Shown: positions 1 through 64,000 of the stretch, one piece after another | Layout: each line of letters begins with the position of its first letter | Position numbering within the stretch: position 1 is the stretch's first letter | Assembly: GCA_025363575.1 (NCBI GenBank) | Contig: JANYDM010000021.1 | Coordinates: forward strand, 11,060-75,059 | Direction of reading: 5' to 3' | DNA length: 64,000 nt | Source: Betaproteobacteria bacterium | GTDB lineage: Bacteria; Pseudomonadota; Gammaproteobacteria; Burkholderiales; SG8-41 | Program-made: the position numbers and the translations under genes | The notes under the pieces: generated by a model | Database searches by the model: none | What the model was told of the DNA's origin: nothing | What the model saw: the letters and a program-made list of their open reading frames with translations, nothing else

Positions 1-1086
1 CGTCACGATGATGCGCGCGCCGCTCGCGCCTATCGGATGGCCGAGCGCGCACGCGCCCCCGTGCACGTTGACTTTGGCGTGCGGCAGGTCGAGATCGTGC
101 ATCGCTGCCATCGTTACCACCGCGAAGGCTTCGTTGATCTCGTAGAGGTCGACGTCGTCCTTGTTCCAACCGGTTTTATCGAACAGCTTTTTCATCGCGC
201 CCACCGGCGCAGTAGTGAACCAGTTGGGCTCGTGCGCATGAGTGGCGTGCGCGACGATTTTCGCCAGCGGTTTCAAGCCGCGTTTTTGTGCCTCGGACAG
301 TCGCATCAGCACCAGCGCTGCGGCGCCATCTGAAATCGAACTTGAATTCGCCGGCGTCACCGTGCCGTCTTTGCGAAACACGGGCTTTAATTGCGAAATC
401 TTATCGAGGTTGGCCTTGAGCGGCTGCTCGTCGCGGGTGACTGTCGTTTCACTTTTGCCGCCGGTAATTTTGAACGGTGCGATTTCGGCCGTGAACCAGC
501 CGTGGTTGATCGCGTCCTGAGCGCGTTTCAACGAAGTGATTGCAAAGCCGTCCTGTGCTTCGCGCGAAAACTGGTACTTGCTTGCGGTGTCCTCGGCAAA
601 CGTGCCCATCAGCCGGCCGCGGTCATAGGCGTCTTCCAGCCCATCGAGGAACATGTGGTCTTTGATTTCGCCGTGGCCGAGCCGCAGACCGCCGCGCGCT
701 TTCGGCAGCAGGTACGGCGCATTGGTCATCGACTCCATGCCGCCGGCAATCATCACAGTGTTATTGCCGGCGAGCAGCATATCGTTCGCGAGCATCGCCG
801 CTTTCATGCCGGAGCCGCACATTTTGTTGATGGTAGTAGCGCCGACGCCCAGCGGCAGCCCCGCGCCAATCGCGGCCTGACGCGCGGGCGCCTGGCCCTG
901 GCCCGCCGACAGCACATTGCCCATGATGATTTCCTGCGCGTCTGCCGGTTTGAGTCCCGAGCGCTCAACGGCCGCCTTGATCGCGGTCGCGCCTAGTTCA
1001 GGCGCGGACACGTTCTTAAAATCGCCTTGCAACGCGCCCATCGGAGTTCTGGCCGCACCGACGATGACTACCGGATCGTTTTGCAT
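1..1086 (-). CDS. Acetyl-CoA C-acetyltransferase (thiolase), C-terminus cut off by window edge
   Basis: Condenses two acetyl-CoA to acetoacetyl-CoA or, in catabolism, cleaves 3-ketoacyl-CoA. The reading frame is open for 362 codons from the ATG at 1086 to base 1 without a stop; the family is about 390 residues, so roughly 30 are missing. Visible motifs are the N-terminal VIVGAARTPMG, the acyl-accepting cysteine in NKMCGSGMKAAM (C90), the NEAFA motif and the GHPIGASGAR histidine loop. The second catalytic cysteine lies beyond the edge. It starts 10 bases after isovaleryl-CoA dehydrogenase and is the last visible gene of the LiuR-site operon. It could serve leucine/isoleucine breakdown or supply acetoacetyl-CoA for PHB; the sequence does not decide. 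Confidence 0.93.
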   Translation of the reverse strand, partial: MQNDPVVIVGAARTPMGALQGDFKNVSAPELGATAIKAAVERSGLKPADAQEIIMGNVLSAGQGQAPARQAAIGAGLPLGVGATTINKMCGSGMKAAMLANDMLLAGNNTVMIAGGMESMTNAPYLLPKARGGLRLGHGEIKDHMFLDGLEDAYDRGRLMGTFAEDTASKYQFSREAQDGFAITSLKRAQDAINHGWFTAEIAPFKITGGKSETTVTRDEQPLKANLDKISQLKPVFRKDGTVTPANSSSISDGAAALVLMRLSEAQKRGLKPLAKIVAHATHAHEPNWFTTAPVGAMKKLFDKTGWNKDDVDLYEINEAFAVVTMAAMHDLDLPHAKVNVHGGACALGHPIGASGARIIVT

Positions 1087-1096
1087 AGCCGTGCCT

Positions 1097-2260
1097 TTAT
1101 TTGGTTTCGTCGAACAACTCGCGCCCGATCAGCATGCGGCGGATTTCGGAAGTGCCCGCGCCGATTTCGTAAAGCTTGGCGTCGCGCAGCAGGCGGCCGG
1201 TCGGATAATCGTTGGTATAGCCGACGCCGCCGAGACACTGAATCGCCTCGAGCGCCATCCACGTCGCTTTCTCGGCGGTGTAGAGAATCACACCGGCGGC
1301 ATCCTTGCGCGTGATCTTGCCTTCATCGCAGGCGCGTCCCACCGCGTACGCATACGACTTGCACGCGTTCATCGTCGTATACATGTCGGCGAGCTTGCCC
1401 TGCATCAGCTGGAATTCGCCGATCGCCTGGCCGAACTGCTTGCGCTCGTGCACGTACGGCAGCACGACGTCCATGCACGCCTGCATGATGCCCAGCGGTC
1501 CGGCGGCGAGCACCGCGCGCTCGTAATCCAGCCCGCTCATCAACACATTCACGCCCTTGCCGATTTCGCCCAGCACGTTGTCGGCCGGCACTTCGCAATC
1601 CTGGAACACGAGCTCGCAGGTGTTAGAGCCGCGCATGCCGAGCTTGTCGAGTTTTTGCGCGGTCGAGAAGCCCTTGAAATGCTTTTCGACGATGAACGTG
1701 GTGATGCCGCGCGCGCCTGCTGCGTTGTCGGTCTTCGCGTACACCACCAGCGTATTGGCATCCGGACCGTTGGTGATCCACATCTTGCTGCCGTTCAGAA
1801 CAAAGCGATCACCTTTGCGGTCTGCGCGCAGTTTCATGTTTACCACGTCGGAGCCGGCCCCCGGTTCGCTCATCGCCAGCGCGCCGACGTGCTCGCCGGC
1901 GATCAACTTGGGCAGATAGCGTTGTCTCTGCTGCGCGTTGCCGTTGCGCCGGATCTGGTTCACGCACAGGTTTGAATGCGCACCGTACGACAATCCGACC
2001 GATGCAGATGCGCGGCTGATCTCTTCCATCGCGACCATGTGGGCGAGGTAGCCCATGCCGCTGCCGCCGTACTCCTCCTCGACGGTAATGCCCAGCACGC
2101 CGAGCTTGCCGAAGCTCAGCCACAGATCCTGCGGGAATTCGTTGTCGCGGTCGATGGCGGCAGCGCGCGGCGCAATTTCCCTGGACGCGAAATCGGCCAC
2201 GGTTTCGCGCAGGATGGCGATAGTTTCGCCGAGTCCGAAGTCGAGGCTGGTTGCGCTCAT
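1097..2260 (-). CDS. ivd: Isovaleryl-CoA dehydrogenase
   Basis: FAD-dependent acyl-CoA dehydrogenase (387 aa) oxidising isovaleryl-CoA to 3-methylcrotonyl-CoA in leucine breakdown, passing electrons to ETF. The three acyl-CoA dehydrogenase domains are present: N-terminal helices, the [12 protein letters not shown] and WITNG flavin/substrate motifs, and a C-terminal helical domain ending in [17 protein letters not shown]. The catalytic glutamate in [14 protein letters not shown] (E247) is at the position typical of isovaleryl-CoA dehydrogenases rather than the later position of most short-chain enzymes, which supports the specific call. It lies 9 bases after the thioesterase and 10 before thiolase, in one operon under a LiuR-like operator. 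The methylcrotonyl-CoA carboxylase genes usually found with it are not in view and may lie beyond the left edge. Confidence 0.93.
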
Positions 2261-2269
2261 CGCATGAAC

Positions 2270-2719
2270 CTATTGATCGGGCTTGCCATGCATGGTCATC
2301 AGCGTTTGCAGCAGCGATGCGCAGTGTGTTTCCTTGCCTGCCTTCACGGCGTAGACGTCGGCGCGCGCGACCACCAGCGAGCGGCCGGCGCGGATGACTT
2401 CGCCGCGCGCAATCAGGGTTTCGCCGTCGCCCGGCGCGAGAATGTTCATCTTGTATTCCACAGTCAGGACGCTCGCATCGTGCGCCATCAGCGTGTATGC
2501 CGCATAGCCCGCTGCGCTGTCGCCTATGGTGCCGATAATCCCGCCATGTATATAGCCATGCTGCTGAGTCAGCTCCGGCTTGTGCGGCAGAGTAATCTCG
2601 CAGGTCCCGGGGCCAAGTTGCGTGAGTGTCGCGCCTATCCATGCCATTACGCGCTGACGCCCAAAACTGCCGCGTACTCGCCGTTCGTAATTAGGATCCC
2701 GTGGCGAAAATGCGTTCAT
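2270..2719 (-). CDS. PaaI-family thioesterase (hotdog fold)
   Basis: Predicted hotdog-fold acyl-CoA thioesterase of 149 aa. The region around TQQHGYIHGGIIGTIGDSAA (residues about 68-87) matches the PaaI hotdog helix, with the conserved HGG turn followed by an acidic residue acting as catalytic base. It is the first gene of the thioesterase-ivd-thiolase operon, suggesting it recycles CoA from stalled branched-chain acyl-CoA. The start is the ATG at 2719. No good Shine-Dalgarno is visible, and a TAATAT hexamer (minus strand 2732-2727) would place the transcript start almost on the ATG, so the message may be leaderless (inference). Confidence 0.85.
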   Translation of the reverse strand: MNAFSPRDPNYERRVRGSFGRQRVMAWIGATLTQLGPGTCEITLPHKPELTQQHGYIHGGIIGTIGDSAAGYAAYTLMAHDASVLTVEYKMNILAPGDGETLIARGEVIRAGRSLVVARADVYAVKAGKETHCASLLQTLMTMHGKPDQ

Positions 2720-2734
2720 TGCAGCAATATTACC

Positions 2735-2750
2735 TTTACGTTAACGTAAA
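2735..2750. promoter_or_regulatory. LiuR-type operator upstream of the thioesterase-ivd-thiolase operon
   Basis: Perfect 16-base palindrome TTTACGTTAACGTAAA, 16 bases upstream of the thioesterase start and between it and the MerR regulator gene. A near-identical palindrome is at 3256. Such MerR-family regulators of branched-chain acid catabolism bind this kind of palindrome. The site overlaps the probable core promoter. The sequence is direct observation; the regulator assignment is inferred from proximity and the two matching copies. Confidence 0.8.
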
Positions 2751-2789
2751 TTAAGCGGCAAATCCAAGAGGCTTTAATGCTAGAACTGA

Positions 2790-3188
2790 TTAGGTTGCGG
2801 CCGTCTGCCCGCCAGGTGTCTCCACGAGCAGCTTGCGGCACTGGCCCTCGAAAAACTTGATTTCGTTGAGCATGACCTCGATGTCTTCGCGCTGCTGCTT
2901 CAGCAGATCGCGGCGTTTTTCCAGCTTGGTCAGGAATTCCTGCAGCTGCTTCTTCTCATCGCGCGCAAGGTCGTACAGATCGAACAATTCACGTATTTCC
3001 GCGAGGGTAAAGCCCAGTCGCTTGCCGCGCAGCGCCAGTTTCAGGCGGACCCGGTCGCGCTGGCTGAACAGGCGGTTCTGGCCTTCGCGACGCGGCGACA
3101 ACAGCCCTTCATCTTCATAGTGGCGGATGGTGCGCGTGGTGATGCTGAATTCTTGGGCAAGCTCGGTAATACTGTGGGTGGCGCTCAT
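2790..3188 (-). CDS. liuR: MerR-family regulator, LiuR-like
   Basis: Transcription factor of 132 aa. The N-terminal winged helix reads ITELAQEFSITTRTIRHYED (residues about 7-26), a classic MerR helix-turn-helix with the arginine-histidine-tyrosine turn, followed by a long dimerisation coiled coil (about 75-118). No metal-binding cysteine cluster is seen, as expected for a regulator sensing an acyl-CoA. It is placed between two copies of the same 16-base palindrome, upstream of an isovaleryl-CoA dehydrogenase operon and divergent from phaC, which is the standard context for LiuR. The operator at 3256 lies 68 bases upstream of its own start, so autoregulation is possible. The symbol is by context and family, not by a search. 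Confidence 0.85.
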   Translation of the reverse strand: MSATHSITELAQEFSITTRTIRHYEDEGLLSPRREGQNRLFSQRDRVRLKLALRGKRLGFTLAEIRELFDLYDLARDEKKQLQEFLTKLEKRRDLLKQQREDIEVMLNEIKFFEGQCRKLLVETPGGQTAAT

Positions 3189-3255
3189 TTGTGCTTCGCA
3201 ATATATCCGTGTAAAATCAGTAATCTCGAATTAATCGAACTTGCCATTTATATCC

Positions 3256-3271
3256 TTTACGTAAACGTAAA
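3256..3271. promoter_or_regulatory. Second LiuR-type operator, between liuR and phaC
   Basis: TTTACGTAAACGTAAA: the same 7-base arms as the site at 2735 with a different central dinucleotide (AA instead of TA). It lies 68 bases upstream of the regulator start and 124 bases upstream of the phaC start, so it could control either or both. This suggests PHA synthesis is tied to branched-chain acid breakdown. Confidence 0.75.
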
Positions 3272-3395
3272 GCAAGAAATGGTCGAAGTCAAGCGATGTC
3301 AGCCGATCGCGATGGGCGCAACCCTGTCGCATACCAATTACCTGCACCAGCGCGGCGAGCTACAACACACGCGCGGGCCCACAAGGAGTCAACGC

Positions 3396-5207
3396 ATGGC
3401 CGAGCAACCAAAACAACCCGCACTCGATCCTACCCAGCTCGCGCAGACGTACGCCGAGATAGCCCAGCGCAGCAGTCAGCTCATGACTGATTTCATCGCG
3501 CGCCAGAGTGCCGGCGGTGCGCCCGCTTTCGGCGACGAGCTGGGGCTCGCCAAGGCTTTTTACGAAATGACGGCCAAACTAATGGCGGACCCGGTGAAGT
3601 TTGCCGAAATGCAGATGAAACTGTGGCAGGACTACACCTCGCTGTGGCAGAACACGATGCTGCAGTTTTTTGGCCAGCCCGCGCAGCCCGTGATTGAACC
3701 GGCGAAAGGCGATCGCCGCTTCAAGCATGACGACTGGCAGAACAATTTTCTCTACGATTACATCAAGCAATCGTATTTGATTGCGGCCAAGCATATGCAT
3801 CAGACGGTCGGCAGCGTGAATGGACTCGACGAGCACACCGCGAAGAAAGTGGATTTCTATACGCGCCAATACATAGACGCGCTGTCGCCCTCCAACTTCG
3901 TGCTGACCAATCCCGAAGTGTTGCGCGAAACCGTGGCGTCCGGCGGCCAGAACCTGGTCAAAGGCCTCAATCATTTGCTTGAGGATCTCGAGAGCGGCAA
4001 CGGCAAGCAGTTGCGCGTCAAGATGACGGACCCCGACGCCTTTCAGGTCGGCGGCAATCTGGCCGTCACGCCGGGCAAGGTGGTCTACCAGAATGAGCTG
4101 CTGCAGCTCGTGCAGTACGCGCCGCTGACGAAGGAGGTCCACCGGCGGCCGCTCTTGATCCTGCCGCCGTGGATCAACAAGTACTACATCCTCGACATGC
4201 GTGAAAAAAACTCATTCGTGCGCTGGGCCACCGAGCAGGGACATACAGTATTTATGGCATCGTGGGTCAACCCCGACGCCACTTACGCCCAGAAGTCGTT
4301 CGACGACTATCTGCAGCAGGGGCCGCTGGCGGCGCTCGATGCGATCGAGAAGGCGACCGGCGAGCGGGAGATCAACGCCATCGGCTTTTGCCTCGGCGGC
4401 ACGCTGCTTGCATCTGCGCTCGGTTACATGGCGGCGACCAAGGACGATCGCATCAAGAGCGCGACTTTCTTTGCGAGCATGATCGATTTCGCCGAGCCCG
4501 GCGAGCTCGATGTATTCATCGACGACGAGCAGGTCACGGCGCTCGAGAAAAAAATGCTGGAGCGCGGTTATCTCGAAGGCTCGGAGATGGCAACCACCTT
4601 CAATATGTTGCGCGCCAACGATCTCATCTGGTCGTTTGTCGTCAACAATTATCTACTGGGCAAAGACCCGTTCCCGTTCGATCTGCTTTACTGGAACTCG
4701 GACTCCACGCGCATGCCGGCTGCCATGCACAGCTTTTACCTGCGCAACATGTACATCAACAATCTGCTGCGAAAGCCGGGCGGCATTACGTTGCACGGCG
4801 TGCCGATCGACTTGGCGAAAGTCAAAATACCGCTGTATTTCGCCTCGACCATCGAAGACCATATCGCGCCGTGGAGATCGACTTACGCCGGTGCCAGGCT
4901 GTTTCCCGGCAAGGTGCATTTCGTGCTCGGCGGCTCCGGCCATATCGCGGGCATCGTCAATCCGCCCGTCGCCAACAAATACGGCTATTGGACCAACGGG
5001 AAGCTCGCGGACTCGCCGCAGGCGTGGCTGGACGGCGCAACCCAGCATGCCGGCTCATGGTGGACGGACTGGGCGCAATGGATACAGGCGCACGCCGGCG
5101 AAAAAGTGCCCGCGCGCGTGCCCGGCAAAGGCAAGCTGAAAGCGCTCGAAGACGCGCCGGGCTCATATGTAAAACTGCGGCTGGACGCAAAAAAAGCGGC
5201 AGCCTGA
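3396..5207 (+). CDS. phaC: Class I poly(3-hydroxyalkanoate) synthase
   Basis: Polymerises (R)-3-hydroxyacyl-CoA into PHA at granule surfaces; 603 aa, close to the class I norm. It has the N-terminal PhaC domain, then an alpha/beta hydrolase fold with the lipase-like box GFCLGG (nucleophile C332), aspartate D488 in STIEDHIAPW and histidine H516 in GGSGHIAGI; D-to-H spacing is 28 as in characterised synthases. The frame is open further upstream, but the ATG at 3396 follows a good AAGGAG at 3382 and gives the expected N-terminus. No phaA, phaB or phasin lies next to it. The LiuR-like site 124 bases upstream suggests coupling to branched-chain acyl-CoA supply. Confidence 0.95.
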   Translation: MAEQPKQPALDPTQLAQTYAEIAQRSSQLMTDFIARQSAGGAPAFGDELGLAKAFYEMTAKLMADPVKFAEMQMKLWQDYTSLWQNTMLQFFGQPAQPVIEPAKGDRRFKHDDWQNNFLYDYIKQSYLIAAKHMHQTVGSVNGLDEHTAKKVDFYTRQYIDALSPSNFVLTNPEVLRETVASGGQNLVKGLNHLLEDLESGNGKQLRVKMTDPDAFQVGGNLAVTPGKVVYQNELLQLVQYAPLTKEVHRRPLLILPPWINKYYILDMREKNSFVRWATEQGHTVFMASWVNPDATYAQKSFDDYLQQGPLAALDAIEKATGEREINAIGFCLGGTLLASALGYMAATKDDRIKSATFFASMIDFAEPGELDVFIDDEQVTALEKKMLERGYLEGSEMATTFNMLRANDLIWSFVVNNYLLGKDPFPFDLLYWNSDSTRMPAAMHSFYLRNMYINNLLRKPGGITLHGVPIDLAKVKIPLYFASTIEDHIAPWRSTYAGARLFPGKVHFVLGGSGHIAGIVNPPVANKYGYWTNGKLADSPQAWLDGATQHAGSWWTDWAQWIQAHAGEKVPARVPGKGKLKALEDAPGSYVKLRLDAKKAAA

Positions 5208-5232
5208 CGTTCACGCGCTGGCAGCAGCCGGA

Positions 5233-6069
5233 CTAATTAAGCGACAGGCGCAAGCGGCCGAGTTCGCGCACGCCGCGGATGGCGCGGCTGCCGTACCAGG
5301 AACATATCTCGCCGTCGATAAGGCGCACATCGCAACGCGCGCCCGGCGGCCCCAGATTTTGCACGACGCCGATATCGCGCTCGCGAAAACGATACGGTTC
5401 GCTGCTGAGGAGAACGTGATCGATATCTGCCAGCACCGCGGCGTCGAGTTCCAGCTCGGGATAGCGCGAGGACGCGCGCGCCGGCAGCGTGTCCCAGCCG
5501 GCCAGCGCCAAAATGCGCGAGATGTAGGTGTCGCGCGATACGGTCATCCATGGCTTGCGCCAGATCAGGTACAGCACATTCCGCCGTGGCAGCCCGGCGC
5601 AAGCGGCGACCGTTTCGTCGTGCGTGCGCCTGAATTCGGTGCACAACTCTCCGGCGGCCGCGTCGCGATCGAAAATTCCGCCGAGCAAGCGATACAACGC
5701 CAGATTGTCGAGCGGGGCGAGCGGATGAGTGACGATGATGTGCGGCACAAAACGCGCGAGTTCTTCGACGGCCGGCTTTTCGTTCTCGTCGATGTTGACG
5801 ATGAGATGCGTTGGCGCCAACTCGCGGACGCGCGCGATGTCGATATCCTTGGTGCCGCCGACTTTCGGAATGTTGCGCACGGCGATGCGCGGATGCACGC
5901 AAAAGCCGGTGCGTCCGACCAGCGCATCAACCAGGCCGAGATCGCACACGAGTTCCGTGATGCTGGGCACCAGAGACACGATGCGCGGCGCTGCCGTAAC
6001 CGCGGTGTGGCGCGTGCCGGCGGCGTCGACGAGCACGGATGGGTCCTGATTTTGCCTTGGCAATACCAC
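5233..6069 (-). CDS. Corrinoid/metal-binding protein with BtuF-like fold, no signal peptide
   Basis: 278 aa protein of the helical-backbone periplasmic-binding fold used by BtuF: PRIVSLVPSITELVCDLGL near the N-terminus, the domain-linking helix in the middle, and a second lobe with conserved YLIWRKPWMTV and DTYISRILALAGW. BtuF proteins are exported, but this one begins MVLPRQNQDPSVLVDAAG with no hydrophobic signal segment. It is divergent from the B12-dependent mutase icmF with only 32 bases between starts. A downstream in-frame GTG (codon 12) is another possible start and also lacks a signal. A cytosolic cobalamin-handling role linked to icmF is inference; a metal or other ligand is possible. 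Confidence 0.8.
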   Translation of the reverse strand: MVLPRQNQDPSVLVDAAGTRHTAVTAAPRIVSLVPSITELVCDLGLVDALVGRTGFCVHPRIAVRNIPKVGGTKDIDIARVRELAPTHLIVNIDENEKPAVEELARFVPHIIVTHPLAPLDNLALYRLLGGIFDRDAAAGELCTEFRRTHDETVAACAGLPRRNVLYLIWRKPWMTVSRDTYISRILALAGWDTLPARASSRYPELELDAAVLADIDHVLLSSEPYRFRERDIGVVQNLGPPGARCDVRLIDGEICSWYGSRAIRGVRELGRLRLSLN

Positions 6070-6101
6070 CGGCGTAAGCTAGGGAATAAGGTGCGACGAT
6101 T

Positions 6102-9100
6102 ATGACCGATTTAAGTATTCAGAAAAAAACGACGCAAGGCCGCGGCACGGCGCAGCACAAGATCCGCTTCGTCACGGCGACCAGCCTGTTCGATGGGCAC
6201 GACGCGTCGATCAACGTCATGCGCCGCATCCTGCAGGCGAGCGGTGCCGAGGTCATCCATCTCGGCCACAACCGCTCGGTCGATGAAATTGTCACTGCCG
6301 CGCTGGACGAAGATGTGCAGGGCGTCGCAGTCAGCTCGTATCAGGGCGGGCATGTCGAGTTCTTCAAATACATGCTCGATCTGCTGCGCGAACGCGGCGG
6401 CGCGCATATCAAAGTGTTCGGCGGCGGCGGCGGTGTCATCGTGCCGGCCGAAGCCGCGGAATTGCACGCTTATGGCGTGACCCGCATCTACACGCCGGAA
6501 GACGGCGCGAAGATCGGCCTGCAGGGCATGATAGACGACATGCTCGCGGCCTGCGATTTCGATCCTTCGGCGGTAACACCGCTCGCGCCCGACGCAGTGA
6601 CAGGCGGCGACCGCCGCGCGCTGGCGCGCATGATCACCGCTCTCGAGAACGGTACGCTGGAAGCGGCAATGCACCGCCAATTGTCAGAACGCGTGCTCAA
6701 GATTAAAAAAGTACCCGTGCTTGGCATCACCGGCACCGGGGGCTCCGGCAAGTCGTCGCTGACCGACGAGCTCGTGCGGCGTTTGCGGTTCGATCAGGAC
6801 GATGGTCTCAAGATCGCGCTGGTGGCCGTCGATCCGTCGCGCCGCAAAAGCGGCGGCGCGCTGCTCGGCGACCGTATCCGCATGAACGCGATCGACAGCC
6901 CCTCTATCTATATGCGTTCGCTGGCGACACGTGCTGCAGGCGGCGAGCTCGCCGCCTGCCTGCCCGATGTCATAGCGGCATGCAAGGTCGCGGGCTACGA
7001 CCTGGTGCTGGTCGAAACGTCGGGCATCGGCCAGGGTGATGCGGGCATCGTGCCGCTCGCGGACTTGTCGCTCTATGTGATGACACCGGAGTACGGCGCC
7101 GCCAGCCAGCTCGAGAAAATCGACATGCTCGACTTCGCGGATTTTGTCGCCATCAACAAGTTCGACCGTAAAGGCGGCGAGGATGCGCAGCGCGACGTTT
7201 CCAAGCAAGTGCAGCGCAATCGCGAGGCTTTCGGCAAATCGCCCGCGGAGATGCCGGTATTCGGCACGATAGCCGCACGCTTCAACGATGATGGCGTGAC
7301 GGCGCTGTATCAGGCGCTGAGGCCGCGCCTTGCCGAAGCAGGGCTCGCTCTGCGGCCCGGCAAGCTAGCGCCAGTCGCAGTGCGCGCATCGACTGGCAAT
7401 ATCTCGATTGTGCCTTCGTCGCGCGCGCGCTATCTCGCCGAGATAGCGCAGACTGTGCATACGTACCACCAACGCACGCGTGAGCAGGTGCGCATTGCGC
7501 GCGAGCGCCAGCAACTCGCGCAGACACAGCGCATGCTGAAGGCCGCCGGCAAACCCGCCGGTGATCTTCCCGCGTTGCTCGCCGAACGCGAAAGCGCGCT
7601 CGATGCCGGCAGCAAGGCTTTGCTCGACGGTTGGCCGCAGGTAAAAGCCGCGTACGCGGGCGACGATCATGTGGCGAAAGTGCGCGGCAATGAGATCAGC
7701 ACTCAGCTCACGGTGACGACTTTGTCCGGCACGCACGTGCCGAAAGTCGCGCTGCCCCGCTTTGAAGACCACGGCGAACTTCTGCGCTGGCTGCGCAACG
7801 AGCATCTGCCGGGCTATTTCCCCTATACAGCCGGCGTGTTTCAGTTCAAGCGCGAGAACGAAGACGTCACGCGCATGTTCGCTGGCGAGGGCGATGCATT
7901 CCGCACCAACCGGCGCTTCAAGATGTTGTCCGCGCACGCGGAGGCGACGCGCCTGTCGACCGCGTTCGATTCCGTCACGTTGTACGGTTGCGACCCGCAC
8001 GAGCGGCCGGACATCTACGGCAAGGTCGGCAATTCCGGCGTGTCGATAGCGACGCTGGACGATATGAAAGTGCTCTACGGTGGATTCGATCTCATCGCAC
8101 CGGCCACATCGGTGTCGATGACGATCAACGGGCCGGCGCCAACGTTGCTGGCGATGTTCCTGAATACCGCGATCGAGCAGCAACTCGACGCGTTCGAAAA
8201 GAAATCCGGCCGCGCGCCCGACGCGCGCGAGGTCGCCGAAATTCGCGCGATGACCCTGCAAACGGTACGCGGCACCGTGCAGGCCGATATCCTGAAAGAG
8301 GACCAGGGCCAGAACACCTGCCTGTTCTCGACCGAGTTCTCACTGAAAGTCATGGCCGACATCGCCGAATATTTTGCACGCGAACAGGTGCGCAATTTCT
8401 ACTCGGTGTCGATCTCCGGTTATCACATCGCCGAAGCGGGTGCGAACCCGATTTCGCAGCTTGCGTTCACGCTCGCCAACGGCTTTACCTATGTCGAGGC
8501 ATACCGCGCGCGCGGCATGGCGATCGACGACTTCGCGCCCAATCTGTCGTTCTTCTTCTCCAACGGCATGGACCCGGAATATTCGGTAATAGGCCGCGTC
8601 GCGCGCCGCCTTTGGGCGGTCGCCATGCGCGATCTCTACGGCGCAAACGAGCGCAGCCAGAAGCTCAAGTACCACACGCAGACCTCGGGCCGCTCGCTGC
8701 ACGCGCAGGAGATCGATTTCAACGACATCCGCACGACGCTGCAGGCGTTGATCGGTGTCTACGATAATTGCAACAGCCAGCACACTAACGCCTACGACGA
8801 AGCAATCACCACGCCGAGCGAAGAGTCGGTAAGACGCGCGATGGCAATCCAGCTCATCATCAACCGCGAATGGGGTCTTGCGAAAAACCAGAATCCGAAC
8901 CAGGGGTCGTTCATCATCGAAGAGCTGACCGACCTGGTCGAGGCCGCAGTGCTCGCTGAGTTCGAGCGGCTGGCAGCGCGCGGCGGCGTGCTCGGCGCGA
9001 TGGAAACCGGCTATCAGCGCGGCCGTATCCAGGAGGAGTCCCTGCATTACGAAACAATGAAGCACGACGGCAGCCTGCCCATCGTCGGGGTCAATACCTT

Positions 9101-9368
9101 CCGCAACCCGCAGCCGGTCGAGGCGGGCGATACGATACAGCTCGCACGCTCGACGCAGGAAGAGAAGCAGAGCCAGCTGAAGCGGCTGCGCGATTTTCAA
9201 TCGCGTCATGCGAGCGCGGCGCCAGCGGCATTGCAGCGTCTGCAGGAGGTCGCAATGGCGAACGGCAATGTTTTCGCCGAGCTCATGAACGCGGTGCGCG
9301 TATGTTCGCTGGGCCAGATCACGCAAGCGCTGTTCGAAGTCGGCGGACAATACCGGCGCAATTTGTAG
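6102..9368 (+). CDS. icmF: Fused isobutyryl-CoA mutase (IcmF)
   Basis: Adenosylcobalamin-dependent mutase interconverting isobutyryl-CoA and n-butyryl-CoA, with its G-protein chaperone built in; 1088 aa. Domains in order: B12-binding domain with FDGHDAS (D31, H33) at about 20-155; MeaI-like GTPase at about 205-420 with P-loop GTGGSGKSS (211-219) and NKFD (352-355); linker; and the TIM-barrel substrate domain. The substrate-determining pair reads F593 (RMFAGEG) and Q737 (GQNTCLF), spaced 144 residues apart like F598/Q742 of the characterised Geobacillus enzyme, so it is isobutyryl-type rather than methylmalonyl- or pivalyl-type. It links valine-derived isobutyryl-CoA to butyryl-CoA oxidation or PHA. 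Confidence 0.96.
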
Positions 9369-9447
9369 CGGCCGGCGCAGGCGCGCCTTGCCGGGATGCA
9401 TAGTTACCCCTAAGATGCCTTTCCCGGGAGTTCGGAGGAGACCGGCA

Positions 9448-11406
9448 ATGCCGGACCGACAAGCGCAATCCGCTACGTTTCCACGCCTGCTGCTTGCGAA
9501 CGCCGAGCGGCTGCGCAATAGTCCTGCGATACGCGAAAAAGATCTGGGCATCTGGCAAACGTGGACGTGGGGCGAGGTCGCAGCAGAAGTCAGGACGCTC
9601 GCGTGCGGTCTGGCGGCGCTGGGGTTCAAGCGCGGCGACACGCTTGCCATCATAGGCGACAACCGGCCGCGGCTTTATTGGGCGATGGCGGCGGCGCAAT
9701 CGCTGGGCGGCGTGCCGGTGCCGCTGTATCAGGACGCCATCGCGAACGAGATGGTGTACGTGTTCGACGACGCCGCGGCGCAATTTGCCATCGTCGAAGA
9801 CCAGGAGCAGGTCGACAAGCTGCTGGAAATTCTACCGCGCTGCCCGCAGCTCAAGCACGTCGTCTACGACGATCCACGCGGCATGCGGCACTACGATCAG
9901 CCGCAACTCATGAGCTACGACGCGCTGGCCGCGAAAGGCCGCGCATACGATGCCGCGCATGCAAATTTTTTTGCCGGCGAAGTGGCGCTAGGACGTGCCG
10001 AAGATACCGGCATCATGCTGTACACGTCGGGCACCACCGGCAAACCAAAAGGCGTCTGCCAGAGCCACCACGCGTTTATCGTGGCGGCGCAGGGCGGCGC
10101 CGGCTTCGATGGTTTGAACAGCGGCGATAGCATGCTTTCGTACCTGCCGATGGCCTGGGTCGGCGACCATCTTTTTTCGTACGCGCAGTGGCTGGTTGCC
10201 GGCTTTACGATCAACTGTCCTGAGTCGAGCGAAACGGTCATGACCGATTTGCGCGAAATCGGGCCGACCTATTATTTCGCGCCGCCGCGCGTGTTTGAAA
10301 ACCTGCTGACCACCGTAATGATCCGTATGGAAGACGCGAGCGCGGTCAAGCGCGCGCTGTTTGCTTATTTCACCGCCGTCGCGCGCCGCTGCGGGGCGGA
10401 AGTGCTCGACGGCAAGCCCGTATCAGCGGCCGACCGCATGCTCTACGCGCTGGGCAATCTGCTGATTTACGGACCGCTGCGCAACGTGCTCGGCATGAGC
10501 CGCATCCGGGTTGCGTATACGGCAGGTGCGGCGATCGGGCCGGACCTCTTTCGTTTTTACCGCTCGATCGGGGTCAACTTGAAGCAACTCTATGGCTCGA
10601 CCGAGACCTGCGCCTATGTATGCCTGCAGCCGGACGGCGCAGTGAGCTTCGACTCCGTCGGCGAACCGGCGCCCGGCGTCGAGGTTAGCATCGCCGGCAA
10701 CGGCGAAGTGCTCGTGCGGGGCGCCATGCTGCTCAAGGAATACTACAGACAGCCCGCGGCAACTGCCGAGGCGATCGACGGCGACGGTTATTTCCGCACG
10801 GGCGACGCCGGATTTTTCGACGAGCGGGGCCAGCTCAAAATCATCGATCGCGCGAAGGACGTCGGCAAGCTCACTGACGGGACAATGTTTGCGCCCAACT
10901 ACATCGAGAACAAACTCAAGTTTTTTCCGCACATTAAGGAGGCGGTCGCGTTTGGCAACGGCCGCGACACGGTCGGCGCGTTCATTAATATCGACATCGG
11001 GTCGGTCGGCAACTGGGCCGAGCGACGCGCGCTTCCGTACTCGGGATACACCGATCTGGCGGGCAAGCCGGAAGTCTACGAGCTGATCCGTGAGTGCGTG
11101 GAGAAAGTCAACGCCGAACTCGCGCGCGAAGACGCGCTTGCCGCGTCGCAGATCCGGCGCTTCCTCATTCTGCACAAAGAGCTCGATCCGGATGATGACG
11201 AATTGACGCGCACGCGCAAAGTGCGGCGCGGCTTCGTCGCGGAAAAATATGCCGACCTCATCGCCGCGCTGTATTCGGACCGCACCGCATGCCACGTCGA
11301 AACGCAGGTCAGATTTGAAGACGGCCGCAGCGGCGTTGTGCGCGCGGACGTGCAGATACGCGAGGCGCGCACGTTTACATCCGCGCAACTGAAGTGCGCG
11401 GGCTGA
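9448..11406 (+). CDS. AMP-forming long-chain-type acyl-CoA synthetase
   Basis: Activates a carboxylic acid to its CoA thioester via an acyl-adenylate; 652 aa. The AMP-binding signature MLYTSGTTGKPKGVCQSHH is intact, as are YGSTET and the YFRTGDAGFFDERGQLKIID hinge region. The C-terminus is of the long-chain FACS type. The start is the ATG at 9448 behind a strong GGAGGAG at 9434; the frame is open further upstream but lacks that site. It is the first gene of a same-strand run with a branched-chain-type ABC importer, starting about 80 bases after icmF. This arrangement suggests it activates the imported acid, but the substrate cannot be read from sequence. Confidence 0.9.
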   Translation: MPDRQAQSATFPRLLLANAERLRNSPAIREKDLGIWQTWTWGEVAAEVRTLACGLAALGFKRGDTLAIIGDNRPRLYWAMAAAQSLGGVPVPLYQDAIANEMVYVFDDAAAQFAIVEDQEQVDKLLEILPRCPQLKHVVYDDPRGMRHYDQPQLMSYDALAAKGRAYDAAHANFFAGEVALGRAEDTGIMLYTSGTTGKPKGVCQSHHAFIVAAQGGAGFDGLNSGDSMLSYLPMAWVGDHLFSYAQWLVAGFTINCPESSETVMTDLREIGPTYYFAPPRVFENLLTTVMIRMEDASAVKRALFAYFTAVARRCGAEVLDGKPVSAADRMLYALGNLLIYGPLRNVLGMSRIRVAYTAGAAIGPDLFRFYRSIGVNLKQLYGSTETCAYVCLQPDGAVSFDSVGEPAPGVEVSIAGNGEVLVRGAMLLKEYYRQPAATAEAIDGDGYFRTGDAGFFDERGQLKIIDRAKDVGKLTDGTMFAPNYIENKLKFFPHIKEAVAFGNGRDTVGAFINIDIGSVGNWAERRALPYSGYTDLAGKPEVYELIRECVEKVNAELAREDALAASQIRRFLILHKELDPDDDELTRTRKVRRGFVAEKYADLIAALYSDRTACHVETQVRFEDGRSGVVRADVQIREARTFTSAQLKCAG

Positions 11407-11416
11407 GCCGGACCGC

Positions 11417-12205
11417 ATGGCGCAGACGCGTAACATCGGCGGGACGGTACTCAAGATCGACGGCATATCGCTCGCGTTCGGCGGCGTAAAGGCACTCGCC
11501 GACGTGAGCTTCGACGTGCGCGAAGGCGAGGTACGCGCGATCATCGGCCCCAACGGCGCGGGCAAGAGCTCGATGCTGAACGTAATTAACGGCGTTTACC
11601 ATCCGCAGCAGGGCAGCATCACATTCAAAGGCGTTACGCGCCGGCAGATGCGCCCGCACGAGGCCGCGCGCCAGGGCATCGCGCGCACTTTTCAGAACAT
11701 CGCGCTGTTCAAGGGTATGACGGTGCTCGATAACATCATGACGGGCCGCAACCTCAAGATGCACGCCGGTTTTCTCGCACAGGCAATCTGGTACGGGCCG
11801 GCGCGCAACGAAGAAATAGCGCACCGGCAGGTGGTCGAGCGCATCATCGATTTTCTGCAGATCGAAGCCATCCGCAAGACTCCGGTCGGGCGCCTCCCCT
11901 ACGGCATGCAAAAACGTGTCGAGCTCGCGCGTGCACTGGCCGCCGAGCCCGACATGCTGCTGCTCGACGAGCCGATGGCGGGCATGAACGTCGAGGAGAA
12001 GGAAGACATGTGCCGTTTCATCCTCGACGTCAACGACGAGTTCGGCACAACCATCGTACTCATCGAGCACGACATGGGCGTCGTCATGGATCTTTCGGAC
12101 CGCGTGGTGGTGCTCGACTACGGACGCAAGATAGGCGATGGCACGCCTGACGAAATTCGCGGCAATCAGGCGGTAGTCGAAGCTTATCTCGGCGTGCAGC
12201 ATTAA
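11417..12205 (+). CDS. livG: Branched-chain-type ABC transporter ATPase 1 (LivG family)
   Basis: Cytoplasmic ATPase of a HAAT-family importer, 262 aa. Walker A GPNGAGKSS (44-52), LivG-type signature LPYGMQKRVELARAL and Walker B MLLLDEPMAG are present. It starts 10 bases after the synthetase stop and is followed after 10 bases by the LivH-like permease, so it is translated within the same operon. It pairs with the LivF-like ATPase at 15791. The ligand could be amino acids, short-chain amides or aromatic/aliphatic carboxylates; the neighbouring acid-CoA ligases favour a carboxylate (inference). Confidence 0.93.
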   Translation: MAQTRNIGGTVLKIDGISLAFGGVKALADVSFDVREGEVRAIIGPNGAGKSSMLNVINGVYHPQQGSITFKGVTRRQMRPHEAARQGIARTFQNIALFKGMTVLDNIMTGRNLKMHAGFLAQAIWYGPARNEEIAHRQVVERIIDFLQIEAIRKTPVGRLPYGMQKRVELARALAAEPDMLLLDEPMAGMNVEEKEDMCRFILDVNDEFGTTIVLIEHDMGVVMDLSDRVVVLDYGRKIGDGTPDEIRGNQAVVEAYLGVQH

Positions 12206-12215
12206 ACGAGCGGCG

Positions 12216-13112
12216 ATGGGATTCTTCCTCGAAGTTCTGCTCGGCGGCCTGATGGCGGGCGTGCTGTATTCGCTCGTCGCGCTCGGCCTGGTGCTGATAT
12301 TCAAGGCGTCGGGCGTCTTCAATTTTGCGCAAGGCGCAATGGTGCTCTTCGCGGCGCTCTCGCTCGTGCGCCTGACGGAGAAGATGCCGCTGCCGCTGGC
12401 GCTGCTTGTCACCTGCGTCATCATGTTCATGCTGGCCTACGCGATCGAGCGCCTGGTCCTGCGGCCGCTCGTCAATCAGCCCGCCATATCGCTGTTCATG
12501 GCGACGCTCGGCATCACGTTTTTCCTCGAAGGCTTCGGCCAAATCCTGTGGGGCAGCGACATCTACAAGCTCGACCTCGGCATACCCAAGCAGCCGATCA
12601 TCATTCTCGACAAAGTTTTCAGCGGCGGCATCCTGGTCGGCAGCGACGACCTGTTTGCTACCGTGGTGTCCGGCGCACTGGTCGCGGTGCTCGCGGTCTT
12701 TTTCCAGAAAACGCGCATCGGGCGCGCGCTGCGTGCAGTGGCCGACGATCACCAGGCGGCGCAATCGATCGGCATCCCGCTCAATCAGATCTGGCTCATC
12801 GTGTGGACCGTCGCCGGCCTCGTCGCGCTGGTGGCCGGCATCATCTGGGGCTCGCGCCTCGGCGTGCAGTTTTCGCTGTCGCTGATCGCATTGAAGGCGC
12901 TGCCGGTGGTGATACTCGGCGGTTTCACGTCGGTGCCGGGCGCGATCGTCGGCGGCCTCATTATCGGCGTCGGCGAAAAAATGTCGGAAGTCTATCTCGG
13001 GCCGTACATCGGCGGCGGCATCGAGAACTGGTTCGCGTACACGCTGGCGCTCGCGTTTCTGCTGATACGGCCGGAAGGCCTGTTCGGCGAAAAAATCATC
13101 GATCGAGTGTGA
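12216..13112 (+). CDS. livH: Branched-chain-type ABC transporter permease (LivH family)
   Basis: Inner-membrane permease of 298 aa with about eight hydrophobic segments. It starts with FFLEVLLGGLMAGVLYSLVA, typical of LivH, and carries the late GGFTSVPGAIVGGLIIGVGE loop that contacts the ATPases. It lies 10 bases downstream of the LivG-like gene. Its partner LivM-like permease follows after 42 bases, which are filled by a heptad-repeat half-element. Confidence 0.92.
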   Translation: MGFFLEVLLGGLMAGVLYSLVALGLVLIFKASGVFNFAQGAMVLFAALSLVRLTEKMPLPLALLVTCVIMFMLAYAIERLVLRPLVNQPAISLFMATLGITFFLEGFGQILWGSDIYKLDLGIPKQPIIILDKVFSGGILVGSDDLFATVVSGALVAVLAVFFQKTRIGRALRAVADDHQAAQSIGIPLNQIWLIVWTVAGLVALVAGIIWGSRLGVQFSLSLIALKALPVVILGGFTSVPGAIVGGLIIGVGEKMSEVYLGPYIGGGIENWFAYTLALAFLLIRPEGLFGEKIIDRV

Positions 13113-13120
13113 CGTGATTA

Positions 13121-13154
13121 CTAATCCCGATTACTGAATCCCGGATCCTGAATC
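13121..13154 (+). repeat. Heptad-periodic half-element (right arm only) before livM
   Basis: The bases immediately 5' of the livM ATG read as consecutive 7-mers CTAATCC, CGATTAC, TGAATCC, CGGATCC, then TGAATC directly abutting ATG. The pattern, pyrimidine bias and position match the right arms of the full inverted repeats before livF, the PaaK-like gene, aceF and maf. No complementary left arm was found in the 8 bases after the livH stop. No Shine-Dalgarno is visible for livM. Confidence 0.7.
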
Positions 13155-14219
13155 ATGTTCTATCGCGAAGTCGGTGAATTCAAAAGTACGTACGCGGCCG
13201 ATCAGGTGTTATTGCCGATCCGGCAGGACCGCTATTTCGTCTGGGCCGTCATCCTGTTTGCATTCATCGGCGTGCCCCTCTGTGCAAATTCGTACTGGTT
13301 CAGCGCCATCCTGATCCCGTTTCTGATCCTCTCGCTGGCCGCGCTGGGCTTGAACCTGCTGGTCGGCTACTGCGGGCAGATTTCGTTTGGCACCGGTGGA
13401 TTCATGGCGGTCGGCGCCTATGCGGCCTACAACCTGGGATTGCGCGTGCCCGGACTCAATCCAATCGTCGCGTTCCTGCTGGCCGGCGGTTGCGCGACAC
13501 TCGTCGGTATTCTTTTCGGCGTGCCGAGCCTGCGCATCAAGGGCTTTTATCTCGCGGTAGCGACGCTTGCCGCGCAATTCTTCCTCGACTGGGTGTTCAG
13601 CCGCATCGCGTGGTTCACCAATTACACGCCGTCGGGTTCGCTCAATGCGCCGCCTGTGACGTTGTTCGACTTCACGTTCGACACGCCGTTGCGCAAATAT
13701 CTTTTGTGCCTTTCGTTTGCGGCCGTTTTTGCATTGCTCGCGCGCAATCTTGTGCGCGGCCGCCTGGGCCGCTCGTGGATGGCAATCCGCGACATGGACG
13801 TCGCTGCGGAAATCATCGGCATCCGCCCGCTGTATGCGAAGCTGTCGGCGTTCGCTGTCAGCTCGTTCTTCATCGGCGTCGCGGGCGCCTTGTGGGCGTT
13901 TGTGCACCTGGGCTCGTGGGAGCCGCTCGCCTTCGACGTCAACCGCTCGTTCAGCCTGCTCTTTATGGTCATCATCGGCGGCTTGGGTTCGATACTCGGC
14001 AGTTTTCTGGGCGCGGCGTTTATCACGCTGCTGCCGCTGTTCCTGAATCAGTTTCCGGCGTGGCTGGGGCTGCACTGGTCGACGGCGCTGATTGCCAATC
14101 TGGAATCGATGATATTCGGCGCGCTGATCGTGTTTTTCCTGATCGTCGAGCCGCTGGGACTGGCCCGCCTGTGGCGGATTGCCAAGGAAAAGCTGCGCTT
14201 GTGGCCGTTTCCGCACTAG
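13155..14219 (+). CDS. livM: Branched-chain-type ABC transporter permease (LivM family)
   Basis: Second membrane permease, 354 aa with a soluble N-terminal stretch of about 30 residues followed by 9-10 hydrophobic segments. The LivM hallmark GYCGQISFGTGGFMAVGAY is at about residues 73-91, and GGLGSILGSFLGAAF forms the ATPase-contacting loop. The ATG at 13155 directly follows a heptad-repeat half-element and has no visible Shine-Dalgarno, so translation may depend on coupling to livH. Confidence 0.92.
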   Translation: MFYREVGEFKSTYAADQVLLPIRQDRYFVWAVILFAFIGVPLCANSYWFSAILIPFLILSLAALGLNLLVGYCGQISFGTGGFMAVGAYAAYNLGLRVPGLNPIVAFLLAGGCATLVGILFGVPSLRIKGFYLAVATLAAQFFLDWVFSRIAWFTNYTPSGSLNAPPVTLFDFTFDTPLRKYLLCLSFAAVFALLARNLVRGRLGRSWMAIRDMDVAAEIIGIRPLYAKLSAFAVSSFFIGVAGALWAFVHLGSWEPLAFDVNRSFSLLFMVIIGGLGSILGSFLGAAFITLLPLFLNQFPAWLGLHWSTALIANLESMIFGALIVFFLIVEPLGLARLWRIAKEKLRLWPFPH

Positions 14220-14355
14220 CGGCGCGAGCGCTTGCGCCGGCGGGTGGCAGTCAATACACTTTGCGCTCTACGTTTCACCGGCGCCCGATTCCAGATGAGC
14301 GCATAGTTCGATTTACCGGCAACAGACCGGAACGGCACAACCAAAGGAGGCAGTC

Positions 14356-15690
14356 ATGAGCAGCTTCATCACGTGGCAACGCGCATTGTTACTGATACTC
14401 GCCGCCGGTGCGCTGGGCGGCACGGCAACTGCCTACGCGCAGGCAAATGACCAGTTCGTCCCCGTGCTCGTCTACCGCACGGGCGCGTACGCTCCGAACG
14501 GCGCGCCATGGGCGAACGGGTTCGTCGATTACCTGAACCTCGTCAACGAGCGCGACAAAGGCATCAACGGCGTAAAAATCGCCTACGAAGAATGCGAGAC
14601 CGGTTATGCGACCGATCGCGGCGTCGAATGCTACGAGCGCCTGAAAGGCAAAGGGCCGACGGGTGCGGCGGCGTTCAATCCGCTGTCGACCGGCATCACG
14701 TTCGCGCTGACCGAGAAAGCGCCGGTCGACAAGATCCCGGTCATCACCATGGGTTATGGCCGTTCGGAATCCGCCGACGGCAGCGTGTTCACGTGGAATT
14801 TCCCTTTGCTCGGCACGTACTGGACGGCGGCCGACGTAATCATGCATCAGATCGCCAACAAACTCGGCGGCTACGACAAACTGAAGGGCAAGAAAGTCAC
14901 GCTGGTCTATCACGACTCGCCGTACGGAAAAGAGCCAATCCCGTTGTTGACTGAGCTTGCCAAGCGCCATGGTTTCGATTTCAAGTCGCTGCCGGTGACG
15001 GCGCCTGGCGTCGAGCAGAAAGCAACCTGGCTGCAGATACGTCAGGATCGTCCCGATTTCGTTCTGCTGTGGGGCTGGGGCGTGATGAACTCAACCGCGA
15101 TCAAGGAAGCGGTCGCGGTCAACTATCCGCGCGACCAAATGTACGGCGTGTGGTGGTCGGGCGCCGAGCCCGACGTGCTGCCGGCGGACGCGGGCGCTAC
15201 CGGCTATAACGCTGCAGCGCTGCAGCACTCGTCAGGCCAGACTTCGGTGCATGCGGACATCCTTAAAAATGTTTACGACCGCAACAAAGGCAGCGGCAAG
15301 AAAGAAGAAATAGGCACGGTGTTGTACAACCGAGGCATGATCAACGCGATGGTCACCGTCGAAGCGATACGCACCGCGCAGGTCAAGTACGGCAAGAAGC
15401 CGCTCACCGGTGAGCAGGTGCGCTGGGGCATTGAAAACCTGAACCTCGATCAGGCGCGTCTGCGCCTGCTTGGTTTCGGCGGCCTTATGCAACCGTTGAA
15501 GCTGTCGTGCAACGACCACGAAGGCGCGCGCATGGCGCGCATCCATCAGTGGGATGGCAGCAAATGGGTCTACGTGTCGGACTGGATTGAAGGCAACAAC
15601 AAATTGTTGCGGCCCATGGTCGAAGACGCAGCCAAGCGCTATGCGAAGGAAAAGAACATAACGCCGCGCGATTGCGCGAAAGTGACCTGA
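14356..15690 (+). CDS. Substrate-binding protein of the HAAT ABC transporter
   Basis: Periplasmic ligand-binding protein, 444 aa. It has a clear signal peptide (basic start, hydrophobic core, cleavage near TAYAQA at about residue 28) and a type I periplasmic-binding fold with PVLVYRTGAYAPNGAPWANG and GYGRSESADGSV. A strong AAAGGAGG at 14343 precedes the start. It is longer than LivK (about 370 aa) and resembles receptors that sit in clusters with acyl-CoA ligases, so an organic acid ligand is more likely than leucine (inference). The 136 bases before it contain an imperfect hairpin at 14221-14238 and no clear promoter. Confidence 0.88.
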   Translation: MSSFITWQRALLLILAAGALGGTATAYAQANDQFVPVLVYRTGAYAPNGAPWANGFVDYLNLVNERDKGINGVKIAYEECETGYATDRGVECYERLKGKGPTGAAAFNPLSTGITFALTEKAPVDKIPVITMGYGRSESADGSVFTWNFPLLGTYWTAADVIMHQIANKLGGYDKLKGKKVTLVYHDSPYGKEPIPLLTELAKRHGFDFKSLPVTAPGVEQKATWLQIRQDRPDFVLLWGWGVMNSTAIKEAVAVNYPRDQMYGVWWSGAEPDVLPADAGATGYNAAALQHSSGQTSVHADILKNVYDRNKGSGKKEEIGTVLYNRGMINAMVTVEAIRTAQVKYGKKPLTGEQVRWGIENLNLDQARLRLLGFGGLMQPLKLSCNDHEGARMARIHQWDGSKWVYVSDWIEGNNKLLRPMVEDAAKRYAKEKNITPRDCAKVT

Positions 15691-15695
15691 ACTCA

Positions 15696-15782
15696 CGGTG
15701 ATGAGCAATCGGTGATGGGCGATGGGTTGATGCGGGTGGGCCGTAGTTTTCCCCATCACCCATCACCGATTGCTCATCACCG
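15696..15782. repeat. Perfect 24-base inverted repeat between the binding-protein gene and livF
   Basis: Left arm 15696-15719 and right arm 15759-15782 are exact reverse complements over 24 bases, with a 39-base loop that itself continues the pairing imperfectly (GATGGG opposite CCCATC). The left arm repeats the word GGTGATG twice at 14-base spacing, followed by GGCGATG. It starts 5 bases after the upstream stop and ends 8 bases before the livF ATG. There is no T-tract, so it is not a classic terminator. Confidence 0.9.
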
Positions 15783-15790
15783 CCTTTCCC

Positions 15791-16618
15791 ATGTCTGCCG
15801 TACTTGAGACCGATCCCGCCGGCGTTTTGCTGGCGGTCAACAATATCGAGGTCATCTACGATCACGTAATTCTCGTGCTCAAGGGCGTATCGCTGGAGGT
15901 GCAGGAAGGTAAGATCGTCGCCCTGCTCGGCGCCAATGGCGCGGGCAAATCGACAACGCTCAAATCGATTTCCAACCTGCTCAAAGCCGAGCGCGGCGAC
16001 GTGACCAAGGGAACGATCGAGTTCCGCGGCCAACGTGTCGACCAGTTGAATCCCGCCGAGCTCGTCAAGCGCGGCGTAGTGCAGGTGATGGAGGGGCGCC
16101 ATTGTTTCGCCCATCTCACCGTCGAAGAAAATCTGCTGACCGGCGCGTTCGCGCGCAGCCGCCGAGGCGACATCGGCGCCGATCTGGAGAAAGTTTATGC
16201 GTATTTCCCGCGCCTGAAGCAGCGGAGAGCGAGCCAGGCCGGCTACACGTCGGGGGGCGAGCAGCAGATGACAGCGATCGGCCGGGCGCTGATGGCGAGC
16301 CCGTCGATGATCCTGCTCGACGAGCCGTCGATGGGGCTCGCGCCGCAGATCGTCGAGGAGATTTTCGCTATCGTGCGCGACCTGAATCAAAAGGAGCGCG
16401 TCAGCTTTTTGCTCGCCGAGCAGAACACGCACATCGCCCTGCGCTACGCGGATTACGGCTACATTCTCGAAACCGGCCGCGTGGTAATGGACGGCAGCGC
16501 CGCGGAGCTGTCGAGCAATGAAGACGTCAAGGAGTTTTACCTCGGCTTGAGCGCCGGCGCGCGCAAGAATTATCGCGACGCCAAGCACTATCGGCGCCGC
16601 AAGCGCTGGCTGGCGTGA
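15791..16618 (+). CDS. livF: Branched-chain-type ABC transporter ATPase 2 (LivF family)
   Basis: Second ATPase of the importer, 275 aa. Walker A GANGAGKST (47-55), signature SGGEQQMTAIGRAL and Walker B MILLDEPSMGLAP match LivF. The ATG at 15791 is preferred; an in-frame TTG at 15770 would lie inside the right arm of the inverted repeat. No Shine-Dalgarno is seen in front of the ATG. The C-terminus (RKNYRDAKHYRRRKRWLA) is longer and more basic than in LivF proper, as in carboxylate-cluster versions. Confidence 0.92.
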   Translation: MSAVLETDPAGVLLAVNNIEVIYDHVILVLKGVSLEVQEGKIVALLGANGAGKSTTLKSISNLLKAERGDVTKGTIEFRGQRVDQLNPAELVKRGVVQVMEGRHCFAHLTVEENLLTGAFARSRRGDIGADLEKVYAYFPRLKQRRASQAGYTSGGEQQMTAIGRALMASPSMILLDEPSMGLAPQIVEEIFAIVRDLNQKERVSFLLAEQNTHIALRYADYGYILETGRVVMDGSAAELSSNEDVKEFYLGLSAGARKNYRDAKHYRRRKRWLA

Positions 16619-16623
16619 GAATG

Positions 16624-16704
16624 CAGGATTCAGGAGTCAGGATTCGGGATTCAGAGAATTCCCGGCTTTGTCATTGAATCCTGACTCCTGAATTCCGGAT
16701 CCTG
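16624..16704. repeat. Heptad-periodic inverted repeat between livF and the PaaK-like gene
   Basis: The left arm runs in 7-base steps: CAGGATT, CAGGAGT, CAGGATT, CGGGATT (16624-16651). The right arm 16676-16704 is complementary over 18 continuous bases, then contains one extra heptamer before pairing resumes with TCCTG. The arms therefore differ by a whole 7-base unit, which suggests growth or loss in heptamer steps. The next start codon is 11 bases beyond the right arm. Confidence 0.88.
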
Positions 16705-16715
16705 AGCGAAGCAAC

Positions 16716-17954
16716 ATGGATTATTACGATAAGCTTGAAACGCGCGACCCCGCGCAGCGCGAGGCGGAGCAGTTTGCCGCGCTACGCGCGCAAATCGCCA
16801 ATGCCCAAGGTAAGGCGCCTTTCTTCGCGCGCGTGCTGGCCGGTGTCGACGCGGCGGGGATCAAGGACCGTGCTGCGCTCGCTGCATTGCCGGTCACGCG
16901 CAAGGCGGATCTGATCGACCTGCAAAAAGGCGCGCCGCCATTTGCCGGCATGACGGCGGCGCCGCTGTCTGCATTGAGCCGTCTGTATATGTCGCCGGGG
17001 CCGATGTTCGATCCCGAGGGCAAGCGCGCGGATTATTGGCGGCTCGCGCGCGCGATGTTCGCTGCGGGTTTTCGCGCGGGCGAGCTCGTCCACAATACTT
17101 TTTCGTACCACTTCACGCCGGCCGGATTCATGGCAGACATGGGCGCGCAAGCCATTGGCTGTCCGGTATTTCCCGGCGGCACAGGGCAGACCGAAATGCA
17201 GGTCGCCGCAATCGCGGCCCTCAGGCCGCAGTGCTATATCGGCACACCGTCGTTTCTGCGCATCATTCTGGAAAAAGGCGACGAGCTCAAAGCCGACTTA
17301 TCCAGTTTAAAAAAAGCCATGGTATCGGCGGAGGCGCTGCCAGCAGCATTGCGCGCGTGGCTCAACGGCCGGGGTGTAGCGACGCTGCAATGCTATGCGA
17401 GCGCCGACCTCGGACTTATCGCTTACGAATCACCCGCGCAGGAAGGCATGATCGTCGACGAGGGCGTGATCGTCGAACTGGTGCGTCCCGGCACCGGCGA
17501 ACCGGTCGCCGCCGGTGAAGTCGGCGAGATCGTGGTGACCACGCTGGCGCCGGAATATCCGCTGATACGCTTCGCCACCGGTGATCTGTCGGCGGGCCTT
17601 GCCGGCGCGAGTCCCTGCGGCCGTACCAATATGCGGATAAAGGGCTGGCTGGGCCGCGCCGACCAGACCGCCAAAGTCAAAGGTATGTTCGTGAAACCTT
17701 CGCAGATGGCCGACGTCGCGAAACGCCACGCCGAGATCCTGAAGTACCGGCTGGTGATCGATCACGACGACCGCAAAACGGACCGCATGACGCTCAACTG
17801 CGAAATATCCGGCGCCGGCAGCACGGCGCTCGCCGACGGCATTGCCGCAACGATACGCGACGTTTGCAATCTGCGCGGCGAGGTCGCATTCAAGCCGGCC
17901 GGCTCGCTGCCGAACGACGGCAAAGTCATCGACGACGTCAGAAAGTACGACTAA
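16716..17954 (+). CDS. Phenylacetate-CoA ligase-like AMP-binding protein with altered P-loop
   Basis: 412 aa member of the PaaK branch of adenylate-forming enzymes, recognised by NTFSYHFTPAGFMADMGAQA, the FPGGTGQTE region, IRFATGDLS and the C-terminal RIKGWLGRADQTAKVKGMFV lid. PaaK proteins carry a Ser/Thr-rich P-loop of the SSGTTGKP type; here the matching stretch reads YMSPGPMFDPEG (about residues 91-102), so ATP handling may be changed. It follows livF after an inverted repeat and precedes beta-oxidation genes. It is probably an acid-CoA ligase for the imported substrate, but a degenerate or differently acting enzyme cannot be excluded. Confidence 0.82.
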   Translation: MDYYDKLETRDPAQREAEQFAALRAQIANAQGKAPFFARVLAGVDAAGIKDRAALAALPVTRKADLIDLQKGAPPFAGMTAAPLSALSRLYMSPGPMFDPEGKRADYWRLARAMFAAGFRAGELVHNTFSYHFTPAGFMADMGAQAIGCPVFPGGTGQTEMQVAAIAALRPQCYIGTPSFLRIILEKGDELKADLSSLKKAMVSAEALPAALRAWLNGRGVATLQCYASADLGLIAYESPAQEGMIVDEGVIVELVRPGTGEPVAAGEVGEIVVTTLAPEYPLIRFATGDLSAGLAGASPCGRTNMRIKGWLGRADQTAKVKGMFVKPSQMADVAKRHAEILKYRLVIDHDDRKTDRMTLNCEISGAGSTALADGIAATIRDVCNLRGEVAFKPAGSLPNDGKVIDDVRKYD

Positions 17955-17972
17955 TATGGTGACAAGCGCTTG

Positions 17973-18044
17973 CCACAGAGCTCACAGAGTTCAAGATGCT
18001 GAACGGTGGTCGTCGTTGCGTTTTTCGCTCTGTAAACTCTATGC
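17973..18044. repeat. Inverted repeat of CACAGAG / CTCTGTG words before the dehydrogenase
   Basis: The left arm has CACAGAG twice at 9-base spacing (17974-17980 and 17983-17989). The right arm has CTCTGTAAACTCTATG (18028-18043), complementary at about 13 of 16 positions. The arms are imperfect, separated by about 38 bases, and lie in the 141-base gap between the PaaK-like gene and the dehydrogenase. This resembles the other intercistronic repeats in layout but has 9-base rather than 7-base spacing. Confidence 0.6.
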
Positions 18045-18095
18045 CCTCCGGGGCGATTATTGTTTTTTGAATCGGGTTTCAATCTTCAACTCCTC

Positions 18096-18863
18096 ATGCA
18101 AATTAAAAACAGCGTATTCCTGATTCCCGGCGGCGCATCGGGCCTGGGTGCGGCGACCGCGCAAACGCTGGTCGCCGCAGGCGGCAAGGTGATGCTGGCC
18201 GATCTCAATCGCGAAGCCGGCGAGAAATTCGCCGCGGGCCTAGGCGCCAACGCAAAATTTGCGGTCGCGGACGTCACGAATGAATCTCAGGTGCAACAAG
18301 CCGTCGACGCGGCAATTGCCGCATTCGGCGGCCTGCACGGACTCGTCAACTGCGCCGGCATAGCGCCCGGCGAGCGGGTGGTCGGCCGGAACGGTGCGCA
18401 CACACTCGAAACATTCAGCCGCGTGATCAACATCAACCTGATCGGCAGCTTCAATACGCTGCGGCTGGCGGCGAACGCGATGGCCAAAAATACGCCGAAC
18501 GCCGACGGCGAGCGCGGCGTGATCATTAACACCGCGTCGGTTGCCGCCTACGAAGGACAGATAGGCCAGGCCGCATACAGCGCATCGAAAGGCGGCATCG
18601 TCGCCATGGCATTGCCGATTGCGCGCGAGCTCGCCAAGCTCGGCATTCGCGTGATGACGATAGCGCCGGGCATTTTCGACACGCCTATGTTGCAAGGCAT
18701 GAGCGAAGAGATACGTGCGTCGCTCGGTGCGCAGGTACCCTTCCCATCGCGGTTGGGCGAACCCGCCGAGTATGCGCGGCTCGCCGCCTTCATCGTGGAG
18801 AACCCCATGCTCAATGCCGAAACGATCCGCCTCGACGGCGCGATCCGCATGACCGCGAAGTAA
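18096..18863 (+). CDS. Short-chain 3-hydroxyacyl-CoA dehydrogenase (HSD10 type)
   Basis: NAD-dependent dehydrogenase of the SDR superfamily, 255 aa. It has the cofactor loop GGASGLG (12-18), NCAG, and the catalytic serine with YSASK (Tyr-x-x-x-Lys). The C-terminal half, GTP-free [26 protein letters not shown] region and IRLDGAIRM end, matches type II 3-hydroxyacyl-CoA dehydrogenases that oxidise 3-hydroxy- and 2-methyl-3-hydroxyacyl-CoA. The ATG at 18096 gives the usual start [13 protein letters not shown]. Together with the enoyl-CoA hydratase 20 bases downstream it supplies two steps of beta-oxidation. Confidence 0.88.
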
Positions 18864-18882
18864 CGGCGCAAAGGAGTTCAGC

Positions 18883-19671
18883 GTGATCTACCAAAACATC
18901 ATTCTCGAGCACGCCGAGGCGGGCAAGGTCGGCGTGCTGACAGTCAATCGTCCGAAGGCGCTCAATGCGCTCAATGCCGCCACGCTCGACGAGCTGTTGA
19001 ACGCACTGACGCGTGTTGCAGAAGATCGCGAAGTGCGCGTGCTGCTCGTCACCGGCGCGGGCGACAAGGCATTTATCGCCGGCGCTGACATCGCGGCGAT
19101 GCAGGGCATGAGCGCGCTGGAGGCGCAGACGTTCTCCGAAAAAGGCCAGCGCGTGATGCAGGCGATCGAAGCGCTGGCTGTTCCCGTTATCGCACTGGTC
19201 AACGGCTACGCGCTGGGCGGCGGCTGCGAGCTCGCGATGAGCTGCGACTGGATCATCGCGTCGGAAGGCGCCGTATTCGGCCAGCCGGAAGTCAACCTCG
19301 GCATTCCGCCCGGCTTCGGCGGCACGCAAAGACTCGCGCGGCTAGTCGGCCGTGCCCGCGCGCTCGAACTCGTCATCACCGGGCGCAACGTGAAGCCCGA
19401 CGAAGCCCTGCGCATCGGCCTCGTCAACGAAGTCGTAGCCGGCGCGCAACTGACCGGGAAGGGCCTGGAGATGGCCAGGCTGATCGTCGCCAAAGCGCCG
19501 GTGGCGGTGCGCGTCGCCAAGCAGGCAGTGCAGCGCGGACTGGACCTCGATCTCGCGAACGGCTGCGTGCTCGAGACGAGCCTGTTCGCGTTCGCGTTCG
19601 GCACTGCCGACCGCAAGGAAGGCATGACCGCGTTTCTCGAGAAGCGCGCGCCGAAATTCGAGGGCCGCTGA
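18883..19671 (+). CDS. Enoyl-CoA hydratase/isomerase family protein
   Basis: Crotonase-fold enzyme, 262 aa, predicted to hydrate a 2-enoyl-CoA. The oxyanion-hole motif FIAGADIAAM and the two catalytic glutamates are seen, in LGGGCELAMSCDW and in FGQPEVNLGIPPGFGG. The start is a GTG at 18883 behind a good AAGGAG at 18871. It lies 20 bases after the dehydrogenase and one base before the AhpD-like gene, so it is one transcription unit. Confidence 0.92.
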   Translation: MIYQNIILEHAEAGKVGVLTVNRPKALNALNAATLDELLNALTRVAEDREVRVLLVTGAGDKAFIAGADIAAMQGMSALEAQTFSEKGQRVMQAIEALAVPVIALVNGYALGGGCELAMSCDWIIASEGAVFGQPEVNLGIPPGFGGTQRLARLVGRARALELVITGRNVKPDEALRIGLVNEVVAGAQLTGKGLEMARLIVAKAPVAVRVAKQAVQRGLDLDLANGCVLETSLFAFAFGTADRKEGMTAFLEKRAPKFEGR

Positions 19672-19672
19672 C

Positions 19673-20257
19673 GTGAGCGCGCAACCGATCAGCCGTTACC
19701 CTGTGCCCAAGCTGATGGATCTGCCGCTGGACGTGCGCGAGCGTATAGAGAAAGTGCAGGAGAAAGCGGGCTTCGTGCCCAATGTGTTCATCACGCTCGC
19801 GCACCGACCCGCCGAGTTCCGCGCGTTTTTCGATTATCACGACGCGTTGCTGCTCAAGGAAGGCGGCGGGCTGACCAAGGCCGAGCGCGAAATGATCGTC
19901 GTCGCGACGAGCGCCGCGAACCAATGCCATTACTGCGTAATCGCGCATGGCGCGATCCTGCGCATTTACGCGAAGAACCCGCTAATCGCCGACCAGATCG
20001 CGGTCAACTACCGCAAGGCGGACCTGAAGCCGCACCAGAAGGCGATGCTGGATTTCGCGCTCAAGGTCGCGCTGGTCTCGCAGGAAATAAGCGATGAGGA
20101 CTTCGCGGGCCTGCACACGCACGGCTTCTCCGACGAGGACATCTGGGACATCGGCGCGATCGCGGCGCTATTTGCGTTGTCAAATCGCATGGCCAACCTT
20201 ATAAACATGCGTCCGAACGACGAGTTTTACCTGCTGGGACGCGTTCCCAAGGCGTGA
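19673..20257 (+). CDS. AhpD-fold peroxidase-related protein
   Basis: 194 aa protein of the carboxymuconolactone-decarboxylase / AhpD superfamily. The redox motif CHYC followed by a histidine in NQCHYCVIAHGAIL (about residues 83-96) is intact. The GTG start at 19673 is one base after the hydratase stop, indicating tight coupling. Relatives act as alkylhydroperoxidases; a role in dealing with peroxide made by acyl-CoA oxidation is inference. Confidence 0.85.
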   Translation: MSAQPISRYPVPKLMDLPLDVRERIEKVQEKAGFVPNVFITLAHRPAEFRAFFDYHDALLLKEGGGLTKAEREMIVVATSAANQCHYCVIAHGAILRIYAKNPLIADQIAVNYRKADLKPHQKAMLDFALKVALVSQEISDEDFAGLHTHGFSDEDIWDIGAIAALFALSNRMANLINMRPNDEFYLLGRVPKA

Positions 20258-20320
20258 ATTGCGCGCTTGCTAAGCACGTACGCCGCCAGCCGCGGAGGCC
20301 GCAAAGCACCATAGCGCCGA

Positions 20321-20329
20321 TGCTATAAT
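20321..20329 (+). promoter_or_regulatory. Extended -10 promoter upstream of aceE
   Basis: TGCTATAAT is a perfect extended sigma-70 -10 element (TGnTATAAT), 90 bases before the aceE start. The position 17 bases further upstream (GCAAAG) is a poor -35, as extended -10 promoters tolerate. The leader then contains a small hairpin, GTCCC...GGGAC, just ahead of the ribosome binding region. Confidence 0.65.
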
Positions 20330-20418
20330 TCGTCTGCGGCCGGCGCCACAAGCGCGTGGCCGCGACCGAAAAGTCCCCGTCTATAGCGGGACGCCGCAAA
20401 CCCCACGAAGGTGATGCC

Positions 20419-23088
20419 ATGGATATGCAGGACATTCCTGATACCGACCCGCAGGAAACCCAGGAGTGGCTGGAGGCGCTCGACGGCGTCTTGAAGCACG
20501 AAGGCGCGCAGCGCGCGCATTTTCTGCTCGAGCAGCTCGTCGACAAGGCACGTCGCAGCGGCGCCTATATTCCGTTCAGCGCCAATACCGCATACCTGAA
20601 CACCATTCCGCCGGGGAGCGAAGAGCACCTGCCCGGCGATGGCGAACTCGAGCACCGCATCCGCTCGTATGTGCGCTGGAACGCCATGGCAATGGTGGTA
20701 CGCGCCAACAAGCACACCAATGTCGGCGGCCATATTGCGAGCTTTGCGTCGGCGGCAACGCTCTACGACGTCGGCTTCAATCATTTCTGGCGCGCGCAAA
20801 ACGAGAAATTCGGCGGCGATCTCGTGTTCGTGCAGGGTCATTCCGCACCGGGCGTCTACGCGCGCGCATTCATGCTGGGCCGGCTCACGGCCGAGCAGAT
20901 GGACAATTTCCGCCAGGAAGTCGACGGCAAAGGACTGTCTTCCTATCCGCATCCCTGGCTGATGCCCGATTTCTGGCAGTTCCCGACGGTGTCGATGGGA
21001 CTGGGACCGCTGATGGCAATCTACCAGGCGCGCTTCATGCGTTACATGCGCGACCGCGGCATACTCGAAGCGCAGGGCCGCAAGGTATGGGCATTCATGG
21101 GCGACGGCGAGATGGACGAGCCCGAATCGCTGGGCGCGATCTCGCTCGCGGGACGCGAAAAACTCGACAACCTGATCTTCGTCATCAACTGCAACCTGCA
21201 GCGCCTCGATGGCCCGGTGCGCGGCAACGGCAAGATCATCCAGGAACTCGAGTCCGATTTCCGCGGTGCCGGCTGGAACGTGATAAAGGTCATCTGGGGC
21301 GGCTATTGGGACGAGCTCTTCATGCGCGACACCAAGGGCATACTCTTGAAGCGCATGGCGGAGTGCGTCGACGGCGAGTATCAAACGTTCAAGTCGAAAG
21401 ACGGCGCCTACGTGCGCAAGCATTTTTTCGGTAAATATCCAGAGCTTCTCGAAATGGTGTCGACGATGTCGGACGACGACATCTGGCGGCTGAACCGCGG
21501 CGGTCACGATCCCTACAAAGTCTATGCCGCGTACGCGGCTGCGATGAAGCACACAGGCCAGCCGACGGTGATACTTGCGAAGACCATCAAAGGCTACGGC
21601 ATGGGCGAGGCCGGCGAATCGCAGAACATCACCCATCAGCAGAAAAAGATGGGCACGTCGTCGATCAAGGCTTTCCGCGACCGCTTTGCGCTGCCGGTGC
21701 CCGACGACCAGCTCGAAGAAGTCCCTTACCTGACTTTCGCCGAAGGCTCGCCCGAACTCAATTACATGCGCGAGAAGCGCCAGTCGCTCGGCGGCTACCA
21801 GCCCGCGCGCCGACGCAAGGCCGCGGCCCTCGAAGTGCCGGCGCTGTCGGCATTCGAAACGTTGTTGAAAGCGAGCGGCGCAGGACGCGAACTGTCAACG
21901 ACGATGGCGTTCGTGCGCATCCTTACGACGCTGGTGCGCGACAAGAAAATCGGCCAGTACGTGGTGCCCATCGTGCCGGATGAATCGCGCACGTTCGGCA
22001 TGGAAGGCATGTTCCGGCAGCTCGGCATCTATTCGCACGTCGGCCAGCTCTACACGCCGCAGGACGCAGACCAGCTCATGTTCTACAAGGAAGACCAGAA
22101 AGGGCAGGTGTTGCAGGAAGGCATCAACGAACCGGGCGCGATGTCGTCGTGGATTGCGGCGGCAACGTCGTACAGCACGCACGGCGTGTCGATGATTCCG
22201 TTCTATATTTTCTATTCGATGTTCGGTTTCCAGCGCGTCGGCGATCTGTGCTGGGCCGCCGGCGACATGCGGGCGCGCGGTTTTCTGCTCGGCGGCACCG
22301 CCGGCCGCACGACGCTGAATGGCGAAGGTCTGCAGCACGAAGACGGGCACAGCCACCTGCTGGCGGCAACCATACCGAACTGCGTGGCTTACGATCCGAC
22401 TTACGCGTACGAACTCGCGGTAATCATTCAAGACGGCCTGCGCCGCATGTACCAAGAGCAGGAAGACGTTTATTACTACATCACCGTGATGAACGAGAAC
22501 TACGAGCATCCGGCCATGCCGGAAGGTGTCGAGAAGGGCATCCTGAAAGGGATGTATCTGCTGCGCGAAGGCAAGGCTAAAAAGAACGCGCCGAAAGTAC
22601 AATTGCTCGGCAGCGGCGTGATACTGCGTGAAGTGATTGCGGGCGCCGAACTGCTCGAGAAGGATTTCGGCATCGCGGCGGACATCTGGAGCGTCACCAG
22701 CTTCAACGAATTGCGCCGCGACGGCCTTGATGCACAGCGCTGGAACATGCTGCATCCGGAAGCCGAGCCACGCCTCTCGCATATCGAAACCTGCCTTAAA
22801 GACCGCGAGGGCCCGGTCATCGCATCGACGGACTACATGAAGATGTATGCCGACCAGGTGCGAGCGTTCCTGCCCGCCCGTCATTTTCACGCGCTCGGCG
22901 CCGATGGTTTCGGGCGCTCGGACACGCGCGAAAAGCTGCGCCGTTTTTTCGAGGTTGATCGCAACTACGTGGCGGTCGCGGCGCTGAAAGCGCTGGCCGA
23001 CATGGAGCTTGTGCCGCGCAAGACGGTGACCGAAGCGATCAAGAAATATAGCGTCGACCCCGACAAGCCCAACCCGACCACTGTTTGA
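20419..23088 (+). CDS. aceE: Pyruvate dehydrogenase E1 component (homodimeric type)
   Basis: Thiamine-diphosphate-dependent decarboxylase of pyruvate in the PDH complex, 889 aa (E. coli 887). The ThDP motif starts GDGEMDEPESLG (228-239) and closes with the NCN of FVINCNLQ. The frame is open upstream, but the ATG at 20419 gives the usual MDMQDIPDTDPQETQEWLEA start. It is followed by aceF after a heptad-type inverted repeat that begins on the aceE stop codon. Confidence 0.97.
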   Translation: MDMQDIPDTDPQETQEWLEALDGVLKHEGAQRAHFLLEQLVDKARRSGAYIPFSANTAYLNTIPPGSEEHLPGDGELEHRIRSYVRWNAMAMVVRANKHTNVGGHIASFASAATLYDVGFNHFWRAQNEKFGGDLVFVQGHSAPGVYARAFMLGRLTAEQMDNFRQEVDGKGLSSYPHPWLMPDFWQFPTVSMGLGPLMAIYQARFMRYMRDRGILEAQGRKVWAFMGDGEMDEPESLGAISLAGREKLDNLIFVINCNLQRLDGPVRGNGKIIQELESDFRGAGWNVIKVIWGGYWDELFMRDTKGILLKRMAECVDGEYQTFKSKDGAYVRKHFFGKYPELLEMVSTMSDDDIWRLNRGGHDPYKVYAAYAAAMKHTGQPTVILAKTIKGYGMGEAGESQNITHQQKKMGTSSIKAFRDRFALPVPDDQLEEVPYLTFAEGSPELNYMREKRQSLGGYQPARRRKAAALEVPALSAFETLLKASGAGRELSTTMAFVRILTTLVRDKKIGQYVVPIVPDESRTFGMEGMFRQLGIYSHVGQLYTPQDADQLMFYKEDQKGQVLQEGINEPGAMSSWIAAATSYSTHGVSMIPFYIFYSMFGFQRVGDLCWAAGDMRARGFLLGGTAGRTTLNGEGLQHEDGHSHLLAATIPNCVAYDPTYAYELAVIIQDGLRRMYQEQEDVYYYITVMNENYEHPAMPEGVEKGILKGMYLLREGKAKKNAPKVQLLGSGVILREVIAGAELLEKDFGIAADIWSVTSFNELRRDGLDAQRWNMLHPEAEPRLSHIETCLKDREGPVIASTDYMKMYADQVRAFLPARHFHALGADGFGRSDTREKLRRFFEVDRNYVAVAALKALADMELVPRKTVTEAIKKYSVDPDKPNPTTV

Positions 23089-23183
23089 GGAGTGAGGAAT
23101 GAGGATTGAGGATCGAGGGAGAGGGCGGCGCACGATGTGCGACATTAGTGTTACTCAATCCTCAATCCTGCATTCTCAATCCT
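23086..23183. repeat. Heptad-periodic inverted repeat between aceE and aceF
   Basis: Starting on the aceE stop codon the sequence runs in 7-mers: TGAGGAG, TGAGGAA, TGAGGAT, TGAGGAT, CGAGGGA (23086-23120). The right arm reads CTCAATC, CTCAATC, CTGCATT, CTCAATC (23154-23181), largely complementary. It ends 10 bases before the aceF ATG. The purine-rich left arm contains several Shine-Dalgarno-like words; the aceF start itself has none. Confidence 0.9.
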
Positions 23184-23185
23184 AG
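23099..23185 (+). CDS. Possible leader ORF inside the aceE-aceF repeat
   Basis: A 28-codon frame from the ATG at 23099 to TAG at 23183-23185, starting [15 protein letters not shown] at 23087 lies 6 bases ahead of the ATG, a good ribosome binding site. The stop is 8 bases before aceF, close enough for re-initiation. The ORF in the rlmH-maf repeat also starts MRIEDR, but both come from the same repeated DNA words, so the shared peptide may be only a by-product. Translation is unproven. Confidence 0.3.
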
Positions 23186-23193
23186 CGAATATC

Positions 23194-24504
23194 ATGAGCG
23201 TAATCGAAGTCAAAGTCCCCGATATCGGGGATTTCAAGGACATCCCGATCATCGAAATCCTGGTCAAGCCCGGCGACAGCGTCAGCGCCGAAGACCCGTT
23301 GATTGCGCTCGAGTCGGATAAGGCGACCATGGAAGTGCCGGCGCCGAGCGCGGGCACGGTGAAGGAAATCAAGGTCAAGGTCGGCGACAAGGTTTCGCAG
23401 GGCACGCTGGTACTGATGCTCGATGCGGCGGCGGCGCCCGGCGCTGGGCCAGCGCAGCCTGCTGCGGGCAAGCCCGTAGCGCCACCTGCTGCGCCGCTTG
23501 CGCCGGCGCCTGCCGCTGCTTCACCGCCGCCCGCGTCTGCGCCGGCAACCGCGAGTCCGACGGCATCGCTCGAGCCGATCGACGAAGCGAAACTGAAACT
23601 CGTGCACGCGGGCCCGTCGGTGCGGCGCTTCGCGCGTGAGCTGGGAGCGGACCTGTCGAAAGTGACCGGTAGCGGTCCCAAGGGCCGCGTTCTGCGCGAA
23701 GACGTGCAGACTTACGTCAAGGGCGAACTCACGCGACCGCGCGGCGGCGCCGGCAGCGGGCTCGGCTTCAATCTGCTGCCGATGCCACAGGTCGACTTCG
23801 CCAAATTCGGGCCCGTGCAATCGCAGGCGTTGTCGCGCATCAAGAAACTGTCGGGCGCGAACCTGCACCGCAACTGGGTCGCCATTCCGCACGTCACGCA
23901 GCAGGACGAGGCCGATATCACGGAGCTCGAGGCGTTTCGCAAGTCACAGTCCGAAGCCGCGAAGAAAGAGGGCATACGCTTTACTCTGCTCGCGTTCCTG
24001 ATGAAAGCGGCGGTCGTCGCGTTGAAACAGTATCCAAATTTCAATGCCTCGCTGTCACCCGATGGCGAAAACCTCATACTCAAGCAATATTTCCATATCG
24101 GTGTGGCGGTCGATACTCCGCTTGGCCTCGTAGTGCCCGTCATACGCGATGCCGACAAAAAAGGCCTGCTCGAACTCGCGAAAGAACTCGGCGTAATCAG
24201 CGCGCGCATGCGCGACGGCAAGATCAATCCGGCCGACCTGCAGGGCGGCTGCTTTTCGATATCCAGCCTCGGCGGTCTTGGCGGCACTTACTTCACGCCT
24301 ATCATTAACGCGCCGGAAGTTGCGATACTCGGCGTCGGCAAGTCGGTCATGCGGCCGGTGTGGGACGGCAAGCAGTTCGCGCCGCGGCTGATGCTGCCGC
24401 TGTCGCTGTCCTACGATCACCGCGTGATTGATGGCGCGCAGGGCGCGCGCTTCATCGCGCATCTTTCCAGCGTGTTGTCCGATATCCGGCGTCTGGTTCT
24501 ATAG
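23194..24504 (+). CDS. aceF: Pyruvate dehydrogenase E2 (dihydrolipoyl acetyltransferase)
   Basis: Core acetyltransferase of the PDH complex, 436 aa. It has one lipoyl domain with the lipoylated lysine in [10 protein letters not shown] (K43), an Ala/Pro-rich linker (about 85-128), the E1/E3-binding domain [15 protein letters not shown] (about 145), and the catalytic domain ending in [12 protein letters not shown] with H409 and D413. Many relatives carry two or three lipoyl domains, so this is a compact form. No lpd (E3) gene follows; nadD comes next, so E3 must be encoded elsewhere. Confidence 0.96.
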
Positions 24505-24562
24505 AACGGATGCGCGTGGCAGTGTCGGGAACTTTCGGTCAGCCTAGCGGCAGTCGCCTCGC

Positions 24563-25240
24563 GTGAACGCGCCCATTGCCGTTTTCGGCGGCACTTTCGA
24601 CCCTATTCACTTCGGTCATCTGCGGCTTGCGCAAGAACTCACCGAGTCTATGCATATGGACGAAGTGCGTTTCATGCCGGGCGGCACGCCGCCGCACCGC
24701 GCCGTTCCGCAAGTCACATCCGCGCAACGTCTGGAGATGGCGCGGCTCGCGATTGCCGGCAATCCCCTGTTTGCCATCGACGACCGCGAAGTCAGACGCA
24801 GCGGTCCCGGCTACACGGTTGACTCGCTGGCGGAAATACGCGGTGAAGTGGGCGACAAGCGTCCGCTGTGTCTGCTGCTGGGTGCGGATGCGTTTCTGGA
24901 GCTCGCAACATGGCACCGCTGGCACGATTTGTTCAAGCTCGCGCATCTCGTCGTCGCGCACCGGCCGGGCTTTCCGCCCGAGTCGTGGCCGGCCCGCATG
25001 CCTGAGCCGCTCGCGCGCGAATACGCCGCGCGGCTCATGCATCAGCCGTTCGCAGTACACCTTTCGCCCGCCGGCGGCATCGCGACGCAGGCCATCGCCG
25101 CGCTCGATATTTCGGCGTCGATGATCCGCGACTCGCTGGCACGCGGCGTGAGCCCGCGCTATTTGCTTCCCGATCCGGTTCTCGACTATATTCGCAGCCA
25201 CAAACTTTACGTTACGCAGGAGGTGAATGAGAGTCGATAG
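24563..25240 (+). CDS. nadD: Nicotinate-nucleotide adenylyltransferase
   Basis: Converts nicotinate mononucleotide and ATP to deamido-NAD, the penultimate step of NAD synthesis; 225 aa. The nucleotidyltransferase motif FGGTFDPIHFGHLRLA (about residues 7-22) and the later ISASMIR loop are intact. The start is a GTG at 24563. It overlaps rsfS by 14 bases, the usual nadD-rsfS-rlmH order. Confidence 0.95.
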   Translation: MNAPIAVFGGTFDPIHFGHLRLAQELTESMHMDEVRFMPGGTPPHRAVPQVTSAQRLEMARLAIAGNPLFAIDDREVRRSGPGYTVDSLAEIRGEVGDKRPLCLLLGADAFLELATWHRWHDLFKLAHLVVAHRPGFPPESWPARMPEPLAREYAARLMHQPFAVHLSPAGGIATQAIAALDISASMIRDSLARGVSPRYLLPDPVLDYIRSHKLYVTQEVNESR

Positions 25241-25586
25241 GCTGGTCAAAGCCACGGTTGATGCGCTTGAAGACATCAAGGGGCGCGACATTGTGGTACT
25301 CGACGTGCGCCGGATGACGGCGCTGTTCGACAAGGTGATCGTGGTGAGCGGCGATTCGGCGCGGCAAAACAAAGCGCTCGCCAGCCATCTGCAGGAAAAG
25401 GTCAAGGCGCTTGGGGCGACCGTGCACGGCGTTGAGGGCACAGAGAGCGGCGAGTGGGTGTTGGTCGATCTCGGCGCTATCGTCGTGCATGTCATGCAGC
25501 CCGCGATACGCCAGCATTACAATCTCGAGGAACTGTGGAGCACTGCAGCCGCGCCGAAGCGGCGGCCCGCCCGCAGCGCGCGCTGA
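25227..25586 (+). CDS. rsfS: Ribosomal silencing factor RsfS
   Basis: Binds L14 of the 50S subunit and blocks subunit joining under starvation; 119 aa. DVRRMTALFDKVIVVSGDSARQ and the GEWVLVDLGAIVVHVMQP segment are diagnostic. The basic tail PKRRPARSAR is extra. It overlaps nadD at its start and rlmH at its end. Confidence 0.95.
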   Translation: MRVDRLVKATVDALEDIKGRDIVVLDVRRMTALFDKVIVVSGDSARQNKALASHLQEKVKALGATVHGVEGTESGEWVLVDLGAIVVHVMQPAIRQHYNLEELWSTAAAPKRRPARSAR

Positions 25587-26059
25587 AATTCCGCATCGTG
25601 GCGGTCGGCCATAAGATGCCGGCGTGGGTCGACGCCGGCTTTGGCGAGTACGCGCAACGCATGCCGCGCGAGGCGCGCATTGAACTGACCGAAATCAAAC
25701 CGGCGGCGCGCGCCGGGCGCGGCGAAAAATCCAGCCAGCAATGGCTGGCGCTCGAAGCGGCGCGCATACGTGCGGCGCTACCGGAGCGCGCGCACAAAGT
25801 CGTGCTCGATGAGCGCGGCAAAGCGCCGACCACTGCGGAGCTCGCGCGCCACATCGAGCGCTGGCGGCAGGACGGCGGCGACGTCGCATTCGTCATCGGC
25901 GGGGCGGACGGCACCGCGCCCATCCTGCAGCGCGAGGCAAACCTGCTGCTGTCGCTATCGCCGCTCACGCTGCCGCATGGACTTTGCCGAGTGCTGCTCG
26001 CCGAGCAACTCTACCGCGCGATCTCGTTGCTGGCCGGACACCCGTACCATCGAAAGTAA
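25535..26059 (+). CDS. rlmH: 23S rRNA pseudouridine-1915 N3-methyltransferase
   Basis: SPOUT methyltransferase modifying helix 69 of 23S rRNA; family length about 155 aa. VIGGADGTAPI and the C-terminal LAEQLYRAISLLAGHPYHRK are clear matches. The start is uncertain. Homology begins at a CTG codon (25583: LKFRIVAVGHKMP against MKLQLVAVGTKMP in E. coli), which overlaps the rsfS stop as CTGA. The nearest standard start is GTG at 25535 with CGAGG ahead, adding 16 residues and overlapping rsfS by 52 bases. The GTG coordinate is given here. Confidence 0.88.
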   Translation: MEHCSRAEAAARPQRALKFRIVAVGHKMPAWVDAGFGEYAQRMPREARIELTEIKPAARAGRGEKSSQQWLALEAARIRAALPERAHKVVLDERGKAPTTAELARHIERWRQDGGDVAFVIGGADGTAPILQREANLLLSLSPLTLPHGLCRVLLAEQLYRAISLLAGHPYHRK

Positions 26060-26063
26060 GGCA

Positions 26064-26148
26064 GGATCGAGGAATGAGGAATGAGGATTGAGGATCGAGC
26101 AAGCCTTAGTGAGCTTTCCTCAATCCTCAATCCATTATCCTCAATCCC
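26064..26148. repeat. Heptad-periodic inverted repeat between rlmH and maf
   Basis: The left arm starts 4 bases after the rlmH stop: GGATCGA, GGAATGA, GGAATGA, GGATTGA, GGATCGA (26064-26098). The right arm reads TCCTCAA, TCCTCAA, TCCATTA, TCCTCAA, then TCCC directly abutting the maf ATG (26117-26148). The arms are complementary apart from a few substitutions. The words are those of the aceE-aceF element read in another phase, so the two share an origin. Confidence 0.9.
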
Positions 26149-26152
26149 ATGA
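26081..26152 (+). CDS. Possible leader ORF inside the rlmH-maf repeat
   Basis: A 23-codon frame from the ATG at 26081 to TGA at 26150-26152, starting MRIEDRASL. The stop overlaps the maf start codon as ATGA, the classic coupling overlap. GAGG at 26069 lies 8 bases ahead of the ATG. It crosses both arms of the repeat, so a translating ribosome would open the hairpin. Expression is unproven. Confidence 0.35.
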   Translation: MRIEDRASLSELSSILNPLSSIP

Positions 26153-26769
26153 CAATCATCTACCTCGCCTCGCGGAGCCCGCGCCGGCGCGAGTTGCTGC
26201 AGCTACTGGGCGTCGCGTTCGATGAGCTGCTCGCGCACGAAATGCATGGCGCGGACGCCGATGAAACGCCGCTCACGGGCGAAGCGCCTGTGGTTTACGC
26301 AATGCGCGTTGCGCGCGCAAAGGCCGAACTCGGCTGGCGCCAGGTCGCGGCGCGCGGCCTCGCGGTGCTGCCCGTGCTTGCTGCCGACACGACGGTGGCA
26401 ATTGGCGAGGAGATTCTGGGCAAACCGGCCGATGCGCTGGACGCGCAGCGGATGCTGCGCCGGCTCACCGGGCGTACGCATTGGGTGCACACCGCGGTGG
26501 CGGTGGCACACCGGGATCGCATTGAAACTGCCCTGTCATCCTCTGCGGTAGAATTCCGCAACCTTGATGACACCGAGATCGAAGCGTATGTAGCGGGCGG
26601 CGAGCCGCTCGACAAGGCGGGCGCTTATGCAATTCAGGGTGAGGCGGCGGCTTTCGTTCGTACGCTGACGGGCAGTTATTCGGGCATCATGGGATTGCCG
26701 CTCGCGCAGACGGCAGCGTTGTTGCGCATGTTCGGGATCGAAAAACAAATTTATACGGATCCGCGGTGA
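26149..26769 (+). CDS. Maf-family nucleotide pyrophosphatase
   Basis: House-cleaning pyrophosphatase of 206 aa that hydrolyses dTTP/UTP or modified nucleotides. ASRSPRRRELL at residues 7-17 is the Maf signature, and the ADTTVAIGEEILGKP and GAYAIQGEAA motifs hold the catalytic aspartate and glutamine/glutamate. The ATG at 26149 directly follows the right arm of an inverted repeat and has no Shine-Dalgarno of its own. Its TGA overlaps the GTG of rng (GTGA). Confidence 0.93.
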   Translation: MTIIYLASRSPRRRELLQLLGVAFDELLAHEMHGADADETPLTGEAPVVYAMRVARAKAELGWRQVAARGLAVLPVLAADTTVAIGEEILGKPADALDAQRMLRRLTGRTHWVHTAVAVAHRDRIETALSSSAVEFRNLDDTEIEAYVAGGEPLDKAGAYAIQGEAAAFVRTLTGSYSGIMGLPLAQTAALLRMFGIEKQIYTDPR

Positions 26770-28220
26770 CCGAGGAAATTCTCATCAACGTCACGCCGCA
26801 GGAAACGCGGGTTGCCGTCGTGCAGCAAGGCGTGGTGCAGGAAGTGCAGGTCGAACGCGCGTCTGCGCGCGGCCTTGTCGGCAACGTCTGCATGGGCCGC
26901 GTCGTGCGTGTGCTGCCCGGCATGCAGTCGGCGTTCGTCGAAATCGGCGGCGCGCGCGCGGCATTTTTGCATGTCGCCGATATCTGGGGCCATCGCCAGG
27001 AAGGCGCCGAGGCGAAGCCGATCGAGCGGCTCCTCGCCGAAGGGCAAAACCTGATGGTGCAGGTGATCAAGGATCCGATCGGCACCAAGGGTGCGCGGCT
27101 GTCGACGCAAATAAGCGTCGCAGGGCGCTTGCTGGTTTATCTGCCGCAGGAATCGCGTATCGGCATTTCGCAGCGCATCGAAGCCGAAGAAGACCGCGTC
27201 CATCTGCGCGAAAAAGTGCAGCAGCTGATGCCGCCGGATATTACCGGCGGGTTCATCGTGCGCACCATGGCGGAGGCGGCGAGCGATCAGGAACTGCGTG
27301 CCGATGTCGAATACCTGCGCAAGTGCTGGAGCGACATCCAGGAAAAAGCGCGCTCGGCGGCACCGGCGGCGATGCTATACCAGGACCTGAGCCTGTCCCA
27401 GCGCGTGCTGCGCGATTTCGCCAATGAAGAGACGGCGCGCATCCTGATCGATTCGCGCGAGACGTTTCACAAGGTAGAAGCGTTCGCGCGCGAGTACATG
27501 CCGAACGTGGCTGCCCGGCTCGAGCACTATGCGGGCGAGCGGCCGCTGTTCGATTTGTACGGCGTCGAGGATGAAATCGAAAAGGCCCTCGCGCGCCGCG
27601 TCGATCTCAAGTCCGGCGGCTATCTCATTATCGACCAGACGGAGGCGCTGACCACGGTCGACGTGAACACCGGCGGCTTCGTCGGCGGCCGCAGTTTTGA
27701 CGACACGATATTCAAGACCAACCTTGAAGCATCGCAGGTCATCGCGCGGCAGCTGCGGCTGCGCAACCTCGGCGGCATCATCATCATCGACTTCATCGAC
27801 ATGGACACCGAGGAGCACCGCAATGCGGTGCTCAACGAATTCCGCAAGGCGCTTGCGCGCGACAGGACGCGCATGACGATCAACGGCTTTACCCAGCTGG
27901 GTCTGGTCGAAATGACGCGCAAGCGCACGCGCGAAAGCCTCGCCCATGTGCTGTGCGAACCTTGCGCGATGTGTCAGGGACGCGGCGAGCTGAAAACGGC
28001 GCAGACCATTTGCTACCAGGTGCTGCGCGAACTGCTGCGCGAGGCGCGTCAGTTCGAGGCGCGCGAATTTCGCATCCTGGCCTCGCAGCAGGTGATCGAC
28101 ATGTTCCTTGACGAGGAGTCGCAGGGGCTGGCAATGCTGTCGGATTTCATTGGCAAGCCGGTGTCGCTGCAGGTCGAATCGCAGTACGGGCAGGAACAGT
28201 TCGACATCATCCTGATGTAG
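26766..28220 (+). CDS. rng: Ribonuclease G
   Basis: Endoribonuclease for 16S rRNA 5' maturation and mRNA turnover, 484 aa, the RNase G length without the RNase E scaffold tail. It has an N-terminal S1 domain (GNVCMGRVVRVLPGMQSAFV), catalytic aspartates D299 (TVDVNTGGF) and D342 (IIIDFIDM), spaced 43 residues apart as in E. coli RNase E, and the zinc-link cysteines in CEPCAMCQGRG. The GTG start overlaps the maf stop. Confidence 0.95.
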   Translation: MTEEILINVTPQETRVAVVQQGVVQEVQVERASARGLVGNVCMGRVVRVLPGMQSAFVEIGGARAAFLHVADIWGHRQEGAEAKPIERLLAEGQNLMVQVIKDPIGTKGARLSTQISVAGRLLVYLPQESRIGISQRIEAEEDRVHLREKVQQLMPPDITGGFIVRTMAEAASDQELRADVEYLRKCWSDIQEKARSAAPAAMLYQDLSLSQRVLRDFANEETARILIDSRETFHKVEAFAREYMPNVAARLEHYAGERPLFDLYGVEDEIEKALARRVDLKSGGYLIIDQTEALTTVDVNTGGFVGGRSFDDTIFKTNLEASQVIARQLRLRNLGGIIIIDFIDMDTEEHRNAVLNEFRKALARDRTRMTINGFTQLGLVEMTRKRTRESLAHVLCEPCAMCQGRGELKTAQTICYQVLRELLREARQFEAREFRILASQQVIDMFLDEESQGLAMLSDFIGKPVSLQVESQYGQEQFDIILM

Positions 28221-28238
28221 TACGACGGAGCAGATCCC

Positions 28239-29714
28239 ATGTTCGAATCCGCTGAACTCGGCCACCGGATCGCCGACCGCGTCTACGCCCGCGCCGAGCC
28301 CAGGCTGCGCGCTGCGCTGCTCAAGACGCAGTACGCGTTGCTCGAACAAAAGCGTTTTCCGGTGATCATCGTCATCGGCGGTGTGGACGGCGCCGGCAAG
28401 GGTGAAACCGTCAACATCCTGAATGAGTGGATGGACCCGCGACATATCGTCACCCACGCGTTCGGCGAGATGTCGGACGAAGAGCGTGAGCGGCCCCGCA
28501 TGTGGCGCTATTGGCGTGCGTTGCCGCCCAGCGGCCGCATCGGAATTCTGTTCGGCGCATGGCATACGGCGCCCATACTCGATCGCGTGGCGGGGCGCAT
28601 CGGCGATGCCGAGTTTGAACTTGCGCTGGAAGAGATCGCGCATTTCGAGCGCATGCTCGTCGACGAGGGCGCGTTGATCCTCAAATTCTGGTTTCACCTG
28701 TCCCGGCGCGCAGAGAAGAATCGCTTGAAGGCGCTGGCCGCCGAACCGCGCACGCGCTGGCGCGTCACCGACGAAGAGTGGGATCACTTCGAGCACTACG
28801 GTAAATTCCGCAAGGTGTCGGAAACCGCATTGCGCGAGACCAATGCGGCGTACGCGCCGTGGACAGTCATCGAGGGCGTCGACCCCAACTATCGCTACCT
28901 GACGGCCGGCCGGTCATTGCTGGCCGCCATGCAAAAGCGCCTCGCGGGCGAACGGCCCGCAGTCAGCCGCGCGGCGGCGCTGCCGGAACCGGCGCTTGAT
29001 CGCCGCACCGTATTCTCCGGCCTCGACTATGAACAGAGCATGGCGCGCAGCGAATATCGCAGCAAGCTCGAGAAATATCAGGGCCGTCTCAGCCTGCTGC
29101 TCCGGCACCGCAAGTTTCGCGACAAATCGCTCATCATCGTGTTCGAAGGAGCCGATGCCGCCGGCAAGGGCGGCAGCATACGGCGCATCACCGGCGCGCT
29201 CGATGCGCGCCAATATCGTGTGATACCGATCGCCGCGCCAAGCGAGGAGGAACGCGCACATCCCTATCTATGGCGGTTCTGGCGCAGTCTGCCGCGACGC
29301 GGCCGCGTGACGCTGTTCGATCGCTCGTGGTACGGACGCGTGCTGGTCGAGCGCGTGGAGAACCTATGTCCGCAGGCGGACTGGATGCGCGCCTACGAGG
29401 AAATCAACGATTTCGAAGAGCAAATGGTCGAGGCCGGCGGTATCGTCATCAAATTCTGGCTTACGATCACCAAGGAAGAGCAACTCAAACGATTTCGCGA
29501 GCGCGAGCGGACCCCGTTCAAGAAATTCAAGATTACGCCCGACGACTGGCGCAACCGCAAAAAGTGGAATGCCTACGAGCGGGCGGTATGCGACATGGTG
29601 GAGCGCACCAGCAATGACGACGCACCGTGGAAACTGGTGCCGGCCAACGACAAATATTCGGCGCGAATTGAGGTGCTGAAAACGCTCTGCGAACGCCTGG
29701 AGGCGTCCTTATAG
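28239..29714 (+). CDS. pap: Polyphosphate:AMP phosphotransferase (two PPK2 domains)
   Basis: Transfers phosphate from polyphosphate to AMP to make ADP; 491 aa with two tandem PPK2 domains. Walker A motifs read GGVDGAGKGET (47-57) and EGADAAGKGGS (303-313), each followed by the family's lid basic residues and RSWYGRVLVERVE in the second. Class II PPK2 fusions of this length are AMP phosphotransferases. It starts 18 bases after rng. With phaC in the same window it fits an organism that stores both polyphosphate and PHA. Confidence 0.93.
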   Translation: MFESAELGHRIADRVYARAEPRLRAALLKTQYALLEQKRFPVIIVIGGVDGAGKGETVNILNEWMDPRHIVTHAFGEMSDEERERPRMWRYWRALPPSGRIGILFGAWHTAPILDRVAGRIGDAEFELALEEIAHFERMLVDEGALILKFWFHLSRRAEKNRLKALAAEPRTRWRVTDEEWDHFEHYGKFRKVSETALRETNAAYAPWTVIEGVDPNYRYLTAGRSLLAAMQKRLAGERPAVSRAAALPEPALDRRTVFSGLDYEQSMARSEYRSKLEKYQGRLSLLLRHRKFRDKSLIIVFEGADAAGKGGSIRRITGALDARQYRVIPIAAPSEEERAHPYLWRFWRSLPRRGRVTLFDRSWYGRVLVERVENLCPQADWMRAYEEINDFEEQMVEAGGIVIKFWLTITKEEQLKRFRERERTPFKKFKITPDDWRNRKKWNAYERAVCDMVERTSNDDAPWKLVPANDKYSARIEVLKTLCERLEASL

Positions 29715-29733
29715 AGTTGCGTCGGCCGCCGGC

Positions 29734-31698
29734 TCAGGCGACTTTGGCGACAGCCGCCGGCGGGGTGGCCGCCGCAGCCGCGGCGGCGGTGTCGCCGTCG
29801 AGGCTCAGCTTGATGCCGGACAACACCCTCGCCTGATCCTCGAGCGCGATCTGCAGCTTGTCCAAGTGTTTCATGCGGTCTTCGACCGAGCTGATGTTGT
29901 CGCGGATTTTCTTGAAATTTTCGATCCGCTTGGCGAGCACTTTTTCGTGCTCCTTGATCTGCAGGTTGAGCGGATTCAGTGCCGACTTGAGCCACGACTC
30001 GGCATCCATGCGCGTCATTTCGAAGATCTGGCGCGCCTCGCCGACAAGGGTTTCGTAAAAACGCTTGACCAGGAAGTCCTTGTATTTGGCCATGTTGACC
30101 GGATCGTGGCAAAAAGTGCGCGCGGTTTCCTGCATGCCTGTCATCGCCAGTGCGTGTTTTTCCAGGTTGAGCGGCGGCGGGGACAGCCGGGCAAAACCGA
30201 ATTTTTCGTGAAAATGTGCGTACGTCGCGTCGACCAGATTCTTGATCTGGTTCGCGAAGTTGAGGATCTTCGCCGACACGCCGGAGAAATGCTGGAACAA
30301 CATTTGCATGCTTTTCCACATGCCTGCCGTCGTCCACGCGTCCTCGATGAATTTGCGGTCTTTGTTCAGAATATCGTCCAGCCGGTCGTCGTCGAGCTGT
30401 TTTAACAGCGTCGCGCCCTGGTTGGTCACGGTATTGAAAGTCGAGCGGAAAGTCTGGATGGTTTCCTGGTACGCCTTGCGATCGCCTTCGAGGCGCGTGA
30501 CCATCGACTGTGCCATGGTGCGGCTTTTGCCGGACATCGCGGCGAGTTCCTTGAGTTCCGTCTGCGTCGCAGTCAACTGATTGCCCACCGCAAGGCGCGA
30601 GGCGTCAACCATGCTGCCGATTTCGCGTTGCACCGCCGCGCGCATGATTTCCTGCTTGGCGGGAATAATTTCGGCCGCCAGCAGGTATTCGAGCTGCTCG
30701 ATGCCGCTCCTCGTCAGCAGTGCATTGTCGCCGCGCACGCGCGCGAGCAGGGCTTTCTGCGCGGAGATTGCCATGACGTGCGTGCGCGGCAGGACAAGCA
30801 GCGAGGATGTCTGCTCGAGCTGGCGCTCGACGTCGCTCGCGATCTCGGCGTCGGACTTGAGGTCATCCCACATAAGGTCGATCTTGTTCAGGACTGCAAT
30901 GCGGCGCGTCGCCGCCGGCTGCACGTATTTCTGCCACACATCGAGATCCGATTTGGTAACCCCGGTGTCCATCGCTAGCAGGAACAGCACGGCGTGAGCG
31001 TTCGGTATCATCGACAGCGTGAGCTCCGGCTCCGTGCCGAGCGCGTTCAGCCCCGGCGTGTCGAGGACGACGAGACCGTTCTTCAGCAGCGGATGCGGAT
31101 AGCTGATCATAGCGTGGCGCCACGCCGGGATTTCGACCTTGTCGCCGCCCTGCCTGGCCATGGTCGAAACCATCGGATCATTGTCGTCCCACAGGCCGAG
31201 CGTGCGCGCCTCGTCGATGCCGACCATCTTGACTTCGACCAGATGTTTCATCGCCTCGGCCATATCCTCGCGCGAGTCGATGTTCAGCCTCACCTTGATC
31301 CATTCGACATGCTGGCGTTTGAGCGCGCTTACCGTCTCCTGGCGGCTGCGCGTTTCGATCGGCAGCAACCGCATGTACGGCTCTTCGGCCGGATCGTAAA
31401 AAATTTCGGTCGGGCACATGGTCGTGCGGCCGACGTTTGACGGCAGCAGGCGTTGCTTGAAATCGGAGAAAAACATCGCGTTGATGAGCTCGGTCTTGCC
31501 ACGCGAAAACTCGGCGAGGAATGCCAGCGTCATTCGATCATTGCGCAGGCTTTCGATCAGATCATAGATGCGGAGAGATTGCTGGATATCGGCATAGCCG
31601 TTGGTATCGAGCCAGCCCTTGTAGGACTCGATCCCCGAGATCATCTGGTCGCGCCATTCCTGGTAATGGGCGACTTCTTTTTCGAGCAGACTCGTCAT
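29734..31698 (-). CDS. Dynamin-like GTPase, motif-complete member of a tandem pair
   Basis: Large dynamin-family protein, 654 aa. The GTPase motifs are largely present: P-loop AEFSRGKT (62-69, with A in place of the first G), RTT in the switch region (91-93), DTPG (213-216) and NKID (271-274). Long helical regions follow (about 340-640), ending in an Ala-rich tail. It probably remodels or tethers inner membrane in a nucleotide-dependent way. It lies 157 bases downstream of a paralogue with about the same layout that lacks these motifs, suggesting hetero-oligomers. Its 5' gap has no strong promoter or Shine-Dalgarno. Confidence 0.88.
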   Translation of the reverse strand: MTSLLEKEVAHYQEWRDQMISGIESYKGWLDTNGYADIQQSLRIYDLIESLRNDRMTLAFLAEFSRGKTELINAMFFSDFKQRLLPSNVGRTTMCPTEIFYDPAEEPYMRLLPIETRSRQETVSALKRQHVEWIKVRLNIDSREDMAEAMKHLVEVKMVGIDEARTLGLWDDNDPMVSTMARQGGDKVEIPAWRHAMISYPHPLLKNGLVVLDTPGLNALGTEPELTLSMIPNAHAVLFLLAMDTGVTKSDLDVWQKYVQPAATRRIAVLNKIDLMWDDLKSDAEIASDVERQLEQTSSLLVLPRTHVMAISAQKALLARVRGDNALLTRSGIEQLEYLLAAEIIPAKQEIMRAAVQREIGSMVDASRLAVGNQLTATQTELKELAAMSGKSRTMAQSMVTRLEGDRKAYQETIQTFRSTFNTVTNQGATLLKQLDDDRLDDILNKDRKFIEDAWTTAGMWKSMQMLFQHFSGVSAKILNFANQIKNLVDATYAHFHEKFGFARLSPPPLNLEKHALAMTGMQETARTFCHDPVNMAKYKDFLVKRFYETLVGEARQIFEMTRMDAESWLKSALNPLNLQIKEHEKVLAKRIENFKKIRDNISSVEDRMKHLDKLQIALEDQARVLSGIKLSLDGDTAAAAAAATPPAAVAKVA

Positions 31699-31855
31699 AG
31701 TTCATCAAATAAGGCGGGCAGTTTTTACCGGCACGCCCGGGATTCGGGAAAATCCGAACCTTTTCCGGCGCTTATGCCCACCGCGCCACATGATAACCCA
31801 GCGCGGGCGCCACGCCTACCGGCGCGGGCGAACCCACCGCGAGCCCAGCACGCGC

Positions 31856-33745
31856 TTACCCCGACATGGCGGGTCTGATCTCGCCCAAAGGCCTGGTCGC
31901 TGTAGGAGCCGTCAACGCAAGATTGGTGCGCAACTGATCGAGCTGTTCTCCCTGTTTTTTTAATGCTACTCGCTGCGCGTCGAGTTGCTTGATGCGCTCC
32001 TGCACCGAGGTCAGGTTGTCTTTCATGTCGCGCAGGTTTTCAACGCGTTTGAGCATGAGCTTTTGACGTTCCATGATCTGGCCGTTGAGCGGGCCCAGCG
32101 CGCCGCGCAGCCAATGCTCCGTGTCCAGGCGCGTCAGCTCGAACGTCTGCCGGGCTTCTTCGACCAGCCCGTCGTAAAACTTTTTGACGAGGAAATCCTT
32201 GTAGGTCGCGATGTTGATCGGGTCGTGGCAGAATGCGCGCGCATTGGCCTCGAGCGCGTGCATGGATTCGAGGTGCTTTTGCAGTGTCAGCGGCGGCGGG
32301 CTCAGTTTGGCGAGCCCGAAGTTTTCGTGAAACTGCTGGTAAATGCCTTCGACCGCCTCGCGCAGCTTGACGGCGTAATTGAGGATTTTCTCGACCTGGG
32401 TGGTGAAGTAGCCGAAGAGTCCCTGGATGCTCTTCCACATGCCGGCGGTCGTCCACGCGCCCTGGATGAATTCGCGGTCGTGCGAAAGAATTTCCTCGAT
32501 GCGATCGTCATGCAGCGTCGCCAGCAGCTCCTGGCCTTTGGCGGTCAGATCGGAATAGGTGACATTGAACGCGGCCACGCTCTTCTGGTAGGTCTTGCGC
32601 TCGCTTTCGAGCCGCGTCAGCATGTCCTGCGCGACGTTCTGGTTCTTGCCGGCGGTCGACGTCAAATCCTGCATTTCCTTGATGGTCGCTATGAACCGCG
32701 CTGCGACCGCCTGGCGGGCTGACTGCACCAGCGGGCCGATTTCCTTGGCCACGGAGGTCAGCAGCAGCGACTGACGTTCAGGCACCAGTTTTTCCGCATG
32801 CAGCTTTTCGAGCTGCTCGATGCCGGACGTGGTTTCGCTGCCTTCGTCGTGCGCCAACCGGCCGGCCACGGCCTGCTTGATGGCGAGCGACAACACGTTG
32901 GATTCCGGTATCGCGAAAGCCTGCGCGACTGCTTTCTCGGCTGCCGCGTCCGCGCCCGACCCCCTGTCGAGCACCGCAAACTTGTGCGCTTGCGAATTCT
33001 GCACGTATTGCTTCCACACATCCTGTGCGGCGGGCGTTAGCTCTTTGCCCAGCACCATCAACAGCGACTGGGCGCTTGAAGCAATACGCATAGCCACCTC
33101 AGGCTCCGCCGACAGCATCTGCGAGCCGGGGCAATAAAGCGCGATGAGGCCGCTTTTCAGCATCGGATGCGGCAGGTTGATAAGCGCATAGCGCCACGCC
33201 GGTATCATCACGGCGTCGCCGCTGCGCTCGACATTGATCAGATTAAGCGATTTCGCCTCGTCTACGCTCACCGCGCGCGATTCCATCAGGCTTTGCGTCG
33301 CCTCGGCGATGGATTCAGGCGATTCGGGATTCAGGCGCATGGTGATCCAGTCCACCGGGCTGCGCCGCAGGGTGGCGATGCTGTCTTCACGCTTGCGCGT
33401 TTCCATCGGCAGCACGCGCACGTACGGCGATTCGCTGGGATCGTAGAATATTTCGGTGGCGCACAAGAACTCGCAGCCGGGCCCCAGCGGCAGCAGGCCG
33501 CCCGGCAGGCTTGCAAACAGCAGGGCATTGATCAGGCCGATCTTGTCTTCGGCCGATTCACCCATGAACGCCATGCGGATGCGGTCGTTGCGCAGACCTT
33601 CGACCAGATCGTAAATACGCAGCGTCTGTTCGATGTCGGCCTGGCCGTACGCGTCCTGCCACGTACGAAATTCATCGATCGAAGCAACCAGTTTTTCGCG
33701 CCAGCTGGTGAACTGGGCAATGCGCTGTGCTAGTTGGTGCGGCAT
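31856..33745 (-). CDS. Dynamin-like pseudo-GTPase paralogue
   Basis: 629 aa paralogue of the downstream dynamin-like protein, collinear through both the G domain and the helical stalk (shared TEIFYDP, IPAWR, DRKFI/DREFI...AWTTAGMWKS, FGxAxLSPPPL). The GTPase motifs are lost: the P-loop position reads GESAEDKI (62-69), the switch RTT becomes CEF, DTPG becomes YCPG (204-207), and NKID becomes DRGS. Reading frame and stalk are intact, so it is kept under selection rather than decaying. It is probably a regulatory or structural partner of the downstream GTPase. Confidence 0.86.
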   Translation of the reverse strand: MPHQLAQRIAQFTSWREKLVASIDEFRTWQDAYGQADIEQTLRIYDLVEGLRNDRIRMAFMGESAEDKIGLINALLFASLPGGLLPLGPGCEFLCATEIFYDPSESPYVRVLPMETRKREDSIATLRRSPVDWITMRLNPESPESIAEATQSLMESRAVSVDEAKSLNLINVERSGDAVMIPAWRYALINLPHPMLKSGLIALYCPGSQMLSAEPEVAMRIASSAQSLLMVLGKELTPAAQDVWKQYVQNSQAHKFAVLDRGSGADAAAEKAVAQAFAIPESNVLSLAIKQAVAGRLAHDEGSETTSGIEQLEKLHAEKLVPERQSLLLTSVAKEIGPLVQSARQAVAARFIATIKEMQDLTSTAGKNQNVAQDMLTRLESERKTYQKSVAAFNVTYSDLTAKGQELLATLHDDRIEEILSHDREFIQGAWTTAGMWKSIQGLFGYFTTQVEKILNYAVKLREAVEGIYQQFHENFGLAKLSPPPLTLQKHLESMHALEANARAFCHDPINIATYKDFLVKKFYDGLVEEARQTFELTRLDTEHWLRGALGPLNGQIMERQKLMLKRVENLRDMKDNLTSVQERIKQLDAQRVALKKQGEQLDQLRTNLALTAPTATRPLGEIRPAMSG

Positions 33746-33932
33746 AAGGCGTCCATATTGGCAAGTGGCGCCGCGATGGCAGGTGAGACGTCGTTCAGTT
33801 CGACGATTTTGCGCCGGCCGCGCGCACCCTGATAGTTTGTGACTTTGCTCATTAGCAGGTTAAACCATTGATGTAAAAAGTCAATCAGCGTTCGCCGGCG
33901 CGGTGTGGCTTCATTTTCATCGCCAAGTCCGG

Positions 33933-34508
33933 CTACAGCAGGCGCCCGATAGTCGTCTCCAGCCAAACCAACGGCACCGCGAGTATGAGCTGGCAGATCA
34001 GCAACACGAATAACGGGGACAAATCGACATTGGCGATGGTGGGCACCCGTCGCTGAAACGGCCGCAAAAAAGGACGCGTAACGCTGTTAAGCAGCGGCGC
34101 CACCTCACTGTGCGGATTTATCCAGCTCAGAACAGCCTGCAATATCACCGCACCCATGATCACGTACACCGTCAGCCGCGTGAGGTTAATCAGCGCAAGC
34201 GCGGTTATCACCCCAGTCGCGACGGCGGGAGCCCCGCCCAGTTCGTAGCCCTTCACCAGGAGAACGAGCCACAATTGCAGCATCGCCACCAGCCACGCGA
34301 TGACCACGGTCGCCACGTCGACGCCCCACCAGCCCGGGATTGCGCGCCGTGCCGGCAAAACCAGAAAATCGGTGACCGCGCGCACGAATTCGGACAATTG
34401 ATTGCGCGCCGGCGCGCGCGCCCACTGCAGAATCACGCGCAGCAGCAAGGCGAACACGAACAGGTCGCCGGCTGTCGTGATCAAAAAAATCAGAGTTTGC
34501 GCCAGCAT
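33933..34508 (-). CDS. YggT-family membrane protein
   Basis: 191 aa integral membrane protein with two YggT repeats, each a pair of hydrophobic segments with an NPxxxxPLLNxVTRPFLRPFQR-like loop. The second repeat loop (WINPHSEVAPLLNSVTRPFL) is clear. The ATG at 34508 is preferred; the frame remains open upstream but there overlaps proC. It is 13 bases downstream of proC in the common yggS-proC-yggT order. The function is poorly known; relatives are linked to osmotic or division-related membrane roles. Confidence 0.9.
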   Translation of the reverse strand: MLAQTLIFLITTAGDLFVFALLLRVILQWARAPARNQLSEFVRAVTDFLVLPARRAIPGWWGVDVATVVIAWLVAMLQLWLVLLVKGYELGGAPAVATGVITALALINLTRLTVYVIMGAVILQAVLSWINPHSEVAPLLNSVTRPFLRPFQRRVPTIANVDLSPLFVLLICQLILAVPLVWLETTIGRLL

Positions 34509-34521
34509 CGCGTTATCCGCC

Positions 34522-35334
34522 CTAATCCTTGCCCAGTTCTTCGCCCATCTCGCGCGAACGCGCGTCCGCAGCTTTAACGGCGCGCACAATGGCTTCTTTA
34601 ATGCCCGCGCTCTGCATGTTCTCCAGCGCCGCCGCGGTGGTGCCGCCTTTTGACGTGACGCGCGCGCGCAAAGTCGCTGCGTCCTCCGCGCTGGCGGCGG
34701 CAAGCTTGACCGCGCCGGCAAAGGTGTCGAGCGCAAGGCTGCGCGCCGCGGCGGGCGCCAGCCCCAGATCGAGCGCCGCCTGCTGCAGGGCTTCGATGAA
34801 ATAAAAAACATAGGCGGGTCCGCTGCCGGACACCGCCGTGACCGCGTCCAGCTGCGCCTCGTTTTCCACGCGCAGCGTGACGCCAACGGCGCCGAGTATC
34901 GCCTCGCTGCGCGCAATATCCTCGGCCGTCGCCCCTGGCTGCGCAAATATTCCGCTGCAGCCCGCACCCACCAGCGCCGGCGTATTCGGCATGGCGCGCA
35001 CCAGCCGTGCATAGCCGCCCAGCCAGCGCGCGAGGTCGACGCTGCGGATGCCGGCGGCGATACTGATGACCAGCTGTTGCGAGAGGTGCGGTCGCAGCGC
35101 GGTTGCGACTTCGCGCGTGTTCTGCGGCTTGACCGCCAGCACGATGCAGTCTGCGGCCGCAGCGGCGACATCCACGCGGTCGAAAGTCGTTACGCCGAAC
35201 TGTTGCGCCAGGCGTGCGCGCGCGGCAGCGTCGATCTCGACCGCGCGCAAAGTCTGCGCGGCATAACCTTTCTTCAGCAAGCCGCCGATGATCGCGGTGG
35301 CCATGTTGCCGCCGCCGATGAATGTGATGTTCAT
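34522..35334 (-). CDS. proC: Pyrroline-5-carboxylate reductase
   Basis: Last step of proline synthesis, NAD(P)H-dependent; 270 aa. The Rossmann motif FIGGGNMATAIIGGL is at the N-terminus, and the C-terminal SGPAYVFYFIEAL and TSKGGTTAAAL motifs are diagnostic. The ATG at 35334 is chosen because the family begins at this MNITFIGGGNM; upstream in-frame sequence is repeat DNA. The start directly follows a heptad-type half-element and has no Shine-Dalgarno. Confidence 0.95.
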   Translation of the reverse strand: MNITFIGGGNMATAIIGGLLKKGYAAQTLRAVEIDAAARARLAQQFGVTTFDRVDVAAAAADCIVLAVKPQNTREVATALRPHLSQQLVISIAAGIRSVDLARWLGGYARLVRAMPNTPALVGAGCSGIFAQPGATAEDIARSEAILGAVGVTLRVENEAQLDAVTAVSGSGPAYVFYFIEALQQAALDLGLAPAAARSLALDTFAGAVKLAAASAEDAATLRARVTSKGGTTAAALENMQSAGIKEAIVRAVKAADARSREMGEELGKD

Positions 35335-35382
35335 TTGATGGTAATGGAAGATGAGCGATGGTAATGGAGTGATGGTTATTGG
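35335..35382 (-). repeat. Heptad-periodic half-element before proC
   Basis: On the coding (minus) strand the bases before the proC ATG read CCAATAA, CCATCAC, TCCATTA, CCATCGC, TCATCTT, CCATTAC, CATCAA then ATG: a 7-base rhythm with the same pyrimidine bias and the same position as the right arms elsewhere. The end of yggS (GCGATGA ATGAGTA A) resembles a short left arm reaching into the coding sequence, so pairing across the gap is possible but weak. Confidence 0.6.
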
Positions 35383-35415
35383 AACAACGCGCCGCAAAGC
35401 GATTTTACCCCGCCG

Positions 35416-36141
35416 TTACTCATTCATCGCTTGTCCTCGTCGTCCGAATATCGCGGCGCCGACGCGTACCATGGTCGCACCTTCCGCCACGGCGGCCTCG
35501 AGATCGGACGACATGCCCATGGAAAGGGTATCAAGCGTTATGCCGGCCGCATTCAACCTTGCCATGAGCTCGCGCAATTCGGCGAAATGGCGCCGCTGTT
35601 GCGCGGGATCAGGACTGGCAGGCGGAATCGCCATCAAGCCGCGCAGCTTTAACTGCGGTAATTCGATGACAGCCCGCGCCAGCGCGAGCGCGTCCGCCGG
35701 CGCGACGCCGCTCTTACTCGCCTCGTCGCCGATGTTGACCTGGATGCAGACTTGCAGGGGTGCTAAGCCCGGCGGGCGCGCCGCGGCGAGTCGTTCGGCG
35801 ATCTTTTTTCGATCGACGCTGTGTACCCATGCAAAGTTTTCGGCGATCTGGCGCGTCTTGTTGCTTTGGATCGGACCGATGAAGTGCCAGGCGGGCTGCT
35901 GAATACGAGCTTCTATCGCGGCCCCGCCGGCCGCGAGCGCGCGTATCTTGTCGAGCGCTTCCTGCACGTAATTTTCGCCGAATGCGTGTTGGCCGGCCGC
36001 GAGCGCGTCCGCGACTGCATCGGCGCCGAAGGTTTTGCTGACCGCGATGAGTTCGATGTCGCCGGGATCGCGTCCGCAGGCGCGCGCAGCGCCGGCGATG
36101 CGCTGTCTTACGGCTTGCAAGTTGAGCCCGATTGTGGCCAT
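35416..36141 (-). CDS. YggS-family pyridoxal-phosphate homeostasis protein
   Basis: PLP-carrying protein that buffers vitamin B6, 241 aa. The lysine-bearing strand IELIAVSKTFGADAV (K35 region), HFIGPIQSNKTR and LSMGMSSDLEAAV match the family. It is first in the yggS-proC-yggT unit and divergent from pilT with 90 bases between starts, the usual arrangement in beta- and gammaproteobacteria. Confidence 0.94.
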   Translation of the reverse strand: MATIGLNLQAVRQRIAGAARACGRDPGDIELIAVSKTFGADAVADALAAGQHAFGENYVQEALDKIRALAAGGAAIEARIQQPAWHFIGPIQSNKTRQIAENFAWVHSVDRKKIAERLAAARPPGLAPLQVCIQVNIGDEASKSGVAPADALALARAVIELPQLKLRGLMAIPPASPDPAQQRRHFAELRELMARLNAAGITLDTLSMGMSSDLEAAVAEGATMVRVGAAIFGRRGQAMNE

Positions 36142-36231
36142 AATTTCGCGGTAACTGAGCGTTTATTCTGATCGGCAGCGCATTGCAGCATGCGCTTTGC
36201 GCTTACCCCTATCCCGCAACAGGAAATTATA

Positions 36232-37272
36232 ATGGACATCTCGGAACTGCTCGCGTTTGTCGTCAAGAACAAGGCGTCCGATCTGCATCTCTCGTCCGGC
36301 CTGCCGCCGATGATCCGGGTGCATGGCGATATCCGCCGCATCAATCTGCCGTCGATGGAGCACAAGGACGTGCACGGCATGATGTACGACATCATGAACG
36401 ACGGCCAGCGCAAGTTCTACGAAGAAAATCTCGAGTGCGATTTTTCGTTCGCGATACCCAACCTCGCGCGGTTCCGCGTCAACGCGTTTGTGCAGCAGCG
36501 CGGCGCTGCCGCTGTCATGCGGACCATCCCGTCCAAGATCCTGTCGCTCGAAGATCTGAAAGCGCCGAAGATTTTCGGCGAGATCGCCGACCAGCCGCGC
36601 GGCATGGTGCTGGTCACCGGCCCCACCGGATCGGGAAAATCGACCACGCTAGCGGCGATGGTCAATCACAAGAACGAAACCGAGCTCGGCCACATTCTCA
36701 CGGTCGAGGACCCGATCGAATTCGTGCACGAATCCAAGAAATGCCTGATCAACCAGCGCGAGGTGGGACCGCACACGCTGTCATTTGCCAATGCGCTGCG
36801 TTCCGCGTTGCGGGAAGACCCGGACGTGATCCTGGTTGGCGAAATGCGCGACCTGGAAACCATCCGCCTCGCGATGACCGCGGCCGAAACGGGCCATTTG
36901 GTGTTCGGCACGCTGCACACGAGCTCAGCCGCCAAAACAATCGACCGCATCATCGACGTGTTCCCGGCGGAGGAGAAGGAAATGATCCGCGCGATGCTGT
37001 CGGAAAGCTTGCGCGCGGTGATTTCGCAGGCGCTGCTGAAAACGAAGGACGGCAGCGGACGCGCGGCGGCGCACGAGATCATGATCTGCACGCCGGCCAT
37101 CAGGAACCTGATACGCGAAGCCAAGGTTGCGCAGATGTACTCGGCAATCCAGACCGGCCAGTCGTTCGGCATGCAAACGCTCGACCAGAACCTGCTGGAA
37201 CTGGTCAAGCGCAATCTCATATCGGTCGATGAAGCGCGCGGCAAAGCCATGAACAAGGACAATTTCCGTTAA
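36232..37272 (+). CDS. pilT: Type IV pilus retraction ATPase PilT
   Basis: Hexameric ATPase driving pilus retraction in twitching motility, 346 aa. It has an N-terminal PAS-like domain (ASDLHLSSGLPPMIRVHG), Walker A GPTGSGKSTT (130-139), the Asp box ILTVEDPIE, Walker B and the AIRNLIREAK retraction motif. The ATG at 36232 gives the conserved MDISELLAF start, with AGGAAA ahead; an earlier in-frame ATG lacks this. Confidence 0.96.
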   Translation: MDISELLAFVVKNKASDLHLSSGLPPMIRVHGDIRRINLPSMEHKDVHGMMYDIMNDGQRKFYEENLECDFSFAIPNLARFRVNAFVQQRGAAAVMRTIPSKILSLEDLKAPKIFGEIADQPRGMVLVTGPTGSGKSTTLAAMVNHKNETELGHILTVEDPIEFVHESKKCLINQREVGPHTLSFANALRSALREDPDVILVGEMRDLETIRLAMTAAETGHLVFGTLHTSSAAKTIDRIIDVFPAEEKEMIRAMLSESLRAVISQALLKTKDGSGRAAAHEIMICTPAIRNLIREAKVAQMYSAIQTGQSFGMQTLDQNLLELVKRNLISVDEARGKAMNKDNFR

Positions 37273-37327
37273 TGTAACGTCCGCGGTTGCGCGGCGGTGA
37301 AACGCTCAATGCAATAAGGGGTGCGCA

Positions 37328-38464
37328 ATGGATCGTGACCAGGCAGTGCAATTCATGCATAACTTGCTGCGCGCGATGCTCAGCAAAAAAGCGTCCGACT
37401 TGTTTATTACTGCCGGATTTCCGCCTGCGTTCAAGGTCGACGGCAAGATGACGCCGGTGTCCAATCAGACGCTTACGCCGCAGCACACGGCGGACCTCGC
37501 GCGCGCGATGATGAATGACAAGCAGGCCGCAGAGTTTGAGGAAACCAAGGAGTGCAATTTCGCGGTGGCCCCGGCCGGCATCGGCCGCTTCCGCGTCAAT
37601 ACATTCATGCAAATGCAGCGCGTCGGGATGGTGATGCGGACGATCACCACCACCATTCCCAAATTCGACGATCTGAAGCTGCCGCCGGTGCTGAAGGACG
37701 TGATCATGAGCAAGCGCGGACTCATCATTTTTGTCGGCGGCACGGGTTCGGGCAAATCTACCTCGCTGGCGGCCATGATCGGCTACCGCAACGAGAATAG
37801 TTACGGCCACATCATCACGATCGAAGACCCCGTCGAGTACGTACACGATCACAAAAACTGCCTGATCACGCAGCGCGAAGTCGGCGTCGACACGCTGTCG
37901 TGGGAGCACGCGCTGCACAACACATTGCGGCAGGCGCCCGACGTCATTCTGATCGGCGAGATACGCTCGCGCGAAACCATGGAGCACGCGGTGGCGTTCG
38001 CCGAAACGGGCCACCTGGCGATGGGCACGCTGCACGCCAACAGCGCCAACCAGGCGCTCGATCGCATCATCAACTTCTTTCCGGAAGAGCGCAAAGCCCA
38101 GTTGTTGATGGATCTTTCTCTCAACATTCGCGCGCTGATTGCGCAGCGGCTGATTCCCACCAAGGAGGGCAAGGGCCGGCGGGCGGCGATCGAAATCCTG
38201 CTCAATTCGCCGTTGATTCAGGACCAGATATTCAAAGGTGAAGTGCACGAGATCAAGGGCACGATGTCGAAATCCCGCGAAATGGGCATGCAGACTTTCG
38301 ACCAGTCGCTGTTCGACCTGTACGAAGAGGGTGCGGTCAGCTATGAAGACGCGTTGCGCAACGCCGACTCGGTCAACGAATTGCGGCTGAAGATCAAACT
38401 CGAGGGCAAGGAGTCCAAGGACAAGGACGTCATGTCCGGCATCGAACATCTCAACATCGTCTGA
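37328..38464 (+). CDS. pilU: PilT-like accessory retraction ATPase PilU
   Basis: PilT paralogue of 378 aa acting with PilT in retraction. Walker A GGTGSGKSTS (137-146), HIITIEDPVEYVHDHK, and GTLHANSANQALDRIINFFP are present. The longer C-terminus (LRLKIKLEGKESKDKDVMSG) is typical of PilU. It lies 55 bases after pilT on the same strand. Confidence 0.95.
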   Translation: MDRDQAVQFMHNLLRAMLSKKASDLFITAGFPPAFKVDGKMTPVSNQTLTPQHTADLARAMMNDKQAAEFEETKECNFAVAPAGIGRFRVNTFMQMQRVGMVMRTITTTIPKFDDLKLPPVLKDVIMSKRGLIIFVGGTGSGKSTSLAAMIGYRNENSYGHIITIEDPVEYVHDHKNCLITQREVGVDTLSWEHALHNTLRQAPDVILIGEIRSRETMEHAVAFAETGHLAMGTLHANSANQALDRIINFFPEERKAQLLMDLSLNIRALIAQRLIPTKEGKGRRAAIEILLNSPLIQDQIFKGEVHEIKGTMSKSREMGMQTFDQSLFDLYEEGAVSYEDALRNADSVNELRLKIKLEGKESKDKDVMSGIEHLNIV

Positions 38465-38467
38465 TCG

Positions 38468-38483
38468 CGGGCGTCTGCGCCCG
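38468..38483 (+). terminator. Small GC hairpin after pilU
   Basis: CGGGCG / CGCCCG stem with a TCTG loop 4 bases after the pilU stop. No T-tract follows (TCTAGAT), so it is at best a weak terminator or 3' end stabiliser. Confidence 0.35.
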
Positions 38484-38489
38484 TCTAGA

Positions 38490-38533
38490 TACGCCGGTTG
38501 AACGGAGCACTGCACGACCGTTCAACCGGCGTA
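38490..38533. repeat. 16-base perfect inverted repeat before the TauE-like gene
   Basis: Arms 38490-38505 and 38518-38533 are exact complements (TACGCCGGTTGAACGG and its reverse) around a 12-base loop. It is followed by ATTATTT and then the next start at 38541. It could be a bidirectional terminator for pilU or an operator or leader structure for the downstream gene; the weak T content does not settle this. Confidence 0.75.
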
Positions 38534-38540
38534 ATTATTT

Positions 38541-39287
38541 ATGACCCTTCCTTTCGAGTTGCACAGCCTGATCATCAGCGCGCTGGTGGTTTCGGCCGCC
38601 TATGTGATATTCGGCATCTCGGCGTTCGGCGCGGCACTGTTTACCGTGCCGGCATTGTCGTATCTATACCCGCTCGATTTCGTGCTGCCAGTGTGCGTGC
38701 TGCTCGACGTGTCCGCCTCGATTGCGATCGGCACCCGGTTTTCGCGCGAGTCGGACAAGCAGGAATTGTTGCGAATGGCGCCCGCCTGCCTCGTCGGTGC
38801 GGTGCTCGGCGTAACTCTGCTGGTGAACCTGCCGAGGCAGGCGACGCTGGTGGGGCTGGGCGGGTTTCTGCTTTTTTATGGCATCTATATGCTGCGGCAG
38901 GGCGGGGTCACGACGCCGGTGAGCCGCCGCTGGGCGCCAGTATCGGGCTTTGCCGGCGGTGCGATGGGCACGCTGTTCGGCATAGGCGCGCCGCCTTACG
39001 CGATATATCTTTCCCGGCGGCTCGTCGAGAAGGGGGCGTTGCGCGCGACGCTCTCCAATATGGTGCTGCTCTCAACCGGCATACGCGCGCTCGTTTTCGC
39101 GGTGGGCGGACTGATGCTTGCAGACCGCCTGGTGGTGTTTGCGATCCTGCTGCCGTTCGCGCTTGGCGGGCTATGGTGCGGCAACCGCATACACGGGCGC
39201 ATTTCGCGCGAGCAGGTGGCGCGCGTCATGAGCGCGGTGCTGATGTTAATCGGTACTTCGCTGGTGGTGCGCGCACTCGCGCAATAA
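38541..39287 (+). CDS. TauE/SafE-family sulfite/anion exporter-like membrane protein
   Basis: 248 aa, about eight hydrophobic segments. ISAFGAALFTVPALSYLYPLDFVLP and FGIGAPPYAIYLSRR are characteristic of the TauE/SafE (DUF81) family, relatives of which move sulfite, sulfonates or organic anions across the inner membrane. It stands alone between pilU and a convergent gene, with a strong hairpin just upstream. The substrate is unknown. Confidence 0.85.
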   Translation: MTLPFELHSLIISALVVSAAYVIFGISAFGAALFTVPALSYLYPLDFVLPVCVLLDVSASIAIGTRFSRESDKQELLRMAPACLVGAVLGVTLLVNLPRQATLVGLGGFLLFYGIYMLRQGGVTTPVSRRWAPVSGFAGGAMGTLFGIGAPPYAIYLSRRLVEKGALRATLSNMVLLSTGIRALVFAVGGLMLADRLVVFAILLPFALGGLWCGNRIHGRISREQVARVMSAVLMLIGTSLVVRALAQ

Positions 39288-39301
39288 ATCCAGCGCACGC
39301 G

Positions 39302-39886
39302 TCAGAATTCTTTGCCGGCCAGCGCGTTCTCGATACGACGGTCGGGCACCAGCCACATCAGCGCCACCAGCACGTACAGCGCCTGTGATATCCATTGCGA
39401 CCAGAAAGCGGCCGCGATCGCGGTGAGATAAATGACAGGCGACGCCTTGCCTTTCCAATCGCGGCGGATCGCTCTGCCGAGCAGCGAATCCTGTCCCTGC
39501 GACTTTATGATGATTTGCTGCAGTATGTAGTACGCGATGGCCGCCATCAGCAATACCAGACCATAGAAAGCGGACGGCGCTCCTGCGAAATGGTTTTCTC
39601 CCATCCAGCCGGTGGCGAAGGGAAACAGCGACAGCCAGAAAAGCAGATGCAAGTTGGACCACAACATGGCCCCGGTCACGTTGTGAACCGTCTGCAGCAT
39701 ATGGTGGTGGTTGTTCCAGTAGATGCCGACGTAGACGAAGCTGAGCACATAGCTTAGAAAGACCGGGATCAGCGGCGCCAGCGCGTCCAGGCCCTCTTCA
39801 TGCGGCACCTTGAGCTCCAGCACCATGATAGTGATGATGATGGCGATCACGCCATCGCTGAATGCTTCGAGTCTGTTCCTGGTCAT
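39302..39886 (-). CDS. TMEM175/DUF1211-family potassium channel-like protein
   Basis: 194 aa with six hydrophobic segments. RNRLEAFSDGVIAIIITIMVLEL at the N-terminus contains the FSDGVxAI motif that forms the filter helix of TMEM175 channels. Bacterial members are tetramers of single six-helix units. The ATG at 39886 puts this motif at the usual place; the open frame extends upstream. It converges on the TauE-like gene with 14 bases between stops. Confidence 0.85.
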   Translation of the reverse strand: MTRNRLEAFSDGVIAIIITIMVLELKVPHEEGLDALAPLIPVFLSYVLSFVYVGIYWNNHHHMLQTVHNVTGAMLWSNLHLLFWLSLFPFATGWMGENHFAGAPSAFYGLVLLMAAIAYYILQQIIIKSQGQDSLLGRAIRRDWKGKASPVIYLTAIAAAFWSQWISQALYVLVALMWLVPDRRIENALAGKEF

Positions 39887-39968
39887 ATCCGGATTGTCCT
39901 TGTGATTTTCCGCCGCTGGCCGCCCGATTCTTGAGCCGGTCAAGTCTTGCTTCCGCGCATTCTGCCGG

Positions 39969-40196
39969 TTAGCGGAACTTCCTTGCGTATTTGTCCTTTA
40001 CTTCCCTGGAGATGTACGTGCTCAAGTCGCGTCCCGTTATGGCGCGTCTTTTCATTTCGGCGATCGCGGCTGCGCCCGCGCTCTCCGTGGTGTATTCATA
40101 ATTCAAGCCGTCCTTGAACCGGACTATGATCGATTGCGCGTCCGCTGCGAAGGCAACCACGCCGGAATTACCGCTCAGGTTGAGGTAGGGTTGCAT
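39969..40196 (-). CDS. KTSC-domain protein
   Basis: Small protein of 75 aa made almost wholly of a KTSC domain (IIVRFKDGLNYEYTTES ... DLSTYISREVKDKYARKFR), a short fold first seen beside lysyl-tRNA synthetase domains. Here it stands alone. The start ATG at 40196 is the only suitable one. It lies 28 bases after the rlmL-like gene on the same strand. The role is unknown. Confidence 0.75.
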   Translation of the reverse strand: MQPYLNLSGNSGVVAFAADAQSIIVRFKDGLNYEYTTESAGAAAIAEMKRRAITGRDLSTYISREVKDKYARKFR

Positions 40197-40224
40197 GCCG
40201 AAATGTGCGGTTTGCGGGCTGCTC

Positions 40225-41394
40225 TCACGCGCCCGGCCCTTCCCCCGGCTTCTTGCGGCGCATGCTCCCCGCCATGATTTTGTACTCGAGCAGCCGGCAT
40301 TCGAGCGCGCCGTTAAACAGCACCGTACGTTTTGACGCAGACAAGCGTATGAGCTTTGGCAACTGGGCGTCGCCGGTAAAGATATAAGCGCGCCAGCCGC
40401 TGAAGCGCTGCTTGAGTGCGTCGCCGAGCTTCGGGTAGAACTCCATGAGTTCGTGCGCATCCGACAGCCGCACGCCGTATGGCGGGTTGGAGACGATAAC
40501 GCCGCTCTCGGCAGGCGCAGGTGTCTCAAGCACGTTCGCCTGCTTGAGCTGTATTTGCTTTTCAAGTTGCGCGGCGGCGATGTTCGCACGCGCGCTTTTC
40601 AGCTCGTCGCCGTAAAGGTCGCTGCCGTATATCGGCAGCGCGCCGTCGCGCGGGCGCTCGCTCGACTTCGCCGCATTCTGCAGCTCATCCCATTGTCCCC
40701 GGTCAAAATTCTTCAGCTTCTCGAACGCAAAACCGCGCCGCGCGCCAGGCGCGATATTAAGCGCGATGAGCGCGGCTTCTATAAGGATCGTGCCACTGCC
40801 GCACATCGGGTCGAGCAGGGATTCGGATGGCTGCCATCCCGCAAGGCGCAGCAGGCCGGCGGCAAGATTCTCGCGCAGAGGCGCTTCGCCCGTCGCGGTG
40901 CGGTAGCCGCGCTTGAACAGCGGATCACCCGAGGTATCGATGTAAAGCGTCAGCTGCGCAGCGGTCAGAAACGCATGGATACGCACGTCAGGCGCCTGCG
41001 TGTTCACGTCAGGGCGCCGGCCGGCTTTCGCGCGAAATGCATCGCATACGGCGTCTTTGATTCTAAGCGTCACGAAGTCCAGGCTTTTCAGCGGGCAGCG
41101 CAACGCCGCCAGGTTGACGCGTATGGTCTGGTCGACGTCGAACCACTGCGGCCACGGCAGCGCGAGCGTGGCTTTGTAAATGTCGTCTTCGCTTTTGTAC
41201 GGCGCGCTGCCGACGCGCCACAGAACGCGGCTTGCGACACGGCTCTCGAGATTGACGCGGTAAGCGAGTGCCAGAGGCCCGGCGAAGTGCACGCCGCCGT
41301 CGGCGGCTTTGATGCTGTCGGCCGGCAGCGCGGCGAGCTCCTGCGCGAGCATGGCTTCAAGTCCGCGCGGACAGGGAGCGAAAAAGTGTTCCAT
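40225..41394 (-). CDS. rlmL: THUMP-domain 23S rRNA (guanine-N2) methyltransferase, RlmL type
   Basis: 389 aa. It has an N-terminal THUMP domain (FFAPCPRGLEAMLAQELAAL start, GGVHFAG), then a Rossmann methyltransferase with LLDPMCGSGTILIEAAL (SAM binding) and the catalytic NPPYGVRL. It aligns with the N-terminal RlmL half of the E. coli RlmKL fusion that makes m2G2445; the RlmK half is absent, as in many betaproteobacteria. It ends with a basic tail (RRKKPGEGPG). Confidence 0.88.
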   Translation of the reverse strand: MEHFFAPCPRGLEAMLAQELAALPADSIKAADGGVHFAGPLALAYRVNLESRVASRVLWRVGSAPYKSEDDIYKATLALPWPQWFDVDQTIRVNLAALRCPLKSLDFVTLRIKDAVCDAFRAKAGRRPDVNTQAPDVRIHAFLTAAQLTLYIDTSGDPLFKRGYRTATGEAPLRENLAAGLLRLAGWQPSESLLDPMCGSGTILIEAALIALNIAPGARRGFAFEKLKNFDRGQWDELQNAAKSSERPRDGALPIYGSDLYGDELKSARANIAAAQLEKQIQLKQANVLETPAPAESGVIVSNPPYGVRLSDAHELMEFYPKLGDALKQRFSGWRAYIFTGDAQLPKLIRLSASKRTVLFNGALECRLLEYKIMAGSMRRKKPGEGPGA

Positions 41395-41402
41395 GATGCA
41401 GG

Positions 41403-41831
41403 CTACCTTGCTTCGCTCATTGTTCTGTTGTCCTTCACGGCGTCTCCAGCGGGTTGCAGCGGGACCAGGACGTCATAGCCGATCAAGTGGCGGCCATTGC
41501 GCCGCCGCGACAGTTCGACTATGCGGGCATCGATCACCTGGCCGGCATCGAGTTCCCGCGCGAGAGCTCGATTTTCCTGCCTCGGCACGTAGCCGATTTT
41601 TCGTCCATTCCACTCGAGCCGAATGGCATCGACATCGTGGGGGTTGTCGTACTCGCGCACGAGCATCAGCGCGTCACCCGTTTTCATGTCCTTCCACACC
41701 ATCCGGCCGTCATTGTAGCGGAACCCGGCAAGCGGCGAACTGCGCACCATCAGAAAGGGAATCGCTTCGCCGGCACTTGCGGGAGCGGCGAGCGCGAGCA
41801 ACAGTACGGCCGGTGTCAGGGAACGGCGCAT
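41403..41831 (-). CDS. Exported HIRAN-domain protein
   Basis: 142 aa with an N-terminal signal peptide (RSLTPAVLLLALAAPASAGEA, cleavage near residue 20) followed by a single HIRAN domain (LAGFRYNDG, REYDNPHDVDAIRLEWNGRKIGYVPR). HIRAN domains are best known in DNA-repair helicases, where they bind DNA 3' ends; an exported stand-alone version would meet different ligands. It sits 8 bases upstream of the rlmL-like gene on the same strand. Function unknown. Confidence 0.82.
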   Translation of the reverse strand: MRRSLTPAVLLLALAAPASAGEAIPFLMVRSSPLAGFRYNDGRMVWKDMKTGDALMLVREYDNPHDVDAIRLEWNGRKIGYVPRQENRALARELDAGQVIDARIVELSRRRNGRHLIGYDVLVPLQPAGDAVKDNRTMSEAR

Positions 41832-41877
41832 CCCCTTGCTAACGCGCGAAGCGCGCCGCGGGCCTATTACTTAAGTA

Positions 41878-42291
41878 TTAAAACGGCTTGACGACGACGA
41901 GAACGACGATGGCCAGAAGCAGGACGGTCGGCACTTCGTTCAGCCAGCGGTAAAAAACATGGCCATGGCGGTTGCCGTCGTATTTAAAATCAATCATGAG
42001 CTTTCCGCAGTAGACGTGGTAGACGAGCAGCGCCGCGACGAGGGCGAGCTTGGCGTGCAGCCAGCCGCCGCTGAAACCGTAACCCAACCACAGCCAGAGG
42101 CCGGATGCGAGCGTCAACACGGCGCCTGGCGTCATAATGCCGTAGAACAATTTGCGCTCCATTACTTTGAAGCGCTCTTTGCCGGTATTGTCCGCCGCCA
42201 TCGCGTGGTAGACGAACAGGCGCGGCAGGTAAAATAATCCGGCGAACCAGGTCACCACGAAAATAATGTGTAATGCTTTCAACCAGAGCAT
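41878..42291 (-). CDS. hemJ: Protoporphyrinogen oxidase HemJ
   Basis: Membrane enzyme oxidising protoporphyrinogen IX in haem synthesis, 137 aa with four hydrophobic helices. LWLKALHIIFVVTWFAGLFYLPRLFVYH holds the conserved histidine (H8) and the FAGLFYLPRL signature; the end RWLNEVPTVLL is also typical. The ATG at 42291 gives the expected start; an upstream open frame is likely non-coding. Confidence 0.92.
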   Translation of the reverse strand: MLWLKALHIIFVVTWFAGLFYLPRLFVYHAMAADNTGKERFKVMERKLFYGIMTPGAVLTLASGLWLWLGYGFSGGWLHAKLALVAALLVYHVYCGKLMIDFKYDGNRHGHVFYRWLNEVPTVLLLAIVVLVVVKPF

Positions 42292-42389
42292 GTGGACTCT
42301 TTCATACGCGCTGTGCGCTAGTTTAGCGGCGCTCGCGTCAGCCTGCTGCATTTGGACGAGTGATGCCGGCCGCCTGCGGCGCCTGCACC

Positions 42390-43175
42390 CTATTTGAGAA
42401 GTCTCCTGCGCGTCAATGCGAGCGCGACGTAGAATCCGCCGACCGCAAACACGAACAGCATTGCCGTGTGCAGCGCCCACGTCGCGGGCACCACATCATT
42501 CATCAGCGGCCGCACGAGCGCGACCGCGTGCGTCAGCGGCAGCAAGGCCGCAACGTGCTGCAAGGCGGGCGGTAGCTCGCCGGCCGGAAAAAACACGCCG
42601 CAGATCATCATCATGGGCGTGATGAAAAGCGTGAAGTAATACATAAAGAAGTCGTAGCTCACCGACAATGCAGTCATGATGAGCCCGAGGCTCGCAAACA
42701 CGAGCCCCGCCAGGAACATGACCGGCAGCACCCATAGTGCCAGCGCCGATTTGGCAAAGCCGAGCGCGGTTGCCACTAAGAGCACGGCGCTGCCCGCCAT
42801 GAAACTCTTGCTGGCGGCCCATACGAGCTCGGCGACCATGATGTCGTCGAGCGTGACCGGCGCGTTCATGATCGCATCCCAGGTTTTTTGCACGTGCATG
42901 CGCGAAAAGCCGGCATACATCGCTTCGAACGACGCGGCCATCATGGTGCTCGAGCACACCGTGCCGGCGGCAAGAAAGGCGATGTACGAAGTGCCGAACA
43001 CGTCGGGCAACATGCGCCCGAGGCCGTAGCCGAAGCCGAGCATGTACAGCATGGGGTCGGCCAGATTGCCGAGCACGGACGGAATCGCGAGCTTGCGCCA
43101 GACGAGCATATTGCGCCGCCAGACGTGGATGAAGCGCCGGCTCAAAACCGGCGGCGCCCAGATATTCTTCGCCAT
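42390..43175 (-). CDS. ABC-2 type transporter permease (NodJ-like)
   Basis: 261 aa, six hydrophobic segments. FIHVWRRNMLVWRKLAIPSVLGNLADPM near the N-terminus is typical of NodJ-family export permeases. Its start overlaps the ATPase stop by one base. Together they form a two-component exporter for drugs, lipids or lipo-oligosaccharides; the substrate is unknown. Confidence 0.9.
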   Translation of the reverse strand: MAKNIWAPPVLSRRFIHVWRRNMLVWRKLAIPSVLGNLADPMLYMLGFGYGLGRMLPDVFGTSYIAFLAAGTVCSSTMMAASFEAMYAGFSRMHVQKTWDAIMNAPVTLDDIMVAELVWAASKSFMAGSAVLLVATALGFAKSALALWVLPVMFLAGLVFASLGLIMTALSVSYDFFMYYFTLFITPMMMICGVFFPAGELPPALQHVAALLPLTHAVALVRPLMNDVVPATWALHTAMLFVFAVGGFYVALALTRRRLLK

Positions 43176-44086
43176 CAGTCTCTCAGGTCGCGGCCGGTCA
43201 GGCGCAGAAACACGTCTTCAAGGTTCGCCTGACGATGCAGGTAGCGCAGCTCCGGCCGCTGTTCGAGATGGTGCAGCAGCGGCTCGACATTGCGCGCATA
43301 GCAGAACACAGTCTCGCCGGTCTGCTCGCAGCGCTCGCACAAGGCGGCGCCGGACGCGGCCGCCCAGCTTTCGGCACCGTCGCCGAATACTTCGACGACC
43401 TGCGGTTCTATGTGCGCGGCAATCAGCTCGCGCGGCGTGCCGCTGGCCATGATGCGGCCATGGTCCATGATGGCCAGGCGATCGCACAGGCGTTCGGCTT
43501 CATCCATGAAGTGGGTCGTCAAAAATACCGTCCTGCCCTGCGCAGCGAGCTGGCGCAGGCGCTGCCAGATGAGATGCCGCGCTTGCGGGTCGAGCCCGGT
43601 GGTGGGCTCGTCGAGAAAAATGAGGTCGGGATCATTGACGAGCGCGCGTGCGAGCGTCAGCCGCCGCTTCATGCCGCCGGACAACGCCTTTATGTTGTCG
43701 CCGGCGCGATTGGCCAGACCGGCGAATTCCAGCAGGGCAGGTATGCGTGCGTTAATGTCAGCGACGGCCAGGCCGAAATAGCGGCCATAGACCATCAGGT
43801 TCTCGCGCACCGTGAAGTCGGGATCGAGATTGTCGATCTGCGGCACTACACCGACGCGTGCGCGCGCTTCACGTGCCGCGCGCGGCACCGGCAGGTCGAA
43901 CATGCTGATCGTGCCGGCGTCGGGATCGGTGAGGCCCAGGCACAGCCGCAGCGTGGTTGTCTTGCCGGCGCCGTTGGGGCCCAGCAGGCCGAAGCATTCG
44001 CCGGGCCGCAGATCGAGATCGATGCCGGCCACGACCTCATGCGCGCCGTAGGATTTGCGCAGAGCATTCACGACCAGATAGCTCAT
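43175..44086 (-). CDS. ABC transporter ATPase (NodI/DrrA-like)
   Basis: 303 aa. Walker [10 protein letters not shown], signature [15 protein letters not shown], Walker [15 protein letters not shown] and the H-loop [11 protein letters not shown] are intact. The C-terminal extension is of the DrrA/NodI type. The ATG at 44086 is preferred: it overlaps the hydrolase stop as ATGA. The permease follows with a one-base overlap. Confidence 0.93.
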
Positions 44087-44691
44087 CGGCAATAGCGCGT
44101 GACGATTTGCTGCAGGATATGCAGGCGGCCATGAAAGAAATGTTCGCCGCCGGGCACCACGACGACGGGCAGATTCTGCGGACGCGCCCAATCGAGGACT
44201 GCCGCCAGCGGCACCACGTCGTCAACTTCGCCGTGGATGACCAGCGTGCCGGCCGCGACGTTTTCCGCCGGGAAACGATTGACCGCGGGCCCGACCAGCA
44301 CCAACTGGTCGGGCCGGAGTTCTTTTGCCACGCGGGTTTGGACGAAGCTGCCAAAAGAGAACCCCGCGCAGATGAGCGGCAGCGCGCCGAACCTGTCACG
44401 CGCGTAGGCGGCGACCGCGATGAGGTCGGCGGTTTCGCCGCGGCCTTCGTCGTGCGTGCCCGTGGTGGCGCCGACGCCGCGGAAATTCGGGCGCAACGCA
44501 ACATGGCCGAGCGCATAAAACGTGCGCGCGAGCGTGGTCACCACCTTGTTGTCCTTGGTGCCGCCCATCAAAGGATGCGGATGTGCAATCAACGCGATGC
44601 CGCGGCGCTCCTCGCCCGGATCGCTGATATCGACTTCGATTTTTCCCGCCGGACCGTCGACGAGCACCGCGTCTGTCTTGGCAGGTCTCAA
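44083..44691 (-). CDS. Alpha/beta hydrolase
   Basis: 202 aa serine hydrolase fold: the nucleophile elbow GFSFGS, aspartate near HGEVDDVVP and histidine in [29 protein letters not shown] at the N-terminus is characteristic of a small esterase/dienelactone-hydrolase-like family. It overlaps its neighbours on both sides by ATGA, so ferredoxin-hydrolase-ATPase-permease form one operon. Substrate unknown. Confidence 0.87.
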
Positions 44692-44996
44692 ATCTTCAGG
44701 CGTTCGACTGCGCGGCCGTGCTGCAGATGCTCGCTGATGATTTCATCGATGTCTTCGCGGTCGACGTAGGTGTACCAGACCTCTTCGGGGTAGACGACCA
44801 TCACCGGGCCATCTTTGCAGCGATCGAGGCAGCCCGCCATGTTGATGCGAACGCTGGCCGGACCGGACAGGCCCAGCGCCTTGATTTTGTTCTTGGCGTA
44901 CTCGCGCATCTCCGTCGCACCGTGATCGTTGCAGCACGCATCGCCGTTGGCGCGTTGATTGCAGCAGAAAAATACGTGGTGGTTGAAATAACTCAC
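44688..44996 (-). CDS. Thioredoxin-like [2Fe-2S] ferredoxin
   Basis: 102 aa. Cysteines C11, C12, C21, C22, C56 and C60 match the Shethna/NuoE-type thioredoxin-fold ferredoxins, with NMAGCLDRCKDGPVMVVYPE diagnostic. It is first in the operon with the hydrolase and the NodIJ-like exporter, an association whose meaning is not obvious. About 75 bases of non-coding sequence separate it from the next gene upstream. Confidence 0.9.
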   Translation of the reverse strand: MSYFNHHVFFCCNQRANGDACCNDHGATEMREYAKNKIKALGLSGPASVRINMAGCLDRCKDGPVMVVYPEEVWYTYVDREDIDEIISEHLQHGRAVERLKI

Positions 44997-45070
44997 TGGA
45001 TTGCCTTGTCGGAGGCCGGCAGAAAAAAATACTGCCCGCGTGCTGGACCGGTCATTATATAGAACCCGGG

Positions 45071-45430
45071 TCAGAGTTCGCTGTATTTGCGGGCATTGCC
45101 TTTGGCGCGGCGAACGGGATATTTACGCGCGTTAAGGCGGATTTTGCGACGCGCCGCCGCGATCGCATCGATGCCGAGAACATCGGCGAGGCGCGTCAGG
45201 TAGAGCAGGACATCCGCAATCTCGTCCGCCACCGCGCGCTTGCGCACGGGATCGAGCGCGGCGCTTTGCGCCGGTGTGAGCCATTGAAAATGCTCGAGGA
45301 GTTCGGCCGCTTCGACGCTCAGCGCCATGGCGAGATTCTTGGGCGTGTGAAATTGCTGCCAGTCGCGCGCGTCGGCGAAGCGGCGCAGCGCGATGCGCAG
45401 ACCGTCGAGGGTGGCGGGTGATCGGATCAT
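45071..45430 (-). CDS. MazG-like nucleotide pyrophosphohydrolase
   Basis: 119 aa all-alpha NTP pyrophosphatase. WQQFHTPKNLAMALSVEAAELLEHFQW and DEIADVLLYLTRLADVLGID carry the EAxE and DExxD metal-binding motifs. The ATG at 45430 is chosen; a much longer open frame upstream runs over the VanZ gene and is a shadow. The enzyme probably clears non-canonical nucleotides. Confidence 0.9.
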   Translation of the reverse strand: MIRSPATLDGLRIALRRFADARDWQQFHTPKNLAMALSVEAAELLEHFQWLTPAQSAALDPVRKRAVADEIADVLLYLTRLADVLGIDAIAAARRKIRLNARKYPVRRAKGNARKYSEL

Positions 45431-45471
45431 GGGTCGGCCTTCGTGATGAGAAGCGGATGAAATTCGATGAT

Positions 45472-46545
45472 TCAGCGCGGCGGCCGGGGCGGACCGGCGT
45501 GCGCGAGACCAAGCAGAACCGCCACGGCCGCGACCGGCCAGCACTGCGAGAGGATGCGCACGATGCCGCCGAACGTGGCGAGATGGGTCGCTTGCGCCCC
45601 CGCCAATAATGGCGGCACCGCCTGATAAGGGTTGTCGGGCGTGACATTGACGATCGCCGCGCCCGCGAGTACGCACAGTATCGCCAGCGTTGCGCGCGCC
45701 GCCGGCGGCAGCCACATCAATAGCGCCATGGCCGCCATGCCCGCGGCAAATCCCGCCGCGACGCCCGGCGTCAGCCATTGCAGCCCGTTGATGGCATGCG
45801 CCATGGCGATGGCGGCAATCGATTTGGCGGCGACTGCGAGCACGAGCGTCAAAAGCGTGACGCGCAAAGCGTCGCCGCGTGATCTCGCGAGCAGCGAGAT
45901 GATGAGTCCCACGGCGGTTATCGCCAGCGCCACCACGGCCGCTTCGGCCAGCAGGTAGGCCTGCGACGAATGCATGAACATGGGCGTGAGGTCGAGTGCA
46001 TCGCGCACGTTGCCGCTGCCGAACGCGGGCGGCGACGGATAAAATTGAATCACGACCCACAAACCGATCAACATAAGCCCGCAGTCGCCGAGACGACCCG
46101 CGCGCACCACCCGCGCGCGCAGCGCCGCCAGCGGATTGTTCCACATCGTAAGCAATAGTGCCGCCAAGGCGCCCAGCGCCGCGCCCGCGCTGTTCGCCAG
46201 CAGGTCGACATTCGAAGCGATGCGCGTGGGCAGGAACATCTGCGCGCTTTCGAGCGCAAGGCTGATGCCGGCCGCCAGCACCGTTGCTGAGATCACCGCG
46301 ACGGCTGCGGCCAGCGGTGGACGCAGCGCGCGGAACAGCATGGCGCCGAGCGGGAGGTAAGCGATGACGTTGAGCGCGATGTCGCTGGCCGTCATGTAGC
46401 GCGGCCAAGGCGCAGTCAGAAACCGCAGCACTTCGGCGGGCGGCATGCGCCAGCCGATAAAAGGTTGCAGGCTGGCATACACGATGACCAGTGTGTAAGC
46501 TAGCGCGACGTATATCGCGAGAGGCGCCCGGCTCGACGTTTTCAT
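45472..46545 (-). CDS. VanZ-family membrane protein
   Basis: 357 aa, about ten hydrophobic segments. The first 120 residues carry the VanZ core (ASDIALNVIAYLPLGAMLF, LALESAQMFLPTRIASNVDLLANSAGAALG). The C-terminal half is an extra membrane region without a recognised domain. VanZ-type proteins alter sensitivity to some cell-wall antibiotics, but the cellular role of this longer form is unknown. Confidence 0.85.
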   Translation of the reverse strand: MKTSSRAPLAIYVALAYTLVIVYASLQPFIGWRMPPAEVLRFLTAPWPRYMTASDIALNVIAYLPLGAMLFRALRPPLAAAVAVISATVLAAGISLALESAQMFLPTRIASNVDLLANSAGAALGALAALLLTMWNNPLAALRARVVRAGRLGDCGLMLIGLWVVIQFYPSPPAFGSGNVRDALDLTPMFMHSSQAYLLAEAAVVALAITAVGLIISLLARSRGDALRVTLLTLVLAVAAKSIAAIAMAHAINGLQWLTPGVAAGFAAGMAAMALLMWLPPAARATLAILCVLAGAAIVNVTPDNPYQAVPPLLAGAQATHLATFGGIVRILSQCWPVAAVAVLLGLAHAGPPRPPR

Positions 46546-46630
46546 CGCATCAACGCGGCCTTTGCAGCGGTGCCGTACAAGAGAGCATCGCCCACCGGTT
46601 CAGAAATTCCCTGGCTCGAGTTCACGCGAC

Positions 46631-47584
46631 ATGTCGATATTCTATGATGTTTTCAATGGCGATGCGGACGGCATCTGCGCGCTCCATCAGCTGCGTCTCG
46701 CGGATCCGCGCGAAAGCGTACTGACGACAGGCGTCAAACGCGATATCGCGCTGCTCGACCGCGTGGACGCGCAGGCTGGCGATACGGTCACCGTGCTCGA
46801 TGTCTCGCTCGCGCGCAATGCGGCGGCATTGCAGACGCTGCTCGCGCGCGGCGTGAACTGCCGGTATTTCGATCATCATTTCGCGGGCGAGATTCCTAGC
46901 CATCCGCGGCTGCGGTCGTTCATAGATACGGCGCCCGACGTGTGCACTAGCCTGCTGGTTGACCATTACCTCAACGGCAGCCAGCGCGTCTGGGCGGTCG
47001 TCGCCGCTTATGGCGACAATCTCGAAGGGGGGGCGCGCCGGGCGGCAGCATCGCTCGCGCTCAACGACTTACAACTCGCACAACTGCGCGAGCTGGGCGA
47101 GTGCATCAACTACAATGCTTACGGCGACAGCGTTGACGACCTCAACTACCATCCAGCGGATCTGTATCAGACGATTTCCGGCTACGCCGATCCGTTCAAG
47201 TTCATGAGCGACGAACCCGTGCTCGAGGTTCTGCGCGCGGCGCGCGCCGACGATCTGTTCCTCGCGGGTGAGTTAAAGCCCGCGGTATCGACCGCGGGAG
47301 GCGAGATATATGTGTTGCCGGATGGCGCCTGGAGCCGGCGCGTGAGTGGAACCTTCGGCAACCAGCTGGCAACGGCCGACCCTGCGCGTGCGCACGCTGT
47401 GCTGACCGCGGGCGCCCGCGGGTTCGCGGTCAGTGTGCGCGCACCGATGGGCGCGCCACGCAACGCGGACGTGCTGTGCCGACAGTTCGGTGGCGGCGGC
47501 AGGCAGGGCGCGGCGGGCATCGATTTCCTGCCCGACGCGGAGTTCGAGCGCTTTGTCGCGGCTTACGGGCAGACCTTCGGCTAA
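46631..47584 (+). CDS. DHH-family phosphoesterase-like protein
   Basis: 317 aa. FNGDADGICALHQ (residues 8-20), YFDHHFAGEI and GGGGRQGAAG are the DHH/DHHA1 metal-binding motifs of the RecJ/NrnA superfamily. It is smaller than RecJ and not a typical NrnA, so the substrate (short oligonucleotides or cyclic dinucleotide products) is unclear. The ATG at 46631 gives the usual start; the upstream open frame is unlikely to be translated. Confidence 0.82.
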   Translation: MSIFYDVFNGDADGICALHQLRLADPRESVLTTGVKRDIALLDRVDAQAGDTVTVLDVSLARNAAALQTLLARGVNCRYFDHHFAGEIPSHPRLRSFIDTAPDVCTSLLVDHYLNGSQRVWAVVAAYGDNLEGGARRAAASLALNDLQLAQLRELGECINYNAYGDSVDDLNYHPADLYQTISGYADPFKFMSDEPVLEVLRAARADDLFLAGELKPAVSTAGGEIYVLPDGAWSRRVSGTFGNQLATADPARAHAVLTAGARGFAVSVRAPMGAPRNADVLCRQFGGGGRQGAAGIDFLPDAEFERFVAAYGQTFG

Positions 47585-47611
47585 CTTTTTCGCCTGCGGC
47601 AGGCACTCCGC

Positions 47612-48574
47612 CTAATCGGCCTTGATATTGCCGTCGCGGACCACCTTGCCGTACTTTGCATTCTCGGCCTTGATGAATGCGGCGAATTCTTCGGGTGTAT
47701 TGCTGGTCGGATCGCCGCCCAGTGACATCAGGCGTTCCTTGACGCCGGCATCGGCCGCGACGCGCCTGACGTCGGCTTGGATTTTGGCGATGACGTCAGC
47801 GGGCGTGCCGGCGGGCGCAAGAAAGCCGAACCACTGCGTCGATTCGAAGTTGATGCCCGCTTCGTGCAGCGTCGGCGTATCAGGCAGGACGGCGCTGCGT
47901 TTTGCCGCGGTGACCGCAAGTCCGCGTACGCGGCCGGACTTGATGTGCGGCACGATAGGCGCCAGGCCGAGAATGGCCGTCGGAATCTGGCCGCCGACGA
48001 GGTCGGTCACGGCGGGGGCCGCACCTTTGTACGGCACATGGAGGTAGTTGATGCCGGCGTTGGTCTTGAGCCATTCGCCGGCCAGATGCTGGGTGCTGCC
48101 GGTGCCGCTGGAGCCAAACGGCAGCCCGCCGGCGGTCTTCTTCGAGAGCGCGATCAATTCTTTCACCGTCTTCGCCGGCACCGATGCATGCACCACGATG
48201 ATGTTGGGATAGGTCGCGGCGAGCGAAATGGGCGCCAGATCCTTGAACGGGTCATAGTTCATTTTCGCGTAAAGCGCGGGATTCAACGCAATCTCGGCCG
48301 GCGAGCATACGAGCAGGATATAGCCGTCCTTCGGCGAGTGCGCCACCGATTCGGCGCCTATCATTCCGCTCGCGCCGGGCCGGTTGTCGATGACCACGGT
48401 CTGGCCCCAGTATTCGCCCAGCTTCTGGCCGTAAGCGCGCGCGGTAATGTCGAGACCGCCGCCGGCTGGAAACGGGACGATCAAGCGCACCGGTTTTGCG
48501 GGATATGATTGGGCGTGTGCGACGCCGGCGCTGAAAACTATAAGAGCGGCATACCAGTACTTGCGCGGCAGCAT
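47612..48574 (-). CDS. Bug-family (TctC) periplasmic solute-binding receptor, orphan
   Basis: 320 aa with a signal peptide cleaved after VAHA (about residue 21). YPAKPVRLIVPFPAGGGLDITAR and VVIDNRPGASGMIGAE are the Bug signatures. The TctA/TctB membrane partners are not nearby, as is normal for the greatly expanded Bug families of Burkholderiales. The ligand is probably a carboxylate. Confidence 0.93.
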   Translation of the reverse strand: MLPRKYWYAALIVFSAGVAHAQSYPAKPVRLIVPFPAGGGLDITARAYGQKLGEYWGQTVVIDNRPGASGMIGAESVAHSPKDGYILLVCSPAEIALNPALYAKMNYDPFKDLAPISLAATYPNIIVVHASVPAKTVKELIALSKKTAGGLPFGSSGTGSTQHLAGEWLKTNAGINYLHVPYKGAAPAVTDLVGGQIPTAILGLAPIVPHIKSGRVRGLAVTAAKRSAVLPDTPTLHEAGINFESTQWFGFLAPAGTPADVIAKIQADVRRVAADAGVKERLMSLGGDPTSNTPEEFAAFIKAENAKYGKVVRDGNIKAD

Positions 48575-48626
48575 GGCATCTCCGGAATCGATGTTTACCG
48601 ATACTAAACGAAAATCAGCCCGCCGG

Positions 48627-49172
48627 TCAGGCGCCAGCCGGCAGACGCGCCTGTGCGAGGACGTCCATCTCGATCGTTGCGAACGCGCTCAGCCACAGCG
48701 CTGCATCGTAAGCGTCCATCCATTCGCCGCGCCATGCCCACGCCACGACCAGCACTGCCAATCCGGTGTACAGCGTGAAAGCGCAAATACAAAACCAGCT
48801 GCGATGACGCGCGACGCTGGCGGGCCGGCGCACTTCGGTTTCAAGCAGGAGGACGACAGTTATCCACAACGCCGTATTTATCGCGTCGAGAGTGTCCTTC
48901 TCCACGAGGTAACCGATGCCGGCGGCACAGACGCCGATCGCGGCAATCACTCTCGCAATACGCATCGCCGCTGCGGCGCGTGGGGTAAACAGGCGGGAAG
49001 AGAAACCGGTTTCGAGCATGAACAGCATCAGCAGCAGCAACCACGCCAGTGCGTCGAGGCCTTTGCTCGGTGTGCCCGCGGAGAGGTAATACACGGTATT
49101 GCAGACCAGCAGAGCGACGACGGCGATTCTGAATGCGCGGTATACGAACGATGCCCGCCGGGCTGCCTTCAC
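48627..49172 (-). CDS. Small membrane protein of unknown function
   Basis: 181 aa with four to five hydrophobic segments and no recognised domain. It starts 25 bases after the sodium/solute symporter stop, on the same strand, so it is probably co-transcribed and might be an accessory subunit. Nothing in the sequence shows a catalytic motif. Confidence 0.65.
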   Translation of the reverse strand: MKAARRASFVYRAFRIAVVALLVCNTVYYLSAGTPSKGLDALAWLLLLMLFMLETGFSSRLFTPRAAAAMRIARVIAAIGVCAAGIGYLVEKDTLDAINTALWITVVLLLETEVRRPASVARHRSWFCICAFTLYTGLAVLVVAWAWRGEWMDAYDAALWLSAFATIEMDVLAQARLPAGA

Positions 49173-49197
49173 CAGATGGCGTGTGCTGGCAGCACCG

Positions 49198-50649
49198 TCA
49201 GTGCGACGCCGGGCCGCGCGCGGGCCGCGCTATTTTTTGCCGGATAACGTGCGGCGCTAGCGAGCCGCCTATCATGCCGAAGAGGGCCGCAAAAACCCCC
49301 GCGAGCTGCGGCGGGCAGGCGGCGGTTGGCGCCAGTATCTCCAGCGAAATCCATGTCGCGAGGCCTGACACGATGGCGGCGAGCGCGCCCTGCTGATTCG
49401 CGCGTTTCCAGTAAAGTCCGAACGCCAGCGGCACGAATGCAGACACCAGCGTCACCTTGTAGGCGTTCTCGACCATCTTGTAGATGGAAAGCTCCGAATT
49501 GAGCGCGAACAGCGTGACCAGCACCGTGAAGCACAGCACGACGATGCGCATCAGCCGCAGCAACTGCTTGTCGCTCAAATGCCTGAAGGTCGGCCGCAGG
49601 ATATTTTCGGTAAACGTCACCGACGGAGCGAGCAGCGTGGCGCTTGCGCAACTCTTGATCGCCGATAACAGCGCCCCGAAGAACATGATCTGCGCGAAGA
49701 TCGGCGCGTGATTCAAGATCAGATTGGGCAGTATCAACTGAGACTGCTTGTCGCCGTCGATCAATTTCTGCACCAGTTGCGGATCGATCAGGGTTGCGGA
49801 GTAAGCGAGAAACATCGGAATAAAGGCGAAACAGAAATAGATGCAGCCGCCGATGATCGCGGCGCGGCCCGCGGTGCGTTCATCTTTCGACGAGGCGACA
49901 CGCTGGAACACGTCCTGCTGCGGGATCGAGCCGAGCATCATGGTGACGCCCGCGGCAGCGAAGCCAAGCACCCCGGCCAGAGATGCGTCGGGCCAGAACG
50001 AAGAGAATTTGCCGGCGTTCGCGGCATGCTCGACCACCACCGAGACTCCGCCGGCGAGCTGACTGACGTCCCAGCCGATGTAGAGCATGCCGATGACGAT
50101 AATGATCATCTGCAGAAAATCGGTAACGGCGACCGCCCACATGCCGCCCCACATGGTGTAAATGAGCACGGTCGACGCGCCGACTACCATGCCGGTCGCC
50201 TGCGACATCGCGCCTTCGGACACGACGTGAAATACGAGCCCCAGCGCGGAAATCTGCGCGGCGACCCAGCCCAGGTAAGACATCACGATGCACAGTGTGG
50301 TCAACGTTTCGACCGCGCGGCCGTACTTGTTTCGATAGAAGTCGCCTATCGTCAGCAGCTGCATCCGGTACAGCGGGCGCGCGAAGAACAAGCCGACGAG
50401 GATCAGGCACAGGCTGGAGCCGAATGGATCGGCAATTACGCCGCCCATGCCTTCGCGCAGAAAAGTCGCCGGTATGCCGAGTACGGTTTCCGAGCCGAAC
50501 CACGTGGCGAACACCGTGGCGATGACGATATACAGCGGCAGGCTGCGCCCTGCCACCGCGTAGTCGGCTGAAGTCTTGACGCGCCGCGCCGCCCACAGAC
50601 CGATGCCGACTGAGATGAGCCAATAGATGATTACGAACCAGAGCAGCAT
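49198..50649 (-). CDS. Sodium/solute symporter (SSS family)
   Basis: 483 aa, about 13 hydrophobic helices. The TM1 region WLISVGIGLWAARRVKTSADYAVAGRSLP and FATWFGSETVLGIPATFL match SSS transporters, with substrate/sodium-site residues unresolved. It could carry an amino acid, a monocarboxylate or another small solute. It is followed by a small membrane protein. An upstream gap of 81 bases separates it from ubiB. Confidence 0.9.
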   Translation of the reverse strand: MLLWFVIIYWLISVGIGLWAARRVKTSADYAVAGRSLPLYIVIATVFATWFGSETVLGIPATFLREGMGGVIADPFGSSLCLILVGLFFARPLYRMQLLTIGDFYRNKYGRAVETLTTLCIVMSYLGWVAAQISALGLVFHVVSEGAMSQATGMVVGASTVLIYTMWGGMWAVAVTDFLQMIIIVIGMLYIGWDVSQLAGGVSVVVEHAANAGKFSSFWPDASLAGVLGFAAAGVTMMLGSIPQQDVFQRVASSKDERTAGRAAIIGGCIYFCFAFIPMFLAYSATLIDPQLVQKLIDGDKQSQLILPNLILNHAPIFAQIMFFGALLSAIKSCASATLLAPSVTFTENILRPTFRHLSDKQLLRLMRIVVLCFTVLVTLFALNSELSIYKMVENAYKVTLVSAFVPLAFGLYWKRANQQGALAAIVSGLATWISLEILAPTAACPPQLAGVFAALFGMIGGSLAPHVIRQKIARPARGPASH

Positions 50650-50730
50650 GTCAACGGCGCGCGGGCGGCATGCAAGAACGATGAGGCATTATACGACGCG
50701 ACACAGCAGCGTCCAGCCGCCGGCCGCCGC

Positions 50731-52251
50731 TTAGAGCATCAGGTAAAACAGCAGGCCGGCAATGGCGGCGAGCGCGACTGTCATTCCGGCCAGCAGTGCA
50801 TTCTGCCGCCGCGCTTCCGTGGCCAGGCGCTGCAGCGTCAGTTGCAGCCGATCCGCGCCTTCGTTGCGCAGGAAGCGCTCGACCAGCCGCGGCAGCTGCG
50901 GCAGCAGCGTATTCCAGTACGGGGCTTCGGCACGAATTTGCTCAACGAGACCGCGCCAGCCGATTTGTGCCGACATCCAGCGCTCGAGATAAGGCTTGGC
51001 CGTCACCCACAGATCCAGCTCGGGATCGAGCTGGCGGCCGAGACCTTCTATCGTCAGCAGCGTCTTCTGCAGCATGACGAGCTGCGGCTGGACTTGCATG
51101 TTAAAACGCCGCGCTGTCTGGAACAGGCGCAGCAGCACGCGTCCGAATGAAATGTCCTTCAGCGGCCGCGAGAATATCGGCTCGCAGACCGCGCGGATGG
51201 CGGTCTCGAAATCGTCGACACGCGTGGCGCGCGGCACCCAGCCCGATTCGATATGCATCTCGGCGACACGCCGGTAGTCGCGACGGAAGAACGCGAGAAA
51301 ATTCTGCGCGAGGTAGTATTTGTCCACCGCCGTCAGCGTGCCCATGATGCCGAAATCGAGCGCTATGTACTGGCCGTTCGCGGCCACCAGTATGTTCCCG
51401 GGATGCATGTCGGCGTGAAAAAAACCATCGCGGAATACTTGCGTGAAAAAAATCTCGACGCCCGCGCGCGACAGTTTTTTGAGATCGACGCCCTGCACGC
51501 GCAACGCCGCGACATGCGATATCGGCGTGCCGTGCATGCGCTGCATCACCATGACTTCGCTGGCGCAGTAGTCCCAGTAGATTTCAGGCACCAGCAGCAG
51601 CGGCGAATTCGTGAAATTGCGGCGCAGCTGGCTTGCGTTGGCCGCCTCGCGCATGAGGTCGAGCTCGTCGTCCAGATGCTTGGCGAATTCCGCGACGACC
51701 TCGTGCGGCCGCAGCCGCTTGCCGTCGGCCCAGAGCAACTCGACAAGGCCCGCGGCGGCGTCGAGCAGCGCAATGTCATTGCGGATGATTTCCGGAATAT
51801 TCGGCCGCAGTATCTTGACGGCGACTTCGCGCCCGTCGTGCAGCCGGGCGAAGTGCACCTGTGCTACCGAGGCGCTGGCGACGGCAACCGGGTCGAACTC
51901 GCGAAAGACCTGCGCCCACGGCTTGCCGTACGCGCGCTCTAGCGCAGCCAGGGCCAGCTCGGGCGCGAATGGCGGCACCTGGTCCTGCAGCCGCGCGAGC
52001 TCGTCGGCGATGTCCGCGGGCAACAGGTCACGGCGCGTGGATAGCAACTGGCCGAACTTGACGAATATGGGGCCCAGCGCTTCGAGTGCGAGCCGCAGCC
52101 GCGCGGCGCGCGGCGCGTCCAGCCGGCGCCAGAACAAGAGCCGCCGGACGAGTCCGCGTACGCCGCGTACGCGTTCGTGACCAAGGACGAATTCATCGAG
52201 TCCGTAACGCAGGCTGACGGCGATGATCTTGAAAAGGCGGAACGAACGCAT
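50731..52251 (-). CDS. ubiB: Ubiquinone biosynthesis atypical kinase UbiB
   Basis: 506 aa ADCK-type protein required for coenzyme Q synthesis. The KxGQ motif [14 protein letters not shown] (K65-Q68), the Ala-rich loop [21 protein letters not shown] and ALDFGIMG are all present, with C-terminal hydrophobic helices for membrane anchoring. The ATG at 52251 gives the usual [10 protein letters not shown] start; the ORF is open for 40 more codons upstream. It is last in the ubiE-...-ubiJ-ubiB operon. Confidence 0.95.
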
Positions 52252-52315
52252 CGGCGGATTGTAACCGCCGCGGAACAGCCGGGCGAGCGCGCGCCGGAAA
52301 CTCAACGCCCTTGTA

Positions 52316-52948
52316 CTACCGATGCGCCGGCGTCTGCACGTGTTGGGCGAATTGCCCGATACGTTTTTCAAGGCGCGCGACGTCGTCGCGCAGGGTATCG
52401 ACCGCCCGCACGAAACGCTCGACGTCGCTTTTGGCGGCGATCAGCGGGCGCTCGTCGATCCAGTATGCGGCGGTGGCGCGCGCGAAGCCGGCCGCCGCTT
52501 CGCGTTGCCAGCGTTTTAGTTCGCCGGCGGTGGCGACCATGCGGTGCGCGGCGATGTCGCCAAACACGCGGCTCAGGTCTTCTTCGACATCCCAGCGCAG
52601 ATTTTGCGCAATGTAGAGAATTTCGCGTGCGAGCGACGCATCGCCGGTGGTCGCGACCTGCTGCCAGGCAGTCGCGTCACCCGCGAGCGTGCGCATAGCG
52701 ATTCCCGGCGTCAGAGTGAATGTGGCAGCCGGCGCGGCAGTCGCCGGCGCTTCCGCGACCTCACCGGACTCCAGAATAGCGAGAGCGACGCTGAAAGGCG
52801 CTACTTCAAAGCGCGCGACCTGGCCGGCGTACGGCTGCAAACGTTCACGCGCCCACGATGCGCGCTTAAGGAGATGGTTCAGCGCGGCCGCGGTTGGCCT
52901 GAGCCTGAACCCCGTGGCTCGCACCTGGTCATCGGCCGGCGCGGACAT
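52316..52948 (-). CDS. ubiJ: Ubiquinone biosynthesis accessory factor UbiJ (SCP2 domain)
   Basis: 210 aa with an SCP2 lipid-binding domain in the first 110 residues ([28 protein letters not shown]) and a C-terminal coiled coil ([19 protein letters not shown]). With UbiB and UbiE it belongs to the soluble Q-synthesis complex. It lies 64 bases before ubiB and 9 after the Tim44-like gene. Confidence 0.88.
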
Positions 52949-52957
52949 GCCGCGCGC

Positions 52958-53797
52958 TCAATTCTGCTGAATGCCGCTGATCAGCCAGCCGCTGCTGTTG
53001 TCGAGCGGCTTCTCGAGATGCCAGATTTCGCTGAACGGCGCAGCGGCCGTATCGCCATCCTCGCGGATCATGCCGCTGAAGTTGACGCTCGCAACATAGA
53101 CATTGCCTTCCGTCACGACTTCGACCACTTCCGCGTCGAGCGTCACGACATCGGTCTTCTGCGGCGCAGTGCCGCGCGCCTTGATGTCACGCTCGATCTG
53201 CACGTACATTTCTGGCGTCATGAAATCGCGCATTGTAGACAGGTCCGCATTGTCGTTCGCATCCTGCAGCCGCGTGAAATTCAGTTTTGCGTGGTGAGTG
53301 AATTGCGCGACGTCGAAACCCGGCGGAAAGCGGTTGGGTGCCGGCGCAGCGGGCGCGCCACCGCCGAAACCAGTCGAAAAGTCCGGCCGCGCGCCGGGCG
53401 TGCCGGCATTCGCTGCATACTCGAGCGGTGCGCCTTGTGGTCTTGACCGTAGCATGCGCAGGGCGAACACCACTGCCGCAGCGAGGGCGAGCATCAGCAA
53501 TATGCTGGTGAATGCGCCGCCCGGACCGTTGCCCATGAACATCGATGCGAGGCCGGCGCCGATCGCGAGCCCCGCCAAAGGCCCGAGCCAGCGGCTCATG
53601 CCGGAAGGTTGCGGTGCCGGCGTGCCCGGCGCAGCGGCGGGGGCCTGCTGCTGCAGCGGCGGCTTGACCGCCGGCTGTGTGATGGTGCGTTGCCTGCCGA
53701 TGCTGGAGCCGCCGCCCAGCCGCTTGGCCTCGGCGTCTGCTGCGAACAGTCCTACGCTCAACACGGTTGCGAGAATCGCCGTCCATTTGATCTTCAT
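52958..53797 (-). CDS. Tim44-like domain protein, exported/membrane anchored
   Basis: 279 aa. Signal peptide (ATVLSVGLFAADAEAK), then Gly/Pro/Gln-rich linker with SIGRQRTITQP, two hydrophobic helices (about 80-135), and a C-terminal Tim44/calcineurin-like domain (about 165-279, FDVAQFTHHAKLNFTRLQDANDNADLSTMRDFMTPEMY). Such genes are regularly found in betaproteobacterial ubi operons; the role is unclear. The ATG at 53797 gives the signal peptide and has TCCTCC-complement GGAGGA ahead. Confidence 0.87.
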   Translation of the reverse strand: MKIKWTAILATVLSVGLFAADAEAKRLGGGSSIGRQRTITQPAVKPPLQQQAPAAAPGTPAPQPSGMSRWLGPLAGLAIGAGLASMFMGNGPGGAFTSILLMLALAAAVVFALRMLRSRPQGAPLEYAANAGTPGARPDFSTGFGGGAPAAPAPNRFPPGFDVAQFTHHAKLNFTRLQDANDNADLSTMRDFMTPEMYVQIERDIKARGTAPQKTDVVTLDAEVVEVVTEGNVYVASVNFSGMIREDGDTAAAPFSEIWHLEKPLDNSSGWLISGIQQN

Positions 53798-53899
53798 TTT
53801 TCCTCCAGGGGACAGACTATTGCGGGGCATCATACTACCAATGTCAGACGGTCTAACGGATATTGCGTCTCGTAATGAATTCGCGCGGTTAGCGCCGTA

Positions 53900-54577
53900 T
53901 CACGGCTGGGCCGGGGTGATTGCGGCCAGCTCGAACACGTTCCAATCGCCGCGAAACCAGGGGCAGCCGCCGCGGCCGCAGCGGCTCGTGTCCTGCCATT
54001 CGGATTGGGTTTCGCTTTTCGCGGGACGGCCGAGCGCCGGCGCGTACCATTCGACGTCAAGAATGCGCGTTTCGCGCAAGAAGCCGTCCCAATCGCCGGC
54101 GTATGTGCGACGCACGATTTTGATGGTGTCGAAAGTGCCGGCAGGCACCGTAATGCGTTCTTTGCCGACGACTTCGCCGTCGACACGCACGCTGCTGCGC
54201 TGGCCGGTCGCTGGCTCGATCGCATCGACCCGCGCGGACCATGAGCCGCTGCTATCGCCCGCGGGCGCATAAACCGGCAGCGGCGTCCTGAATTCCAATT
54301 CGCGCAGGCGATCGTGACTGGCGAGCGGGTGGCGCAGCCAGTTGCCGTCTCTGGTATAAATCTCGGTGCGCGCCCCGCCGGTGCCCGGCGTGTCGGTTGT
54401 GACCGTCATCTCGACGCGATCGGCCTCGGCGTTGGCGATCCGGTAGCTTATATTTCCCCGCAGCTCGCTGTTATAGCCGTTTGAAATCCGATAAATGAAA
54501 GCGTCGCCGGTTGCCGCAGACGCGGAGCCGGCAGCCAGCACCGCCGCGAAAACCAGCGCACATAGCTTAAGCATCAC
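53900..54577 (-). CDS. Exported protein of unknown function in the ubi operon
   Basis: 225 aa with a signal peptide (CALVFAAVLAAGSASAA) and a mainly beta body. WYAPALGRPAKSE and ITVPAGTFDTIKIVRRT recall DUF3108-like or lipoprotein-associated beta-sandwich proteins, but no firm family is assigned. Two C-terminal cysteines (CGRGGC) could form a disulfide. It lies between ubiE and the Tim44-like gene on the same strand. Confidence 0.7.
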   Translation of the reverse strand: MMLKLCALVFAAVLAAGSASAATGDAFIYRISNGYNSELRGNISYRIANAEADRVEMTVTTDTPGTGGARTEIYTRDGNWLRHPLASHDRLRELEFRTPLPVYAPAGDSSGSWSARVDAIEPATGQRSSVRVDGEVVGKERITVPAGTFDTIKIVRRTYAGDWDGFLRETRILDVEWYAPALGRPAKSETQSEWQDTSRCGRGGCPWFRGDWNVFELAAITPAQP

Positions 54578-54611
54578 GATCTCCTGCTGAATGAGCTGCC
54601 GGCACCGCGCT

Positions 54612-55343
54612 CTATAGCCGGTAACCGCGATGCAGCGCGACGACTCCGGCGCTCAGATTGAAGTATTCGACCCGTTCGAGCCCGGCTTGTTCCATCAGCG
54701 TCTTCAATTGTTCCTGGTCCGGATGCACGCGGATGGACTCCGCGAGATAGCGGTAGCTGGCGCTGTCATTAGCCACGAGCTTGCCGAGCAGCGGCAATAC
54801 CTTCAGCGAATAGACATCGTAGAGCGGCTGCAGGGGTTGCCAGACGCGCGAAAATTCGAGGACGAGCAGACGGCCGCCGGGTTTCAGTACGCGGCGCATT
54901 TCGGCCAGCGCACAATCCTTGCGCGTCATGTTGCGCAGCCCGAAGGCCACGCTGACGCAATCGAAATGCGCGTCCGGGAAAGGCAAATGTTCCGCGTCGC
55001 ATTGAACGGCGGCCGCGGCGACTCCGGCGTCGAGCATGCGATCGCGCCCGCGCGTCAGCATTGCGGGATTGATGTCGGTCAGCACGACCTCACCGCTGCT
55101 GCCGGTGCGGCGCGCGAATTGGACCGCAAGATCGGCAGTGCCGCCCGCCACGTCGAGCACGCGCTGACCGGGCCGCACGCCGCTTTGCTCTACCGTAAAG
55201 CGTTTCCATACGCGATGCAGTCCGGCCGACATCAGGTCGTTCATCAAATCGTAGCGTGAAGCGACGGAATCGAACACGTCCGCGACGCGGTGCGCCTTGT
55301 CGTCCTCAGGGACTTTTTCAAACCCGAAGTCGGTGGTCTTCAT
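54612..55343 (-). CDS. ubiE: Ubiquinone/menaquinone C-methyltransferase
   Basis: SAM-dependent C-methyltransferase of quinone synthesis, 243 aa. [26 protein letters not shown], the SAM loop [16 protein letters not shown] and [20 protein letters not shown] are diagnostic. It follows the DUF971 gene by 44 bases in the usual betaproteobacterial order. Confidence 0.96.
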
Positions 55344-55387
55344 CGGTATGAGATTAGCGCGAAAGCGGTGCGGCTATGCGCGCTGTT

Positions 55388-55771
55388 TTATTGCGGGGTT
55401 TTTTCGCGGCTGGCGCCGGCTTCTTCAAGCCGGCGCAGGTAATGCGCCCACATCTCCTGCTGACGGCGGCCGTAATCGTAAAGCAGGTCCCACGAATAGA
55501 TGCCGGTATCGTGGCCATCGGAAAAATACAATTGCACGGCATAGGTGCCCACCGGCTCAATGCGCGAAATGCCGACATCTTTTTTGCCGGTTTGAAGCAC
55601 CTCCTGGCCAGGACCATGACCGCGCACTTCGGCGGACGGTGAGTGTACGCGCAGGAATTCGCAGGGAAGGGCGAACGTTTCGCCATCGGCGTAGGTAATT
55701 TCGAGCACGCGCGATTTCTGATGCAGCTTGATTTCCGCCGGCGTCGGCGTGCTGGTGGCGGATGCGGCCAT
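55388..55771 (-). CDS. DUF971 (GBBH-like N-terminal) domain protein
   Basis: 127 aa. LHQKSRVLEITYADGETFALPCEFLRVHSPSAEVRGHG and GTYAVQLYFSDGHDTGIYSWDLLYDYG match the small beta-rich domain also found at the N-terminus of gamma-butyrobetaine hydroxylases and in iron-sulfur proteins. It precedes ubiE, a common arrangement. The ATG at 55771 is chosen because the family starts close to this point. Confidence 0.88.
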   Translation of the reverse strand: MAASATSTPTPAEIKLHQKSRVLEITYADGETFALPCEFLRVHSPSAEVRGHGPGQEVLQTGKKDVGISRIEPVGTYAVQLYFSDGHDTGIYSWDLLYDYGRRQQEMWAHYLRRLEEAGASREKTPQ

Positions 55772-55874
55772 TGGTGTCGTGCGCTCAGGGACGATTGCGG
55801 GATCAGCATGATAGCCGACTTGGAGGATCGGCAATATGTACGGCGCGAGTGCCCGTCCGGCGGGCCCCGTCAAC

Positions 55875-57485
55875 TCAGACCAGCGTTACCGTGCAGCGAT
55901 CAAAATCGCTGCCTTTCTCGATCACGTTGACGAGCTTGGCCACCTGTTTCTGTTCGCCGAATAGCTCTACGAAGCGTCCGGCCTGATACCAGCCGGTGGG
56001 AAGTATCAGCGTAGCGGGCGTGGCGGGCACGGCCATCTCGGGCAACAGCAGCGCGCGCTCGTAGCCGTTGATGCCGGAGGGCGCGTGGAAATTTGCCGGC
56101 TTGGCGACGACTGCGCGCGCAATACCGGGAAACAGGCGCACGCCGACGTACAGGTCGTCGTTTTCCTCGACGCGCAGCCATTGCACGAGGCCTAGATAAA
56201 AGAGCTTGCTGCTGCCGCGGCGCACCGCGACCAGCTGGTTGTGGCCGATGCGCAACTCGGCATCGGGTTCGCGCAGCATGCACATGAAGCCCGAATTGCT
56301 CTGGTTGACGAGCTCCCAGGATTCCACCGCGGCGCTCTGGCTCGAGATCAGCGCGCGTTCCGTGCGTTCGCTGATGTGGCCGAACAAATGCATATCGTGC
56401 TCTTCCTGCCGCGATAGCGCTGCGTTCGGCGTGCGAAACGAGCGGCCGCTGATGAAGTAATGCGCCGCGTGCACGCCCAAACACACCTGGGCCTTTTCCT
56501 CGATCATGTTGCGCTGCTCGCCGCGGCCGGTGCCGGCGCGGCACCATTGAATGTACAGCAGCATCAAGAGATTTTCGCAGCCCGGCTGGCGCGCATCCTC
56601 GCCGAGGCCCAGCATGGCCGGCGTCTGGCCCTGCTTGAGAAGCGTGATTGTCTGCCGCAGTGTGCGGCCGACTTGTTCGAAGTCGAGATGACGCAAAGTC
56701 GCGACCGGCTCGCTCTCCTCGGTGAATTTCGGCCCCGCGCTGCCGGCCAGATCGACGCTCAGCGGCGGTATCGCGGATTGCGCCAACGGCTGTGCGGAGA
56801 GATTTACCAGAGCCGACCACTTCTCGGTCCAGCGCGCGAGAAATTCCATCTGACGGCCGGACAGCGCAAAGGGATTGGCAAGTTCGGAGAGCAGCGCCTG
56901 CGTATAAGCGGCAGAGCAGCTTGAGTCAGCTTCCTGACGGCTGAATATGTCGGCGACCGCGACATGCGCAAAGCCGCTTTGCTCGGCGAACACATAAAGC
57001 CGGTGCAGGTTTTGCCAGAGCGGGGCCGGTACCTGGCGATAAATGCGGTAGTGCTCGAACATGATGTTTGCGGCGTAGCGCAGACCACGCATGACGATCA
57101 GCGGGCCGTGACTGCGCAACCCGGGATCGCCGCGCACGTGGGCGTCGCGGCAGGCGCCGTAGCCGTCGCTGAACCCCTGCCACAGATCGATCGCGCGCCC
57201 CCACAATACAGCTTCGTTGCTGTCGAGCGGCAACGGTTTGGCGGTGTACTTGCGCGCCAACTCGCCTTGCACGTAAGAGGCCGGTTCGCGCAATGTTTCC
57301 AGGATGCGCAGCAAGTCCCCTGGCACTATCGCAGCGTCGCGCACTACCAGCGCAAGCTGCTCCGTCAACGAGCGTTGGGCGGCCTGCAGATTGGTCAGCG
57401 GCAGCGACTCGATCCAGCGCTTGCAACCGGCGCTGTCCGTAAATTGCAATTGTGTCGCGTGCAGCGACGTCGCTTGATTCACCAT
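55875..57485 (-). CDS. Conserved protein of unknown function, paralogue 1
   Basis: 536 aa, no signal peptide or membrane segment. The N-terminal two-thirds is helical (WIESLPLTNLQAAQRSL start; SGRSFRTPNAAL, HDMHLFGHISERTERALIS). The C-terminal part is beta-rich (GHNQLVAVRRGSSKLFYLGLVQWLRVEEN), possibly PilZ-related, but the RxxxR and DxSxxG c-di-GMP motifs are not clear. A collinear paralogue lies at 62196-63764, and the two flank the aminotransferase cassette. Function unknown. Confidence 0.75.
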   Translation of the reverse strand: MVNQATSLHATQLQFTDSAGCKRWIESLPLTNLQAAQRSLTEQLALVVRDAAIVPGDLLRILETLREPASYVQGELARKYTAKPLPLDSNEAVLWGRAIDLWQGFSDGYGACRDAHVRGDPGLRSHGPLIVMRGLRYAANIMFEHYRIYRQVPAPLWQNLHRLYVFAEQSGFAHVAVADIFSRQEADSSCSAAYTQALLSELANPFALSGRQMEFLARWTEKWSALVNLSAQPLAQSAIPPLSVDLAGSAGPKFTEESEPVATLRHLDFEQVGRTLRQTITLLKQGQTPAMLGLGEDARQPGCENLLMLLYIQWCRAGTGRGEQRNMIEEKAQVCLGVHAAHYFISGRSFRTPNAALSRQEEHDMHLFGHISERTERALISSQSAAVESWELVNQSNSGFMCMLREPDAELRIGHNQLVAVRRGSSKLFYLGLVQWLRVEENDDLYVGVRLFPGIARAVVAKPANFHAPSGINGYERALLLPEMAVPATPATLILPTGWYQAGRFVELFGEQKQVAKLVNVIEKGSDFDRCTVTLV

Positions 57486-57670
57486 CTGTGCTCCGCCTTC
57501 AGTAACTGTTCATTACGGACGCAACCGCTTCACATGCGACTGAATTTCCCGAGTCACGCCGCTCGCAAACCTGCCAGCCGAGGGCACAATAGCCGACAGC
57601 GACGGCGCATGTATGTGATGAAGGTCACGACTTAACACAATCTTACATAAAGGGCGGAAATATTTCACGT

Positions 57671-58123
57671 TCAGGGGTTTAGAACGGGTTCTGACAGTAA
57701 GTTCAAAAGTTCGGAGGCGAGCGCTTCGCGTAGTCGCGACAGGCTTTCCTGATTCGCGAAATCGCGCGTTGCCCGCTGTTTTTCACCCCAAACGGGCTGC
57801 GGAAAATGCGCGTCGTCTCGCTCGCGTGCGATGACGTGCCAATGCACGTGCGGCGTCATGTTGCCGAAGCTGGCGAGATTAATCTTGTGCGGCTTGATTA
57901 CATTGCGCACGGCCTGTTCGACGGCGAGCACCACGCGCATGCAGTGTTGCCGATCGCCCGTGATCAGGTCGGTCATCTCCTTGACATGCGCATTCCAGAT
58001 TACACGGCAGAACCCGGCGTAATCGGGATCGGCGACCAGTACAACGCGGCAGCGGTCATCGCTCCACAGAGGGGCGTTGCCGGTTTGCGCGCACAATTCG
58101 CAGTCGCTGACAGTCAGCATCAT
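57671..58123 (-). CDS. HIT-family hydrolase/transferase
   Basis: 150 aa. The histidine triad HVHWHVIARE is intact, and CELC near the N-terminus may bind zinc. It belongs to the HIT superfamily, which hydrolyses nucleoside phosphoramidates or dinucleotides. The start at 58123 is followed by a second ATG, so position is uncertain by one codon. 185 bases upstream of it (to the paralogue gene) and 231 bases before the aminotransferase carry no recognisable RNA gene. Confidence 0.87.
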   Translation of the reverse strand: MMLTVSDCELCAQTGNAPLWSDDRCRVVLVADPDYAGFCRVIWNAHVKEMTDLITGDRQHCMRVVLAVEQAVRNVIKPHKINLASFGNMTPHVHWHVIARERDDAHFPQPVWGEKQRATRDFANQESLSRLREALASELLNLLSEPVLNP

Positions 58124-58354
58124 TTTGGAGGTGACTCAAACATGGATCGAACCCGGCGAAGTTTAACGCAAACGTGCGTGCGGATTTCACGCCGCCGGCA
58201 ATGCGGGGCATAAACTTCCGCAGTCATATACTCCAAGCGCGAAAATACTGCAAAATGTCCAGCGCGCATCACGGACGCGCCCGGGGGCGCATCCGCAAAA
58301 CGACCTTATCATTCGATGTGCCAACAAAAGGATTTGGAAAAATGGTGACCCAGG

Positions 58355-59488
58355 GTGGCGGACCGGCCGGTGCTTAACCCCTTTGGAGACATCCCGCTTT
58401 TCAAAGTGGCCCTGCCGCCGCGCGCGACGCTGATGCCGCGCCTCGAAGAGGTGCTCTACAGCGGGCAAATCTCGGAAGGCGCGCCGGTGGTCGAATTCGA
58501 GCGCCGGTTCGGCGCGCAAATTGGCGCGCCCCACGTCCTGTCTTTTTATTCCGGCACCGCGGCGTTGCATGCGGCGGTCGTACTAGCGGGCGTAAAACCC
58601 GGTGATGACGTGCTGTCCACCGCGATGACCGCCGAGCCGACCAATATGGCGATCCGTCATGCGGGCGCGAATATCGTGTGGGCCGATGTCGATCCGGCCA
58701 ATGGCAACCTCGCTCCTGAATCGATCGCGCAGAAAATTACCGCGCGCACGCGCGCGATCATGGTCGTCCACTACGGCGGCATTCCGGCGCCGCTGGCGCG
58801 CATACGCGAAGTCGCTCGCACACACGGCGTGCCGGTCATCGAAGACGCTGCGCACGCGCTCGGCGCGCGCTACGAGGGCAAGCCGCTCGGCAGCCATTCC
58901 GAGTTCGTCATGTTCTCGCTGCAGGCCATCAAGCATCTCACCACTGTGGACGGCGGCATGCTTGCATGCAATACCACGGCGAACGCCGATGCACTGCTCG
59001 CTGCGGGCCGCAAGTTCCGCTGGTTTGGCATCGACCGCGCCGCGCCGCGCACCGAGGTCGACGTGACCAGCGTGGGATACAAGTACCATATGAACAACGT
59101 CGCGGCGACCATCGGTCTCGCGCAATTGGAGCACATCAACACCGTGATCGACCGCCACGTGGCGAACGGTCGCTATTTCGATCGCGCGCTGCAAGGCATT
59201 GCGGGCCTGCGGCTTTGCCGCTGGGACAGCCGGGCCGAACCTTCCTACTGGTTCTACACGGTGCTCGTCGACGAACGCGAGCGTTTCGCGCGTCATCTTG
59301 CCGCGCACGGCATCGCGAGTTCGCAGGCGCACAAACGCAACGACTTGCATAGCGTGTTCGCCGCGAGCCGCTGCGAGCTGCCCGGGCTGGATGCGTTTTA
59401 CTCGCACATGTTGCACATCCCCTGTGGCTGGTGGGTCGACGACGCGCGGCGCGAGTACATTGCCGATGTCATCCGGCGCGGCTGGTAG
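58355..59488 (+). CDS. DegT/DnrJ/EryC1/StrS aminotransferase 1
   Basis: PLP-dependent aminotransferase of 377 aa that usually acts on keto-sugars linked to nucleotides. The Schiff-base lysine is in FSLQAIKHLTTVDGG, with PVIEDAAHALGARY holding the cofactor aspartate. The GTG start at 58355 is the first in the frame; a second GTG at 58370 is also possible. It is the first of four same-strand genes with 1-10 base spacing. The substrate is unknown. Confidence 0.87.
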   Translation: MADRPVLNPFGDIPLFKVALPPRATLMPRLEEVLYSGQISEGAPVVEFERRFGAQIGAPHVLSFYSGTAALHAAVVLAGVKPGDDVLSTAMTAEPTNMAIRHAGANIVWADVDPANGNLAPESIAQKITARTRAIMVVHYGGIPAPLARIREVARTHGVPVIEDAAHALGARYEGKPLGSHSEFVMFSLQAIKHLTTVDGGMLACNTTANADALLAAGRKFRWFGIDRAAPRTEVDVTSVGYKYHMNNVAATIGLAQLEHINTVIDRHVANGRYFDRALQGIAGLRLCRWDSRAEPSYWFYTVLVDERERFARHLAAHGIASSQAHKRNDLHSVFAASRCELPGLDAFYSHMLHIPCGWWVDDARREYIADVIRRGW

Positions 59489-59498
59489 CACGCGGCAG

Positions 59499-60617
59499 AT
59501 GGCGCAGATAACCGTTCCGCTGTTTCGCGTATACATGCCGGAGGCCGCGCATGCCGCGCTGAAACCGGTATTGGAAAGCGGCCGTCTCGCTACCGGGCCG
59601 CAGGTCGCGATTTTCGAATCCAGGCTGGCCGCATGGCTGAACGCGCCGCGCGCGGTCGCCGTCAACGATGCATCAGGCGGTCTGACGCTGGCGCTGTATC
59701 TGGCCGGCGTCAGGCCCGGCGACGAAGTGATAACGTCGCCGCTCGCGTGTTCGGCCACGCTCATGCCGATAGCGAATTTGTTCGCACGGCCGGTGTGGTG
59801 CGATGTCGATCCGGAGACCGGCATGCCCGATGCCGCGAAAATCGCCGGGCTCGTCACCAGGAGGACGCGCGCCGTGTTGCTCTACCACTGGTCCGGCAAC
59901 GTGGCCGATGTCGGCCCGATCGCCGCAACCGCGCAACAGCACGGCATAAAACTCGTGCAGGACGCGAGTGAAGCGTTCGGCGCTGAATATAGGGGCCGGC
60001 GGCTGGGTCATGAAGCGGACTTTACGGTGTATTCTTTTTACGCGACCAAACATGTCAACTGCGGCGGGGAGGGCGGCGCGCTGCTGGCAGCCAATCCGGC
60101 CGACACGGAGAAAGCTTCGCATCTGCGCCGCTTCGGCATCGACTACGCTTTGCTGCGCCTGCCGGATGGCGACCTCAATCCGCAATTCGACATTCCGCTG
60201 GCGGGATTCAATTTTCCAATGAATGAAGTTGCCGCGGCGCTGGGGATCGAGGGACTGCGCCATGCCGACAACGTAGTGGCGCGCCATCGCGCCAACGGAA
60301 AGTATTACGAATCAGCGCTCGGCGGCGTGCGCGGTCTGCGCCAGCTCAGGCAGCAGCCGGACACTGTCGCGGGCTACTGGACTTATTCGCTGCGCGCAGA
60401 GCGGCGCGACGAATTACTGCGCAAACTCGCGGCCCACGGCATAGGTGCACAGCGGCTGCACCTGCTGAATGACGGCTATGGCTGTTTCGGCGCGACACGG
60501 CAGGAATTGCCGGGCGTGGCGGAATTCGACGCCGCGAATCTGAGCATTCCCTGCGGATGGTGGGTTGGTGCCGCCGAGCGCGAGCGCATAGTCGATTGCA
60601 TACGGGCGGGTTGGTAG
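59499..60617 (+). CDS. DegT/DnrJ/EryC1/StrS aminotransferase 2
   Basis: 372 aa paralogue of the upstream gene. The Schiff-base lysine lies in YSFYATKHVNCGGEGGALL, with LVQDASEAFGAEYRG before it. The ATG at 59499 (10 bases after gene 1) begins MAQITVPLFRVYMPEAAH and gives a normal length; the open frame extends upstream into gene 1 and is not coding. Two different aminotransferases side by side suggest a diamino sugar or a two-step amination. Confidence 0.87.
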   Translation: MAQITVPLFRVYMPEAAHAALKPVLESGRLATGPQVAIFESRLAAWLNAPRAVAVNDASGGLTLALYLAGVRPGDEVITSPLACSATLMPIANLFARPVWCDVDPETGMPDAAKIAGLVTRRTRAVLLYHWSGNVADVGPIAATAQQHGIKLVQDASEAFGAEYRGRRLGHEADFTVYSFYATKHVNCGGEGGALLAANPADTEKASHLRRFGIDYALLRLPDGDLNPQFDIPLAGFNFPMNEVAAALGIEGLRHADNVVARHRANGKYYESALGGVRGLRQLRQQPDTVAGYWTYSLRAERRDELLRKLAAHGIGAQRLHLLNDGYGCFGATRQELPGVAEFDAANLSIPCGWWVGAAERERIVDCIRAGW

Positions 60618-60618
60618 G

Positions 60619-61518
60619 GTGAACAGCAGTGCGCGCATAGCCGCGCCGGCGGATCTCGCGCGGCTCGTGCCGGCGCTGGATCAGGAGTTTGTGTTCGGCA
60701 AGGGACGCCAGATCTCGCTGGCGCAGCGGTTTCCCGGGGTTTACTGTGCCGAAAATGCAGACTATATATTCGTCAACGGCGCCAGCGAGATCGACTCGGC
60801 GCTCGTTTGCAAAAAGTTCGACCTGGCGCATGACGGCGGACACTGGTGCGGCGCGATGATCGGTGCGGTGTACACGCGTGCGCAAAATCGCCGCGCGGGA
60901 TTGGCGGGGAACCTCCTCGCGTTTGCAGCGCGAACGCTCGCTGAGCGTGCGGTCGATTTCGCGGTGTTGTGGACCGGCCGGCCGGCGTTCTATGCAGCGC
61001 AGGGCTGGCAGTCGGCCGACAACGGAGTGCTGGGCGAGGACAACAGTGCCGGTGCCGGCGGCGACATTGATGCAGAGGTGACGAGCGTCCCGGCGCATTC
61101 GATCGATGCAGGGCGTGTCGAGCGCATCCGGCTGAATTCGCGCGGGGGCATTGCTGCGCGCAGTGATGCTGACTACCGCCGTTTGCCGTTGCCCGCGGAA
61201 GCCGTGGAACTTCTGTTGTGGGAAGCGGGCGGCGAACGCGCGGCTTATGCGTTGCTCGGCAGTCACGCCGAGACGGGTATCCTGTATGAAATGACCGGCC
61301 ATCCCGATGGTTTTTCGCCCCTGTGGCGCGCTGTGCGGCGCGGCCGCGCGCGCCTGCTCGTCAACGACGAAAACGGCAGTCCTTCGCAGCGCTGGCTGGC
61401 GCAACACGCCGGCTTGTCATGGCAGCCGAAACCGCTCGCGATGTGGCTGCCGCTGTCGGCGCGGATCGACATGGCGCGGATGGCGCGTTGGTATATTCCG
61501 TATTTCGACCGGATCTGA
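60619..61518 (+). CDS. GNAT-family acetyltransferase
   Basis: 299 aa. The acetyl-CoA loop RAQNRRAGLAGNLLAFAARTL (about 92-112) and VLWTGRPAFYAAQGW are characteristic of GNAT enzymes. It starts with GTG one base after the second aminotransferase and probably acylates the amino group they install. A C-terminal region of about 130 residues is not assigned to a domain. Confidence 0.82.
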   Translation: MNSSARIAAPADLARLVPALDQEFVFGKGRQISLAQRFPGVYCAENADYIFVNGASEIDSALVCKKFDLAHDGGHWCGAMIGAVYTRAQNRRAGLAGNLLAFAARTLAERAVDFAVLWTGRPAFYAAQGWQSADNGVLGEDNSAGAGGDIDAEVTSVPAHSIDAGRVERIRLNSRGGIAARSDADYRRLPLPAEAVELLLWEAGGERAAYALLGSHAETGILYEMTGHPDGFSPLWRAVRRGRARLLVNDENGSPSQRWLAQHAGLSWQPKPLAMWLPLSARIDMARMARWYIPYFDRI

Positions 61519-61527
61519 ACATCTGCG

Positions 61528-62199
61528 ATGAGAGAATTCATTCTGCGAAATATCAAGGCCGACGCGCTGGCTGCATACGTGGCGCGCCAGCTCGGTATGT
61601 TCTTTCCGGACGGGCAGACGTTTTCGGCGGACGCTCTGCAGCCTTTCATGAAGGACGCATTGGCGCGCACCCGCGCCTGCTTCTCGGGCATAGAAAAAAA
61701 GAAATTCCGCGACGGCGATCGCATCCTGTTCAACTACCTGCATCCCGACCACTATGCGATGTTTCTCTATTTGCTGGCGAATACCGTGTCACGCGCCGAC
61801 AGCGGCGATCCGCTGGCGTTCCGGCTGTTCTATCTGAACAAAGTGCTGCATGGGCTTGACGTCTATCACGACACCGAATTGCCGGAAGTGTTTCAGTTCA
61901 TGCATCCGCTGGGCACCGTATTGGGCCATGCCAAATACGGCAACTTTTTCTGCGTGTATCAGGGCTGCTCGGTAGGCAGCGACGAGGAGCCCACCTATCC
62001 GGAAATCGGCGACCACGTCGTGCTGTATGCCGGGGCGGCGGTGATCGGGCGCTCACGCGTCGGCAACAACGTGGTGCTGGGCGCCAAGTCGCTGATACTC
62101 AATTGCGACATTCCGGACAACAAGGTAGTCATGGCGGGTTACCAGCGGCTCAATATCCGCGACAATCCGAAGCACGTGCTTGAGCGCCGTTTCCGCTAG
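61528..62199 (+). CDS. Left-handed beta-helix acyltransferase (serine-acetyltransferase-like)
   Basis: 223 aa: a helical N-terminal half and a C-terminal hexapeptide-repeat helix (HPLGTVLGHAKYGNFFCVYQGCSVG, GDHVVLYAGAAVIGRSRVGNNVVLGAKSLILN). It resembles CysE-like transferases but lacks the canonical DGTGIVIG loop, so sugar acylation rather than O-acetylserine synthesis is more likely. It closes the four-gene cassette; its TAG overlaps the convergent gene's TAG in a shared CTAG. Confidence 0.82.
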   Translation: MREFILRNIKADALAAYVARQLGMFFPDGQTFSADALQPFMKDALARTRACFSGIEKKKFRDGDRILFNYLHPDHYAMFLYLLANTVSRADSGDPLAFRLFYLNKVLHGLDVYHDTELPEVFQFMHPLGTVLGHAKYGNFFCVYQGCSVGSDEEPTYPEIGDHVVLYAGAAVIGRSRVGNNVVLGAKSLILNCDIPDNKVVMAGYQRLNIRDNPKHVLERRFR

Positions 62200-63764
62200 A
62201 CGGCCGCTGCCGCGGCAAACGTCGCGCGCTCGAAGTTGATCCCCTTGTCGAGCAGTGCCGTTAGCCTGGCGGGCTTGGCAGCGTCGATGTAAATGTCGAC
62301 CGCGCGATTCGGCTGGTACGCAGCAGGCGCAAGAATGAGCGAAGCGGGAATCTTGCGCGCGGCATCTTCGGGCATCAACAGTGCGCGATCATACTTCTTG
62401 CCGTCGGGCGTCACCGCGCCTGCCAGGCGAACAGCGACGGGCTGCGGCACGCCGGGAATAACGCGCAATCCCACCGATACGGCCCCGCTGTCGTCCACAC
62501 TCAGGCGTTGCACGATGCCGAGATAGAAAGTCCGGCCGGTGGCCGTACGGAGCCCCAGCAACTGGTTGTGGTTCAAGCGCGTGACCGCCGCGGGATCGCG
62601 GCACATGCCCAGAAAGCCCGACGCGCTGTGGTTGATGATTTGCCAGGTCTCGAGCGCGCCGCTGCGCATCGATAGCAGGGCTTTTTCGGTGCGCTCGCTG
62701 ACGTGGCCGAACATTTGCATATCGTCTTCTTCGCGCTTGGTAAGCAATGTTCCCGGTTGCCGGAACGCGCGTCCGCTCAGGTGGTAGTGCATCGCCGCGA
62801 TGGTCAGCGAGACGAGAACTTTGAGCGATGACGGACTGCGCTCTTCGCCGCGGCCCTTGTCCGCGTCGCACCATTGCCGGTTGAGCAGCAGCAAAAGACT
62901 TTCGCAGGCTGGCTGACGCAGCTCCGCGCCTAACGCAAGTTCAGCAGGCGTTTTCCCGCTGCGCAAGTCCGCGATCAACTGTGCGAGCACGCCACCGAGT
63001 TTGTGCACGTCCAGAAAACGCACGTTGGCGGTTACTTTCAAGTCGGCCGTGGCGCGCGCGCCGGCGCCGCTGCCGAGCACGACCGCCAGCGCATAGGCCG
63101 GCTTGGCTGCGTCGGTGCCCGGCACGAGCGCCGTCAGTGCGGCCCACTGCTTAAGCCAGCGTTCCACGGTGGTCATCTGCGCGGGCGTGAGCGCATCGGG
63201 CGTCGCCAGCTGCGCCAGCAGCGCGTGCATGTACGTGGAAGTGCAAGTTGGATTCGGCGCATCCGAATTGAGGATGTCGCTTACCGCTGTGTCGGTTACG
63301 CCATAGGCCTCAGCGGCGGCGTAGAGCTTATGGCATTGCTGCCACAGCGTCGTCGGCACGACGCGATAGACGCGGTTGTAGTCATGCATCGCGTGACCGA
63401 TGCAGCGCAGCGCGCGCTGATGGATGAGCGCAACGTGCATGAGGCCGGCATCGACACATGTTTGATAGCCATGCGCCAGCGTGAGCCACAGCGCGATATT
63501 GTCATTCCAGATCGCGGCGGCCGGCGCGTCGAGGGGCACGGGCTGATTGACCAGGCGCTTCGCGCGTTCCGCCTGCACGAATGCCACGGGCTCGCGCAGC
63601 AGTTCCAGAATCTGCAGGCGGTCGCCAGGCGCCACGGCCGACCCGCTCAGCAGCTTCGTCTGCGCGAGTATTGCAGCGTGCGCCTGCTGCGAATTGGTCA
63701 AAGGCAGCGCGGCAAGCCATTCCTGGCAGTTTTTTACCGAGATTAATTTAAGAGCGTCGTCCAT
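62196..63764 (-). CDS. Conserved protein of unknown function, paralogue 2
   Basis: 522 aa, collinear with the protein at 55875-57485 over its length (shared WLAALPLTNSQQAHAAIL, ILELLREPVAFVQ, LSGRAFRQPG, MQMFGHVSERTEKALL, LNHNQLLGLRTATGRTFYLGIVQ). Divergence is strong, so the duplication is old. No signal peptide or membrane helices. It converges on the hexapeptide acyltransferase with 4 bases of overlap. Function unknown; a C-terminal beta domain may be PilZ-related. Confidence 0.75.
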   Translation of the reverse strand: MDDALKLISVKNCQEWLAALPLTNSQQAHAAILAQTKLLSGSAVAPGDRLQILELLREPVAFVQAERAKRLVNQPVPLDAPAAAIWNDNIALWLTLAHGYQTCVDAGLMHVALIHQRALRCIGHAMHDYNRVYRVVPTTLWQQCHKLYAAAEAYGVTDTAVSDILNSDAPNPTCTSTYMHALLAQLATPDALTPAQMTTVERWLKQWAALTALVPGTDAAKPAYALAVVLGSGAGARATADLKVTANVRFLDVHKLGGVLAQLIADLRSGKTPAELALGAELRQPACESLLLLLNRQWCDADKGRGEERSPSSLKVLVSLTIAAMHYHLSGRAFRQPGTLLTKREEDDMQMFGHVSERTEKALLSMRSGALETWQIINHSASGFLGMCRDPAAVTRLNHNQLLGLRTATGRTFYLGIVQRLSVDDSGAVSVGLRVIPGVPQPVAVRLAGAVTPDGKKYDRALLMPEDAARKIPASLILAPAAYQPNRAVDIYIDAAKPARLTALLDKGINFERATFAAAAAV

Positions 63765-63842
63765 GCTTAACCTGGCGGGGGAATGTTGCGAATATCATAG
63801 CGCAGGATTTGACGGGCGCCCGCGCAGTCTGTAGCGCCTTAG

Positions 63843-64000
63843 GGGTTTGTTGAAATTCAAAGTGTGGTGGCAAATACAATTGGATCTCGGGGTGTTTTAG
63901 CACTCCGCTTAAGAAATAATCGCTTATAGGCCGTTCTACGAGGCCGACATTTGCGTGCCTACTCACTTCCGATCGAAATGAATCGAATTTCAACAAACCC
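63843..64000. mobile_element. MITE-like element with 16-base terminal inverted repeats
   Basis: GGGTTTGTTGAAATTC at 63843-63858 is matched exactly by its reverse complement at 63985-64000, the last bases of the window. The 126 bases between have no convincing coding frame (a minus-strand frame of 82 codons from TTG at 63996 runs through both repeats and out the other side). The size and repeats fit a non-autonomous insertion element, or the end of a larger one. The target-site duplication cannot be checked because the right flank is missing. Confidence 0.6.

Follow-up and report, generated by a model that had tools for sequence, protein, structure and literature searches.

Between successive genes of several operons in the window analysed here, a 64,000-nt stretch of a contig (JANYDM010000021.1, positions 11,060 to 75,059) from an apparently uncultured betaproteobacterium, lie inverted repeats whose arms are chains of short words that differ from one gap to another. 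The locus raises the question of whether such hairpins are control elements of the neighbouring genes or products of a DNA-level process in which the length of the unit matters more than its sequence.

Hairpin sites in the window

A preliminary description of this DNA reported inverted repeats of 7-base words in four gaps (livK/livF, livF/AMP-ligase, aceE/aceF, and rlmH/maf; the gene names are consistent with Pfam), and these repeats are real (Table 1). Inverted-repeat pairs I1-I6, found among the 25 of 28 pairs listed by the whole-window scan, all fall within the four gaps and have arms of 26-32 nt that are 78-97% complementary. When the window is matched against itself, 23 positions reach at least 22/28 matches at lag 7, and none do so at lags 4-6 or 8-12. 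Of the four sites, three pass the lag-7 arm scan; in 100 order-3 Markov windows, 0.14 did so on average and never more than 2. The remaining site, livK/livF, falls below the threshold because one unit (GAGCAAT) departs from the word; the two arms of this site are identical at 30/31 positions, the departing unit included, and the whole gap folds at -68.2 kcal/mol (z -8.9).

Table 1. Positions in the window of the arms of the intergenic elements
Feature	Position	Strand	Words and evidence
Left arm, livK/livF gap	15696..15726	+	GGTGATG words and one GAGCAAT unit; I1 of the inverted-repeat scan, 97% complementary
Right arm, livK/livF gap	15752..15782	+	Mirrors the left arm, GAGCAAT unit included; inverted-repeat scan and folding
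Left arm, livF/AMP-ligase gap	16618..16652	+	CAGGATT words; first base is the final base of the livF stop; lag-7 arm, I4
Right arm, livF/AMP-ligase gap	16676..16703	+	Also carries a CAGGAGT variant unit; folding z -4.2
Left arm, aceE/aceF gap	23086..23118	+	GAGGATT words; lag-7 arm, I5
Right arm, aceE/aceF gap	23154..23183	+	Inverted-repeat scan; folding z -4.8
Left arm, rlmH/maf gap	26063..26099	+	GAGGATT words; lag-7 arm, I2 and I3
Right arm, rlmH/maf gap	26117..26147	+	Inverted-repeat scan; folding z -6.8
Single decayed C-rich arm, livH/livM gap	13113..13154	+	ATTACTG / AATCCCG / AATCCTG words; by eye; weak fold, z -2.8
Single decayed arm, proC/yggS gap	about 35337-35400	-	GATGGTA / GATGAGC words; by eye; under lag-7 thresholds

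In the aceE/aceF gap, the TGA stop codon of aceE shares its phase with the TGA triplets of the GAGGATT units in the left arm. The match between paired arms in the window is no better than that of unit-shuffled arms, except at livK/livF, which just reaches the 95th percentile (29), and is thus no proof of recent inverted copying here. Rfam models gave no match at the gathering score between positions 12000 and 37000. For the two decayed arms, the orthologue of the livH/livM gap in the relative G045 holds a full GTGAACG element, and GTGACTG and GTGAATG arrays occur in L002 and L009, apparently in the proC/yggS gap too.

Step length, words, and arms in related genomes

A typical element in related genomes has two inverted arms, each a chain of 7-nt or 8-nt units, flanking a loop that is mostly unrelated between elements. 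A scan for lag-7 arms, along the lines that the preliminary description had proposed, yields 177 arms in 785 kb of the related genome G060, compared with 5-33 at lags 5, 6, 8, 9, and 10, and the elements are concentrated in gaps. Forty-six of the 177 arms are called as lying in genes, some of which may be errors because the calls (716 genes in the 785 kb) come from a simple in-house caller with approximate starts. The words vary by site while the period persists, with 70 necklace words among the 177 arms.

The main period is 7 or 8 depending on the genome, with some arrays of 9 and 10, and the TGA-octad pattern exceeds the heptad pattern in 15 of the 74 family genomes. G059 and G060 are examples of heptad-rich genomes and G075 and G046 of octad-rich ones, while G034, G050, and G051 are free of the pattern. 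Across all 74, matches to the TGA pattern number 155 at spacing 6, 8208 at spacing 7, and 2054 at spacing 8. A "strict" 7-base rhythm is therefore too strong a statement, both for livK/livF and for genomes with other periods, and the proposed constraint on period holds within a genome and fails across genomes. A tandem period-10 word (CRCAGATRAA), considered as a universal form, was rejected, as it occurs in only one of 50 genomes outside the family.

Pairing and polarity were assessed for 218 intergenic period-7/8 arms of G060, G058, G075, and G045 (G015 and the window being left out). An inverted partner lies within 150 nt of 135 of these arms (~11 expected) and a direct partner near 18. For 128 of the 134 partnered arms, the G-rich member of the pair lies 5', so that the polarity described for the window extends beyond it; the few period-10 pairs lack it (2 versus 5). 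Arms within a site are alike, with a median inverted similarity of 0.724; arms paired at random gave 0.486, and none of 200 shuffles exceeded 0.54. Mirrored variants between arms, counted in 50 of 66 period-7 pairs (16 were dropped for arm similarity below 0.6), number 18 versus 17.97 in unit-shuffled controls, so that there is no visible sign of paired structure being maintained.

The vocabulary is much narrower than chance in G060 (70 distinct words versus about 152 with letters permuted inside words), and the unique words are enriched in TTC (12 versus 2.2) and TGA (24 versus 10.9) and depleted in TAG (2 versus 11.2). Same-word arms at different sites have a common unit order (23.8 versus 22.9 shuffled, sd 0.08, 360 pairs), as do, to a slight degree, arms within one site (18.7 versus 18.0 shuffled, a value reached in 0/40 shuffles; 12 of 44 pairs dropped). 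Inner ends are fixed within word families (e.g., GAG in 14/15 GAGGATT arms). A comparison of 82 loops gave 6 pairs matching at E 0.05 or better; its sensitivity is low, since it missed related G060 loops found by a typed motif, which revealed one loop common to three elements. Two octad elements of G075 also have a loop in common (36 nt at 94%). Together, the common unit order and the common loops show that copying between sites does occur.

A single gap in close relatives may carry a different word or no element at all. In the livF/AMP-ligase gap the window has CAGGATT words where G045 has GTGAAGG, and the aceE/aceF word is GAGGATT in the window and GTGAAGG in a relative. No arm was seen in the aceE/aceF gap of G049, the AceE of which is 93% identical, and the livK/livF gap of G045 has no element, though one is present in the window. 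In a word-switch test on rlmH/maf gaps (3 of 28 were dropped because no Maf motif was found), own arms scored 19.5 versus 14.1 for others, with the own right arm best in 1 of 10 genomes and GAGGATT common to many. The period outlasts the word.

Placement beside genes and origin of the arrays

Among gaps of at least 40 nt in six sequence sets (shorter gaps being excluded), arms of period 7-10 occupy 120/603 tandem, 53/201 convergent, and 39/237 divergent gaps. The constant same-strand placement described initially does not survive this count, and a same-strand regulator is rejected as a general rule by the gap classes, though G075 (tandem 23/153, convergent 1/31, divergent 0/49) and G045 (13/99 versus 1/22) are tandem-biased. 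In G060 and G058, which have the most arms among the genomes read, convergent occupancy is at least as high as tandem. Elements in tandem gaps mostly lie just 3' of the stop codon (median 5 nt after the stop for 46 tandem elements), and the stop side is preferred 37 to 8; the distance tests dropped 17 of 93 adjacent pairs that lay inside called genes or were missing a neighbour.

The preferred reading, held at a probability of about 0.43, is that slippage and fold-back copying next to the ends of genes produce the hairpin arrays, which turn over quickly and whose RNA effect, if any, is secondary. A short tandem array would first expand as slippage adds entire units to the newly made strand, which is the G-rich one; the 3' end of the array would then fold back, and the array would be copied into a C-rich inverted arm. 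Fold-back copying of a G-rich array would give both arms one word and the element a single polarity. The arms would afterwards diverge by mutation until the element was lost or replaced, and some new elements probably take words or arms from older ones. Arrays would be tolerated in gaps and mostly not in coding sequence, and strong hairpins would form in mRNA, most copies presumably having no conserved job. Support comes from free words with matched arms, polarity, turnover, independent decay, unrelated loops, and the lack of a same-strand restriction. Counting against this reading are the narrow vocabulary and the word motifs, neither of which plain slippage predicts, as well as copying between sites, the common unit order, the stop-side preference, and the rlmH/maf result (own arm best in 1/10). 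The genome-dependent unit length (7 or 8) also counts against slippage and fold-back, which leave it unexplained.

Absence of SbcD, a component of the SbcCD hairpin nuclease, could let hairpins persist, a link confounded by kinship. SbcD is over the cut-off in 0/74 family genomes (weak matches in 25, which do not track heptads; p 0.79) and in 10 of the 50 examined from outside it. The three outside genomes with more than 20 pattern matches (G093, G110, and G112) all lack SbcD over the cut-off, and so do 16 of 22 pattern-free genomes; absence is thus permissive at best, and SbcD loss was rejected as a cause.

The elements might instead be functional intercistronic RNA hairpins that guard the 3' ends of mRNAs or determine how strongly the next gene is expressed, with stem strength and position selected and the word free. 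We consider this unlikely, albeit deserving of serious weight given the very high fold stability (z -4.2 to -8.9), the location just after stops, and the tandem bias of G075 and G045. Shine-Dalgarno-like sites are also rarer downstream: in G060 they precede 6/39 genes that have the end of a heptad arm no more than 30 nt upstream versus 221/671 others, in keeping with the lack of Shine-Dalgarno sequences noted in the window. This may just follow from the position of the C-rich arm, and the start calls are approximate. Selection for stems sits poorly with variants mirrored no more than in controls, with elements missing from orthologous gaps in close relatives, and with the frequent convergent occurrences and the presence of divergent ones in G060 and G058, and stem formation does not require 7-nt units. 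The same turnover, unmirrored variants, and convergent occupancy speak against the role in translation coupling suggested by the preliminary description.

Somewhat less probable is a mobile origin, in which the elements are scattered palindromes comparable to REP/REPIN sequences or MITEs and an enzyme, for example a Y1 (RAYT-like) transposase, moves or copies them. The restricted vocabulary, the unit order common to same-word arms at different sites, the fixed inner ends, and the common loops in three G060 and two G075 elements would fit such movement; however, loops are mostly unrelated and there is no common core sequence. Y1 transposase matches occur in 52 of the 74 family genomes, which are possibly incomplete, and their counts correlate weakly with the repeats (Spearman 0.33, p 0.004). 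G038, G045, G063, and G004 have no Y1_Tnp match, a result subject to that incompleteness, yet hold 329, 164, 266, and 171 heptad-pattern matches, and with the weak correlation these exceptions led to Y1 transposase being set aside as the probable cause.

A genome-specific ruler, in which a replication or hairpin-processing activity extends arms by a fixed step (7 nt in most family genomes, or 8 nt) while copying the local word, is doubtful to a slightly greater degree. If true, the repeats would be traces left by an enzyme activity not yet described, and a genome would pass on its step length as a heritable trait.

Bidirectional terminators, in which each transcript meets a G-rich arm and then a C-rich, G-poor arm possibly serving Rho, are improbable. 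The polarity is identical from either strand, convergent gaps are the most occupied over all sets, and the elements follow stops; but no T run is seen by eye 3' of the stems in the four gaps, a terminator scan limited to loops of 3-8 found no site there, a stable stem would make the C-rich arm inaccessible to Rho, and elements in G075 and G045 occur mainly in tandem gaps, where a terminator would keep the downstream gene from being transcribed.

It is very improbable that the arrays are all-frame stop cassettes, in which a TGA in each 7- or 8-nt unit places a stop in every frame and inversion extends this to both strands. TGA is enriched in the words, the spacing-6 TGA pattern is rare, and neither 7 nor 8 is divisible by 3. 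Gene stops are also in phase with the arrays: a stop occurs at +7 after 57/710 G060 genes (10-16 at offsets 5, 6, 8, and 9), and in octad-rich G075 a stop occurs at +8 after 32/390 genes (21 at +7, 22 at +9). The idea was rejected on TAG depletion (TAG also being a stop), the lack of a clear stop-phase peak in three of five genomes (G058, G045, and G015), and the existence of period-9 arrays; in addition, stop-bearing words (32/70 versus 26.9 permuted) are not clearly above control, and several common words have no stop. G-quadruplex elements, as proposed for GGGAATC repeats, are scarcely credible here despite the placement and convergent pairing in common with the repeats of Rehm et al. 2015 (PMC4692102), being inapplicable to most G060 arms (GGG or CCC in the consensus word of only 24/177); the window words GAGGATT, CAGGATT, and GGTGATG contain neither tract.

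Relation to known repeats and significance

REP, BIME, and REPIN sequences are intergenic palindromes present in many copies per genome and associated with RAYT transposases. The present elements differ in that no common core was found, the three G060 and two G075 loops being exceptions, and in that several repeat-rich genomes, which may be incomplete, have no Y1 transposase match.

The closest precedent is the GGGAATC heptads of Xanthomonas (Rehm 2015, PMC4692102). The GGGAATC / GGGNATC repeats of Xanthomonas and Nostoc resemble the present elements in their tandem 7-nt units in gaps, convergent inverted pairs, and post-stop placement, but are described there as one consensus word per genome and read as G-quadruplexes, whereas dozens of words occur in the 785 kb of G060, mostly without GGG, octad variants exist, and in relatives the corresponding gap has a different word or is empty. 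According to that paper, an excess of heptamers in bacterial genomes was noted in 2007. The TAACTGA heptamers of marine Beggiatoaceae (MacGregor 2015, PMC4679880) are likewise 7-nt and intergenic with few Shine-Dalgarno sites in repeat gaps, but are reported as direct repeats of one fixed word (169 sets and one indirect repeat) near start codons, while those studied here are inverted and of many words. In Geobacter metallireducens (PMC2700814), heptanucleotide elements of four and five units are also tandem and dispersed in the genome; they are reported to have a fixed consensus, one class also occurs inside genes, and they are proposed to be regulator or RNA elements. Among the titles and abstract openings listed by literature searches, none describes word-free inverted heptads or octads, and the repeat words themselves brought up two papers, both with titles in animal biology.

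In the elements described here the word can vary almost freely but the step length cannot, and the main step (7 or 8) differs between genomes of one family. With the step separated from the sequence, its cause becomes testable. The elements resemble rapidly changing side products of DNA copying more than they do conserved switches for gene control, and intergenic hairpins of this kind should not be taken for conserved regulators.

Inverted repeats and their period

An inverted-repeat scan of the window finds long inverted repeats in all four gaps named by the preliminary description, and the gene names at these gaps are backed by Pfam. Self-matches at 22 or more of 28 positions occur in the window at lag 7 only, and an arm scan recovers three of the four sites (100 simulated windows: mean 0.14, maximum 2). 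The livK/livF site misses the lag-7 threshold owing to a single deviating unit, GAGCAAT; this unit is also found in the opposite arm, and an arm match score of 29 puts the site at the 95th percentile of its unit-shuffled controls (mean 20.8). At the other three gaps, the arm match is not above unit shuffles.

Arms (halves of an inverted repeat) in four gaps of the window
Gap	Left arm	Right arm	Arm length (nt)	Complementarity (%)
livK/livF	15696-15726	15752-15782	31	97
livF/AMP-ligase	16618-16645	16676-16703	28	86
aceE/aceF	23088-23117	23154-23183	30	80
rlmH/maf	26064-26094	26117-26147	31	81

The predicted RNA folds of the four gaps have energies between -43 and -68 kcal/mol (z between -4.2 and -8.9). 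Their stems are not followed by T runs, a scan limited to loops of 3-8 finds no terminator-like sites in these gaps, and window positions 12000-37000 contain no matches to Rfam families. The AMP-ligase/SDR gap (17955-18095) carries CCACAGAG..CTCACAGAG, then CTCTGT..CTCTATG, which on visual inspection looks like the remnant of an inverted array with a different period of about 9.

AceE relatives and searches with Maf place the window beside a family of 74 genomes, the nearest by Maf being G044, G045 and G049 (70-73% identity). The genome-wide excess of lag-7 arms that the preliminary description suggested looking for is seen in 785 kb of the compared genome G060, which contain 140 heptad regions at lag 7 versus 27, 10, and 27 at lags 6, 8, and 9 (4 at lag 7 in simulated sequence), and 177 arms at lag 7 versus 5, 20, 11, 33, and 13 at lags 5, 6, 8, 9, and 10. 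The 7-base rhythm, initially considered strict, is dominant but not exclusive. Among intergenic arms from six sequence sets, the best period is 7 in 187, 8 in 46, 9 in 27, and 10 in 33, with 1, 3, and 3 arms at periods 5, 6, and 11, and 24 at period 14 that are probably double heptads. Loci of G060, G058, G075, and G015 include gap arrays of period 9 (CACAAAGGA, CGCAGAGGA) and, with near-constant words, of period 10 (CGCAGATGAA, CACAGATGAA). Across the family, a four-TGA pattern gives 8208 matches at spacing 7, 2054 at spacing 8, and 155 at spacing 6, with overlapping matches in one array counted repeatedly and one or two per genome possibly due to chance. At least one match is present in 68 of 74 genomes at spacing 7 and in 62 at spacing 8; spacing 7 leads in 55 genomes and spacing 8 in 15 (11 of these with at least 20 matches), with four ties. 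Octads exceed heptads in G075 (186 versus 53) and G046 (73 versus 7); those listed consist largely of GTGA followed by four bases and resemble heptad words to which one purine has been added. A backward control pattern yields fewer matches in most genomes and more in some (e.g., G012, G062), AGT-bearing heptads being plentiful where it exceeds the forward pattern.

In some genomes gene stops keep the phase of the arrays. Of 710 G060 genes, 57 have a stop at +7 and 51 have one at +14, versus 10-16 at offsets 5, 6, 8, and 9, and in octad-rich G075 a stop lies at +8 after 32 of 390 genes; G058, G045, and G015 show no clear peak. Part of the phasing arises because a reading frame running into such an array must terminate there.

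Words, polarity and placement

As initially described, words vary between sites. Both arms of a site share a word: adjacent period-7 pairs have a median inverted similarity of 0.724 (n=66), versus 0.486 when re-paired (maximum 0.54 across 200 shuffles), and a direct similarity of 0.414. An inverted partner lies within 150 nt of 135 of the 218 intergenic period-7/8 arms (~11 expected), and a direct partner accompanies 18. The described polarity also holds, the G-rich arm being the 5' arm in 128 of 134 cases; the few period-10 pairs break it (left arm G-rich in 2, C-rich in 5). The 177 arms of G060 use 70 necklaces (words counted regardless of starting phase), versus ~152 by chance, frequent words being GAGGATT, GGTGAAC, GGTAAGC, TTGAACC, and CGTGAGT. 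Aligned words carry T, then C/T, then A in 98%, 99%, and 70% of arms, i.e., TGA or TAA on the opposite strand, with 5.07 bits of motif information versus 3.59 in permuted words; the set of unique words is enriched in TTC and TGA and depleted in TAG. The loop-side arm end has a fixed phase within a word family (e.g., GAG in 14 of 15 GAGGATT arms).

The proposed same-strand placement is only partly borne out: tandem gaps are occupied, and hold most of the elements in G075 and G045, but convergent and divergent gaps are occupied as well. The G060 arms split into 46 within called genes (680 kb), 68 within tandem gaps (51.6 kb), 38 within convergent gaps (27.0 kb), and 25 within divergent gaps (25.0 kb). 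Among gaps of at least 40 nt in six sequence sets, arms of period 7-10 occupy 120/603 tandem, 53/201 convergent, and 39/237 divergent gaps. Occupancy varies by genome (G075: 23/153, 1/31, and 0/49; G045: 13/99, 1/16, and 1/22, respectively). Elements in tandem gaps start a median of 5 nt past the stop (n=46) and lie nearer the stop side in 37 cases versus 8. Heptad arrays also occur within the aceE match of a Gallionellaceae MAG (L031:7139-7190) and a Nitrosomonadales MAG (L052:12131-12176), at the identical point of the AceE protein, and five viral contigs (L228-L232) contain an exact GAGGATT array.

Turnover and copying

Matching gene pairs are adjacent on a single contig of G045, allowing gap-by-gap comparison with the window. 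The livH/livM gap of the window contains one decayed arm, that of G045 a GTGAACG element; livK/livF holds GGTGATG and no element, livF/AMP-ligase CAGGATT and GTGAAGG, and aceE/aceF GAGGATT and GTGAAGG, respectively. G049 (AceE 93% identity) has no arm between its aceE and aceF alignments. At rlmH/maf, GAGGATT is common to the window and G045; by eye, G044 has GATAGAC-like words, and other relatives have GGGGCTA, GAGTAAT (left arm only), or no element. In the 10 of 25 rlmH/maf gaps bearing palindromes, arms match their own partner better than foreign arms (19.5 versus 14.1), with the own arm top-scoring in just 1 of 10 because GAGGATT is widespread. In record L106, the array word GGGGCTA is already present in the final codons and stop of the gene itself (AGG GGC TAG), as though the array had grown from the gene end, and in L095 a different hairpin is in place (CCCTCTCCCCCG TTTTG CGGGGGAGAGGG).

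In a mirrored-variant test of the 50 of 66 pairs with similarity of at least 0.6, both arms are off-word at 35 paired positions (unit-shuffled controls: 30.2), and departures that match show no excess (18 versus 17.97). RNA-hairpin function, initially suggested as a control of translation coupling, is possible but gains no support from this test. A cruder pairing score for 32 of 44 G060 pairs is 18.7 versus 18.0, a value reached by 0 of 40 controls. The arms of an element have a common word but, judged by these tests, mostly decay each by itself. Arms with the same word but from different sites resemble each other in unit order slightly more than shuffles do (23.8 versus 22.9; 360 pairs), suggesting that some copying takes place between sites. 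Among 82 loops there are six mutually matching pairs, the strongest joining two octad elements of G075 (94% over 36 nt) and another resting on a 17-nt exact match; one loop is common to three GTTCAAG elements in G060.

Known systems and origin

The anatomy matches that of the GGGAATC heptads of Xanthomonas, with similar ones in Nostoc, which are described as intergenic with the G-rich strand after stops, forming 70-75 convergent pairs and for the most part transcribed in Xac, with no known function (Rehm et al. 2015, PMC4692102); a fixed word and the GGG tract set those repeats apart. Other reports describe direct TAACTGA repeats located close to starts and accompanied by few SD sites (MacGregor 2015, PMC4679880), fixed-word heptanucleotide elements in Geobacter (PMC2700814), and, in yeast, inverted arms homogenised by template switching between them (PMC8604942).

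Counts of Y1 transposases correlate weakly with repeats (Spearman 0.33), and several repeat-rich genomes have no match. SbcD exceeds the curated cut-off in none of the 74 family genomes (weak matches in 25) and does so in 10 of 50 non-family genomes, the control search being positive in E. coli and others. Its absence would permit hairpin survival, leaving the period unaccounted for.

The inverted heptad elements are a real and abundant feature. Their best reading, with a probability of 0.43, is slippage and fold-back copying with fast turnover, whereby arrays would grow by slippage, be copied by fold-back, and be rapidly replaced.
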